Below are positions 1-64,000 of a stretch of DNA of 64,000 nt, one piece after another. Made by a program: the position numbers and the translations under genes. The DNA lies in NCBI GenBank assembly GCA_007449985.2, contig VIIQ02000004.1, forward strand, positions 992,001 through 1,056,000, in the 5' to 3' direction. The stretch comes from Desmodesmus armatus. Taxonomy: Eukaryota > Chlorophyta > Chlorophyceae > Sphaeropleales > Scenedesmaceae. The notes beneath the pieces were generated by a model. The model was not told the origin of the DNA and ran no database searches. It was given only the letters and a program-made list of their open reading frames with translations. How positions within the stretch are numbered: position 1 is the first letter of the stretch; each line of letters begins with the position of its first letter.

Positions 1-3000
1 CATGCAGCTGGCAGTCTCTGGTTAATGTCGTGGCACGCCCGTGGGCCCTGCCCTCACCTGTGCTGACGCAGGCTCTGGGTTGATGTGCACAAACATGAGT
101 GTCTTGCCGTGGCCACCCAGGCAAGGCTGCAGAGCAAGACGACGCAGACAAAGACGGCACACAGGGATTGAGCAGCTACCAGGGCACAGGTGTGGTCTGC
201 TGGGAGCACATGTGATGGTCTGCGAGCGGGCCAAAGGGGTAAGCTTAGTGCTTGCCACATACATTGCATGGAGCTGATGCAGTTGAGGCTCAGCCACTGC
301 AGGTCAGGGCTGCATAACCACCCTAGAGGACCCCCAGGGTGCACCCAAACAGCAGCTGGAGTGCCCTCACCTGCAGCAGGTATGTGAGCTTGCTGTTGCG
401 GTAGGGGATGTGGCTGGTCTTGGAGGAGAGTGCCGCAAACACGTCGCCCAGTGCGCTCAGGCTCTGGTTGATGCTGCAGGCCTCACGCTTGCGCATGTCC
501 TCCACCATGGAGCGGTCCAGCCGCTCACTGCAGCGCAAAGGCACACAACCCGCCAAATGTCATCCAGCCATGTACTGACAGATCGGGTTTGGTAGGACCA
601 TTCAGCGGCAGACAACTTGCAAACCGTCACACAAATTGCACTCAAACGCTCATCCTGCATCAAGGTCTGGGCCCTGTGGCTTACTCATGCAATCGCCCAT
701 GGCCTGCAACCTCCTCCTTTTTGGTGTTGGTTCTTCACCAAAGACAGAGCGCCACACGTGATTGGAACCCACCAACTGCATGCCTAGGAATCGCAGCTGC
801 AAGCACGGGCACACCACCCACCTTCCAGCCAGGTCCACAAGACACAAGCTCCCCGAGAGGTGCGTGTTTGTGGCTGCGTGGCTCGCCGCAATGTACAGCA
901 TGAACACGCAGTGGCTGCGGCTAGACACCGCGTTCATGGCAGTTGCCTCGCATGCGCGCGCCTCTGCCGCACGAGCCATCAGCACTGCTGCGCTCTCTGC
1001 ATCTGTCACCGGCACACGCATCGCACCCTACAGAGCAGAAACATTTGACACATGCGTCAACAACAGCAAGTAGCACATGATGTACAGAAGCAGTGTTTCT
1101 GACATTCGTAGCCAAGCAATGCCAAACACTGTTGTTCTGACTACCTAGAAACAACCTTTGGCATGCAGACTATGGTGGCTGCTGACCGGCGAACCTAGAG
1201 CGAGGCAGTCTGGTGCGCACCTGCACAGTGGTGTGGCCGCCACTTGCGTCGTGCTTGATGGCGTTGGGGTCGCTGATGCGGCCAGCATCTGCGTGCTTGC
1301 CAGCACCATCAGCCAGCAGGTCCCTGGGGCAGCAGCAGCAGCAGACAGCAACCACAAGCCTTGCTTACATGCCCCTTCACACAGCATTTAAAAGCTGTCT
1401 TAGCGCACCAAACACTGCAGCAAGGCGCCATTTGAAAGCAGTCGGCTTTATGCCAGGCAATACGCAGTTGAGGTCAGGCGTCAAAGATGCAGCAACAATT
1501 GCATGTATAGCAACAGAATGGAGGGGCGCTGTGTGCAGGCGCCCTACCTCAGCTGGTTGTTGTACACCTCAATGCATGAGGCAGTCAGGGTGTACTGCCA
1601 CTCCTGCTCTGTAAGCTGCGCAACCGAAGACAGGATCTGCAGCAGCAGGCACAAGACCAAACAACATTTAGCGTCACCAATATCACCGTCCTGCACGCCG
1701 AAGCACCAAGGGAAACCAGCACAGTGACGCTCACAACTGCACAAGCGCGGTAGAAGAAGTTCACAAAGTGTGCAAGAGGGCATGTGCAGTGCCAGAATGT
1801 AGACAGTACTTTTCGAACATGTTGTTATGTTTGTCAACAAGCTAGTGCTGCAATGGCCGGCTAGCTCACCTGCTGCACTGCACGCGGCATGATGCCCTGC
1901 TGCTCTGGTGTGGGCCCTCCCGCCATAGTGAAGGTCTTGCCTGCACCCGTCTGGCCGTAGCTGAACAGACAGACGTGGTAGCCGTCCAGCGCTGACTGCA
2001 CCAGCTCACACACGCTGTCAAACACCTGCAGCACGCAGCCGCCAGCACAGCAGGCAAACAACGCGGTCAGAGATTTGTCTGGTGGCGGGACTGGTTAGGA
2101 CTAAATGTACAGCCAGCCAGCCTGTTGACAGGCCACCCAATCAGGTAGAGACAGCCGCCAGCAGGACGACAACAGGGGGGCACTGACAGCGGGCATGCGC
2201 ATGCTACATTCAGCCTGCTCCAGGCCTCAAGCTGCGGGCTCACAAAGTTCGGCTGCAGGCTTATAACAGTAAATTGGGCCTGCTGTCACTGCGATCATAG
2301 GACGCGGTGACAGCAGCAGGCATTCACCAGACCCACCTGCTGCTGCTGTGTGCCTGGCCCAAAGACCTTGTCAAAGTTGAAGGTGTGCTCCTTGCTGTCC
2401 AGCGCCAGGGAGAGCCCTGTGCCGCCGGCCAGGCAGCGCACTGCTGAGTGGGGGTGTGGCCGCACACGGCAGAACACTCGTATCTGCAGCATGCAGCAGC
2501 ATTTCATGCGCAGCAGGGCAGGCCATTCTGAGCGGGTCACGTATGGTATGTTCATCGGGCTTATGAACATCAGTAACGAGCAATGCAATAATGCTAGTTG
2601 CACACCAGCGCTGTCAGACGGCCATCACACCCACTGCTGCGCCTGGCGTCCTTACAAACTTGCCAGGCGACTGTGGCAGCAGCTGTGCGGACTCAGCACA
2701 CCAGCAGCAGTGCCCACACGACACAGGTGTTGTCTGTGACTTGTAGTTCAACTTTTACATAAGTCCAAGCCGGTGGGATTTAGTCTGAGCAGATCGGCCA
2801 GGGCAGCACGAACATCCTTCTTCCCATACTGCTCTCAAAAGTACGTGACAGCATGTGACAGCAGACACTCACGTTGCCGCGCAGCTCCACCATCTGGTTG
2901 TGCAGCTGCCTGCGCGTCGCCTCTGCTGTCACTGCCGCTGCCTGCAGGTTGCTGATGCGGCTGAGCAGCCGCCCAACAATGTCGCGCTGCTCGCCCTCAC

Positions 3001-6000
3001 CCATCACCTCCTGCAGCAGTAAAACAGCAGGCACCCATGCATGCTGGAGCGGATGCAATGGAGCAGATCAGAGCCCCTGCCTCCTGCCTGGGCTGGTGCA
3101 TCTAGGCAAGCTCCGGACTTGTTTCGCGCTGGGCTTGATCAGGTAGCCAAGCGTTCCAGACTGCAGCTGTGCGGCATCCACTGTTTGGGCTTTGGTTGGC
3201 AGCAACCATGTCAGCCAGCAGGAGCCGCATAGGTGCATCTGCCCACGCACATGCCACGCCATGTGTAGCCCAACCCGCCTGATCCACCGTGACCACCCAC
3301 CACCCACACCCCAACAGACCTGCAGAGCCTCAAACTCGCTCTCCAGGTGTGACAGGCGGGAGGCTTGCTGCGTGCTGAGGGCGCGTGCGTCCGTGAGGGC
3401 CTCCTGTGAGGCCTCCAGTGCTGCTGTGAGCTCCTCAGCCTTGGTGGCTGCTGCCTCTGCTGCCTCCTGCAGCTCCTTCAGCTGTTAGAAGCAGTGAAAA
3501 AGAACAATCAAGGATCATCAGCATTGGCATCAGCTTCTTTTGCTTAGTCGACTCCTGTGTGTGAGAGGATTACAAGCTGCCACAGCTACCTTTGCAACAG
3601 TCAGCCGTGCTGTTCATGTTGAGCCTGCATCCTGGCTTGAGTGGCACAGTCACACTCTGGGTGACAGAGCAACAGCTGCTGCATTGTTCTTGGTGCAGAT
3701 CGCATACCTGTGCCTGCAGGGCCGCCTGCTGAGCTGTCAGGGCGTCATGTGCTGCTTGCAGCTCCTCTGCCGCTGCCTCAGCTTGGCTCTTGCCTGTGGA
3801 TGCCGCTGCCAGCTGCTGTGACAGGGCCTCCAGCTCCGTGACAGCTGCGGCATGCTGGTTGCGTGCCTCGTCCCTGTCAGCCTGCAGAGCAGGGGACACA
3901 GCAGATGCACACAGGTTATGCTGGAGCTCATGCATGCCAGCTGTCATATGTTGGAGCACTCCTGTGTACTTCTATCCTTGCCTGATGAGACAGGTACAAG
4001 GATCCCTGATGAGACAGGCACAGATATTGCAGCACCGACTGCCCGCCACTCCCCACTTGGCCAAGGGCTGCAACATAGCCGGCCCACACCTAGCAGCAAA
4101 ACTTGCACCACCCCACTTCAAGTCCATTCTGCGCTGCCTATGCTTACACCTCCCACCACTGCTACTCTCCATTGGCTATCTCCCCCTGCAGCACTGCACC
4201 CTGCATTCACGCTCGGCCGCAGGCTTCACATCATAGAAGCCCACTATGCCCCACACCTTGAGCTGCTCCAGCTGCTTGTGCAGCAGCGCCTGCTTGGCTT
4301 GGTGCTCCTGCCCCTCGCTGGCCAGCTGCTGCTGCGCGGCCTCCATGCGGCTCGTCTTGAGCTTCAGCTCGCTCTCCAGCAGCATCACCTTGTCGCGGCT
4401 GCTGGACAGCTCCTGCTGCAGGGCTGCCTTCTCCGCAGTCAGGGCTGACACAGAGGCCTCAGCAGCATCCAGCTCCGCACGGGTCTGCAGCAATAGCAAC
4501 GGCAACGGCCACAGCCGGTACAGCAGGCAGCAAAGCAGGTTCGGCGGTCACAGCGGGCACAGCAGGCAGCAAGTCAGGGCTGGCGACAGCCCCACATGTG
4601 ATCTCCAGCACTGCAAACCAAGTGGCAGTCGGCTGCTGGATAAAGCATCAACACTGCCGGCACCTGGCACACAAGACGCACAGCGTCCAGACAGGCGCAA
4701 TCATGTCTTGCTTTCACAACTGCGGCAAAGTGCATGCGCGATGCGGCAGTGGCGCACCTGGGTCAGTTGCGCCATGAGGGAGGCCTCAGCTGACTGCTTG
4801 CCCTGCAGGCTGGCCTGCAGCCCCTCTTGCAGCTGCGACAGGCTGGACAGCTGTGCCTGCAGCTTGGCAACCTGTGTACTGGCTGCAGCCAGGCTGGCCT
4901 CCAGCTGCTCATTGTCGGCCTGCACACCGCACAACAGTGCATCACTTCTTGTTACTTACGTCCGCATTGGGGCACCTCAGGTACATGAGAGGCATGCTGT
5001 CAACACTAGCACAAGCAAAGACACTGGTGTGCATGGGAGAGAGCAAAGGAAGCGTACAGGGGTAGCAAGCTGCGGTGGCATTTTGTGCTGAGGCCTGGAC
5101 GCCCGGTGCGGTTCCGGCAGCCCGCAACAAAGACCTTGACGCCAGGTTGACAGCGCTTGCAGGAATTCACAAGCTGCATACAGCATGGAATATGACCATG
5201 TCCCCAGCAGCCGCATTACTACAACTGCTGTTGGCCCGCGTGAAGCATTGGTGCTCACCCGCAGTTGCGCCTCTTTGCGCTCCGCTTGCCAGCGCTCATC
5301 CTGCAGCTGCTTGACTGCCTCGCCCTGCACCACCTGCACCTCGCGCAGCTGCTGGCCTGACGCCTTGCGCAGCTCCTGCACGGTGACACAGCACATGCAC
5401 AGCACACATACGTGTGGAGGCTCCCTACATCACGGTACGTGACCTTCTGCAACCTCACAATACATCCAGCCGAAAATGGAATGGCTGGTTGCAACTCATG
5501 TGTCAGCACATGCATATGCACAAAAGCGTCAGACGCAGCCGGAGACTGTGCTGCCACATGATGCCCCAGACTGTTGGTCGGATTTTGGGGTACAGCATGA
5601 CTATCAGCATCAACCCCAGCACAGCAGGCGTGAACCCTCACTGACCAGGCGCACCACCTCAAATGCCCCAGCACACCTTGATCTCCTGCTCCAGCTGCTG
5701 GCGTGCGTGCTCTGCCTTCCTGGCTTCCTCCCGGGCACGTGTGCGCTGCTCCTCCAGGCCGTCCATCTCCCGCTGCAGGCGCGCAACCTGCACCACACAA
5801 GATGCGCCCGCATTTGGTTGGGTTTGAATTCGCTCATGAGGCTTCACGAGTGCATCCAGGCTTCATGGTGCTTGCACGTGGGTTGCTGCTGCATCAGGGT
5901 TGGGACTTCCATTCACACTGAGCGTGCCTACCTAAAGGCCAGCTAGCCTAGTGTGTGCTGGGGTTTGCGGCACCCAGCTGCCCAGGGACCAAATCCTACA

Positions 6001-7980
6001 GCGCTGCTCTCTACCAGCGCTTAAGATTGGCACCCACCTCGAACTTCTGTGCGTCAAGGGATGTGACCCACTGTGCACGCTCAGACTTGTACATAGACTC
6101 GGCCTGGGCCACCGCAACACGTGCCTGCGCTGCCTCAGCCTCCATGCGCAACTGTGCTGCCTCTGAGTCCAAGCGCACCTTCTCCAGCTGCAGGAAATCA
6201 GCACAAAAGCGGCATGCACGGCACACAGGTGGTGTGGCCCAGCACACTTGGCCAAGGCACAGCTACATAAGCCAGATGCCAGGGCTGCCAAGGCCATGCA
6301 CGCAACTGGAGTGGAAGATGGTGTCTGTGTTCGACTTGGAGCGCACTTCTGTCATCACAGCCAGATGGCAGCCTGAGAAACCACAGTGTACTGGCAGCAA
6401 CGCTTGCTGCTGTCAGTGTAATGGAGCCCTTGCTTACCTCCTGGTTCATCTCCTTCTCTGCCTTGACGCACATCTCAACAACGCTGCTGCACTTGCCGGC
6501 CATGTCACGGATACAGCGCCTCAGCACCTTCACCAAGCCTGCACCAAACAGGAGACAGGGCGGACAGACAACATCTCAAAACAACATCCTGTCGTAGATG
6601 AAGGCACAAGGGCTTGGTAGGCGGTTGTAGCACATGTAGGGAGTGCTAAGTCAGCACCTGTTGCTGCTCAAGAAACGATCTACTGGGGTTTCAAGTCCCA
6701 CGACCGCAGCAGCTCTTTGGCAGTGGGTGGAACATCCTTGGTCAATGCATTGGCCCTTACAGTAGCAGCACCCACAGCAAACAGAATGCCCTGCAGCACA
6801 TCCAAACCCTCCCAATGTGACCCCATCATGACCCAGACCCACCTGCTAGCTCGGCAATGCGTGACTGCGCTGTTGCGCCGTCACGTGTGCGCTGCAGCTG
6901 CGCTGTCAGCCCCTGCTCACACAGCTGCACAAACTCGGTGTCGCCAAAGCTGCTCTCTGCCAGCTGGGCCATGCGGCTGCCTGGGTGCTTCGCCTGGAAC
7001 TTCAGGCTCTGCAGCACGCCGCCTGCATCTGGGATGCTGCAGTGCAGCTGCAGGTTCTCGCAGCTCTGCAGGACAGACATGCCCGAGAAGCTCAGCGGCC
7101 CTGTGTCGTTGCTGCAGCTGCCGGGGCGCACGGTGCCGGCTGCGCCTGCAAGCGTGCTGTCTGGTGCAACAGACGCCGGCTCAGCTACAGGGATGGCAGA
7201 AGCGGGCGCGTCGCCTGCTGCCGCTGCTGCTGCGCCCAGCCTGGGGCCCTGGATGGAGGCCAGGGGTGTGGACTGCGGCAGCTTGCCGTCCCTGCTGCTG
7301 TCGCGCTTGAGCAGGGCAAGCTTCTGCTGGAGGGCCTCATACTCGCTCTGGAGTTTGTCCATGCCTAGGTCCCGGTTGTGGGTCCCGGACACCCGACGAG
7401 ACAAGCGCCTGGCCTGCTGCCTCTCTGCGGCCGCTGTGCTGGCGTCTGCAGGTGTGGGTGCTGCTGCTGGTGCTGCGGCTGCGGCTGCTGGTGCAGGCTT
7501 GGATGATACACCCGGAGCAGCAAGGATGCTGCTGGGGCAGCGCACGGAGCGCCCCGCAGCTGCAGTGGCTGTACCTCTGGCTGCGGCGCTCCCACTGGCA
7601 GTGGGTACACGCGGCTGTGTTGCGGTTAGCGCACGGCCAAATGCACGTGCAACTTTGGGCTTCTGGACACCGCTCCTGTCTGCTGACAGCGGGGCGGATG
7701 GCTGTTTTGCTGCGGACCTGGTGAGCACGCCTGTGCGCTGCTGTTGCTGCTGTGCAGTTGGGGTTGCACTGCCTGCCCTGCCTGCACTGGACACCCTTGT
7801 GGTGTACCTGGGGGTGCTGACGTTCTCCTTGTCAGTTGCTGCTCTGTTTGGTGTTGCCTTGGGCTTTGCTTTCTTGGGAGCTTGCTGTTCACTGGCCGGT
7901 ATACTGCTAGTATTGGCTGAGGTCGGTCTCAATGCTGGGCGCTGACATCTGCTGGTACGTGAAGTGCTTTTTGAGTCCAT
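1..7980 (-). CDS. Kinesin-14 (C-terminal motor kinesin), 3' end outside window
   Basis: Minus-end-directed microtubule motor; the family acts in spindle and cytoskeleton organisation. The start is the ATG at 7980. The first exon (7980 to about 6843) encodes a Ser/Thr/Ala/Gln-rich basic tail. About nine coiled-coil exons follow (near 6545-6438, 6190-6022, 5790-5680, 5378-5260, 4921-4761, 4484-4258, 3882-3710, 3480-3320 and 3012-2872). The coil ends in ELRGN, joined to IRVFCRVRP (2487-2340), which is the kinesin-14 neck-motor junction. The motor then runs to the window edge: P-loop GQTGAGKT at 1956-1933, EVYNNQLR near 1550, switch I SSRSH at 925-911, switch II DLAG at 835-824, [10 protein letters not shown] and [11 protein letters not shown] near 400, and [10 protein letters not shown] (126-58). 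The coil-before-motor order excludes N-terminal kinesins. The last motor helix lies beyond base 1. The exon list is read by eye, so individual borders may be off by a few bases; the family assignment is firm. Confidence 0.93.
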
Positions 7981-9729
7981 AAGCTCACAGATTGAGGCGT
8001 TCTGCGCTGTGCTGGCCAAACACCACACCACCCATCAACAACAGCTAGCTTGCTGTTCTTGAGATCCAGCATGCAGCGTCCCAAGAGGCGGTATGAATGG
8101 GAAATGCAACGCTTTTGAGAGTGTCGTCAGTGGATAAAGCGAAGGAAGTGGGAGCAAGGATCATCACCAACGCTTTGAGGGTGGTTGCACGAACTACAGC
8201 TAGCCCTACTGCCCACCAAGTGCATTCCAAGCGACGTGGAGACCAACGCTGAGTAAGGTACAAGCCAGCCATGCCAAACAGTCCAGCTGTCATTGCACGC
8301 AGTTTTGAACGCAGAGAGTGAGATGGGACCTTCATCAGAGGCTGGTGTCAGGGCCCCTGTCGTCGTCAGTTTTATGCCGTCTCGCACTGTGGTGCCCCGC
8401 CTCCTCCACAGTCTGGCACCTCACCCGAGGTGATCTGAACTTTTTGAGCTGTTGTAGTAAGATCGCAGAGGCTGAAGCTGCCGTGTCTGCCAACGAAAAG
8501 AAGTAATTCATTAGTGATGCATATGCATGTGCAGCTGAAGCTAGACGAGCTTCGGGGCCCCCAAACCCTTGGCTCACTGTGACATGAAGGTGTCTGGCCA
8601 GTTGCTGCCCTTCTGCTGGGCTGGATGTTGCATCAAAGCTCCACTGTGATCATCAGTGCTGGGTCATGCGGGCTGTTCCTCCTGCTGGGCTGGGCTGCTG
8701 TCAACAACACTCTGTCTGGGCTGATGCAATAAGTCTCTGCCTTTTTGAGCTGCAGTGAAGCTTCCTCCAACACAGAGCCCCTGTATGGTTCTCCCCATCC
8801 GTTAATACATCTGGAAGCCTCTTTGCTCCACTTGGGCCAAAGGATCCCACCTCCTGCAGCTAGTACAGTACAGGCCCAGGGCGTTGTTCATCAATTGTGG
8901 TTCATGACAGCTTCCGCGCCACACTCCCCGAGAGTCTCTGCGGCCCACAGCGGCCTGGCTGCTATACGGAGTCTCATACACCCCAGAACCCACACTTGGC
9001 GACCCAGCTGCTAACATTACAGTATGTACCTGCTCAGTGGTGAGCTTGAGCAGTCTCGCGCCGACTGCTGGCTGCGCCTGCTCTGTCGAGTGCGCAGCAT
9101 GCTTCCGCGTTGAAATGAAGCCTGACAGCCACACACACCACATGGTGTATCCGCTACAAGCACGCACGCTATACATCTCTCGAAACTAGCACAATTCCAC
9201 TGCTACTGCCTTCAAGGCGGACTGCCACCCCTCGCCTGCTGCCACCAGCCACGCCCCTGTAGCTGCTGCCAGCATGGCACTTGCACTCCCTCTGTGCCTT
9301 CAAGCTCCTGCAGTGTTCATTACAGACAGTGGGGCAGGGACAAACGAGCAGGGACAATCAAGAAGGTCTACAGGTAGCAGCTCGCAGCCAATTGAGCAAT
9401 TTCTCCTGTGCAGCGGCTTGGGCAAGATATACATGTAGTAGGTGTTGTATGCCATGCACCGTGCAAAGCCGCTCCTTCCTGTCGACAAAGACAACATGCA
9501 CCGGTTACAAAGGGGGCTGTGTTTGTGCTCATGAGCACATGCTGCGAGGGTGCGACAGCAGCCTGCACATGCTGCCATTCCACGCTCACAATTTATGAGC
9601 AAGGAGCAGCCTACTAAGCCGCACAGCACATGCGCCAGTAAACATGAAAGCAAAAGCACACCAGCTTCAGCATATATCTCACACAATGTGCTCACCTTGC
9701 CATGACAAGCCGCCCACAAGCCCACCAGC
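7981..9729. other. Intergenic stretch, no gene seen
   Basis: Lies upstream of the kinesin start and downstream of the F-box/LRR stop. Short open frames occur on both strands, but none shows domain motifs or joins to a neighbour in phase. It should hold the kinesin promoter and 5' UTR and the 3' UTR of the LRR gene. Minus-strand TGTAA-type motifs occur near 9503 and 9320. No RNA gene or mobile element was recognised. Confidence 0.5.
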
Positions 9730-10953
9730 TCATAAGCCAGGCCGGCTCCAGCGATGGCCCTCCACCCTCGTCACACCAGACGGCAGCTGCGCCAGGCAGC
9801 TGACGTCAAAGCCCCCAGGAGTCACACCCAACAGCGTCAGCTCCTGCAGCGCAGGGCAGCTGGCCGCGATCATAGCAACCTGTGCTGCCTCCACACAGGG
9901 CTGGCAGTGGTATGGAAGCCCTTTGAGCATCAGCACCTTGAGGTGTGGGAGAACGCGCCCTGGAGGGAAGATGTGTTCAAAGGCTTCCTGGGGCACCAGC
10001 TGATCGCCGCAGCAGTCTATCAGGCGAAGAGCTGTGAGCTGCGTGGATGCTGTCAGGGCTGAGAAGCACTGGTAGCTGCCCCCATGCTCCTCAGCATAAT
10101 CGCCGATAAAGTGTATGTGTATGCCTTGCACCCACAGGTCCCTGAGCTCCGTAAGGTGCTGCAGTGCGTCCAAGACCGCTCTTGGTCCTGAATCATCCTC
10201 CTCTGGCCAGTCTTCCCTCATGTCCCAGCACAACCGCGTCAGGTGTCGCAGGTTGCTAAGGGTTGCCACGCTTGCTGCTGCCATGCTGTCCATACTCAGC
10301 GACACATCTGAGAGCTGGGGCAGCAGCTGCAGCCGCGGCCACAGCGCGGAATATGCCTGCCCCTCTGTAAGCTGCCGTGTCTGCTTGTCACTGTCGTCAC
10401 AGAGCCTGACGAAACCCCAACGCAACTTAGACAGTGCGGGTGCGCTCAGGAGCTGTGACAGCAATGTCACAGTCAACTCGCACGCCCACAGGTCCAGCTG
10501 TCGCAGCTGCGGCAGGACAGCAGCAGCAGCAGTCCTGCCAATGCTGCCTGCTGCGTTGCTGCTGCTTGGGCCTGTGAGCAAGGATCCCCTAGTCCTCCTA
10601 GTGCTGCTGCGCGTGGTGACCCCAGTTGCTAGCTGGACGCTGGGTGTGCTGATGTCCAAGCTGCGCAGCCCTGGGAGTTGCTGGACAGGCAGCTGCAGCC
10701 CGCGCGACCCTTGGTAGTACGAGCCATAGTCTTGGACGCGCAGCCCTACTACCACAGCCCCGTGCTTGGCCAGCCAATGCTGCAGCTGCTGGCAGTGCTC
10801 CCTGCTTCTGAGCGTCACCTCCACATCAGCTGGTGCTGCTGCTGCAGCTGCTGCCCATGCACGGCACACCAACGCACAGCACCTGAGGCGCTGTCTCAGT
10901 GGTATGTGCAGCATGATGCAGGCTACTGCTGCCTCTGGGAGCTCTGGGAGCTG

Positions 10954-10965
<12 letters not shown>
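9730..10965 (-). CDS. F-box/leucine-rich-repeat protein, 5' end unresolved
   Basis: Probable substrate-recognition subunit of an SCF ubiquitin ligase. The frame contains LPELPEAAVACIM followed by LRQRLRCCALVCRAW, the algal F-box signature, coded at about 10960-10860. Leucine-rich repeats follow, with LRSLDIS, LRQLDLWACELT, LSDVSLSMD, LRHLTRLCWD, LTALRLIDCC, LKVLMLKGL and LQELTLLGV, ending at the stop at 9730. The ATG at 10914 lies inside the F-box, so it is unlikely to be the true start. The open frame continues upstream through a CAG tract read as poly-Ala (11000-10956), and the real start is probably in that region or in an upstream exon. Most of the protein is one long exon of at least 400 codons. 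The substrate is unknown. Confidence 0.75.

Positions 10966-11000
<35 letters not shown>
10956..11000. repeat. CTG/CAG tract at 5' side of the F-box/LRR gene
   Basis: About 14 CTG triplets on the + strand (CAG on the gene's sense strand). The tract is open in Gln, Ala and Ser frames, and the Ala frame leads directly into the F-box. It may be coding or may lie just before the first certain exon. Confidence 0.85.
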
Positions 11001-11716
11001 TTGGAGGTACTCTGCAAGGCTGGAGGAACCTGCAGCAGCAGTCAGCGCCAACAGGCAGTAATGGGCATTAATAACAACTCCTTCTAAGATAAATGCATCA
11101 ACAAGACGAGGCAGCAGGTCTCGCAACAACCACGGCTTTGCAGGTCCCAGATCTCTTGAAAAATGATCAATCCAAAGATGTTGCCGCATCTACTGGCGCC
11201 GCTGCTACTTCATGACGGGTGTAGCATCACCAACCATGCACCCACCGTGCTGCCATCGCGCCTCTCAGAGTCTGAGCGTGCCAATTGGTGTGCCAAGACG
11301 TGCTGTGTGCGTGATGCCGCGTTCTCGTGCAGCTGAGCTCCAGCTCTGACGATTAACACAGATGTAAAACAGCTTCTGACAGAGATTGCTGCAGTACAGA
11401 CCCTGTTGTGTGCGTTTGGGCACAAGGTTTTTGTTGAGAACATCCTTGGGTAGGGACCGTCAGCTGGCATTTTCGCATACGTCACATCTGATGTTAAGCT
11501 GTTCAACACCATTTGGCCCGCTCAGCGTGCACCTCAACTTCCATCCCATCCCCACCATGTCCATCGTACGGCACTGTCGACCAGTCTAGATCTACAGATC
11601 ACAACTCCAGGGCGCTCAAGCATCAGCGTACACCTCAACTTCCATCCCATCCCCACCATGTCCATCGTACGGACCCAGCTACAAACATTACAACACCCCC
11701 TGCTCAGTGTAATCAG
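11001..11716. other. Intergenic or 5'-UTR region with a direct repeat
   Basis: Between the F-box/LRR gene and the RING-gene stop. A stretch of about 48 bases at 11526-11573 recurs at 11630-11677 (both contain cacctcaacttccatcccat and ccatcgtacgg), spaced 104 bases apart. No supported coding frame. Confidence 0.6.
11688..11692 (-). promoter_or_regulatory. Polyadenylation-type signal TGTAA, RING gene
   Basis: TGTAA on the minus strand about 25 bases after the RING-gene stop at 11717. TGTAA is the usual green-algal polyadenylation motif. Assignment rests on position and motif only. Confidence 0.45.
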
Positions 11717-13813
11717 TCACCAATCAGGGACTGTGGTCTGCCCCTCATCTGCTGGCTGAGCATCTTGCTCGCTTTGCTGGCCACCTTCTGGGTCATCCTC
11801 ACTCGCTGATCCAAACACCAGCCTGTCGAAAGCTGAGACTGTCAGCCCTGAGTGCAAAAACAGCCACAATTGCTGAGCACACCCCTCGCTGTGCTGCCCT
11901 GCAAAACCACTGAGCGCCCTGGACACTTGCACAAGGAAAACCTGCAACACAACAGCGCAGTGTGCCCTCAGCCAACGTCAACTATGGAGAGAGGCAGCTT
12001 CAGCTTGCAGCTCAACAGTACACAGTGGCATACGATGTGACAGTAAGCACTGCTGTATTCACAGCAGCTCCTTCCCGTCAAGCAGACAGCACAGGCAGTA
12101 CACTACAGGGGGATGCAATTGACTTCATGCCAGCTAAAGCACTCGTGGGGTGTCAACAGCTGGCCATATGGCGGCTATTGACAGGTGTTCACTGTCCCCC
12201 GCACACCACCCATCCCTTGCCCCACTCACCGCCTTATCCCCATACAAAGCACTGCCTTCAAAGCTGCTGGCCTTGGGTCTTGTAGAGCCCTGCTGATTCT
12301 TGGCAAGGCTTTGCAGCACGCCTGTCAGGTGCTGAACGATGATATCCACATCTTCCGTCAACAGCACTGCCTGGCAGCAGCATGAAGCAACATACACAAA
12401 CACGCACACACCAACGCACCCGGAAGTGTCAGGCCGATCTTCATGGTGAGTGTGATTGTTACATGCTCAGTACAACGGCTACTGCTGACAGCCATTCAAG
12501 TCAGGCAACATGCCACAGCTGAAGTGTCAAGAAAGCCTGCCCCGTTGACATGGCAGGCAGGGTTGCTGAGTGCTGTTTGCAACCACATCATGAGGCATTG
12601 GTTGATAAGCTGACCAGGCCCCCACTGCAGCTAGCACAGGCCTCAATATGCACCTATACACAGCCCCTTGGCTTACCTGCAGCTCTCTATGAATGAACTT
12701 TTTCGTTTCTGCATCAGTTGGCGGCCTGGGGCGCTTGGCGACAGGCACCTGCAAATGACAGACACGTAGCGGCTCAACAATGAGATGCGGCCCAACCAAG
12801 CATGCCATGCTGAGCACTGAGTGCGGGAACAATGCACCATGCTGTGTGTAAGAGCTGCCTGACATGTATGCATTTCTGCAGCACTTTGGCAGGCAGCTGC
12901 TAGCCTGAAGCAGGCTGCGCCAGCTCACTCTGCAGCATGATCAACCAGCACTAGCAACACCAAACAGCCCCAGTCCCCATGGTGAGCGTTTTCCCTGACA
13001 CCTGCAACCAATGCAAGCGCTACGTTCAACATGCGCACCGGGCGGGTAGGTGTAAGTTGTGCTGGTGTGACATACAGCGCTCTCCTGCGGCTCTGGTCGA
13101 CTGACAGCGGCATGGCGCTCATTGTCTTGGGCTGGCCGCATGTGGGGATGAGGCTGCAAATGCACACGCAGAACGTTAGCACATGACAGAGGCTGCAGGT
13201 GCTTGCAGGAGGTCCTGCTCAAAACTGGTGGCAGTGTGTGCAGGCTGTTGGGTGCGTTGGATTGCGGTTGACTACGATGTGGTGTGTTCACAACACCCTC
13301 AATGCCAGGGCCAGAGCACATCCAATTCAGCAGCTTCCTGCCCTGGGAGTGAAACATCTACCCCTCATATGCTGGGCGACAGAGAGGGATGATCAGTGTT
13401 GCAGGTTGCATCACCAGTGGACTAGCTTTCAGCGAGGAAAAAAGGTAGGCTGGCATGGCATGCTGCTGCAAAGCTGCTTGCATCCCTCACCGGCAAGACG
13501 ATCCAATGCACTCATACACAATGTATGTGTAAGGTGCTTTGCACAAGGGGCAGGCATATTGGCATCGCTGGCCAGGGGGGCAGTCCTCATCTGCATCATG
13601 TTGTCGCTGGCGCTCTGTCCACTCTTGAATGCACTGCATATGTCAGACACAGTCTTTCCAGTAGAGTGCCCCATCTGTTGCAGGGTTTGACTGCTCCATC
13701 CCTTGCCTTGTCCCTGACACGCACTTTACCTTGAAGCAGAAGAAGTGGGTGCAAGGATACAAGTACGCCTCCTGCTGCCGCTGTATGTGGTTGAGGCAGA
13801 TGGCACAGTCCAT
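11717..13813 (-). CDS. Topors-like RING-finger E3 ubiquitin ligase, six exons
   Basis: Predicted E3 ligase of 259 residues. Exons: 13813-13730, 13633-13491, 13153-13039, 12748-12677, 12370-12230, 11941-11717; phase closes at every junction. Exon 1 starts MDCAICLN and carries PCTHFFCFK. Exon 2 carries CIQEW and CPLCKAPYTYIVYE. Together they form a complete C3HC4 RING in the plant Topors/ICP0-like order. Exon 3 has the RRRALYV segment that follows the RING in this family. Exons 5 and 6 hold EDVDIIVQHL and LWLFLHSGLTVSAFDRLV, the conserved C-terminal helical region. The tail is acidic and Gln-rich. The ATG at 13813 lies two residues before the first RING Cys; an upstream exon is possible but none is needed. 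The substrate is unknown. The gene is divergent from the coiled-coil gene at 14143. Confidence 0.87.
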
Positions 13814-14142
13814 TCAGACTTTACTGAGCTTTTATATGCTCCTGGACCACCAGCAAACTGCACTTGAAGCAGTGTTCTGTGGCAGCAGGCAGGGTGGTGC
13901 AGATCAAACCCAAGGAGGTCGGAAGGAGTGGGCATAAGGATGCACACACGTCAAAGGCAACCCTTAGCCAACGGAGTGCCAACCCTGGCAGCCGATCACG
14001 GACATCAAGGACCATAAACCTGATCCAAGTTTGAATTGAATAATTCAGCCGTCTAGAGGGCAGAAGGTACGTTGTTGTCTTCCTTCAGTTGTCGCTGCTA
14101 TATCGTTGAGTTTCAAGCTCAGCTGTCACCTGTAGATGCATC
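13814..14142. promoter_or_regulatory. Shared divergent promoter region (RING gene / coiled-coil gene)
   Basis: 329 bases separate the two opposed start codons, so both 5' UTRs and core promoters must lie here or overlap the genes. No TATA box or recognised element stands out. Confidence 0.5.
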
Positions 14143-17100
14143 ATGGACATTGCAGCTGTGTTGGCTGACAAAGCGCTGTTGGCCACCCTCAGCAGGGAGT
14201 ATGAGCTGTTGAAGGCCACCAACGGTACGTGTAGCCCGTCAACCTCACTAAGAACTTACTGAAGTATGCCTCACAGTCTCCTTGAGAGCTCTGCATGCAT
14301 GCATATGCAGTGCAACAACAGCACACAAACATGCCCTTGCCCCTGCCAAATGCCCAAACATCCATGCAGCTGATGTTGATTATCAGCAATGGATCAAAGC
14401 AAGGCTGCAGCGAGCTGCATCAAAGCACAGCAGCAACCGTGCAGTGGCACAGCAGAGGGTGCTGGGTTCAGTGCAGCATCCTCATCAGCAGCAACTTCAA
14501 CCTGAACAGCAGCAGCACAGAACGCCGATACGCCCTTCCGTGAGCTTGCGCACCCCCAGCAAGACCCCAGCACGCCTTCCCGTCAGCAGGTCAGCCGGCA
14601 ACAGCAGGCGCAGCAGTGCAGTTGATGGCGACAGCCTGCAGGCAGCACCACTGCAGGAAACCGGTTGGCAGGTAAGCACGCCGACCCCAGCAGGCACATG
14701 GTGGACTTGCCCAAGCGGTCAAATGGATCAAGCCACTGTGACAGCTGTTGACAACAAACGAAGCTCCACTCAACAGGCTGTGTTCATGTTTGTTGCTATG
14801 CAGGCCCAAGATGTCACCAACACTCCGCAGCCAACTGAACCACAGAGACCCAGCTTACTGAGGTTGCACAGCGGTGGCGCCAGCGCTGCTCAGAAGCAGG
14901 TATGACTCAGGGACAGTACTGGCCTCACCATGTGATCTTGCCCATGTGCAACCTACTGTGGGTGGGTGGGTGAGTGGGTGGGTGGGTGTTCAGAAGGGTG
15001 GGCGGTATGTGAAGCTTGTAACATGCATGACTGAGGGCATGTGTTGCCGCAGCATCTGGAGGCAACCTGTACAGCATAGCCTACGTAGGTGCATCTACTA
15101 GGACCAACGCAAGCAGCAATCTTGCCAGACCTGCACTGCAGCAACCCCTCTGTCACCAGAGCATCCCACGTCAACAAGAGCTATGTTGCAGGACCCCCGC
15201 TATAGATGAGGCTCTGCACTGCAATGCAGGCTCTTCCTCCCACCACTTTACTAAGTCAGGGCCTCACCTGATCGCCCTCTCAACAGCCAAGCAAGGCTCA
15301 TAGGCATGGAACACTCATCAATGGGTTCACACTGTGCTCTCCACCGTGCAGGTCCTGCCGCCCCATGGTCAAGCCCTCCCAGGCCAGCCTTGCCAGGGCC
15401 CGCCACCAGGACCCCAGCCCCAGTGGGTAGCAGCAGCACGGCTCGGCACCGCCCTGCAAGCCAGCAGAGTTATCCCAAATATGCATGCAGCAGCAGCGCG
15501 AGAGCAGGGGCTCACTACAGCAGCAGCAGTTGCACGGCAGCAGCTGGACCTGGGTCTTGGCCCTGATGCTGCTGCTTGCCTGGCGGGTGGTGAGCAGCAG
15601 CAGCAGCTGCCGCCGGCAGCACAGGAGCAGCTGCAGCAGGTGGTCCGGCTGACGCAGGGGGTTGTTGAACAGAACCAGCTGCTGCAGCAGGCTATGCAGC
15701 AGCAGCAGGCACAGCTGTCACAGCACCAGGTGAGATGCATGGGGTTTTGGCCTTGTGGGTGTAGGTTGTTGTGGTTTCATCACTGCTGGCATCACAGCAT
15801 GGTGTGCAGCAGGTTGATGCTGTATCAAAAGCATCGGATACTGGGCTGGTTCCAGCTGGTCTGGAGATTGTGTCGCACGGGGGGGGGGGGGGGGGGGGGA
15901 GCAATTCTTCCCCATGCTCTTGGTGCACACCATGCTGGACAGGACTTCCTGCAACCAACAGGATGGCTGTTGTTTTGGTGTGTGTGTCATGCATGCAGGG
16001 CCTGTTGGCTGCAGTGCTGCAACAATCAGGCACAGCTGCGCAGCCAACTGACCCATTACTGCCAGCCGCACCAACAGCCGTGCATGCGCTGCAAGCACCA
16101 GCACTAGCAGCTGCAGCAGCTACCACCGCTGGCACTGCAGCAGGTGCACAGCAGCAGCAGCGGTTACAGCAGCAGACTGTGGCAGGTGCCACAGGTGCGG
16201 CGGCTACAGTGAACAGCCCTGGCCAGCTGATGCACAGCCAGATCAAAGACTCCTGGCTGGTCAAGACACTGCTGCAGCAGCAACAGCCTGGCAGCACTAC
16301 CAAGCCAGGTGCGCACCCCGGGACCATCTTGCCCCTGAGCATACTTCTATTCATAAAGTTGGATGGGGAGGCGGAACTGCCGCTGCATGATGCTTCCTCT
16401 GTGCTGTCATGCCCCCTTTTCTGGGAATTCTTCGTACCTTGGAGGTAGCCCTAGCCAGGTTTACTGCTGAAACCAAACCTTGAGGGTGCTACAGGCAAGC
16501 TGCAACCCATGATGCGCCAATGATCACAAGTTCCATTCCTGTTCCAGCTGTGCTGCAGCGCAGATCCACATCACAGATCCAATGCTCCTGACACCGCCTT
16601 CAAAGGTGTACAAGCTGACTTGTGTCCTTGCAATTGCCTGCTTTGTTTGTTGTCCTGCAGGTGCCGCAGCTGCAACTCCATCAGCTCCAGAGTTCATCAG
16701 AATTGCTGGGGCTGCCAGGCAACAGCAGAAGCAACTCACACCAGACCAGCAGCAGCAAGCGGCAGGCAAGCAGCAGCAATCGAATCAAGGCACTCCTGCT
16801 GTTGCTACTGCCAGCTCATTGCCTGTCAGCCCAGCTGCTGCTGGTGACACTGTCAGCCCACCTGCCAGTGCTGCTGCTGCTGCTGACAGGCGCCAGCAGC
16901 TGAAATCGGTCCTGCGGCAGCTGCTAGCCCAGGGAGCAGTGGGACCCCTGCCAGGCGGCCTAGCAGGTCTAGTGGCTGGCTTGAAGGGCTTACAGTCAGC
17001 CACATCAGAGCAGCAGCAGATCGCCACCCCAGCAAAGCAGTCACAAGCAGCTGCTGCATCCCTGGTCACCCTCCTGCAGCAGCAGCAGCAGCAAGGGGGG

Positions 17101-18371
17101 CAGAGGACGCCGCAGCTAAGCAAGGCACAGCAGTTGGTCCTGCAGCGCAGGAAGGTACAGCAGGAGCAGGAGGAGCAGCGGCGGCAGCAGCAGCAGGAGG
17201 GTGGGCAAGAGGGGGTCGGCAGCAAGCCCGGCTGGCAGTCAGAGGTGTATGTGCCCCCGCCAGCTCGCCTGCTGCGGGTGAAGAAGGGTGGCGCAGCGGA
17301 TGTGTGGAACGCACCGCCTAGCAGTCCGCCACAAGGTATGCCTGTGTCTTGGCTATTGCATGAGGGGTGTCGGTCAACGAAACTGATACGTAGGGGGGTG
17401 GGGTGGGGGGTGGGGGGTTTGTCGATTGTTTCATGCCAAGGTTGAGCTGTCACCACCAACTCGCCTGGTGAGGGTGAAGAAGGGTGGAGCAGCGGATGTG
17501 TGGAATGCACCACCCAGCAGTCCACCACAAGGTAGGTCTTTGTTTGGGCTACTGCTGCTGTATGGGGGGCGTTGGTCAACGAATGTAATTTTGTATGCTT
17601 GTGGCCTGGCTGCTGCTGGAGGGGTGCTGGCAACAGGAGTTCTGAACAAGTTTTACCCGCGGGGGAGGGGGGCTGTTATGTGTTGCACAGGAGTATGCTT
17701 GTGGCCTGGCTGCTGCTTGAGTGGTACTGGCTGACAACATGGGTTGTAAACAAGGTTCACCGTGGTAGGTGAGGCTCTGTTTGTTGTTGAGTAAGTTTAT
17801 CACTCATCCCGTGGGGGAGGCTGCTGTTCAGCTGGCTGCTCTGCAGAGCTGATTGGTGCACGGGTTGGGGCTGAGGTTGTGCTGTCACTCATCCCTTGGG
17901 GAAGCGTGCTGCGCCGCACAGCTGCCAAGCCTTCCTGCCCCTGAAACTGCCCGCACATGCGGCACACATGCATGACCAAACACGTGTATTATTTGAAAGA
18001 TGAACTTCCCAGCACACCTGCAATTGAAACGGGCAGAAAGCTTAGCTGCTGGATGCAGTAATCGCAGCTGTTTGTGTTTTGTGGCATGCGTTGGATTGCA
18101 ACACAAGCATTTGGGAAAAGGCAGGGGATCCTGGCCCAATCAAATCTGCGCTGCTGTCAATCATGCAGGCCCAGCACGGCCCCAGACCAGCCAGGCAGCT
18201 GCTGCCACAGCCCAGCCACCGCGCCGCAAAGCACCGCAGCACGCAGGCAGGGGCGCACAGTCCAAGTCAGCAGCAGGGCGGCGCGGCAAGGGCAAGGGCA
18301 GCAGCCGCAGCGGCAAGCAGAACTTGGCCAGTGTGCTGTACGGCAGCCGCTGGAGGGTGGATGGCGGCCTC

Positions 18372-18415
<44 letters not shown>

Positions 18416-20172
18416 TTATAGTCATGAGGAGATGCTGGACGTGACATTTGGAGCTTGGCAGTCAGAGGGGCACGCACTGGAGCACACAAGGTATGTTGGA
18501 GCGCCTGCCGCTCACCCACCACAACCTGTCTGCCTCCTCGCGGCCTGCTGTGCAGCTGCGCTGGTTCCTGGATGCCAGTTGTCTATGACTTCATGCCTCT
18601 TGGGATCATGAACGCAACAACAACCTAGTATATGAGTGTGCTGCCCTCGTCCACACCCAACAACTGTCAGGCACCCTGTCTGCCTTGTTTGCTGTGACAG
18701 CTGTTTGCGCGGGGTCACAGCCCCGCTGCTTGGCCACGTGCGTGCCAGCAATTTGGGATCAATCTCCACCGCGCTGATGCACGGGCCGGCAGCCAGCAGT
18801 TCCATACTCGTCACACGCCCACCTGCTATGCCCCTGTACTGTCCCTGTACTGCTCAGGCTGGCTCGAGTAGAGGAGGCATCTTCGCAGGCCCTGGAGGCT
18901 GTCAGGAGGCTGGAGCAGCACATGACACAGCAGCAGTACCAGCAGCAGCATCCAGCGATGCCGGCAGCGCAAGCAGCAGTACACACGGCCAGTGCTGCAG
19001 AGCAGTCTGGAGATGCTATGCAGCTGCAGGACCAAGCTGCCTTGAGCAGCCTGCTAGCTGCACTAGAGCGGGTTGAGAGGCAGGAGCAGGAGATCCATGA
19101 CAGATGGTTTGGGAGTGGGAGCAGCAGGAGCAGCAGCAAAGAGGGAGGCAATACTGGTGGAGAGGGCAGGGCTGCAGCTGTTGCAGGGGCTGCAGGCGGT
19201 GCTGGATCTTCAGGTGACCACCAAGAGGTGCGTGACGGCAGCTCCGTAACGATTCTTCCATGCAGACAAATAGCCAGGTGCAATGGACACTGCTGACCTT
19301 GTGCTGCGAGGCATCAGGGTTTGAGCTAGGCCATGTGTTCACCTGGCAGCAGGCGCAAACCATCAACGATAGCATCCTAGCTTGCCAGTGGCTTGAACCC
19401 CACATATGCAGATGCCTTGCCATAGCAAGCCATCATCTGGCAGCTGTGAAAAGCGTGTAGTTGTAGGGTTGCGCTGGGCAGACTTGATGTAGGGTTGCGC
19501 TAGGCAGAGTGGATGTCTGTTTGAACATTTACAGACTGCATGGCTGCATCCGATTGCCGCCATGCTCCATGAGTGGCTGATTCACTGGTGATGCCAGGCA
19601 GTAGCCCCACCAAGCAACAACGTGTATGACGAACGACCTTATTGACACATGCTGCACTGGTACCTGATGGCCTGCAGGGGATGTGCCTGTCAACAGATGC
19701 TGATGCACAGCCCTGCAGTGGCACCCCAGACACCGAGCTAGTCCCAGCAGAGCAGCAGGCAGTACTGCTGGCGCAGCCGACAGAAGCGCCGCTGCAGCAG
19801 CACGACGCCCAGCAGCAGCAGCAGCAAGATGCGTGTCTGTTGAGTGAGTCAGCCATTCAGTCCATCAAGGCCTCTAGGCAGAAGTTCCTGCGCCACCAGG
19901 CCCGCCTAGACGGCACCCTGCACGAGTTGGGGTCTGGCAACCACCACCTTGGGCCAGGTTTTGGGCCAGGTTCAGGCCCACACAAGGGTTCCGGGACCCG
20001 GGGTGACGGCGGCAGCAGCAGCCGCAGGGCTGTGCTACAGCCGCAGCAGGTGGTGGAAGCTGTAGCAGACTTGCTGCTGGATGAGTTGGTGGGGGCTGAG
20101 GCGGAGGAGCTGGAGGGCTTTTGTGATGTGCTGTGCGACCAGCTGGTGGAGGCAGAGTTTGCGGATGCATGA
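14143..20172 (+). CDS. Gln-rich coiled-coil protein, function unknown, nine exons
   Basis: Protein of 1009 residues. Exons: 14143-14224, 14370-14671, 14804-14899, 15352-15729, 15999-16308, 16661-17335, 18169-18490, 18858-19227, 19678-20172; all phases close. The N-terminus is helical (LLATLSREYELLK, then DYQQWIKARLQRA). The middle is Gln/Ala/Pro-rich with short helices. Exon 6 ends with LRVKKGGAADVWNAPPSSPP. Exon 7 holds a basic patch and QNLASVLYGSRWRVDGG followed by a poly-Gln run. Exon 8 holds LLAALERVERQEQEIHDRW, and the C-terminus is an acidic helix (VVEAVADLLLDELVGAE). The layout of a short helical N-terminus, long linker and terminal helices resembles centrosome/basal-body scaffold proteins such as the Moonraker/KIAA0753 family, but this is only a guess. 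A second, probably unused copy of the exon 6 end lies at 17440-17533. Confidence 0.75.
15879..15899. repeat. Poly-G tract in an intron
   Basis: About 21 consecutive G on the + strand, inside the intron 15730-15998. Similar homopolymer G/C runs recur in this window (for example 36000, 48222, 50918, 58055 and 58269) and are likely places for sequencing length error. Confidence 0.9.
17440..17533 (+). repeat. Tandem copy of an exon end (coiled-coil gene, exon 6)
   Basis: Repeats the last 80-odd bases of exon 6 (17253-17335), its 5' splice site and the following intron start, with few differences. It encodes LVRVKKGGAADVWNAPPSS again and ends CAAG|GTAGG. Its only in-frame acceptor (AAG before GTTGAG) is phase 0, while the preceding exon ends in phase 1, so it cannot simply be added to the message. 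Confidence 0.85.
18374..18412 (+). repeat. CAG tract coding poly-Gln
   Basis: About 13 CAG codons inside exon 7 of the coiled-coil gene, read as poly-Gln between RWRVDGGLK and GYSHEEML. Confidence 0.9.
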
Positions 20173-21671
20173 TCTTGCTTTTGATTCGTTATGATTTTTA
20201 TCCAAGATGTCTATGTCGCGTTGCGTTCGTAGATGTTCTGCTTCATGCCTTTGAGGTTGTTTTGGAGGTGCCTGGATTATATCCTGCCAGGAGTGGTCCC
20301 CCTGCCTTGTGGCTTGCTGTTTTGCTGAGCCAGTTACTGTAACTGTAGTGGATTTGTGGATTGAAACTTCAGCACCAGTTGTCAAGCTGCTGCATAACAG
20401 CCCTGGCAGAAGACATGGAGGGAGATTTTGGGCGATGTTTCATTGTCGGCGGCAGCTGTTGGTGTTCATGTGATGCCCACATCGTGTGTAGGCAGAATTG
20501 GTGGTCGTGTCTCTCAAAGTTGCACCGTAGCTCAGCATGACACTTTGGCAGCTCCACCTTTCTCTACACTGACACGATCTTCATATGCCAACGCCACTTC
20601 CTTGCGATACATCAAGCAAGGTTCATTCACCACTCAACATGCGCAGAACACAAGGCAGTGGGACGGCTGACACCAGCCTAATCAGCCATGGCATGGCCAT
20701 TGCACCACAGGTCACTGGTCATGGAGTCACGGGCTGGCAGTGCAAACAGCATGCACCCTGTGGACAAACCACTGCAATATATGCCACAAGGCACCTAGCA
20801 GGTCAGTGAGTTGCCCACAACTTTGCTGTCGAGTTGGCCACGAGGACGGGACAAGGTTTGTACACAGCGTCTCACCCAACACTGCATCAAGTCTGTCTAC
20901 GCTGCACAACAGACCCACAACAAACGTCACTGCACAATCCTTGCATAACCACTGTCTGGTAAATCACCTCCCGCTCAAACAAACCAAATAGTTGTGTGAG
21001 GAGGCAAAGCTGTACACAATGCAAGCTATGCTCGCTATAGCCTGCACCCCATCCCACCCCGCCCCCAAAAACACGAACCCCACACAGCCACAAAGTGCTT
21101 CTACCCAATTTGGCAAGCACATCTGTGGATCACACCATCCATCCAAAATCACCAACATGCCCCCAGTCCCGGCATCACATCCTGCGCACCAATCTGTGAG
21201 CACCTCAATCAGGCTTTACCCCCGAGCCCATCGCACCCACCCTGCCAGACGTTGCTCTGACTGTCAACAAACCCGCAGGGTCTCTGCCCGACTTGCTGTG
21301 CTGTAACCCACTACATGCAGCTGCACCTCAATCTACCAGTCAGCCCACCAACAGCCCGGTAGCCCAGTGGCATTGGCTAGGGCACAAAAATGCCCTAGCC
21401 ACCCAGCTCTCCCTTGATGGCAGCCAGCAAGTGATGCTCACAATGTCCGTAATCCCGGCAACATCACACCCTGCGCTTTCCATCTGTGGGCAGCCCATTT
21501 GCAATGGGAGTGGGGGCCTTGCAACGAACCTGCCAAACGTCCCTCCTGACAAAACCGCAGCCCCCACTGCCAGAACTCCTGCCTAGCTTCCTGTGCTTCC
21601 GCCTGCCTGTTTGCAGCTGCCCCCTAACCGACAACCCAACCCACCAACTAGTTGCAACCGCCGCGATTGCC
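20173..21671. other. Intergenic region between convergent genes
   Basis: 3' flank shared by the + strand coiled-coil gene and the - strand Cys-rich gene. Short open frames only; nothing supports a gene. Pieces near 21370-21440 and 21660-21720 repeat the words gccctagccacccagctctcccttgatggc and gccctacccacccagctctgccttgatggc in part. The second lies over the 3' end of the minus-strand gene, so a tail fragment of its last exon seems copied here. Confidence 0.5.
20338..20342 (+). promoter_or_regulatory. Polyadenylation-type signal TGTAA, coiled-coil gene
   Basis: TGTAA on the + strand 166 bases after the stop at 20172, a typical 3'-UTR distance for green algae. Confidence 0.45.
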
Positions 21672-24505
21672 CTACCCACCCAGCTCTGCCTTGATGGCGG
21701 CCAGCAAGCGATGCGCCTGCGTCAGCGTCGCACCGATGACCGTCTTGTGGTTGCCGTCATCGTTGTTGAGCAGCTCCCGCACCGACTGCCGCTGCTCGTC
21801 TGTCAGCTGCGGGGAATCGGGGTCAGCGGCGACAAGCACCGTGAAGCGCAGAGGTAGTGTGTGCTCGCGGTCACACTGCAGCGGCTTGTTGAAATGGTAG
21901 GCAACCTGGGAAGGCGACCATTGGGACAGCAGCATTGAGGATCAGCTTCAGATATGGCTCCACGATGCAATTGTTTTCAGAGGAGTCCCCAGCGGTCACA
22001 GAGGCAAAGTTTGAAAGCTGTCCTGGGCATGCACTTCAACATGTGCAGCATAGAACTTGCAAACCAACATGCACTGCACTGCCTTGTCAACCTTTGCGGC
22101 AGGGGCCATGATCCGTACAGTACAGTACAGTAATTGGGGACAGGGCCCCAACCTCGCCGCTAGCCAGCAAGCCTCGTGCTCATGAGGCTCAAGATCAAAT
22201 GTGCTGCATTCATGTTGGCGCCCGCAAACCCAGGTTACGAAGCCTCACAAGCAGAGTGTGCCCCCCTAATGTTTCAAAACCCTGCTTACCTTGTATGCGC
22301 TCCTGAGCAGGTGGGTACCCTTGGGTTCCGTCTTTGACGACAACAGAGCCTGCTGTTTGAGGGTGACACACAGCTCTGGAAAGCTGTTCCCGGACAGCAG
22401 CTGCCTGTACTCGTTGTGCCTGTGTGAATCACCCAGGTGGTGGTCAGCAGCCGCTGCCAGGTGGTTGGGCTGTGCGTAGGCCATGACCTGGGCCCCCTCC
22501 CTCATGAGATGCTTGAGGCTATGCAGCTGCTCAAGCAGGGCGTGGACGGCAGCAGCGGGGGTGGTCAGCAGCAGGGTGACGTCCAACAGCAGCACCACAC
22601 CTGCAATCAGTAATTTGATGTTGGATGTTACACAGAACATTGCCCGTTCAATCATGGCACAGTCACAATTACATTTTGTCAAGATACGTGGGAGTGGAGG
22701 TAGCGGCAAAAGATGAGGGGTGAGTGGTAGTGGCAACACATTGCAGTATCAGCACGATAGTGGCAACACATTGCAGTATCAGCACATAGATTGATGTCAT
22801 GAGCAGTGGGGTGGTCAGCAGCAGGCTGACGCCCAGCAGCAGCACCACACCTGCACGCACGGCATGTCAGAGTGGAGGCAGCAACAAGAGATGACGGGTG
22901 CTGGGTAGTGGCACATGCACTGTCACCGTGTCATGCATACATTCTGTACGTACAGAAGCAGGGGTGGTCAGCAGCAGGCTGCTTCCAGCAGCAGCACCAC
23001 ACCTACACGCATGACAGGTGCGAGTGGAGGCAACGGCAAGAGATGAGGCAGCGGGGGGGAGGCATTCCGCACACACGGCGTCAGCACCCACCCACCTGCT
23101 CCCACTCACCCCATCACACCCCATCCTCAACAACCTCACCTGTTGCGAAAAGCGGCTTGGCCAGGACGCCAGCCAGCGCCCCGCGGTCCAGCGCTTCACA
23201 AAGCTTGTCGAGCGAGGTGGGCAGGTTTTTGAGGTCCACGATGAAATTCTCAGGCAACACTAGCGCCCCGGATGCAAGGTACTCCGCAAGGTGAGCCTTG
23301 GAGTAATCAGTGTCCAGGCCGCACCTGTACGCATACGTCCGTCGATGCGGTCACACAGTCAAACATCAATCAATATTACACCTGTACCTATGAGGCTCGA
23401 GAGCTCGTACCAGCCGTTGACGGATGCCGCAGAGTTGGGGGAAAAGGACCAGAGGGCACACACGGCAGGCAGCATGACCTAAGCCATCCGAGCAGTCGGC
23501 ATCTGGGTATTCTTAGCGGGTCGTTCTGTTTTGGTTGTCAGGCAACGTCACGCGCTGCCCCTGTTGCCCTCGTGCCCACTGTCACAAGCACTGCCACCGG
23601 CATCAGCACAGCACAGGGGTCTGAGCAGGAGATGTCAGGCACCGCCCAAGAAAAGCCACCACAATTCCTGGATGTGCACACCAAGCACCCACAAATGTGA
23701 CTTAGGCTCTTGGATAGTGTTTCGCCTCGTCCACAACAGCAGGTGGCTGGATTTTGAAACTCATAAGTTGTTGCACCCACACACGTGGCATTGATGTACG
23801 TGACGCAAGCAGAGACCACGCTCACTTGTCCATGTGAGGCTTCGAAACCAGCACCACGTGCACCGAGCCCGGCGGCGGCAGCGGCTGGGGATCATCTGGC
23901 GCGTAGACCGTCACGCCACGCTCCCTTGCGATGTTCACAAGGTCCTGGGTGGGGGAGCTCTGTAGTAGGTTGTGGCAGGCAGGGCATGACACACAACAAA
24001 CACATGGATGTTCAAGTCTCGCAAATACTAAATGAAGACAGCACGCGATCTGCATGCGTTTACGTATGCGCACAAACGCCACTTCCACATGAAAATGCAG
24101 AGCTCCTGAAGGCAAATGCATCAACCCACGGTGCACAGCAGTCCTGTCACGGCTTGCAACAGCGCACACACTGCAGAGCAGCACGGTGCAGGCCATCGCC
24201 CAACGCCGGCCCAACGCAGGCCAATTGATATTCAAGCCACATGTGCTGCCTTGGTTTGATGACACAAGGGCTACTTGCCCTCACCCTGTCCTATCCGTAT
24301 CTCCTGCCCACCTCTATCCTTACCTTGCCAGGCACTGCCAGGTCAGCAAAGGCTGCCTCGTCGAGGTACATCGTCAGCCCCGCCAGCCCCTGGCTGCGCA
24401 GCACCTGCAGCACCTGCTCAGGCCCCGGCAGCAGCGGCCACTGCGGCTGGTACCCCGCCAGCACTACCTGCAACGGACTCAGCTCCGGAGGCGGGGGCCC
24501 CGGCA

Positions 24506-24538
<33 letters not shown>

Positions 24539-24873
24539 ACCCCAGGTACGCTTCAGCCGCTGCTGCTGCCGCGTCTGTTGCAGGAGACGGACCAGACCTG
24601 GGGGTACCCTCCTGCATCCCGTCCTGCTCCTGCTGTGGATGCTGCCAAGAGTCCTGCTGCCGCAGCTCGCTGCCTGAGCCTGTCTCTGAGTGAGGGGTCG
24701 CACCAAGGCTACCAGGGGAGACAGAGTATGCAGGCTGGTAGCTGCCTGAACCCCACCCCGCCTCGGGTGCAGGGCGGGCAGGCATACGTGACAGCCGCGG
24801 GTCCGCAGGCCGGCCAAGCAGCTCCCTCCCCATCCCAGCTCCCAGATCCGGCGGCACGGCAAACTGCACCCGC

Positions 24874-24908
<35 letters not shown>

Positions 24909-27900
24909 ACCCTGCTGCTGACCGTCGACGTCCATGTAGCCGTCGTCCATGTTCACGTTCAAGTCCTGCTGCAGGCTTCTGTTCATGGCCATGGCGATGC
25001 GCAGGTGGTTGCCAGTTTCCATGACGGTCTTGATGATCATGCCATCGTAAAAGTGGTCCAGATTGGTGTCAAACAGCCAGGACTCATCGTACATTGACCT
25101 CTCGCCAGTGGGGGTACCTGCTGTGGGGGTACCTGCTGTGGGGGTACTCTGCACAGACGGCGGCAGCAAGTAGCAGCAGGCAACAGCAGTCGGTGCAGGC
25201 AATAGCAGTGGCAGAGAAAGAGCCTTGCGTGCCATCATGCAGAGCGATGGGAGTAGCATCAGCATACACGCCACGTGATGCACCTGCACAATCACCCAAC
25301 TGATGCAGCACATTCTGTTGTAAACGTGGATAGAGCGGCTGTCAATTGGGCACAACTACCTGGACACGCTGCATCACTGATTTGTGAATGACAAAAGTGC
25401 ATCAAAGTGCAGAGGCATAGCTTGGGCACATGCCAGCAGGGTGACGCTTCAACATGTGATAGCACAGGGATTACTTGTGTAGCTAGCATACTATGAACAT
25501 GCAAGTCACATGCAAGCATTCTATGAGGCATGCCTACATAGTCCAACTAGGATGGATGTGTGCGTACCGGCTCGCTTTTGTTCAGCCTCCCATACTCTGC
25601 AGAGGCGCTGCTGTGCTGCAGGTCCTTGAACATCACCAGGCCCAGCTCGTTCTGTAACACACGGGTGGGCAGGGCGGCACACTCCGCAGATGACCTGCAA
25701 CACACGGCACAGCACAGCAAGTGACGTTACAGCATGACACAGGTGCAGCCCAGCATGATTCGTGTCCATGTCAGTCAAGGGGCAGAGCAGCCAGCCAGCA
25801 TGTCAACAGGCAGTGGCTTTGTTATAATTGGTTTTACCGGGGAGGGGGGGCGTATTCCCACTGGCTGGCCACACACAGCGCAATCAGGCAAACCCAACTG
25901 CCGGGGTCAACAGGCAGTTCAGGCCATCACAGCACCCATCCACCCCCCACACAGTAGTATGCCTCCTGGAGATTTACTTGGAACTTCCCTCATAAGCAGC
26001 AAAGACCGGTGGCCCAGCGGCACGGGGAAGGTAATTAGCGCGCGAGGCAAGATTTGAAAGTGGGGTCTGTTGCATGCTGTCCCTGGTGCACCACTGGTGC
26101 AATTGTGGACGCCAGGGCCGTTGGTCATGAAAGAGTTGCCCTCTCCCCCAGCTCACCCTGGCTGCCCTTTTGGGTCACACCAGCAATAGCACAGCACCTG
26201 TGACCACGGCTACACCTGGGGTTGTCTTCGACTGAGCACACTGTGGCCTGGCTGTGCACTGAAAGCGTGCAGCTGCTAGGCAGTAGGAGCCCTTGACGCA
26301 AGGTTTGATAGTTAAGTGCTGAATTTATTCAACAGCATGCATGCTGCTCTGATGTTTGAGCCTTGCTGGCTCCAGCAGCATGGCACTGCGCATGCAGGGG
26401 TACAGCTGGTACAACCAGCTGCATCCCGCACCTGGCATGAGCAGGCACTCTTGAATGAGCACATACGTGCCTGCAAGTAGCTGTTACGTCTACATTCAGC
26501 GTACAATAGCAGCGTGGGCTGCTGCTGTTGTTGCTGTTCAAATCCCGCCTACAACTGAGCAGAATCGCACTGATCCCCCGCGCTTGGTCAGCAAACTATT
26601 ATCGTGCAAAAAAACATTCTGTTTATTTATGATGGAGCTGTACAGCACACCAGCATGGGTCACCGCGAGTGCCACCCATCGATGGTGATGCTGCTGTAAC
26701 CAAGCCTCGCAGCTGCCTGTCCGCATGCAACTGGGTGTCAAATAGGAGCAGGTCAGACCCTCTATCCATTTATGTCCACTAGAGGCTGAGGCGCGGCTGG
26801 GATAGGCAGCAGGCAGCAGGTCACTCTTTGAAAATAAAAAGCTAATTCTTTTCCTATGGCATAAGACGTGAAAGTTAAATCTTGCAAACAGATTCTCAAG
26901 CCTCGCAGCAGCCAGTGACAGAGCCCATCCAACCACGTAAAAGCGAGCAGACACCGAGCGCCACTCACAGTCGGCTGTAGTCCACAGCGTGCCCATTCTC
27001 CCTCAGCACCGGCGCAAAAAACAGCACACCGCCACGGCCCTCCGCACGCAGATACGCCTTGTTGTCCATCATGTGGCGCACAACCGTTGGCAGCTGCGGC
27101 TCGTGGGCAACCTCGGACAACACCATGGGCGCGGGCTCGTCCGGGACCACCGCGAACCGCGCCCCGGTGCCGGCGTCGGCCTCCATTGACAACAGCATGC
27201 CGTGCCGCTCCTGGAACTGGCAGGAGAGCTTGCCGTCGCCCCGCATCTGCTCAAGCATGGGGGGCACCTGCACGCCGGAGCGGTCGGGACCTTCCTTGAT
27301 GCGCACGGCAAAGTTCTGCGGGACACAGCAAGGCCACATGCCAACGGTCAAAAACACAGTCTTGCTGACGGTAGAAGTGAACAGGAGCGCCCGGGGCCCT
27401 TCTTGATGCGCACGGCAAAGTTTTGCAGGGCACACCAGGGGATGTGCCACAGTGGCCACATGCCAACGGTCAGAGACACAGCATTGCTGACCATTGGAAA
27501 TTGAGAGAGATGATGCATCGGCTGCAGCTGCCTGCCAACAGAGTGCTGCGCGCTGCACGCTGCAAAACCATAGTGATCCCGCACACCACAGCAAAAAATA
27601 CAAAAAGCAAAATTGCACGCTGTTTAACATATGTGTACAGCGCTGCCAAGATCTGCATAGCACTCACGAAGACAAAGCTTGGCCCCACCACCTGTGCCCG
27701 GCACCTCAGGGGCCACAGGCTACTGCCAGGGCGGGCTGCTGCCTCACGCTGACGCGCTGCGGCCTGAGCGGCTGCATGAGCTGATGCCAAGCTGCCGGCA
27801 GCTGTTGGTGATGTAGGGAATTCCCCCAGCCCGTCCTGCAGCATTGACAGCAGCCGACGTACGATCCAACCCTGTCGGCAAAAAGGTTGACCCAATTGGG

Positions 27901-29877
27901 CAAGCATTGAAAACCTGTAGTTTTGTGTAAGTGTCATGAGCTGCACTACAGATACCATTACATACACCCGTGTTGACCTAGATATATGCGACCCTTGCTT
28001 GCGCATTCCTGTCAGCAGCTGCACTTGATGTGCTCAACTTGCATGCATGTCGTGACCGTGCAATGATGCTGCAGGGCATTCAGGGGGCTGGCACAAGTAG
28101 GTTTGATGTTTATGCTGTGCGCTTGCAATCTGTGCCCACCTTGTACGCGTCAAAAAAAGAAATGACGTTGAAGGTTTTCCTGTTTGCCTTGCCAGCCCCT
28201 CCTGCTGCTGCTGCTGCTGTTGCTGTTGCTGCATCAGCAGCAGTACCCACACCAGCCGCAGCAGCTGCCGGCAGCCCGTTGGCATCAGCCTTAGCTGCTA
28301 CTGCTGCTGCTCCCGGCTTTCGGCCCTGCTTCCGCGGTGCTTGCGCCCGCTCTCCGGCAGCAGCAGCAGCCTCTGGCTCCATAGGCCCAAAGATTTTCTC
28401 CTCCTCATCCCTGTCTATATCACCACTGCTGAAGTCCCCTTGGTCCTGAGGCACTGGATCCTCATCTGAGCCCTCCTCCTCTTCCTCCTCTGAGGAAGAG
28501 GGCGGGCTAGGGGCGGGCCTCTTGGCAACAGCTGCAGGCCCCTTATACGCCTTACCAGCAGCAGCAGCAGTGCTGGCAGCAGCGGCAGCAGCTGCCCTGT
28601 CTTGCTGCGCCTTCTTGCTGGACTCTGGCTTACCAGGAGCTGCTGCTGCTGCTGCTGCGGCTGCTGCTGCTGCTTTGGGTGCTGCAGGGGTGGGGGCAGC
28701 AGTGGTGGCTGCAGGAGCAGCAGCTGCCCTGTCCTGCTGCTGCTTCTTGCTGACCTCTGGCTTCCCAGGAGCTGCTGCTGCTGCTGCTTTGGGTGCTGCA
28801 GGGGTGGTGGCAGCAGTGGTGGCTGCAGGAGCAGCAGCTGCTCGGTCCTGCTGCGTCTTCTTGCTGACTTCGGGCTTGCCAGGAGTCCCTCCTCCTGCTG
28901 CTGCTGCTGCTGCTGCTGCTGTCGGTGCTGCTCCTTTGAGCGCAGCAGAAGCCTTGGGTGCTTGCTGTTGCTGTTGCTGCTGCTGTTGGGTTGGCTTCGG
29001 CTTGTCTGCCGCTGAAGTGCCTGCTGCTGCTCCACCTGAGGGTTTGGACGGCAAGCCCTCGCGCTGCTGCTGCTGCTGGCCAGAACCCACTGGTTTGAAC
29101 CTGCTCGCCTGGCCCCCTGTCGCCTGGGCACGCATCTGTGAACGCAGCTCCGCCACTGGCAGCCCGTCACTGGACAGGTCCCTTTCCCCGCTGTCGGGTG
29201 TGCGCCGCTTCAAGCTGCGAGCCGCGGTGCCAGCAGCTGCTGCTGCTGTTGTTCCTGCGAGTGGGGAAGGTGACCGGCTGCGCTTGGCTCCAGCTGCCTT
29301 GACCGCATTGAAACCGCCAGCTGAAGCTCCAGCACCTGGCAGCCCAGCTGCTGCTGGCGGTGGCTTGCCGACTGCTGCTGTTCCAGGCTTCTTCCCAGCA
29401 GCAGCACCAGCAGCGGAGTGAGGAGACGCAGCCGGTGTTTCACTGCTGCGCTGCTTGCTTGGCAGTTGCTGCTGCTGCCCCGGTGCGGCTGCTGCTGCTG
29501 GAGTGCCAACTGGTTTGCTTGCACCCGGTTTGCTTGCAGCAGAGCCTGGAGTTGCTGCCGCCTTGGTTGCTGCTGGGGCTGGTCTGCTGGCTGCAGCTTC
29601 ACCCCGTGCAGCAGCTGCTGCTGCCTGCTGCTTGTCAGGAGGCTTCGGATGGTGCTTGCTTGGCGCTGCTAATGCTGGCTTCTTGGCCGGTGCGGCCGCT
29701 GCTGCTGCTGGCTGCTCCTCATCATCATCGTCGGAGGATGACTCATCTTCTTCAGATGACTCATCCTCCGGGACACGTCCCAGCTGCCCAAGGCCGTCCT
29801 CAGAGTCGTCTGCCAGCTCATCGTCATTGTTCTCATCAGCACCAGCCGCTGCTGCTGCAGCTGCTGCCTTTGGTCGT

Positions 29878-29937
<60 letters not shown>

Positions 29938-31864
29938 GCTGCAGGAGGCCTGCTGGGGCCGCCAGCAGCAGCTGCTACTGCTGCAGTAGTCTTCAGCCGC
30001 TTCTTGACAGGCTCACCTGCATGCGGTTGACACATGTGCAGCAGCAAAACATGCACGATATGCTATGGTGTGCGGAGGGAGCACGCAGATTAGCCAGGAG
30101 GCAGCTTTCACAGTGAGCCCTGCAAGCTTCCCGCATCTTGTACTAAGGCAAATAGCAGGGCAGCCAGGACACAGCAGCTTGCATGCAGCATGCGACATGG
30201 AACACCAACCGTACAGGTGCATCTTCTGCTGCTGGCACCAGGGACGGCAGGAACAGCCCTGGCCGGCTGCAGTCAGGGAATGCAGGGCATCCCTGCCATG
30301 CATGGAGTGCTTGAAAGGCTGGTGCCTGACAGGCACCCCCTGAATAATGCCAAGACTCACCGCCTTCTGCAGGACGCTTCTCCCTGGGAGCCCCGGCACC
30401 TGCTGCTGCTGCGCCTCCTGGCGCTGTAGCACGCGCTGCTGGCTGCTTCTGTTGCTGCTGTGGTTGCTGTGCTGCTGGCCGAGGCTGCTGCTGCTGCTGC
30501 TGGGTTGGTCGCTGCTGTGCTGGGGCTGCTGGGCGTGGCTGCTGCTGCTGTTGGGGCTGTGCAGGAGCCTGCTGCGGCTTTGCAGCAGGCTTCTGCTGCT
30601 GCTGGGGAGAAGGGGCAGGCTGCTGCGCCTGCTGGACGGGTGCTGCCTTCTGCTGCTGCCCTGGTGGTGCTGCTGCTGCTGCCGCTTTTTGCTGCGGCTG
30701 GGGCTGTGCTGCTGCCGCCGACTTCTGCTGCGGCGTTGCTTGCTTTTGTTGCTGCTGCTGCTGCTGCCGTGGTGCGCCCGGCTTCTGCTTCTGCTGCGGA
30801 GTCCCTTGTGCAGGTTGTGCGGCTGGTGCTGCTGCTGCTGGCCGCTGAGAGGGTGATGCCTTCTGCTGCTGTCCAATTGAGGCGGGCTTCTGTTGCTGCT
30901 GTGCTGGCTGGGGTCGCTGCTGCTGCTTCTGCTGCTTCGGCGGCTGCTGTTGCTGCTGTGGCGGCTGCTGCGGAGGCTGCTGCGGCTGCCCCAGTGCTGC
31001 ATGCTCCTCCTGGGTCAGCACCCTGCCGTTCTTTGTGACCCAAAAGCCGGGGCAGCCGTCCAAGCGGACTGCGCAGCCGGCACACCATGCAGGAGGCAGA
31101 ACAGGACACATGCAGGAAACATGCAGGACAGGTGAGAGTGTGCTGACGAGGGGTTGAGGCGGGTGCTGACAGGTGCATGTCCTGCACAGGGTGTATGCGC
31201 ACACATGGGGTTCACATTGTGCTTCACATTGACAAGGAATGCGTGCTGGGGAGTGTGCTGGAGCCCTCCACACACGCACAGCCATGCGCACGGACCAAAG
31301 CACCACCAGCAGCGCCACCAGCATCCACAAACAGCGTTCCACCAAGTAAAGGTGCCTGCAGCCAGCCAACCAGCGCTGATAGCACAGCAGCGGTCAGCTG
31401 TGCTGACCTCCTCACCTGCAGACTGCCCACTCTTGAAACTGTGCTGCAGGGTCTCTTGGGCTTTGGGAGGCTTCTTTTTCTTGGTGTCGGGACATACGTC
31501 GATCTTGGAGCACGTCTCGCAGTAGAAAGCCATGTCCCAAATCTTCAGCTGGACCTCCCTGCTGTCGTCTAGATGCAGCACAGTCGGGAAGCACAACGGG
31601 CACCTGCCGTGCTGGCACCTGCAACATACAGCATATGTAGCTCACGTACTAACCAAGTTGTTGTATTCAGAGTATCTATCAGCTGGGTGGATAGTCCAAG
31701 GCCACACATGCATGTGTTGGGCAGATTACTGCTGCTGTAGGAGCAGCGCACCAGCGATGGTTGGCACAGGGCACACAGCCCTTCTTGACGCCGCATACTT
31801 CACACTTGAGTCGCACAGGCTCTCTCTTGGCCTTATAGGGATTGACTTGTGGCTTTGGAGCCAT
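21672..31864 (-). CDS. Large protein with Cys-rich N-terminus and long disordered region, twelve exons, function unknown
   Basis: Predicted 1755 residues. Exons: 31864-31752, 31618-31416, 31068-30361, 30016-28140, 27871-27668, 27315-26969, 25694-25568, 25148-24324, 23959-23826, 23324-23140, 22600-22290, 21905-21672; every phase closes. Residues 21-90 hold a cluster of Cys and His (CEVC, CVPC, NHRWCQH, CPLC, YCETC, VC) that looks zinc-binding but matches no family I know. A Gln/Pro/Ala-rich stretch, a basic NLS-like EPVKKRLK, an acidic Ser patch and poly-Ala/Gln blocks follow. From exon 5 on the protein is ordered: GWIVRRLLSMLQDG, NFAVRIKEG, LGLVMFKDLQ, FYDGMIIKTVMETG, GSVHVVLVSKPHMDK, FIVDLKNLPTSLDKLCEALDR, and a C-terminal VAYHFNKPLQ unit ending ELGG. 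Nuclear location is suggested by the basic patch. Intron copies of the exon 6 and exon 11 ends lie beside the exons. Confidence 0.75.
22810..23010 (-). repeat. Two tandem copies of an exon start (Cys-rich gene, exon 11)
   Basis: Exon 11 begins at 22600 with a 3' splice site and a frame reading VVLLLDVTLLLTTPA. The same junction and first 45 or so bases recur at about 22860-22810 (VVLLLGVSLLLTTP) and 23010-22968 (frame broken), both inside the intron upstream of exon 11. Both copies keep an AG-GTGTGGTGCTG acceptor-like junction. Confidence 0.85.
27380..27480 (-). repeat. Tandem copy of an exon start (Cys-rich gene, exon 6)
   Basis: The 5' part of exon 6 and its upstream intron (27360-27290, reading NFAVRIKEGP) recur at about 27475-27400, reading NFAVRIKKGP, again preceded by sequence like ggccacatgccaacggtca. 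A third, shorter similarity lies between them. Confidence 0.8.
29880..29937 (-). repeat. CAG tract coding poly-Gln
   Basis: About 19 triplets inside exon 4 of the Cys-rich gene, read as poly-Gln just before KRPKAAAAA. Confidence 0.9.
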
Positions 31865-33221
31865 TGGGAGCTATCAACGTGGGGAAGTTGCACTGTTGAG
31901 CAGACTGCTGATCACATGGTGACTTTGAAGCACACTCGGAAGCCACAAGGAACTACAGCAGTTGAAAAGTGATTGAGGTGCGATATCATTCAAAGAAAGC
32001 GTAGCAAAAGCGGCTCCAAGGGAGATGCGGGCCAGCACGCCATGCCCAGCAGTGCTGAGCGGTGCTAGCAAGCCATCAACTTGATGGAAGGCCCAACCAT
32101 TCATAGACGTGTTGCACTTGACTGCGCTGGCTGGCTGGACTTTCTGCATTGCAACTGACAGCATGCTGAGCATAGCATGTCACCCCTGTCACACTGTTAG
32201 TCAGCAATTAGTAATCTTCTCTCCTCTGAAAGCCTGCAAGTTGCCGCATTTTCAGCTTCCCTGCTCCTTCACCCTTCCCTGCTGTTCACATGAGCAGGCT
32301 GCGTCTACAGCTCTCAGAGTCTGGCAGCCAGACTGCTGTGTCACCGCCAACAACACCCATCGCTGCCCAACTGCACCGTCCAAAGCAGTGTGATTCTCAA
32401 TGATGTTACCTTTTCACCAAGCATACGACACGCCAGCCAATTAGCACCACAAACACGCTGCACCATTGCTCAACCAGGATGGATGAATGGAATCTCGACA
32501 GGCAGGGTTGACAGTCAGGACCCAACCGGCGACAGACGTCACCATATTGCCATGTGGTTGCCGGCTGGCGTGCATGAGCCACTGTCCAACATAGCATACC
32601 ATGGCACGGCAGCAACACTCACATCCCGCAGGCCCCCTCACTGGGCGAGATGTGGAGCGCAGACGGCCACAAATGGCAAGCAGCAACTTGGCAGAAAGTG
32701 TGATGCAGCGCCCAGCAAACACCGGCTTCAAACTGGTCACGCTGTCAGTGCAAGACCTGACCCCAGCACAACTCAGTCAGCACAACAGCGACACCCGTAC
32801 AGTCCTGGTGCACCTTCGGAGAGCGCAAAACAAAGGGTGGTCCCATCGGACAGCTGGTGCGCAAGAAAACCGACAATGCCTCATCAAGACATGCACAGGA
32901 TACCAAGCAAACACGTCAAAGCAAACAACATGCAGATATGTGTGCCAGATCATGCCGCATGTCTGAGGCTGTCCCTTGCTAGCACAAACACCCCCTGTGT
33001 CTACACCCGCAGCACTCAACACGGGAAAGGTGTGTGGCGGTGTGGGCGGGCGATGGACGACAACGGAACAGACACTGGGACAGCCACACACGCCCGCAAC
33101 AGACACAGACCGACAACGCCGCAGCGCAACAGGCATACGGTATCACACAATGAAACCATGTAGAACGCTGCCAGCAGGAACCTCACACATGCCCCAAACA
33201 CAACTGCTGCCAGCACCCAAG
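31865..33221. other. Intergenic region, no gene seen
   Basis: Lies between two minus-strand genes and should carry the promoter of the Cys-rich gene and the 3' UTR of the CCCH gene. The longest open frame (+, 32390-33163) has no domain-like composition and no joining exons. Confidence 0.5.
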
Positions 33222-33307
33222 TCAACGACGCTGTCCATACAGTGCTGCATAAGGGTTGACCGGCCCGCCGCCAGGCGGCCGCTGCTGCTGCTGCTGCTGG
33301 GGCTGGA

Positions 33308-33351
<44 letters not shown>

Positions 33352-35147
33352 GGTGGGAACTGCATCTGTGGTGGTGCAGTCGGCATCCCAAATGCACCCT
33401 GGGCTGGTCCGCCCATGGGGCCCCTGGGACCCCCAGGTGACATCATCCCCCTTGGGCCCCCTGGGGACAGCATCGGCGCCCCAGCTGGCCCACCAAAGCC
33501 CTGCTGCATTGGTCCACCCGGCCCACTGGGTGAGGGGACCTGGCCCATTGGTCCTGGCCCACCCATGGGTCCTGGACCACCTGGTCCACCTGGCCCACCC
33601 ATTGGTCTGGGGCCACCCATGGAACCCATAGGTCCACCTGGCCCACCCATTCCTGGTGGTGGTTGCGGCCCCTGGCCCATACCTCCGGGACCACCTGGCC
33701 CACCACCAGCCCATGGCGGCTGCTGCTGCTGCTGCTGCTGTAGCCAAGGTGGTGGGGGACCCATGGGAGGACCTCCCGGACCCCCTGGGAACGGGGGTGG
33801 TGGGCCGCCAGGTGGCATACCTGGGTGCTGCTGATGCTGCTGCTGCTGCTGCATGGGCTGCTGCTGCTGCTGCTGCTGCTGCCAAGGGCCTGGGGGCGGC
33901 GGACCCTGCTGCTGCTGTTGTGGTGGCGGCCACATCTGCTGCTGAGGAGGCTGCATCTGCTGCTGCTGCTGCTGGAAAGGAGGGGGTGGTGGGCCCCCCA
34001 TCCCAGGAGGCATCCCCATCTGCTGCTGTGGCTGCTGCTGCTGCTGCTGCTGCTGCTGTGGCAGCTGCTGCATTAGAGGCATACTGCCGGGCGGTGGAGG
34101 TCCGGCACCATGTGGACCTGGACCTGGCCCGGGCACCTGCTGCTGCTGCTGCTGCTGCGGCACCTGCTGCGGTTGCTGCTGCTGAGGTGGGGGGGGGGAG
34201 GTGGCGGGGGCGGTGGGGTGCAGCTGGCCCCTTGCTGCCGACCTCCTCCACATCTTCTTCGTCCTCATCTCCTGATGGAGGCGGGGGCGGGGTGCCCTCA
34301 CTGGATGAGTCATCACCAGAACCTGGCCCAGATGCATCACCTGGCCCATTCACTCCATCTGGACCAGCAGCTGCTGGTGGGCCAGCAGCAGCAGGGCCAG
34401 GTCCAGCAGGGGGAAGCCCCTGGGACGGAGGTCCCTGGGGAGGTGGCCCAAAACCCTGGGGAGGGGGCTGACCAAACCCTGGCCCAAACATCCCTGGCTG
34501 CTGCTGCTGCTGCTGCTGGTGAGGTGGGAAGCCGGGCCCCATCATCGGCGGCGGTTGTGGGCCAGGTATGCCGGGTGGGCCAGGTCCCATCCCTGGATGC
34601 GGAAGGGACCCCTGGTGAAACAGGCCCTGCTGCATCTGCTGCTGCATCATGTGCAGGATCTGCTGCTCCAGCTGCTGCTGCTGCTGCTGCTGGGGTTGTG
34701 CCAAGGTGGGGTAGGCCCAAACCCTGCAGCAGGTGGCCGAGGGCCCCCTGCAGCAGCAGCAGCTGCTGCTGCTGCTGCTGCCGATGCAGCAGCCACCATC
34801 GCTTGCTTCACATCTGCTGCTGATGGCGGCGCTGCTGCTGCTGCTGCTGGAGGTTGGCCGGTGGCGCCGGCATCTCCTGCCTCGAAATCATAGGCAGGGC
34901 CATCTGCTGTGCGCTTGGGTAGGGGAGGGGGCCCTCCCTCCACACCCCCTGCTGCCACACCCTCCCCTGGCTGCCCAGCAGCAGCAGCAGCAGCAGCAGC
35001 AGCGCCATCAGCAGCAGCAGCAGTAGCCATCTTGGCAGGCTTGAACACTGCCTTCCGCTGTGGCATGAGGTTGTTCTTGCGAATGAGCATGAAGCCCACA
35101 CCACTGCTTTTCTTCTTCTCCTCTTTGCCACCACTGTCGTCCTCCGC

Positions 35148-35184
<37 letters not shown>

Positions 35185-37044
35185 TGCTGTGGTTGATCCT
35201 CTGCTGCTGCAGCTGCACCTTCGTGCTTCTGCTGCTTGGGTGCTGCTGTAGCCTCGGCATCCAGAGAAGGGGCTGTGGCAAGCTGCTGCTGCTGCTGCTG
35301 CTGCTCCTCCTCCTGCTTGACAGCCTTGCTGCCAGCTTCAGCTGCTGCTGGTGCCGCATTGCTGTCACCATCACCCTCATCACCAGCATCAGCAGCAGCA
35401 ACAGCAGCAGCCGCCGCAGAGACATCTGGTGATGCCGCTGCTGCTGCTGCTGGCTCCTCTCGTCCTGCCGCGCCCTCAGGCTTGCATGCAGCAGCAGCAG
35501 CAGCAGCAGCGGCGGCGGCTGCAGCAGTGTCCTCTGCTGGTGCTGCTGCTGCTCCTACTGCTGCTGCTGCTGCTGCTGGAGGCGGTTTGATCAACCCCTG
35601 CTCGATCAGCAGCTGGCGGGTAGGGCCCTTGTAGTCAGCAGGGGGCATGAATGACTCATCCAACTCCACCAACTGCCGCATCACCATCTGTTTCTCCTCC
35701 ATACACTCAACCTTGGCAGTAATGATAGTATCCGCATCAGCAGCACCGCCGCGCCGCATTGCTGCCGCATCGCTGCCGGCGGCGGCTGCCACAGCGGCAG
35801 CAATGGCGGCGGGGGGTAGGCCGGCTGAGCGGGCATGGTACCAACTGAGCAGCTTGTCTTGGTCACTGAGTGCCTGCAGGATTGTGCTGTACGCCGCTCG
35901 CGCTGACTGAAGCTGCGGGTAAAATACAAGTGACAGGGCAGCAAACAGGCGTGCGGGCAGAGCACTTGAGTAGTGGACATTGATGTTTGGTAGGGGGGGG
36001 GGGGGGCAGACTTGCGCTGTAGATTACAACAGCACAAGCAGGCAGGCAAGCAGGACAAGCAGGACAGTGTGCCAGGTGTGGTTGATGGGGTGCATGTTGA
36101 TGCCAAGGAGGGGGTCAAAGGTGGGGCTGAGGTTGCACAGGCTGCCTACACAACACAACACAACATGCCCATGTTGGTTCCATCTGTTGAATCGGCAGGG
36201 TAGAAACCGCCAGGGGTTGGCCCACCTGACACTTTCCACCTGTCAGATTCAAGATCAAAATCAATTTCCAAATCAAAGCATAGATCGAGTATTCCACTTA
36301 TGTGTTCACACACAGCTCATGTTGCTCACCTTGGCTTGCTCTGGAGTCAAGCTGCTCTCCACTGACACTCGTGCTGCTCCTGCTGCTCCTGCAGCAGGCA
36401 TGCCAGCACCTGCTGCTGCTGCTGCTGCCACAGGTGCTGCTGCTGGCTGTGAGAGGCCCAGCAAGGCATCGTCATCCTGCTCCTCCAACTGACGCAGACG
36501 CTCCTGCACACAGCACAGACATGACTTCAACTGTAGACTCCATGATTGTACAAACATAACTGGACTCTGTCATGGATTCATGACACCTGCGTATACATCA
36601 GATAGCTACTACTGGAAAGCTGTTGGTCTGCCCAGTTCAACCAGTGTGACGAGCACCGCCCAGCAAGGACAGTATCCAGTCCTGACACCCCCTTCCCAAG
36701 TGTACAAGATGTACATTCGTATTGACACCCCCCTCCCCCAAAAAAAACACATCATATCAGACAACATACTGCCACCACCTCAGTCTTCCTCTTCCTTTCA
36801 TCCAAAACCATCAATCAAACCTCCCACAGTCACTAAGTAATAAATATATAAGTAATAAATATATAAGTAATAAATATAATTTCATCCAACCCCATCAATC
36901 AAACCTCCCACAGTCACTAAGTAGTACACAAGCACAGGAAGACCATCTATTCAACTGCACAACACTGTGGCTGTCTCCTCCGAACATGTGTCCATCCATT
37001 GGGTCTACCCACTTCATCCAGTGTGGACAGCATCAATAAATCAA

Positions 37045-37104
<60 letters not shown>

Positions 37105-37129
37105 AAATAAATAAATAAATAAATAAATA

Positions 37130-37164
<35 letters not shown>

Positions 37165-39819
37165 AAATAAATCAATCAATTGACGCCCAGTGCTCAACAG
37201 CATCCATCCATGCCACCCCCCTTTCAACACCATGCACTGCCCCCTACCTCTGTTTTCTTCTTCCTCTCTGCCCGTGCAGCAGATATCCTCAACTCCGCTG
37301 GCATCTCCTCCGCCCTCTTGCCCGCCAACACCCCCACAGCCTTCAACACTGCAGCACTGCCAGCAACACCCCCCAAGCTGCCCACACTGCTCGAGCTACT
37401 GCCCGGGGCCGATGCCAGCGCTGCTGCTGGGTATTGTATCCCTGCTGCCGCTGCTGCTGCGGGTGCGGAGGCTGCAACTGCTTGTTGGTGCACTGCTGCG
37501 ACGCCGGGGACTGACAGGGGGACTGAAATCGGGGCTGACATGAACACTCCTGCGAGGAGGCAAGGGATGTGTCAGTTGGTCGGAAGGACAGGGGATAAGC
37601 GCGGAGAACAAAACGCAGGGTACGCTTAGCAAGCACAACTTGGCAGAGTTTCATGGATTACGGTCCAACCATGCAACATCAACAACAGCAGCAGTACCAG
37701 TACCTGCAACAGTCGCAGTGATGATGCAACAGCAGCAGTAGCGGTAACAGACAAAGCAGTAAAATCAGTGCGTACCGGGCATTGCTCCTGGTGCCGAAGC
37801 CAGCGTCACCCCTGGAACACTGGCAAGAGGAACAGCCCCCGGCGCTGTCGCCACCGGCACCCCCCCTGGTGCCGTCGCCAGCTGCACCCCTCCTGGCGCA
37901 GTAGCAAGTGACCCCACTCCCCCTGGTGCTGATGCTACCACACCCACACCCGATGCATCTCCTGCAGCTCCTGCTGCTGCCCCTGCTGCTGTCCCTGCTG
38001 CTGCTGCTGCACCTGCAGGCCCTGCTGCCCTACCAGCCATAGCAGTAGCCATAGACACGGCTGACAGCGCTGCATCGTGGTGTGCGGATAGCAGCGACGG
38101 GTGCGGCAGCGCCCGGTTGCCCTGCGTGATCGCCAGCGGCGCCGGGGCTGCAAACATCGGCGCGTGCGCGACACCTGCCGCACCGCTTGGGGAGCTTGCA
38201 GGATATGCCGCCGGCGCTGCTGCAGCCACAGGATCAGCAGCAGCAGCAGCGGCGGCGGCTGCGGCAGCAGCAGCAGCAGGGTGGGACCCCGCTGGACCCT
38301 CGTGCACAAAGTAGCAGCTGTTGCCGTGCTGACACAGACCAAGCTTCCACATCCTGCAAGGGTGGGGGTACTTCGGAGTATGTACTGCTGGCTCCGGCTG
38401 CCCTACCGGCGGCTGCTCCTGCTCCTGACTAAACACACTCTCCCCTGCCGCTGCTGCTGATAATGATGTCTGTAGGGATGCTTGTGCTGCTGCTGGGGTA
38501 TCCCTGGGTGTGGTGGGAGGTCTGTTGCGAGGGGCGTTTGTGGCGGGAAGCCCTGTTACTGCTGTCATCGGGTTGACCCCGGCAAGTAGCATCGCAGGAG
38601 CCCAACCCATTGCTGCTGCAGCAGCGGCAAGTGCTGGCCAGTTGCCCTGGAACCTCTCTTTCTTCTTAGTGTGACCGTGAGTGTGACCGTGGGGTCCGGC
38701 ACCTGCCGCTGCTGCTGCTGATGCCGCTGCTGCCAGCGCAGCGCTGCCCTGCTGCTGCAAGGCAGCTGCTGAGACTCCTGCTGCTGGGTCTGCCCCTGCA
38801 GTGGTACCAGCAGCAGCACCAGCAGCATCACCCTCCTCCCTAGCCCTCTTGCCAGCAGTAGGACTGCGATCCTTACTGCTGCGCCGCTTGCGGTCCCTGC
38901 TCCTGCTCCTGCTTTTGCTGCGGCCTCTGCTGCTCTTGCCCGCTGTGCGGCCTGCACTGCGGCTGCGCGCGCGCTCCCCGGCGCCATCCCTACGCTTGCT
39001 GCTGCTGCGCTGCTTTTGCTTGTCCCTGCTGCTGCTGCGCTTGCGTTGCCGGTCCCTGCTGCTGCTGCGTTGACGGCCGCTCTTGCCCCTACTACTGCTG
39101 CGCTTTCTTGACCCCTGTTTGTCTCGCCCCTTGTCCCTGCTCCTGCTGCGTTGCTGCTGCTGCTGCTTTGGTCGCTCGCGGTCCCGGCTGCTGCTGCGTT
39201 TGCGGGACCGTCCGTCCCTGCTGCTGCTGCGCCGGCGGGTGCGTTTGTCCCTACTGCTGCTGCGGGGTCGCGCTCTGCCGCTGCTGCGTCCTGTGGGGCT
39301 GCGTTGCCGGGAGCTGCGCTCCTTGCTGCTTCGCCGCTTGGGGCTGCGGCTGCGGCTGCGACGTCTTCCTGGCTGCTGCTGCCCCTCCTGCTTGCCTGAT
39401 CTGCCATCCCTGCTGCGGCTGCGTTGGCGTATGCTGGATTTGAGCTGCCTGCTGCTGCGCTTGCCATCGCCGCGCTTCAAGGACGAGGACTTGGGTTGAG
39501 ACTTGTCTCTTTCTGGACCCTGCTCCTTTTCCTGCTCCTGCATCTGCTGCTGTTTCTGCTTCTGTGTGCTGGTGTCTGCAGAGTCTGCTGCTTCTGCAGG
39601 TTGTGCAGGAGACTGCTGCTTGTCACCTGCTGCATCACCGTTTGCGTTGCCTTCCGATTGTCGGGCTTCATGCTCAGGCGAACCTGCTGGGCTGCTGCCG
39701 TGGCCATTCATTGCTGGGCTGCTGTCACCTGACTGCTTCTGCTGTTGCTGCTGCACTGCAGCGGTCTCAGGCTCTTCACTAGCTGCATCCTGCGGGACGC
39801 TGTCCTTATCTTCATTCAT
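33222..39819 (-). CDS. SR-rich CCCH zinc-finger protein with Pro/Gln-rich C-terminus, two apparent frame breaks
   Basis: Likely RNA-binding nuclear protein (splicing or mRNA processing), inferred from architecture. Exons: 39819-37776, 37549-37248, 36503-36330, 35912-33222; phases close. Residues about 110-330 are an arginine/serine domain with many SRSRD and RKRSSSRD units. Near residue 495 a single CCCH finger (C-x7-C-x5-C-x3-H, in PCRMWKLGLCQHGNSCYFVH) follows. Exons 2 and 3 hold ERKKKTEERLRQLEEQDDD. Exon 4 starts LQSARAAYSTILQAL and contains DYKGPTRQLLIEQGLIKPP and GFMLIRKNNLMPQRKAVF. It ends in a long Pro/Gln/Gly/Met region closing with NPYAALYGQRR. In exon 4 the frame must shift near 34680-34735 and again in the ten-base C run (sense strand) at 34191-34200. 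Both lie in low-complexity sequence, so sequencing indels are the likeliest cause. Confidence 0.75.
33313..33351 (-). repeat. CAG tract coding poly-Gln
   Basis: About 14 triplets read as Gln near the C-terminus of the CCCH protein. Further shorter CAG blocks are scattered through 33290-34700. Confidence 0.9.
36808..36925. repeat. Direct repeat beside the AATA array
   Basis: The string ccatcaatcaaacctcccac and its continuation agtcactaagta occur at 36808-36839 and again at 36890-36922, separated by AT-rich taataaatatataag units. It lies in the intron between exons 2 and 3 of the CCCH gene. Confidence 0.85.
37031..37181. repeat. Compound AAAT/AATC tetranucleotide array
   Basis: About 150 bases of tandem aaat units followed by aatc units, in the CCCH-gene intron 36504-37247. 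It is strongly AT-rich in an otherwise GC-rich window. Confidence 0.95.
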
Positions 39820-40444
39820 TGCTGGATCAGCGTTATCTGGCTAGATCTCTCGCCGGGCTGAGTGAGAAATCGCTGGGCAGACAAGATCACACCATAAAGC
39901 TCATGGCTGCAATGTGTGTGCGATCATCAATGAAACGAACCACAGCCTTAATGGCAAAATAAAGCGCCCATGCGCGAGCGGTCATGAGCCATGTGCCATA
40001 TCCCCTCTTAGCTCTGCTGTCATTTGTGTCACTAATGCCTGTGAATACTGCTGTGCATCAGCAGGCTTCCTCACACATATTCCTTCTTGTATTTTGTCTT
40101 CGCATGGCATTCTGTTGCCTCTCACAACTGTTCAAAAGCGATCTCTTGTGCAGCTGCAGTGCAGCTGTGCCACACGTTCATCACCATCAGAGTAGTATAA
40201 CCCCCTCTGAGCCCACTCATTTCGTAGAATAGCAGCCCCAAGATCATATGTATGCTATCATCAAGCCTCAGCAGTTGGCCACGGGCTACAAGTACTTGTA
40301 CAGTGTCAAGGTAGCCAGCCTGGAGCAGGCTCGACAGGTCTGAAGCAGAGGGCAGTGCACAAGCAGCTGGACCAGTATCCAGCTGGGAGCTGAATACATC
40401 ACACCCATTAGTCAACAAGCACGAAGGCTGTGCTGTGACAGTGC
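39820..40444. promoter_or_regulatory. Shared divergent promoter region (CCCH gene / ERCC1)
   Basis: 625 bases between opposed start codons. A minus-strand open frame at 40122-40418 lacks support and probably reflects chance. Both 5' UTRs and promoters must be here. Confidence 0.5.
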
Positions 40445-41250
40445 ATGGGTGACTTCAGTTTCCTGGACTCGCAGCCGCCCCTACAGCGCAACAGCAACAG
40501 GTGCGATGATCCACACATGCCTGCCTAAGTCCATGGTGGTGGAATGGTGGTGTAAGGGGTGCAAGAACAGCTGCTTCATCGCTGCCTTGTTGACTGCTGT
40601 GGTGTGACCAACCTACGTCTGTATTCTGGGGGTTTCAAGTTAGGGGGATCGGCATGTGATGCCTGCCAGCCTGGTTCATTGCAGGCAACAACAACAGCAG
40701 CAGCCCCCAGCACCTGGAGCAGCTGGCGGCAGCAATGTGGCAGCCGCAACCCCATATACGTCCCAGCAGCAGCAGCAGCAGCGTGCGCGCATTCAGCTGC
40801 CAAGCTTCCGCCAGGTGGGGTGTCAGTGCTGCACCAGCATGGCAAACCTGCAGCGGAGGTTCTGCTGGTCATGCTATCCGTCAGTCCACATCATTGCCAT
40901 GAACGCATGCCGCTGCTGTTCACCTAGCTATACAGGCAGCAACAGCTGACCCTACACGCACATTAACATGTTTGAAAAAACGGGCGGAAGCCTTTGGGAA
41001 GCAGGTGCTTGCCCACCCCAAGAAGGTCAATGGAAAGGTGTTCTTGCAAAGCCGCAGCCGTTTTGCAGGAAAAGAATCTCAGTGGTTTTGCGTGCATTAC
41101 TGCCACCTTGGCAGCTGTGGCCAGCAAGAACGACGAACGGCTCATCAACATTGCTGGTGCATCGCACAGGTACAAGCAGCAGAGGCACCATCGAAACCTG
41201 CCAACGCATTCAGACCGGCAGCGAGCGGCACCCAGCAGCAACAACAGCAA

Positions 41251-41285
<35 letters not shown>

Positions 41286-44200
41286 GCCGGCATGGCTGCA
41301 GCAGCAGCAGACGCCAGCACCTGGTGGTGCCGCTGCCAACACTAGCACAGCGGCAGCACCACAGCAACCACAAGCAGCCGCCGCCGCCGCAGCAGCAGCA
41401 GCAGCAGCGCGGCAGCAGCCGTCGTGGATGGCCTCCCTCCCTTCCATGACCCTCAATACCCAACTGCCGCGGTTCAGTCAGAAAGCAGGGGGTGCTTCAG
41501 TTGGAGCTGCCATTGGTATCGCAAGGCCAAGCGTACCCCTGCCGCAGTCAGCAGCAGCTGCTGCTGCTGCTGCTGCTGGAGGGGGGCTTGGCAGCCATCC
41601 AGCTGGCGGGCAGCAGCAGGTGGGTCCAAGTGGTCTTTTGCTGGCCTTAATTTAGGCAGATGCCGCATTGGCAATGGAGGTAGCGGTATCACAAGACTAC
41701 CGTTACGATTACTGGCGTGTTCTTGCTTAGACCACCCTCGGTGTAGATGTTCAGGGTCGGACATGCACTTTCATGGGGGTTGTGCATTCGTAAACCCCAG
41801 GCATTGCCATCTACATGTTTCCATATATATGGAAGAATTGGGTCCCTGCAGTATACAGGGGATTGCTGTAAGAAGTGGTGCTGCACCTAGCACCGGAGTT
41901 GTTGCTGTAACCAACGCAGGGGCCTGCTTGCTATCAAGCACTGACCTGCCAATGCTCCTTTGGTGCTGTGATGTTGGCAGGCAGGTGCCATGTCGGGAGG
42001 TGCTGCCGGCCCCTCTGCCAGCCAACCACCGCCGGCGCTGCCGCAGCCGCAGCAGCAGCAGGTGCCTATCAATGCAGTGTTGGTCAGCAGACGTCAACAG
42101 GGCAACCCCGTCCTGAAACACATCAAGTAGGTGCACAGCCTTCTTTTGGAAAGTCCGTCTATGTGCGGCTTTCACCTATTCAGTTTGTGTCTAGCTTGTG
42201 CCTCTTTCACCTTCTAGCTGGATCCATGCTTTGTGTGCTGTGCACGCAGTAAGCCAGAGTAATTTATGGATACCTGCAAATTTGAAGGAGGGGTGGTGGA
42301 GAATGCTTCTCCAAGTGTGAATCGTCCCAAATCTGGTAGGCAGTGCCAATCATATCTGGGGCGGATGTGTCTACCTGCAACAACACCCCTTTGCTACAAC
42401 CACCACCACCACCACTCCCCCACCCACCACCACCCCACCCATGTCTTGTTGCTGCCTGCAGGTCAGTGCGCTGGGTGTTTGCAGACATCGTGCCTGACTA
42501 CCTCTGTGGCCAGAACACAGCTGTGCTCTTCCTTAGCCTCAGGTGGGGCCTGTGGGAGGGCATGTGATGGGATGCCGCACCGCACTGTAGTGTACTGTAC
42601 TGGCACACCCTGCATTGTGCTTGAGGTGGTGAAAAGGTCGGAGGAGGGCAGTGTCGGGATGGGCGGTAAAACCTTGTCATCCTGGTGATCGACATGGGTG
42701 CAGTGAACAAACGTTCCACCAGACTCGAGACAGGACTGCGCTCATAAACAGTCATGCCTATCCCTGTTTGATCTGCATTTCTTGGTTTCTACTTCAGTCA
42801 TCATGCGTGGTTTTGTGTACCTGCGCCGTACTGCAGGTACCACCTGTTGCAGCCGGAGTACGTGTTGTCCCGCCTGCAGGCCCTGCAGCGTGCGTACCGC
42901 CTGGCCGTCCTGCTGCTGCTTGTGGATGCTGAGGAGGTGAGTTGCACTGCATGTTTTTGTTGTGCGTGCGATGCCACATGTATATGCTCGTGAACCCACA
43001 TATGACTGGCACTTGGAATTAGTTGCTGAGGAGGTAGGTTGTGCGGCGTGGTGGCGTACTGCATGGGTGGCCAGAGATGCACCCATGCACCCGACAATGA
43101 CTGTAACTGGGAAGTGGGGTTTTTTAGCAAGGCTGAGCGTGAGGCACTGGGCAACACTGAACTGTACTAGCCCAAGGTGGGGCCTTAGTCTTTAGCACCG
43201 CTTTTGGGACTCCTGTACTGTACTGCCAGTGACCTCATCATACTGTACTGTACTGACTGCACTGTACCGTACCGTACCGCACTGTACTGTCACACCGTTG
43301 CATTGCGATTCAGGTGGTGAAGCCGCTGCTTGAGCTGCACAAGGCCACCCTGGGTGCCCATGCGGTGCTGGTGTGCGCTTGGAGCAATGAGGTGGATGGG
43401 GAAGCTTTTGGGTGCAACCACCCAGTGTCAGTGCGCAACTCAAGTGCCCCACCCAGTGTGAATGCACCTGCAAGTGTGAATGCACCTGCAAAAAAAATGC
43501 ACCTGCAAGTACACATTGTGTGCGCCCTCGAGCAATGAGGTGGATGGGGCCACTTTTGGGTGCTAACACTCAACATGAGTGCGCATGTAACAAATGCAAA
43601 ATGCACCTGCAAGTACACATTGCGTGCGCCCTCGAGCAATGAGGTGGATGGGGAAGCTTTTGGGTGCACCCACCCAACATGAGTGCGGATCCAACAAATG
43701 CAAAATGCATTTGCAAGTACATGTGGCGTGCGTCTTGACCAATCAAGTGGATGGGTGTAGGCATTCCTAGCGGCATGCGGTTGGCATTTACCAGGCGTAT
43801 TGATCATTGGCTGCTTTGCAAAAGCATCCGATGTTCAATATGCTTGTTGGATGCCAATCGCATGCTGCTAAGAATGCTGCACAAAGGTTTTGTGGTGGTT
43901 CAGGATCCAGGACAGGTCGGCATTGTGCTATGCCTTTCCTTGTCTGAATTTGCCCTCTAGATTGGGGGGGGGGGGGGACCTCCTTCCTTGTGCTTTACAT
44001 GTGTGTCGTTGCGGCGTGCTGTGCTGTGCCGTGTCGTGTCGTGATGCATGGTGTTCTCTACAGGAGTGTGCCCGCTACATTGAGACCTTCAAGGCATATG
44101 AAAACAGGCCGGCATCTTCCATCATGGAGCACACAGACACAGGTACAGGGGGGGGGGGGGCACCCGTGGGACAGGGGGGGGGACCTGCGGGTGCAGTTTT

Positions 44201-45437
44201 GACATCTTGAACTTGTTGTTGTGCACGGACCCCCATCCGACAAAGGGAAGGAAGATACTGTGTTAGCTGGTCATACCCATCATACTGCTTGAAATCAAGC
44301 TGTGCTGCAGTGACAAAACAGTACGAGCAAACCCCCTTCCACGCTGATGCCTCAATAAAATTCGGCGAGGGCCTAAGTGCCCGTATTGTGCAACCCTGAA
44401 ATTTGCACGCTGTTGCCGTGTGTTCTGCAGACTACATGGGCCGCCTTGCATCATCTCTGACAACCATCAGGGGTGTCAACAGGAGCGATGCCTACAGCCT
44501 GGCACGGCACTTTGGCAGCCTAGCTGACGTCTTCACGTGAGCACTGGTACTCCGGATTTTGGCATCCAAGAACTGCTTTTGTTTGGTGCACCCTCCATTG
44601 CCCACCCTGCCCCATCAAACCATCAAACCATCAAACCACCAGCACTCCCTCCACGGACCTCATCGGATGTGGGCCCTGCTGTTGACTGCTGCTACTGACG
44701 CATAAAATGCGCGCAACTCTTGCAGCTGTGTTTTTGTTCTGTTGTCATGTGGCATGCAAGCTCACATGATGCACCGACCGAAACATAGCTGCCGTCGTCA
44801 TGTGAGCACCGGGGCTCATAAGCAGGGGCGCTGCTGTTTACTGCTGTCACATGTTGCGGTGAAATCTTACTATTGTGCTGCCGCCGGCTGTCAGCCCCAC
44901 ATGCTGCAACATGCCAACCAAAGCCTAGCCGATGCCTGTGCGTGGTGCCTGCACCTTGTGCTATGGAGCGCTGCAGTTCTGCGCATGCACAAATTTCCGT
45001 ATTAGAGACTTGCGTCTTCCGTTGTTGTCAGCAGCGGCTGCGCCGGCCGGCGCACAACATTCGCCGCGCAGCCAACGCGGACTCGAACACCCTGCATGAG
45101 TGCAAGTCGCTGTTGCGACAGCACCATTCAACGGCGCCTTCCCTTTATTCCCGATTGTCACAGTGATGGCCTAGGTGGGTGTGCAAGATACCCAGCTGTG
45201 AACTGTCTTCACAGTCAGCCGCGCACGCATGATCACATGCACAGTGTGTTGCTGTCGTGACTGGTGTATGTGTAGGTGTGAGGATGTTGAGGGTTTTGCC
45301 GCCATCCCAGGCCTGGGCCCTGTCAAGGCCAAGCGGCTATTTGACACCTTCAACCAGCCCTTCAAACGCACTGCCGGCAGCACAGCACCCCCTGGCACAG
45401 CTGCGGCACAGACTCAACAGACGGCATCACAACCTCT

Positions 45438-45479
<42 letters not shown>

Positions 45480-45843
45480 GCGGCGGCGGCGGGGTGACTC
45501 GTACTCAGACCAGGAGATGGAAGAGGAGCTAGATTTGCTTGACCTTGTGGAAGGCAGGGTGGCACAACAGCGGGGTGTTGATAGTCACAGTGGTGGTGGT
45601 GATGTCGGCGGGGGTGCTGCTGCTGCCGGTGATCCAGCTGCTGCTAGTGCAGGCCTGTTGACAGGAGTGGAGGAGGAGGGTGGCAGTGGGGCGGAGGGAG
45701 AGGAGGGGGATGTGGGGGAGCTATCAGAAGGGGATGGTGGTGAGGAGGAGGAGGAGGTTGGGGTGGTTGAGGGGCTTGGTGGGTATGATGATGATGACTA
45801 TCTGGAGGGTCTGGACGATGCCTTCGATGCTGAGGAGTTCTAG
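40445..45843 (+). CDS. ERCC1: ERCC1, DNA excision repair endonuclease subunit, ten exons
   Basis: Non-catalytic partner of XPF. The dimer cuts 5' of DNA lesions in nucleotide excision repair and acts in crosslink repair. Exons: 40445-40500, 40685-40814, 41170-41619, 41981-42126, 42462-42542, 42837-42936, 43314-43391, 44064-44142, 44431-44536, 45276-45843; all phases close, giving 597 residues. Residues 1-240 are Gln/Ala/Pro-rich. The central nuclease-like domain has SRRQQGNPVLKHIKSVRW, ADIVPDYLCGQNTAVLFLSL, YHLLQPEYVLSRLQAL and VLVCAWSNEECARYIETFKAYE. As in other ERCC1 proteins, no ERKX3D nuclease motif is seen. Tandem HhH motifs follow (LTTIRGVNRSDAYSLARHFG; FAAIPGLGPVKAKRLFDTFN). A Gln run and an acidic tail to residue 597 extend the protein to about twice the human length (297). 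The region around exon 7 has four tandem copies of its 5' splice site. Confidence 0.96.
41243..41283 (+). repeat. CAG/CAA tract coding poly-Gln in ERCC1 exon 3
   Basis: Mixed CAA and CAG codons read as about 17 Gln, N-terminal to the conserved ERCC1 domain. Confidence 0.9.
43523..43765 (+). repeat. Three tandem copies of the ERCC1 exon 7 end and its 5' splice site
   Basis: Exon 7 ends at 43391 with gagcaatgag|gtggatgggg. That junction recurs at about 43526-43560 and 43630-43665, each followed by similar intron sequence (cttttgggtgc, then the word aatgcacctgcaagt). A weaker fourth copy lies at 43725-43760 (accaatcaagtggatggg). The repeat unit is about 100-135 bases. Confidence 0.88.
45439..45480 (+). 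repeat. CAG tract coding poly-Gln in the ERCC1 tail
   Basis: About 13 CAG codons followed by CGG codons, between the second HhH motif and the acidic tail. Confidence 0.9.
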
Positions 45844-46602
45844 GCTGTCGGTAGGTCATTTTGTACATTACAGTATAGTAGTTGTGGGATCGGATCCCAA
45901 ACTTCAGCACTTGCCGGTAAGCCAAGAGCTTACGAGGGTGCCGCGAAGGGCCTGTGGTACCCCGAGTAGGCCAATTTCTCAGGTCAGGTGTGGGGGACAG
46001 TCTCAGTGTGGCTTGCACGTTGCCCCAGGCTGCCGCAGTGCGGCTGCGTGGTGAGGTTATGTTCATATGGTTGCCATCTGAGCGGCATGTGGATGGGTGG
46101 CGGCTGTCAAAGCACTGCGGGTTGTACAGCTGGCGCGGATTGTACAGCTGGTCCGGCAGGTTGGCACTAAGTTACAGCTGACTTCTGGCTGTTTGTTGTG
46201 GCTAGCGCACAGGCAACAGCATTGGGAAGCAGCAACCTTATCTTCTAGCCGCATACATCCATGTGCGGGGGGAGGGGTGCATATGCGCGCAAGACTGCCT
46301 GAGCCTGTGCCAGAATCAGAGTTGTTATTAGGTGGCTGACCAAGGGCTGTTGTATGTGTACTGTATGCTCTGCCAAGCAGCACTCTCAGTTCATCTTCAA
46401 CTTGTGTTGCCTGTATATGGCCCGCATGATGCATGGTGCATAACTGGTTCACAAGTTCTCCAATAGTGATCAAGCCAACTGACAGAGGGACGGTTGACAA
46501 CAGCGGTCCAACGTTGGCCGCGTATCCGTGCCGATGGAATGGCAGCAAACGTGCACATCGCACGACCCAGCAAGGACGCCCGTGGAATCGCGGAAACAAG
46601 AC
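45844..46602. other. Intergenic region, no gene seen
   Basis: 3' flank of ERCC1 and 5' flank of the BTB-like gene. No supported coding frame. A minor repeat, gttgtacagctgg...cggattgtacagctgg, sits near 46120-46155. Confidence 0.5.
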
Positions 46603-47310
46603 ATGGCGACGTCGACGATGGACTCCGTGCAGCAGCAGCTTGCTGACCTCATGAGCCTCGACGCAGATACAGAACTGCGCTTTGATGAGGGTGTTATATC
46701 AGCAAACTCCACTGTTCTGGGCTTTTTCAGCAGCGTGCTGCGCGGTGCGATCGAGGCACAGCGGGCAGGAGACAGCGCAAGCAGCACCATGGAAATCCCC
46801 ATGAACGGACTGACCAAAGCGCAGTGGCTGGCAGTTGCTCCCTTCTGGCACCCCATCAAGCCAGCAGCAGCTGTCCAAACTTGGGCAGAGGCAGAGCTGC
46901 TGCTGCGGATTGGCAGCCGCTTTGACCTGTCCACATCTTTGGACAAGGCCAGCGACTTCATAGCAGCAAACAGCGACGAGCTCACTGGATCAGACAGCTT
47001 GAACATCCTTCAAGGATCGGGGGCCGGGTACAGGGGCAGGGGCGGTGGCAGGGGCATGGGCAGGGGGAGGGGCGGTGGATCAGGCGTGGTCATGCTCGGA
47101 AACTGGGGCACCTCGCCGGGCAGCAGCAGTGCCACTGACTTGACAGTCTGGAAGTGGCTGCGGCTGGCAGATGAGCTGCAACTGGGCTGTCTGTCTGCGT
47201 TGGTAAAGAGGGCAGTGCAGATTGACCGCAAGGGCTGCAGCAAGGAGGCTCACATCCAGGGCCTGTCTGCAGCAACCCTGCAGCAGCTGCTGGTCGCAGC
47301 CTGCGGCTAG
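46603..47310 (+). CDS. BTB/POZ-like protein with an RGG insert, single exon
   Basis: Predicted 235 residues from the ATG at 46603 (MATSTMDSVQQQL). An in-frame ATG at 46528 would add 25 residues without domain features. LRFDEGVISANSTVLGFFSS followed by MEIPMNGLTKAQW resembles the BTB fold, where a ligand or partner surface is followed by a conserved hydrophobic strand. Helices with WAEAELLLRIGSRFDL then match the region where BTB proteins form their last helices. A low-complexity Gly/Arg block (GYRGRGGGRGMGRGRGGGSG) splits it from a second helical part, VWKWLRLADELQLGCLSALV, that resembles the post-BTB helices (LLxLADKYxLxxL). Roles as a cullin-3 adaptor or transcription cofactor are possible but unproven. 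Confidence 0.6.
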   Translation: MATSTMDSVQQQLADLMSLDADTELRFDEGVISANSTVLGFFSSVLRGAIEAQRAGDSASSTMEIPMNGLTKAQWLAVAPFWHPIKPAAAVQTWAEAELLLRIGSRFDLSTSLDKASDFIAANSDELTGSDSLNILQGSGAGYRGRGGGRGMGRGRGGGSGVVMLGNWGTSPGSSSATDLTVWKWLRLADELQLGCLSALVKRAVQIDRKGCSKEAHIQGLSAATLQQLLVAACG

Positions 47311-49518
47311 CAACTGCTGGACATTGTGTGACGTGTACACGGCGTGTCTAGCAGCGTCAGCTGCTCTGTTCGCGACCCTGATGCTTCCATGTATGGTCAC
47401 TAACTAGTGGACTAGTGACACGGTGTCACGGACCGTGGTGTGTGACCGGCTGCTAGTTGCACCTCTGCCATTGTGCTGTTACGTAAGTGAGTGTGCTTTA
47501 TGCACTTGTACATTTGTAATTGCATAAGCATCACAATGATCAAGATGGACTCTGAATGCATCGCAGTGCAGTGCAGAGGAATGCCTGCTATACACTGTCA
47601 GGCTGTGAAAGGAGGTGTTGTTGGCCCTGATTACATTGCCAATGCAACGGTTGCCGCAACCTGGCAGGTAGGAGCAATCATGGCTCAACAACGCAGCCAG
47701 ATTGATAGGATTAGGCAGGTAGGAGCATGGGCTTGGCAATGGATCATGGCGACTGTCGTGGTATGGAGGAAGCAGCGAATCAAATATCTTTCACGCAAAC
47801 ACATTCGCCACACATCGATGGCACTGCTTACCAGGGTTGAGCCGGTTGAAACCCTAAGGTGGGGATGTACCCCAGCCGCCATCATTGGTTTGCACCACCT
47901 ACATCAGATTTTAGCCAGTTTGTGTGACAAGGCAGCAAACTTTGGAGCCATCATCAGCTTGAAATTACATTTGCTCTGTGGGGCGACAACTCTGACAGAC
48001 TTGCATGTTGAGCAATGAACCCAAAGTCATGTGGCATTGCAGCAAGTTGCAGCGAGGAACCTGGCCTGCCTTATTTCAATGCAATACAACCAACGTGTGA
48101 ACCCTCGCCCAGTTACATCATGGTCGGTAGACACGGTTCAAACATTGGCCCGTTCGCCGCACCACACAGCCTGCCGGGCATATTTGCCCCAATGAGCTTG
48201 CTTGTGCTTGCGCTGGCGACCCCCCCCCCCCCCCCCGCGGGGCCCGTGTGTCACCTACCCACACCGCCCTGGCGTCACCCAACACTATCTTTGCTGTGCC
48301 ATGTGGTTGGTACAGCTGTCCATCCTGCGGTTTGTTGTACAACTGCGTATTGCAGCAGTGCATAGGCGGCAATCCTGGCGCACCATAGCAGTCACGTCCA
48401 AACACCACCCATCCCGTCAGCGCGAATGGCACTGCACTGCACCTGACGTTCATGCCACTCCACGAAAATGACGGCCGGAAATCCGCTGCCATGCGTCAGG
48501 AGTTAGCAAAACACAGCATTTGCCAGCCATACCATGTCAGGAGTCAGCATTCAGCAGCCCCCCAAACAGCGATAAGACACCTGGCAACCGGCAAAAGCGG
48601 CAGGTTGTGGCAGCTGCAAGCGCACATGGGCCTTTCACTTGCTTGAAAATGGCCCTCGCATCAGCACCACACAAAAGCTTTGGTAGAACATAGTAGGCTG
48701 CTTTTGGAAATGCAGCAGCTCCAACACCATCAACACAATCCTCTCGCCAACGGATGAAATCAACTTGTTGCTAGCAGCCCAGCCAACCCCTGCGCCCATC
48801 CTGCACTCCCTGCAACTCACAGCACACTCAGGCACCCACGGCAATTGTGCTGAACGGCCTGCTACAAATGCAGGAACATCGCCGACATTCCCCCACAGTA
48901 TGACTGCCAATGGCAGCAATCAACCGCCAACATACTATAGCATGAGCGATGCACGATAGCAGAGCACCTGCAAAACGGCCACAAAAGTGCGCACCAAAAC
49001 AAAACAATCTGCCCATATGCCATCACGCCTCAGGCAGGCCGCCAGCAGCCTTCCAATTCGAAAGCTGCCTGCCATCTGTCTTTGAAGGCACACCCAGCCG
49101 CCTGCCCGCCCGCCAGCACGCATGATGCATCCAGCGGGCCCAGCAGATGCTGCAATGGCCTGCTTGCGGCCGTTTGTCCCCTAGCACACATGCTGCCAAG
49201 TCAGTTGGGGGAGCATGCCAGCCCTGCAAACCCCCAGCACGCTTGCCACAGGCGCATGCTAGCCCTGCTCAGCACATGCTGCCTGCATAAGCTTGCTCAG
49301 CATATGCTGCCTGCCATCTGCCCCTTGCAGGCGTACCACCAGTGTCTGGGTGGCAGGCCCTGCGGTGGCCGGGTGGACAGGTCTAACTGCCTTGCACCAC
49401 ATTGGCGCCAATGCCTTCTGCCACCAACCTCTTCTGCATGGGCTGCCTGCCCCTGTGGCATTGTGGCGATGCAAGCAGACACCCCTGCCCCTGCTGAATG
49501 TGCAGTGTCTTGATGTCA
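47311..49518. other. Intergenic region with copies of the downstream F-box gene tail
   Basis: A TGTAA motif lies at 47515-47519, 205 bases after the BTB-like stop. An open frame at 47491-48018 (+) has no recognisable domain. A poly-C run is at about 48222-48237. Close to 49300-49390 (-) there is a near-identical copy of the last exon of the F-box gene (see 49519-53753). Confidence 0.5.
49265..49390 (-). repeat. Copy of the terminal exon of the F-box gene
   Basis: About 90 bases at 49305-49388 match 49520-49608 at roughly 95%, again reading DLSTRPPQGLPPRHWWYACK and ending in a stop. Part of the shared word gctcagca(c/t)atgctgcctg occurs a third time at 49265-49290. Confidence 0.9.
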
Positions 49519-52033
49519 TCAGCATATGCTGCCTGCCATCTGCCCCTTGCAGGCGTACCACCAGTGCCTGGGTGGCAGGCCCTGGGGTGGCCGGGTGGAC
49601 AGGTCTGACGCCTCACTGTTGACACTGCGGAAGCCCTCGTCAAGGCGCTGGAGCTCCCTGATGGACAGAATGCGGCAGCAACAGCACAGCACACATACCA
49701 ACATGGTGATGTGATGGTCGCTTGGCACACGTGGGTGTTGACCCCCACAGCCCATGGCTCCCTTGCGGGTTGCACGTGCCAGTTTTGTGTTTGTGACTGT
49801 ATCTTATCAGCAGGTATCAGCATGTGCCCGCTGTCACCTTCGCGAGCACAAATGCACGCTGTACAGCACAGCGACCATGCCAGCATAGCATGACATGCAG
49901 GCCTGTGTACTGAGTAGATAGTGCCAAGCAGCACAGGGTGCATTTGCATGGACCATATGCCGCCAGGGTTTCAGTTTCAAGGGGTTCAGGTTCAAGTTGT
50001 TCCCACCTTGTGAGCCTGCCTGTCACACTTGGACACACATCCATCTCAGGACCCAGGTGCAGGTCAAAAAGGAACTGAACAGCCACGAAGAAGACAGAGC
50101 ACAGCACGGCACAGCACAGCACAACACAACACGGAGCAGCAGTCAACATCATGACAATACAGCTGATCCCAAATGGCTGGAGTGGCCAAGGCTTGCGGTC
50201 TATCACCAACACTATGCATGAGTGCTGCCATGAATGTACAGGATTGTACTACAGCACTACCGTACTACAGATAGAGGATTGTACTACAGTAGTACTGCTA
50301 AACCAGGCCTGACAGTGCCAAGCTGCGTGCTGATTCGACATAACTGTGCTGTGTTACTTGCCCATATCGTAGATAGTGTGGGTGCAAGCGTGAGAGGCAC
50401 CACGTACCTGCAGTGCGCTGCGCCTCCAGAGGGCCTCAGGCCAGCTGCTGAAGCCGCTGCCCCACATGTCATAGTCGTGGAGCATGTCGTACGTGCGCCG
50501 CGCAAACCTGAACACAGCCTGCACCATGCATGCAGACAGCCAAACACAACACGCAAGCACTCGGTCAGCGTACACGGAGTCGCGAAGCATGTCGTACATG
50601 CGCCTCGCAAACCTGAACACAGCCTGCATCACGCATGCAAATCACCCAACACACCATCACAAGCCCTCAGTCAGCAGACAAACAGCATGACATGGCAGGG
50701 CATCCGATTCAAAAAGGCTATGGTGTTCATGCCTACACACAGTTGTACTGAAAGGGATGGCTTTGCTGAGCCCCCACAAACCAAAGGAGTGCGCCCCAGC
50801 CTCACCTCAGGCTTTTGTGCCAGCCACCACGCCATGTCCTCACGGATCAGCAAAGATACGCATGTCCTTCATGCATGGCCACACAGTAGAACTAAAGGAG
50901 ATAGCTTTGATATCCCCCCCCCCCCCCCCGAAACAGAAAATTGTGTCCCAGACTCACCTCAGGCTTGTGTGCCAGCCACCACGCCATGTCCTCACGGACC
51001 AAACGCATCTCAAACAACACGGCAGCAGCTGCACGGCTGCTGCTGGTGCTGGTGCTGCTGCCTGCTGCAGCGCCGCTGCTGCTGGTGTTAGTGCTGTGTA
51101 TGCTGGTGCTGCCGCTAATGCCTGTGTGTTGCAGGCACAGGCTGAACAGTACCTGCAGGCATGCAGCAGTTGGAGTGCGTGAGCAAGACTTGATGCCAAG
51201 TCAGTGGATGTACCAACAAACGCATGGAGCGTGCATCAAGAGGCACATTTTTCAAAACCCTGGTGCATCTTAACTGATCTTAGCAGGCATAGAACCCTGG
51301 CCTTACAAACCCTGGTCAACAGCCACCCGATACCTCCTTTCCCCTCGCACCTGCATTGCCTGCTCATGCACCATGCCAGGAATGCTCACAAAGAGCCGCT
51401 GGCTGAATCCATACATGTTGGGCTTGACAGGGCTGCTGTTGGGGCTCCGTTCTACATACCTTCACCACATGCTGCCCACCGTGCAGTCTGTCATTCCACA
51501 GGACCAGACAAAACCCTAGCCTACATCAGGCCTATAGCCACCCTGGAAACCTAGTTTCAAGCCACTCTTGACCGCCCAACACAACTCATGTGTCAACACA
51601 CAGACGCACCTGCATGGCCTGCTCGTGCACCATGCCAGGAATGCTCACAAAAGGACGCTGGCTGAAGCCATACACACTGGGCTTGACGGGGCTGCTGTTG
51701 GGGCTGTTGGCGGGGCTGCTAGCGGGGGAGGGCATGTCCGGCAGGCTGCTGCTGTTGAGCCGCAGCTGGTCCTTGCCTGCAGGGGGAAGCATTACGTAAT
51801 AGGGTCAGTAGGATCTTCTCTATCAATGATAGTACCCCAGCAATATGGCAAGTGAGGTCAACAAAGGCCTGAAAAGTCTTAGGCCCTGACACACAGGTTG
51901 AGCACCGGCCAGCAGGCCGTTTCTAGATGCTGCTGCTGCCTGCCTGCTGCTCTGCGGCTAGCTGCTGGCGTCAGCTGCTGCTTGCCAGCTGGCGGCATTC
52001 CTATCCCAGCCGCCCTGCTGCGGCTGCCGCCGC

Positions 52034-52069
<36 letters not shown>

Positions 52070-52663
52070 AATGGCTGAGGGCGACATCTGCCACCCGGAC
52101 CCCACTCCTCCGTGTGCTGGGAGGCAAGGCGCACACCCTAAAGTATGTGTTACAAAAGGACCAAAACCCTTGCAAGAAGACCAAAACCCTAAAGTATGTG
52201 TTCGCTGTGTTACAACCCAAGGAATTAACCTCAGCCCCACCTGCTGCTCGTTGTGTGAGGCAAGCTGCACTGTTGATGCTGCCGCTGCCGCTGCCGCTGG
52301 CGCTCCCGCTGCCGCTGCCGCTCCCGCTGCCGCTCAGTAGCAGGGTTGCAACCCAAGTTACCAAAGCCGGCCTCACCTGCTGCTCGTGCTGTTAGGGCAT
52401 GGCAGCGGTCCACATTGTTGAGGAAGCTGGCTGGAAGGACAGACCTGTGCCTGCAGCAGCCAGCAGCCACAGTAGGGAGTGTTGGTGTGGGTTCAACACA
52501 CCCCACAGCAGCGCACATGCCTAGCTGGTGTCTGCACTGAGTGTGCAGTGCCTTCTGACACCACCCAGAACTTGCACTGACAGCTGCTCATTGAGACACG
52601 TCATGCAAGGACACATGAGTGCTTTGTGCCAGATATCTATCCTGGGTGATGACCAAACCCTCT

Positions 52664-52708
<45 letters not shown>

Positions 52709-53753
52709 AGCCAGTGGTGTCAGTCAGTGGCCTAGTCCCTACGGCCGCTCTCACTGCTGTTGGCGCCGATTATCCAAACAGGGTTCTGGGGTTTGGTCTC
52801 TGAGCCCCAAGCCGTAAACCTGAACCCTGGCGCCCATGACACAACTGCTGACCTGAACAGCAGCTGCCAGTCGCCTTCATAGTGCTGAACCGTTGACCCT
52901 GGCCACCTGCAGTGCAACCAGGTCAACTTTGGGTCAAGAAAACCAGGTCAACTGTAGACCCTTTGGTGCAAGCATATTATGTGTGGCCACATGCCAGGCA
53001 TGCTGTTTGCGTGTGTTGCTCGTACACCAGTTAAAACAATAAGGTGACATGCTTTGAAAAGGGTTGGAGGGTCTGCCTAGGTGTTGCCGTCAGGCAATTG
53101 CCGTTTGACTGACTTGCTGTGTTGGCCAGCAGTGTCACACAATGACTCAAATCCATCGAGGACGCTGCTGAGGAGGCTTATCACTCATTTGGTTTCTAAG
53201 CAGTTCGATCTTCAGAGAATGAGTGCGAGAGTGATGCCCCTTGACAGACCCATGTGCCCTGCAGGCAGCAAAGTCTGCTGCTGCTGTGCAGGCGACTTAC
53301 TTTGCCAATGCCAGACGTTGCCAGAGGTCCTGCTGCGCGCCCAGATGACGTAAACGAGTGTCCTGCAGATGCAATTGTGGTTGTTGGGTTGTGCATCACC
53401 GCAACGACACCTAGCTGGGGACATCCACCCCAAAGCAGTACAGTGACACTTTGCAACAGCCGAGTGATGCTGCCGTGCCACTGCCATACGTTGATTTGAG
53501 CAGAGCTTTGTTTAGGCGTTGGGAGACAGCCCACTCACCATCACGCACATCCTGGCGAGTTCTGTTCCCTCCAGCAATCTGCGGTGGAAACCGAGCTAGC
53601 TGAGTCACACAGTTGGTTCAGCGACACACTATGCAGCTTACAGATTTGCGTCAAACTCAAGCACCTGAAAACGTGCAGCAGCACTGCCTCCGGCATGTCT
53701 GAGAACGAAATGCATTGATGGTCCATGGTTGCTGTCTCCATTGCTGCTGCCAT
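49519..53753 (-). CDS. F-box protein, eight exons, family not recognised
   Basis: Predicted 325 residues. Exons: 53753-53592, 53362-53301, 52450-52377, 51776-51610, 51152-50958, 50518-50408, 50074-50007, 49657-49519; phase closes at every junction. Residues 17-80 form an F-box (SFSDMPEAVLLHVFRCLSL, ICKLHSVS, then DLWQRLALAK), so it is probably an SCF ubiquitin-ligase subunit binding SKP1. The rest has HRSVLPASFLNNVDRC, a Ser/Pro-rich linker, YGFSQRPFVSIPGMVHEQAM, REDMAWWLAHKPE, FRFARRTYDMLHDYDMWGSG, LFDLHLGPEMDVCPS, RELQRLDEGFRSV and a C-terminus with LPPRHWWYACKG. I do not recognise this C-terminal region. Exons 4, 5, 6 and 8 each have a tandem partial copy just downstream, so the gene is full of decoy splice sites. 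The first exon could also start at the ATG at 53741 or 53726. Confidence 0.72.
50586..50680 (-). repeat. Upstream copy of F-box gene exon 6 acceptor region
   Basis: Matches 50481-50575 at high identity: gcatgtcgtac, tgcgcc, gcaaacctgaacacagcctg and the following intron words recur. It includes the 3' splice site of exon 6 and the first exon codons (FRFARRMYDML versus FRFARRTYDML). Confidence 0.88.
50790..50860 (-). repeat. Copy of F-box gene exon 5 end and 5' splice site
   Basis: Matches 50950-51000 with about four differences in 55 bases, reading REDMAWWLAQKPE and retaining the CCTGAG|GTGAGG donor. Confidence 0.9.
51341..51445 (-). repeat. Copy of F-box gene exon 4 end and 5' splice site
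   Basis: About 100 bases matching 51605-51710 at near 90%, reading MYGFSQRLFVSIPGMVHEQA and again ending CAG|GTGCG. Confidence 0.9.
52032..52069. repeat. CTG tract in F-box gene intron
   Basis: About 13 CTG on the + strand (CAG on the sense strand) in the intron 51777-52376. Confidence 0.9.
52665..52709. repeat. CTG tract in F-box gene intron
   Basis: About 15 CTG on the + strand in the intron 52451-53300. Confidence 0.9.
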
Positions 53754-55366
53754 TCGAAACACCCACGGACGTGCGTCGAGATACAATTGCAAGTTTTCAG
53801 AAAGCCAATGGCACCCTAAAAGAGCCGGCAGCAAACCTTGGGTCCTTAACGCAGTTTGACCAGGCTGACCGAGTCGCATCTACTGCCTCTGAGGCTAATG
53901 TGAGGGTTCGATTGAACGCTGAAATGCATCAGGTCAAAGTTTTTTGAGCTTTTGAGCGACATCACGTAACCAGGAGCCAGCTACTGCACCCCTACCATCC
54001 CTGCCATCTCTGCACATCCCTTGAGCATATTGGACCTCAATGGCACACTGCTAGCACAATTCTTCGTGCCTGTTTGTCGTAAAGTCACTAAAACGCACAT
54101 TCTGCTGCAACTGTACATGGCAACACACAGCTTTGACTGGCCCGGTCAAATGCAGAGTTCACTTCCACTCCCTGCCTCGGCACCAGGTAAAGGGTACCCT
54201 GGCTACCAGGGGGCCGGAGGCTCAGCCGTGCACAAGGCAACCGGTGAACATGTCCCTGTTCTTGGCCTACTAACAGTCCTCACAGCCAGGCATGATCCCC
54301 CCTCCCAGAACACCATTGATGAATATTCAGCGTTGTTGCTGGTCAGCAGGCCTCGTGTTGTTGACCTCTGCGGTGTGATGCCCCAAACCACAGTCTACAA
54401 GTGTGACCTGGTGGTTTCAACACGTTGTTGAAAACAGCAGACAAGGAAGTGTCCCATCATGCTGTAAACCAGATGCTGACACGTCAGGCCCGTACGGGCC
54501 TCTCGAGATCATTGCACAACACTCAGTGACTGGGTGGCACCCTCTTCTGTTGTTAGGTACAGCAGGGGGGGAGGGACCCCACCGGCTGGCCACACACGCA
54601 ACAGCTGAGTTAATCCAGCTGCCGGGACCCCCAGGCACTGCCGAGGCTTAAAGCCTCACCCGGGTGGGCCCACCCTTTTGCCAGAGAACAGTCGCCATGG
54701 TCACTATGACATTGAAACATGCGCCCGCCCTCCGCTCTCGCAGAAACAGACACAGAACGAAACAACCCAAGGCTCCCACGAAGCATGCAACAGGGTCAGC
54801 AACACATCTGTGGCGCAACAGCGCACCCCCCTCCCCTCCGTGCCTGTGTGGTCAGCATGTTCCAAAAACTTGCGCAGCCCAGGGGCCTCTCAACCGTTGA
54901 ACTGTCAACAGACCGACACAATAACAAGTAACATTCAATGTCGTGGTCTGCCTGTGGTGAGCATGCCTGCAACACTTGCGTATTCCTGGGCCCCAGAGCC
55001 GGGCTCTTCACGAACAAGACACGCAACAAGAACGTGGTGTATTGCCTGCAGCTTGTAACAGCCGGCACCATGTAATGGTAACAGTACTGTGGAACCTGGA
55101 GAAGGTCCAACACATGCTGCTAGGTCACTAGCAAGGCAGCTGTGGCGCAACGCCACACACGCCCTTACTTAGTAAGCCATGAGCTGTGGTCAGCCTGTAT
55201 GGCCAGCACTCTCCCAAAGCCTGCATGGCCTTCAGACCTGATTCTTTGCAGCTAGGGCAGCTCACACCCCACAGAAGATGCACTTGGGTCAGATTATAAA
55301 GCCCGCCTCTCGAGTCTTGCCAAGTGTGTCCGACGTCGGAATGCAGCTCCAAATGGTAACAGCAAG
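53754..55366. other. Intergenic region with decayed copies of the methyltransferase tail
   Basis: Between the F-box start and the methyltransferase stop. Three degraded minus-strand copies of the last methyltransferase exon can be seen at about 55250-55140, 54990-54935 and 54895-54795. Each keeps parts of the words for GFGDVLTTEADHRH and CGVAPQ. No intact gene. Confidence 0.65.
54795..55250 (-). repeat. Degenerate copies of the methyltransferase terminal exon
   Basis: See the words CAGGCTTTGGG, GCTGACCACA and GTGTGTGGCGTTGCGCCACA at 55230-55140, and similar decayed blocks to 54795. They lie downstream of the stop, in the same orientation as the gene. Confidence 0.7.
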
Positions 55367-55883
55367 CTACGACTGCTGCGGTGCAACACCGCACACCACC
55401 CTGTGCCTGTGGTCCGCCTCTGTGGTGAGCACATCCCCAAAGCCTGCCTCCCTCATGCCTGCCTCCAGATCGTAGCTGTAGTACTCATCAGACCAGGGCT
55501 CAGTAGATTTCATGAGACTGAAGATCACTGGGGGCAGGTTCTGGATGGTCTTGGACCTGCAATTAGTGGGACAGGGGAGGGTGGGGTACAACCAGTAATG
55601 TCTTTTTGGGGGCCCTTCAACGTGGCTATCTGAGTCAACGCAACCCATTCTGAGTGTGGTGGTGCGGCAGGAGTCAACCATCCGTAAGGGCTGCTGCTGC
55701 TGCTGCTGCTGCTGCTGTGTCACATGCAGATGCATCATTCAAGATATGCAGCTGCCGCTGCTGGTGGTGCTGATTGTCTAATACCCGTGCTCACCTTGGG
55801 TTGTTGTCCACAAAGCACAGCACACCCCCAGGCTTCACAATGCGGGACGCCTCCTTGATAAACGACTGGATGGCGGCCTGATC

Positions 55884-55943
<60 letters not shown>

Positions 55944-56325
55944 GTGGCAGGGGCGGCGGCCCAGTGGCGGCGGTGGCAGGCAGACATATTGATTTATACT
56001 GACGAATTCCTCACACGTATGAGGCTTGTAGTAGAAACAGCTGAACAGGTCGATTCTCTGTTGACGCCGCAGGTTACACGCACCCTCACGAAGTGCACCC
56101 CTTCCTCCACTCGGCCCTCCTTTGAGCCCACTCGTTCAATGTCTTTCGGGGGAGGGGGGGTGCTGGTCACAGCCTCAACCCTAGACTTACCTGTGGGCAC
56201 TCATGTATGACAAAGCTGAACACCACCAGGTCAAAGGCACCGTCTTCAAAGTCAGTCGCCTCAGCCAGACCCCTCAGGAACTTGATGCGCTTGGCAGGGG
56301 CGCTGGCAGATGACATGCGGCGCCT

Positions 56326-56406
<81 letters not shown>

Positions 56407-57546
56407 AGGAGCTTTAGCGGCGATGGTGGTGGCAACCGGGGCGGCAGCAGCATGACCCTTGTCACATTTCACTCTTATTTTGTGATTTCCAATACCAATA
56501 CCAATATGGCAGGGGTAAACCCTCAATTTCACCCGCACTACCTTGGTCGCCAGCGTATACAGATCCTATAAGCTCCCAGTTGGGGACTGTTTCTTACCCC
56601 ATCGTTGAATAGGCCCCCAACCACTGGGATGTAGGCCTGTTCAACAACACAGTGAGGAGAGGTACCCAACTGACAACTTCATACACGGCCTGCGACCCCC
56701 CCCCCCAGCCTATCCACACACCTCCCTTCAAACTCAGCTACTGCCAGGAAGTAAGGGCTGAGGTCCAGACCTGTTGTATCAGCATCAAAGTATGCTGCTT
56801 GTCCCCTCTCCTGATCAACAGGTGGCCAGAACTCTGCTACTGCCAAGGAGTAAGGGCTGGGATCCCATGATGTAGGAACCAGGCAGCTGCTACACCGCTG
56901 CAGGTTCCCTCCACAATACCCTGCCTAGCCCCTCACCCCCATCCCCCCCCCCCACACACAATTCTTACCTCTCTTCCAAGTCTGCCACTGCCAAGAAGTA
57001 AGGGCTGAGATCCCATGATGTGGGTTCCAGGCAGCTGCTACACCGCTGCAGGTTCCCTCCACAATACCCTGCCCCCCTCCTCCCCCCCCCCCCCACACAC
57101 ACAATTCTTACCTCTCTTCCAACTCTGCCACTGCCAAGAAGTAGGGGCTGAGGTCCAGACCTGTTCTGTCAGCATCAGGAAATGCTGCCTGGTATCTCGC
57201 ACAACACCCCCCCCCACACACACACACATACAATTCAAACCCAATGAATGAAACAACACACCAGCTGGCTGCTTCAAAGTCAGCTCCACAACACACTGCC
57301 CCTGCCCAGCCCCTCTTCCCCTGTCCCCCCCCCCTCCGCCCCCCCCGCCCCACACACACACACCCCAAACCACACCCCCACCTCTCTTCCAACTCTGCCA
57401 CTGCCAGGAAGTAGGGACTAAGGTCCAGACCCGTTATGTCAGCATCAGGAATGCTGCCTGATACCAGCGGCTGCTGATGCCAGTGCTGCAGCCGATGTCC
57501 AGCAACGTGGAGGGGACCGGCAAGCTGTTGCGTGCATGGTAGGCCT

Positions 57547-57609
<63 letters not shown>

Positions 57610-59583
57610 GCAGCATGAATGTGAGAGACACGATCACTGTTCATACCATCAAATCTTATGAAGGACTGATTGGGGACGCTGTGGTGACTTGTAGAGGAGT
57701 ACAGGTGTCTCTTGATGCCCGGGGTGTGAAGTGAGAGGTGTCCTTTTGACGTGGAGGATTGGGGCAACGGGCACGTCCCTGGATCGAACCCCCCTCCTTG
57801 CATTCCATGTGAGAACGGGTTATGCTCACCAGTATCTCCCTGTTGATTCCTTCTCTCAACTTGATCATGGCCTGGTCCCCTGTCAGTGGTTCAGTCTTGA
57901 AGGTGCGCAGGGCCATGGCATAGCTGGCCGGCTCAACCTCATATGCGGCCTGCACGGGCAGAGCAAGGCAGCTTGGTGTGAAGATGCTGTATAACTTGCA
58001 GCTGCAGCTCCCCGCAACTTCCACTGCTGGCGCACCTACCGCTCTACCCCCAAGCCCCCCCCCCCCCCCCCCGCGCACGCATCCCCTCCAGCCCCTCCTT
58101 CCCGCGTCACCCCCTTCCTGCCTGCAGACCTGTCGGACAGTGCACTTCAACCTTCGCTCGTAATACGTGCAGTTGGACGGCTATATGAGGTTGGGGTGAG
58201 ACTGCGGCTTAATTTCCTGCGTGCTGCCTGTCTTGCCAACTTCGCCGGTCGCCCGTGCACCTGCAACCCCCCCCCCCCCCCCCCCCCCCACCACCACCCT
58301 GTCCTTTTGACAGCCACCAAACAAGCGGTTGACCCGCCTGCCCACTCACTCACCTGCCAATTCAAGTTTCCCTCGTCATATGCGTGGAAGGGCACCGTGT
58401 AGTAGGCTGGGTAGGTGAGGTTGGGGTGCGGCTGCTGCTCAAACTCCTGCTTCAGCTGCTGCAGCTGTTGATACACCCAGACAGCATTGGGGGCAGGGGC
58501 AGGCAGCAGCACAGCAGCAGGAGTAAGCAGCGGGGCTTGCATTATAGCAGTGACTCCAGGTGTACGACGATGTTGAAGGAATGTAATCTACGTAAGCACA
58601 CCTACTGCTGCTGCTGCTGTTGCGTCACACCATATCAGGCTTTGCTGCCACACTGCTGCTGCTGCTGCTGCTGCTCGCTACGGTTTGTATGGGCGAGCAC
58701 TGCTATCACAACTGCTGCTGCTGCTGCTGCTGCTCGCTACGGTTTGTATGTGCGTTCTCAGATGATTACTACGATGTCTATTCAGATGCATTCGATGATG
58801 CTGATGCCCCATCAGCCTCATTGGCTCCCTACGGGGTGTTCAGGCCTAACCTGAACCATGTAACAGTCACAGTAACAGTATGAGCGAGCACTGTGCCACA
58901 ACTGCTGCTGCTGCTGCTGCTGCAACAACGTCCACAAAGCAGTGTCCCCCCTCTGGATCAATCACCTCTGGTGTCGCTGCCATCCGGCGCACATGTCCAT
59001 CCCAGTCTATGCCTGCCTTCTGTGTGGTGCCTTTCATAGCGTTCATGGCTCCCGCCTTCATGACTGAGTAGATGGGCTTCGTCTGGATCATCCAGTTGAT
59101 GATGCGAGACAGCACACTCTCCCCTGAACATGAACATGCACACGCCCAGGCACTAAGGGGGTAGTAATAGTAGGTACAAGCAAGCACCCCTTGACATTTA
59201 CCTACCCAGGCTCGCTGTGCAGAAACATCAGAAAATTTGCGCTATAACTCTGTGGCCCACTGCTGACAACCGTGCATGTGCGCTTTGCTGCATCAGCCTG
59301 ACAGGCATGCATGGCAATCACATCCGCATACTCAGAATATGGACAGCACTACTTTCGTTGCTGCACCACGCTCATGCTTTCCTCAGTTTTGAACTGGGGT
59401 ACTGGGGTTGAGCTTTCTGAGTGTACCTGTCCAATCGGGTTGCGTCTTGTCTGGTTCTGTAGCTGCTGCTCGCGTCCGCACTGACATGGGTGACACCAGC
59501 CCTCTGGTGCTGCCTCTGCTGCTGCTGCTGCTAGCACCGTGCCGTGTGGCACAATGGCTGGTGTGAGAATGCTTTGACAACAT
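55367..59583 (-). CDS. Chloroplast-type SAM-dependent methyltransferase, eight exons, one apparent frameshift
   Basis: Class I methyltransferase of the plant plastid family related to UbiE/COQ5 proteins; the substrate is unknown. Exons: 59583-59427, 59123-58966, 58464-58354, 57949-57830, 57544-57382, 56323-56191, 55877-55795, 55556-55367; about 371 residues. Exon 1 is Ser/Thr/Arg-rich without acidic residues at first, like a chloroplast transit peptide (MLSKHSHTSHCATRHGASSS). Conserved blocks in order: LSRIINWMIQTKPIYSVMKA, YPAYYTVPFHAYDEGNLNW, motif I LLDIGCSTG, GLDLSPYFLAVAE, AFDLVVFSFVIHECPQ, SRIVKPGGVLCFVDNNP, LMKSTEPWSDEYY and GMREAGFGDV. In exon 5 one T seems missing near 57453, because GCAGCATTCC reads AAF then out of frame, whereas the copy at 57170 has GCAGCATTTCC. 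Without that base a stop follows. The gene is either mutated or the assembly has an error. Confidence 0.9.
55689..55713. repeat. CTG tract in methyltransferase intron
   Basis: About eight CTG on the + strand (CAG on the sense strand) in the intron 55557-55794. Confidence 0.85.
55884..55941 (-). repeat. CTG tract (sense strand) next to the exon 7 acceptor
   Basis: About 19 triplets. Read on the sense strand the tract is CTG, ending TGATCAG at the splice site before 55877. Confidence 0.92.
56326..56404 (-). repeat. CTG tract (sense strand) abutting the exon 6 acceptor
   Basis: About 26 triplets running directly into the TAG of the acceptor at 56324. It is the longest uninterrupted triplet run in the window. 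Confidence 0.95.
56720..57190 (-). repeat. Four tandem copies of the methyltransferase exon 5 end
   Basis: The end of exon 5 encodes GLDLSPYFLAVAELEER before its 5' splice site. Copies occur at about 57185-57113 (intact, AAFPDADRTGLDLSPYFLAV), 57010-56968 (DLSPYFLAVADLEER only), 56860-56815 (SPYSLAVAEF, donor changed) and 56800-56722 (AYFDADTTGLDLSPYFLAV). Between them the intron words atcccatgatgt, caggcagctgctacaccgct and ctccacaataccctgc repeat, giving a unit of about 150 bases. Confidence 0.92.
57547..57608 (-). repeat. CTG tract (sense strand) abutting the exon 5 acceptor
   Basis: About 20 triplets running directly into the TAG acceptor before exon 5 (57544). Confidence 0.95.
58600..58930. 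repeat. Cluster of CTG blocks with a tandem unit
   Basis: Four short CTG blocks (58603, 58652, 58711 and 58903) in methyltransferase intron 2. Two of them share the flank ctcgctacggtttgtatg and repeat at about 60-base spacing. Confidence 0.85.
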
Positions 59584-59944
59584 GTTGTCTTGTGGATGCC
59601 GTAGGGCTGGACAGTCTCCAGCAGAAGACCAGCCTGGCAGGTGAGATCAGGTGAATAACAGACGATAGACGGAATGCTGCTGCGGAAAGGTGCAAACAGT
59701 CGACGTGATACTGATCGACAACGGTCTGACACTTCTACGTGACAAGTCGACAACTGTACAGCTCACCAGATTTGGGGTTTGGAGGACCTTACACCCTGTG
59801 TGAACGCTGTCACCGAGACCCAGAGGCTCAGCATGGAATGCTTACCCGCCAGTGATGAGTATGGTTTCTGTTGCGCGTGTCTCCTGTCATGGTTCAGCCC
59901 GCTAGGATGGGTCACTTGAGCATAGACATGAACAGCCTGTGACC
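59584..59944. promoter_or_regulatory. Shared divergent promoter region (methyltransferase / Gln-rich helical gene)
   Basis: 361 bases between opposed start codons. No TATA box is evident. Confidence 0.5.
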
Positions 59945-62900
59945 ATGTCAGGCAAGCAGTTCAAGTCATCAGGCGTTAGGCGCCTTGGTTTGCAGCCGCT
60001 ACAGGTAGACCAACAGCAACACAACTCACACCAACAGCAGCAACCTCAGCAACAGCAACAGCAACAGCTGCAGCAGCAACAGCAACCTGTTCAGGCACAG
60101 CAGCCCAAACCTGCTGCTCTTCCAGCCAGGAGCAGTAAGGCCCAAGCCTTGAGTGCTTTCCGCAGTGCCGTACAAGGCTCCTCCCGTGCTCGCCTCACCT
60201 CTATACAAAAGCAGCAGGATCATGCACCCACCCAGCCAGCACCGCCACCCGCTACCGCAGTCCACCCCCCTGCAGGAGCGAGCATCCATACAACAACGAC
60301 TGCACCAGCAGCACCACCACCAGCAGCAGCAGCAGCAGTACCTACACCTTCTCCTGCCCCTCGACCTGGCACCACCCAAGCACAACTACCCCCAGCCCCG
60401 GCCCTGGCCCTAGCCCCAGCGCAGCTTCCAAACCCCCAGCTGATCCCCAAAGCCACCAAAGCTCTTGACAAGCTACAGCAGCAGCTCAGCAGCCGCACCC
60501 TGACATACCTATACCAGTTTGACAGCCTGATCAGCACAGCCAACAGCACCCTCAGTGCCCTGGCGTCAGCCCTCTCAGCACAGCATGGCAGTAGTGGCCA
60601 CATCTCAGCACGCCCAAATGTCCTGCAGCAGCTTGCGCAAGGCCAGCAGGATGCAGGGCAGGACCCGAGCTCTAGGGCAGGAGAGGTGCTGGAGCTGCTG
60701 CTGCAGCTGTGCATGCAGACTTGGGTAAGGACACGCTTGAAACTTGGCTTTGCCTGGAACTAAAGTTTATGCTGAGTTTGAATGGTGAATTGAATTTAGT
60801 CGTGGTCAAGTGCCCTGAGGCAGCTGGTTTCTTTGCTTTCGGACACGTATGGCATAGCACTGCTGCGTGCCGTGGCTCCATGTCTGATGACTGCCTGTGG
60901 TGTGTGGTGGCGTTTGGCTGGGGCCACCCATCCCTCCGATTGCCGACAGTCAATCACACATATCTGCCTGTCAACGGTGCTGAGGTGTCTCACTGTTCCA
61001 TCCATCATACTTACGCCACCTCACCTGCCCCAAGCCCAAGCTACTGAGGGTGTCAGACCCTGGTCTGTGGCCGTGCAGGAGGTCGGACTGCTGCTGCTGC
61101 TGCTGCTGCATCCATCACATACATGCTACCTCGCCTGCCCCAAGCCCAACTAATCAAAGGTGTTGTAACCTGCTGCTGCTGTGTTGCTGTGCAGGAGGTT
61201 GAGCTGCTGCTGCTGCAGCACCACCATGCAGCAGAGCCCCAGCACACCATACAGCAGGCTGGACAGCTTCATGAGCTAGCAAGGTGTGTGGGGTTGGCGG
61301 TTTTGGTAGGGGTTTGGGGTCGGGTGGGGTGGGTGTGTGTGAGGGGGTTGGGGGCAAAGGGTCTTTTTTGGAGGGGGGGGGAGAAGAGGGGTCACAGCGC
61401 TGCACGAGGATGCCTGTTGCCTGCAGCATCACCATGCAGCAGAGCCCCAGCACACCATACAGCAGGCTGGACAGCTCCAGGAGCTAGCAAGGTGTGTTGG
61501 CACACTCGTTCATGCAGGCAAACCGCTCTTGGTTTTCAAACAGACGCCACAGTTTGACTATCCTTGTAGCACGTGGTGTGCCTGATACAGTTGCTTGCAT
61601 GTGACTTGCATGTGTGCTCTATACAAGCTACACATGTGTCCTCTGTTCTAAACACATAAGCTAATCCCCCCCTGCAGGAAGGTGTGGGAAGCCTGGGAAC
61701 ACCACAGCCTCTCAGAGAGGTCACACATCGCAGCCGGCACAGATGATGCAGGGGCTGTCCTGCACCATGGTGCAGCCCCTGGCGGCAGCAGCAGCAGCCC
61801 AGAGGACAACTGGCCACTCACAGAGACTCTCTGTGCTGCTTTGGCAGTGATGTCTGAGGTGCGGCGGGACTGCCAGCGGCTGCAACAAGGTTGGACTGCA
61901 GGCCGACTTCAAGACTGAAGCAGCAAGCCTGTCATTATAATACGTACGGCACCTGAGGCACAACAGCACAGCACAGCCACAGAACAGAACGACCAGATGC
62001 AGCGTGGTGCTGTCCGCCTTTAGTGGGGCCATCGATATGTGCTTGTTGCCGCAATGCTGTCCCAATGCCATTGTCCCGCCAGATTTCAACTCTGCAGGCC
62101 GCATCAGCCTGGCTGACTGTCCAGCAGCCCAGCCAGTCAGACCGGTGCTACCAGCAGTGGTGGCAACTATTTCCATGTGCTGTTGCGTGATGCCTCAATG
62201 CTGTCGATTACTCGCCCTTTTCCCGCCCTTTTTCGCAACTCTGCAGGCCGCATCAGCCTGGCTGACTGTCCAGCAGCCCAGCCAGTCAGACTGGTGCTAC
62301 CAGCAGCTGCGCATGCACCTGTGCAGCGTGGCAGCAGCAGGCAGCAACACAGCCCTGCGCTTGCAGACACGGCAGGCCCTGCAGAAGCTGCAGTTCAGCA
62401 TTTTGACAGGCAACATGGCACTGGCTGCTCGCCAGAACCAACAGGTGGGTTTGCGCTTTGGGCGGTGGGTACTGAGTACTGTCTCTTGGTTGCTGCCAAG
62501 CTGTTGCAGCCGGCACACTGGCACTCGTGTTGGTCCCTTTTGAAGGATGTATGTCGCTGTGGGCAGATGCGCAGTTCTGATTGACCCCCTGGAAGTCATG
62601 GTGTGCAGTATGCCAGTCTCACAGGGTGTCAATTTGTCATATCTGCTACAGTTACAACTGCACTTCCAGTTCAGTTGAGTCGAGTATGGCTCAACCTTGA
62701 TTGATTAGCTGCCCAGAGCTATCAACACTGTTGTCAAGCGCACCCACCATGTTTCCCCGCTGGGTGTCTTGCCAGCACACAAAGCATGACATCTCACATG
62801 ACGCGTAACTGCGTGTCTGCATTGCAGGCCATGTGGGCCAACCTGACCAGCCTAGTCCAGCAGCTGCTGCAGGAGACAGTCATGGAGCTGGAGGACACAC

Positions 62901-63711
62901 TCAGCGCCAGCCTGGCAATGGCGGGAACCCTCGCAGACACGGCTGGCTCCCTGCTGCAAGCAAACCCACCTGGGGCCAGCACTGACAGCAACCGCAACAA
63001 CATCAACAGCAGCATTAGCAGTAGCAGTAGCAACATCTACATACCTGCAGGCAGCAGCACTGGGGATGCGAAGACAGAGCCCAGTAAGCTTGGGGCAGCA
63101 GCCACTGCTAAAAACAGCGCAGAAGAAGATAGGACAGCGGCGGCTAAGAGCCGAGCTGCAACAGCTGTGATGCTGCTCGAGTGCTCCGTGCACCTGCTGG
63201 ACCATGCCAAGCGGCAAGCAGCGGCGCTGATGCAGCCGCCGGAACAGCAGCAGGAGGAGGAGGAGGAGGGGCCTGCAGCTGGTTCGGGTCTATGCCAGCA
63301 GGTTGCTGATATTCAGCAGCAGGTGAGGCGGCGGTTCTCCGCAACTGCATAATGTGGGCGGCAGCTGCCCACCCGGCAACAGAGCCCTGCATTGCAACGT
63401 CGTGAACCGAAGGGTTTTTAGAGTTTATCAAAACCCCTGCAGTTGTCCCCTGCCACCCGCACCAAAAAGCATTTGCAGCTTGCACTGCCACAGCCCTACA
63501 TGTGTTTAGCCAGGCAGGGGGGTGGAGTGTCGACATGCATCTGCTTACGTGACAATATGGGCTTCGCTTCATTTCGATTTTCCTTTGCTGCTCATCGTGC
63601 AGGTGCTGATGCAGCTGGCGCAAGCATACCTGGCCACAAGCCAGCCCAGCCGTGTCCTGGAGTGTGTCAGCCTCATGCAAGGCCTCAGCACGGGCCGCAC
63701 ACCCCCAGCAG
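59945..63711 (+). CDS. Gln/Pro-rich N-terminus plus helical protein, partial, function unknown
   Basis: Start at ATG 59945 (MSGKQFKSSGVRRLGLQPLQ). Exons: 59945-60724, 61195-61283, 61678-61858, 62247-62444, 62828-63322, 63603-63711; phases close and the last exon ends in phase 1, so the gene continues beyond the window. Residues 1-165 are Gln/Pro/Ala-rich. The remainder is helical: KALDKLQQQLSSRTLTYLYQ, ELLLLQHHH, KVWEAWEHHSLSERS, AASAWLTVQQPSQSDW, ALQKLQFSILTGNMALAARQ, MWANLTSLVQQLLQETVMEL, and finally VLMQLAQAYLATSQPSRVLE, which resembles half a TPR hairpin. A TPR-type protein such as the meiotic SPO22/ZIP4 family is conceivable but not shown. Copies of parts of exons 2 and 4 lie in the flanking introns, and the upstream copy of exon 4 (62098-62170) could also serve as an alternative start of that exon. 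Confidence 0.65.
60995..61105 (+). repeat. Upstream copy of the exon 2 acceptor (Gln-rich helical gene)
   Basis: Matches 61108-61216: catccatca, cctgccccaagcccaa and gtgcaggaggt.g..ctgctgctg recur in order. The copy contains its own GTGCAG|GAGGTCGG junction at 61079, in phase with the real one at 61195. Confidence 0.85.
61424..61495 (+). repeat. Downstream copy of the exon 2 end and 5' splice site
   Basis: About 70 bases matching 61215-61290 nearly perfectly (caccatgcagcagagcccc, agcaggctggacagct, gagctagcaag|gtgtg). Confidence 0.92.
62085..62170 (+). repeat. Upstream copy of the exon 4 start
   Basis: Sixty-plus bases identical to 62237-62305 except one or two changes. The acceptor CTCTGCAG|GCCGCATC and codons AASAWLTVQQPSQSD are both present. 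Confidence 0.93.
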
Positions 63712-64000
63712 GTGAGATGAGCCAGCTCTTACTTGGTCCAGTGCCCCTAGTGATTGCTGGAGAGCGAGACCTTGGACAAAACCAGGGTTTGGGTGAACAT
63801 CAAGGTTTTTTTTTGCGGTAAAAGACCTGACACAATTGATCACATGGATTCTTTCCAAAGCGGGACCTTGGGTGTTGGCAGCAAGCACTAGGGGTTGCAG
63901 CCCTTGAACAACGTTGGAAGATGCTTTTGCCCTTGTGGCGTAGTGCTATCAGAACCGTGCATATGTCCACCTACACTAGAGTGGCGAGCTCGATTTCTGA
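63712..64000. other. Intron of the partial 3' gene
   Basis: Starts with the GTGAGA donor after 63711. No acceptor and no coding block were recognised before the window ends. Confidence 0.55.

Follow-up and report, generated by a model that had tools for sequence, protein, structure and literature searches.

Local duplications within genes that include both exon and intron sequence are common in eukaryotic genes, according to the excerpted text of PMC4974935. The same excerpt describes a potato RdRp gene in which a tandem duplicate across the end of an intron and the start of the next exon became a new intron, and it cites Rogers 1989 and Hellsten 2011 for introns gained when an exon segment containing AGGT is duplicated in tandem. 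Drosophila cases of intron gain by tandem duplication are given in an excerpt of PMC2891723. For Chlamydomonas reinhardtii and Volvox carteri, excerpts of PMC3887541 report that repeat density is highest in introns and is higher near intron-exon junctions. Precedents for duplication across splice junctions exist, and the exon-end copies described here are a kind of duplication already known. In a limited literature search, the pattern was not found described in a Scenedesmus-like alga.

The window analyzed here is a 64-kb stretch of the Desmodesmus armatus genome. For many of its exons, one end is found a second time, in short and decaying form, in the adjoining intron. The first-pass annotation had reported copied exon ends next to their parent exons, and every named example was recovered by alignment; only for "F-box exon 8" is exon status in doubt. 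Parents, copies and neighboring duplicates are as follows.

17243..17381, + strand: parent segment in the Gln-rich gene, end of exon 16661-17335 with its donor (alignment, gene model)
17439..17583, + strand: the 17335 exon end copied into the following intron, ending at 17531, donor GTAGG included (identical at 78/93 exon and 37/52 intron positions)
17593..17761, + strand: intron-only local duplicate, 17593-17657 / 17693-17761 (self-BLAST)
22551..22605, - strand: parent segment, start of exon 22290-22600 with its acceptor (alignment, gene model)
22802..22855, - strand: 22600 exon start and acceptor, first copy (junction 22850), with a 1-nt deletion in the exon part
22953..23007, - strand: second copy of the 22600 exon start (junction 23002), with a 1-nt deletion in the exon part
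27277..27369, - strand: parent segment, start of exon 26969-27315 with its acceptor, in the same gene as exon 22290-22600 (alignment, gene model)
27384..27491, - strand: copy of the 27315 exon start (junction 27422), acceptor AG now AA (alignment)
36796..36926, + strand: intron-only local duplicate, 36796-36842 / 36880-36926 (self-BLAST)
43371..43437, + strand: parent segment in ERCC1, end of exon 43314-43391 with its donor (alignment; exon end supported by homologues, ...AWSNE/ECARY)
43518..43755, + strand: ERCC1 exon end copied three times together with its donor (43518-43585, 43624-43687, 43724-43755), junction 43391 aligned to 43539, 43643 and 43746
49297..49613, no strand assigned: 96% identical pair 49297-49392 / 49519-49613 (self-BLAST), exon status uncertain, weak predicted splice sites
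50473..50569, - strand: parent segment in the F-box-like gene, start of exon 50408-50518 with its acceptor (alignment, gene model)
50578..50675, - strand: 50518 exon start duplicated together with its acceptor (junction about 50623; alignment)
50771..50849, - strand: 50958 exon end duplicated together with its donor (junction 50806), exon part 42/44, called by the gene finder as an extra 11-residue exon
50923..51001, - strand: parent segment in the F-box-like gene, end of exon 50958-51152 with its donor (alignment, gene model)
51346..51446, - strand: 51610 exon end duplicated together with its donor (junction 51351), exon part 86/96
51605..51705, - strand: parent segment in the F-box-like gene, end of exon 51610-51792 with its donor (alignment, gene model)
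56719..57194, - strand: methyltransferase exon end in four further versions (57110-57194, 56967-57013, 56830-56890, 56719-56801), with 57382 copied at 57112, 56969, about 56830 and 56722 (alignment, self-BLAST)
57379..57463, - strand: parent segment in the methyltransferase gene, end of exon 57382-57538 with its donor (alignment, homologues)
60993..61100, + strand: copy of the acceptor region of exon 61195-61283 (61195/61079; parent 61103-61216; alignment, self-BLAST)
61190..61292, + strand: exon 61195-61283 of the last gene, parent of the donor-side copy 61401-61500 (alignment, gene model)
61401..61500, + strand: copy of the end of exon 61195-61283 with donor (61283/61491; alignment)
62040..62157, + strand: copy of the 62247 exon start with acceptor (junction 62098), exon part 59/60, intron part 47/63
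62184..62306, + strand: parent segment in the last gene, start of exon 62247-62444 with its acceptor (alignment, gene model)

For ERCC1, the gene models gave an exon end at 43370, and homologues support 43391. The methyltransferase exon carries an apparent single-base frame break. In splice-site scoring and flank tests, the 50518 junction was set at a second AG, 11 nt inside the exon.

The dataset comprised 236.9 kb: the window together with 18 further stretches of this genome (172.9 kb, the sample). After exclusion of low-complexity matches, pairs longer than 400 nt, pairs at least 2 kb apart and self-palindromes, self-comparison gave 58 direct near pairs versus 5 inverted ones. Dinucleotide-preserving shuffles of the window and sample (three per sequence) gave 0 direct and 0 inverted pairs. 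Self-BLAST of the window alone gave 36 direct pairs less than 3 kb apart versus 3 inverted, all 3 of them self-palindromic. The exon-end copies are real duplications. As in internal tandem duplication, genes carried at least two homologous, same-orientation, nearby copies. Direct pairs separated by less than 2 kb, no longer than 400 nt and with at most 40% low complexity were grouped into 41 families (19 in the window, 22 in the sample); these filters removed the long arrays of L005 and L009, and from L004 and L011 the longest pairs. The sample families came from 10 of the 18 stretches, and 20 of them were not wholly coding. Five wholly coding families (3 window, 2 sample) were dropped from the junction test, leaving 36. 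The duplications were far beyond chance; their position at exon ends was not.

Identity between copies reached 100% in the sample and 98% in the window and fell as low as about 71%, which agrees with the proposal of a continuing process of short local duplication. Contiguous 100% tandems were present in the sample (L008 554/624, L015 2779/2852 and 5833/5927). The claim that copies always include the splice junction reflects the choice of examples: the same window also holds the two intron-only duplicates and wholly coding ones (28202/29880, 35381/35489, 39027/39152). Most copies kept the junction itself, but the 27315 copy is without its AG.

The likely explanation is recurrent short tandem duplication of nuclear DNA with no junction preference, after which intronic copies decay and selection clears most hits within exons. 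The duplications, in units of roughly 60-400 nt, would arise by slippage, template switching or unequal exchange and would be placed without preference for exon-intron junctions. Because these genes have many short exons and introns, a 100-250 nt unit would frequently include a splice junction. The site used would presumably be the one adjoining an exon body. As long as the original splice site stays in use, a duplicate would not change the protein and could survive in the intron, decaying by substitution and indel, presumably neutrally. Duplications within exons would mostly be eliminated by selection. Signs of decay were frame-breaking indels in the copied exon parts of 22600 and ERCC1 and the lost AG of the 27315 copy. 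Counted against this explanation was the family density, about twofold higher in the window, which had been picked for the feature, than in the sample (16 in 64 kb versus 20 in 172.9 kb, P = 0.018).

Copied splice sites were scored against those used in the gene models. Twenty-one of 23 kept GT or AG and scored at or above the 5th percentile of used sites. The score threshold alone was passed by 22, but the 27315 copy, which passes on its surroundings, lacks an AG and was discounted. Closeness to the end of its stretch kept the L002 copy out of the scoring. The copied sites could thus act as decoys, as had been suggested. Introns with a duplicate were longer (median 448 nt, n = 34) than others (331.5 nt, n = 220), as expected if copies lengthen introns, but longer introns also offer more target, so lengthening is not proven. 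The ab initio gene finder called copied exon ends as exons in three genes (17480-17531, 50806-50838, 56722-56810), and these exons are probably wrong. For the methyltransferase exon 56722-56810 this is because homologues show one version only: among 120 listed of 1783 found, the exon-end motif occurred once in 96 and twice in 0. Among 77 ERCC1 homologues, the motif occurred once in 52 and twice in 0; all homologues in both sets were from other species. Automatic annotation of such genomes may be misled likewise. Mutually exclusive or alternative tandem exons are whole exons with both splice sites; the aligned copies hold one exon end only. In L011 (543-1073), an AG precedes each 29-nt copied end, and the same AG lies inside the parent's predicted exon 320-592.

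The copied coding parts differed from their parents by 36.5 synonymous and 25.5 non-synonymous differences over 16 families. Pair omega was 0.20-0.26 (bootstrap limits 0.13-0.42; binomial P 0.0005-0.005), whereas 0.5 is expected under free decay of the copy. The test was post hoc and used one pair per family and gap-free stretches only, which hides frame-breaking indels; further copies (22600, ERCC1, methyltransferase, L011) were left out, as were two families whose frame was uncertain (L002, 49 kb). No in-frame stop was found in 253 copied codons. Calibrated on intron divergence, the deficit was weaker, about 22.5 non-synonymous differences versus about 33 expected in ten families. The low omega and the lack of stops were counted against duplication followed by neutral decay. 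They are suggestive only: amino-acid changes are fewer than free decay predicts, and the neutral view gives no explanation.

For at least part of their life the copies might have been kept by selection, serving either as splice sites (alternative or decoy) or as alternative exon ends. Beside the synonymous excess and the usable scores at 21 of 23 sites, this is favored by the F-box copy of 51610 (7 differences at 22 synonymous sites and 3 at 74 non-synonymous sites), the LHC-like exon in L014 (2 synonymous and 0 non-synonymous differences) and the VDAC-like array in L011, whose counted copy has one synonymous change in 48 nt and in which two further copies each differ from the parent at one site. 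However, each copy holds one exon end, so that its use would presumably add intron sequence; the 22600 and ERCC1 copies carry frame-breaking indels and the 27315 copy lost its AG; the double motif is absent from the homologues listed; and the omega test involved few families. We consider selection of this kind unlikely. It is equally doubtful that purifying selection at the protein level acts, or acted for a long time, on a considerable part of the intronic copies, which would then form a lasting store of competing splice sites and alternative exon ends, with the synonymous excess as its trace.

The first-pass annotation had named copies no commoner at exon edges than elsewhere as the result that would speak against its claim. 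Each family was shifted randomly within its own stretch. With automatic gene models, 16 of 36 families contacted a predicted junction versus 15.7 ± 2.8 expected in 236.9 kb; with hand-corrected window models the count was 17 versus the same expectation, and at a stricter margin it was 12 versus 14.2 (automatic models). The result thus went against a special affinity for exon ends. The window alone gave 11/16 versus 7.7 (P = 0.067) with models corrected in knowledge of the finding, and 9/16 versus 7.3 (P = 0.27) with automatic models. The 18 other stretches leaned downward, 6/20 versus 8.1 in the count with hand-corrected window models and 7/20 versus 8.3 with automatic ones. A true preference for exon-intron junctions, through a process linked to splicing or transcription, could draw on the 11/16 of the window and on the excess of tandem repeats near junctions that excerpts of PMC3887541 report in Chlamydomonas and Volvox, but the automatic models, singly, jointly and at the stricter margin, make it very improbable.

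Breakpoints at splice sites were also considered, as suggested by the 22600, 51610, L014 and L017 alignments, which end within about 5 nt of the junction. The idea was dropped on finding displaced intron homology in 22600 and, weakly, in 51610. In 22600 copy 1, intron homology reappears displaced by an indel (22692-22735 / 22870-22913, 82%). The 50958 copy has displaced intron homology in 41 of 53 columns (0 of 200 shuffles equally good), and the 51610 copy has it in 36 of 51 (P = 0.015). Some of the flanks tested take in neighboring copies: for 22600 copy 1, the exon parts of both copies fall within the 113/159 match, and the ERCC1 and methyltransferase results are affected likewise. We therefore relied on 50958 and 51610 and, for 22600, on the window self-BLAST. 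A unit about equal to the step, with contiguous copies, was seen in young sample pairs, and displaced homology suggests the same for 22600, 50958 and 51610. Intron homology was not found beside the well-kept exon copies of L014 (P = 0.47) and 61283 (P = 0.72), which was counted against recurrent short duplication.

The second copy might instead be another allele, brought in by false tandem duplication in a diverged-diploid assembly or by real unequal exchange between diverged alleles. Such an origin would explain why both copies look constrained in coding parts while their intron parts differ by about 20%, but three to five different versions including the parent stand at one place in 22600, ERCC1, methyltransferase and L011, and contiguous 100% tandems exist. 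No second locus was found in the assembly: three short exon-end probes matched only their own locus (best candidates scored only), and a longer ERCC1 probe matched itself at full length and otherwise gave short pieces, mostly to its glutamine/alanine-run part. An allelic origin is hence a slim chance. A dispersed, introner-like mobile element was rejected for the three probes on the same own-locus matches.

The density of these copies, which are of all ages and lie next to their parents, makes the genome well suited to studying how tandem duplication contributes to intron length, to cryptic splice sites and perhaps to intron gain. As far as the excerpts of PMC4974935 go, the algal copies resemble internal gene duplications in being local, within genes and inclusive of exon and intron sequence; they differ in that the piece is usually a partial exon end left in an intron, and no new intron or protein change was seen. 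Like the potato RdRp duplicate described there, they cross an intron-exon boundary and carry splice signals; unlike that new intron, they are known from DNA sequence. They share with the AGGT and Drosophila cases, as excerpted from PMC4974935 and PMC2891723, a short tandem duplication that supplies splice sites. The segments in those cases lie within coding exons, whereas nearly all copies listed here cross an existing exon-intron junction and were left in an existing intron. Like the repeats surveyed in Chlamydomonas reinhardtii and Volvox carteri, they lie in green-algal introns; that survey, in the excerpts of PMC3887541, counts adjacent repeat arrays, whereas the window of D. armatus holds diverged two-copy duplicates with exon ends.

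Self-BLAST of the window returned 36 direct and 3 inverted pairs lying less than 3 kb apart, and shuffled control sequences gave no pairs. Every example named in the first-pass annotation aligned in gene orientation; its observation that exon ends recur nearby was right and well read. Three exon-end probes found copies adjoining the parent and no match elsewhere. Over 17 window alignments, with multiple copies of one parent each counted and the pair located near 49 kb left out, the exon parts differed at 106 of 915 sites and the intron parts at 110 of 556. Older pairs carried indels; in the families with parent exon ends at 22600, 50958 and, weakly, 51610, intron homology resumed at a displaced position. 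The copies fit decaying tandem units of about 100–260 nt. Elsewhere in the genome, some young pairs (sample stretches L008 and L015) were perfectly contiguous tandems.

The assembly comprises 115.8 Mb in 831 contigs. The window has about 58% GC, with abundant CAG/CTG triplet runs, and glutamine/alanine runs are common among its predicted proteins. Gene models came from a small ab initio finder whose training set was the window plus the sample; it reached the splice consensus MAG|GTGAG (donor) and TGCAG|G (acceptor). Of six queries searched against Pfam, two gave matches, confirming ERCC1 (Rad10, E = 2.8e-41) and a class I methyltransferase; for the remaining four nothing matched. The best named methyltransferase matches were from Tetradesmus obliquus (65%) and Scenedesmus sp. 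NREL 46B-D3 (62%), both Chlorophyceae, ranking below three further entries at 87, 75 and 74%. For ERCC1, the best named match was from Scenedesmus sp. PABB004 (70%, Chlorophyceae). Both sets of hits suggest that the DNA probably comes from a Scenedesmus-like green alga. The name F-box-like, and the label "unidentified gene" for the gene at 21.7–27.8 kb, are presumptive and come in part from the first-pass annotation. Other features of the window were as follows.

22–11000, minus strand: large predicted gene, presumably kinesin-like with its motor at the C-terminus (RVFCRVRP...).
37024–37180: (AATA)n/(AATC)n run amid GC-rich surroundings.
41216–41426: glutamine/alanine-run part of the ERCC1 region; dozens of other contigs carry short matches to it.
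57382–57545, minus strand: methyltransferase exon with an apparent one-base frame break in the assembly, LDIGCSTGISSRWYQAA and DADITGLDLSPYFLAVAELEE being in different frames.

Aligned methyltransferase homologues have an uninterrupted frame where this last exon breaks; either a fault of the assembly or a genuine polymorphism could account for the break.

The first-pass annotation had also implied that the copies favour exon ends. Its own refuting test was run on the window plus 14 + 4 blindly positioned stretches (together 172,916 bases) of the same genome. Of the 41 families that passed the filters, 5 were wholly coding; the other 36 were used. With the ab initio models on which the test rests, 16/36 families touched a predicted junction, and 15.7 ± 2.8 were expected under random shifts, indicating no excess in the sequence examined. 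Hand-corrected window models gave 17/36 (15.7 ± 2.8 expected), a stricter margin 12/36 (14.2 expected), and the best pair per family 14/36 (15.0 expected). Contact is at chance level because exons and introns are short: a randomly placed family touches a junction in somewhat more than four of ten cases. By our estimate, enrichment above about 1.35-fold was probably detectable at this sample size. The exon part is the portion most readily recognised by a reader or BLAST.

Families that were not wholly coding numbered 16 in the 64 kb window and 20 in the 172.9 kb sample (P = 0.018 assuming a blind draw, which the window was not). At least one family was kept in 10 of the 18 sample stretches, indicating that the duplication process is not limited to the window, which is a rich spot. 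Individual sample stretches contained the following.

L011, 543–1073: presumably a VDAC-like (porin) gene; an exon end recurs three more times with a period of 135–139 nt, GTGAGTGG following each copy; all four share the same 29 nt before the donor, and the intervening introns are G-rich.
L017, 1528–1933: presumably a cyclophilin-like gene; one exon is copied on both sides, with a duplicate of its start lying upstream and one of its end lying downstream, the latter 35/35 identical.
L014, 1393–1610, minus strand: presumably a light-harvesting-like gene; a copy of an exon start lies 174 nt upstream at 95% identity, and intron homology is not detectable beside it.
L009, 3079–4079: tandem array of a 500-nt unit, 100% identical, excluded from counts.
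L005, 84–5463: tandem array of an approximately 772-nt unit, 99% identical, excluded from counts.

Among copied splice sites, 21 of 23 retained GT or AG and scored in the range of used sites; five cases outscored the parent, and in three genes the gene finder predicted exons from copies. The methyltransferase motif occurred once in 96 of the 120 homologues listed, the other 24 falling outside the search pattern, and twice in none of the 120. The ERCC1 motif occurred once in 52 of 77 homologues and twice in none. All seven homologues aligned with the methyltransferase query had a single version of the piece. These comparisons suggest that the exon end beside the exon body is most likely the one in use.

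The copied coding parts showed a synonymous excess. An unconstrained copy should differ from its parent with at least half the neutral amino-acid-changing rate (omega 0.5). In 16 families, one pair each (about 205 synonymous and 554 non-synonymous sites at kappa 2), there were 36.5 synonymous and 25.5 non-synonymous differences, giving an omega of 0.23 (bootstrap 0.15–0.39) in a test conceived after the data were seen and run with the copies' frame-breaking indels removed. Omega was 0.20 at kappa 1 and 0.26 at kappa 3, and 0.20–0.29 on leaving out in turn the Gln-rich gene, 51610 or the methyltransferase. Under neutral decay of the copy and constraint on the parent, P lay between 0.0005 and 0.005. 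The third-position share was only modestly raised (36/62 differences, P = 0.026 against an assumed 45%), and the non-synonymous deficit was weaker when calibrated on intron divergence. Partial constraint, exchange between diverged alleles, or unequal mutability of synonymous sites are possible explanations. This excess is one statistical oddity; nearly all of the pattern can be put down to ordinary local duplication together with selection.

In Chlamydomonas and Volvox, a published survey reports more tandem repeats near intron–exon junctions (PMC3887541), which counts against reading the copies here as lacking a junction preference; the same survey places the highest tandem repeat density in introns. 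PMC4974935 describes a tandem duplicate spanning an intron–exon boundary in potato RdRp, where the duplicate became a new intron, and cites Gao & Lynch 2009 for internal duplications being common. Drosophila cases appear in PMC2891723. This kind of duplication is thus already known, and the window is a dense example of it.
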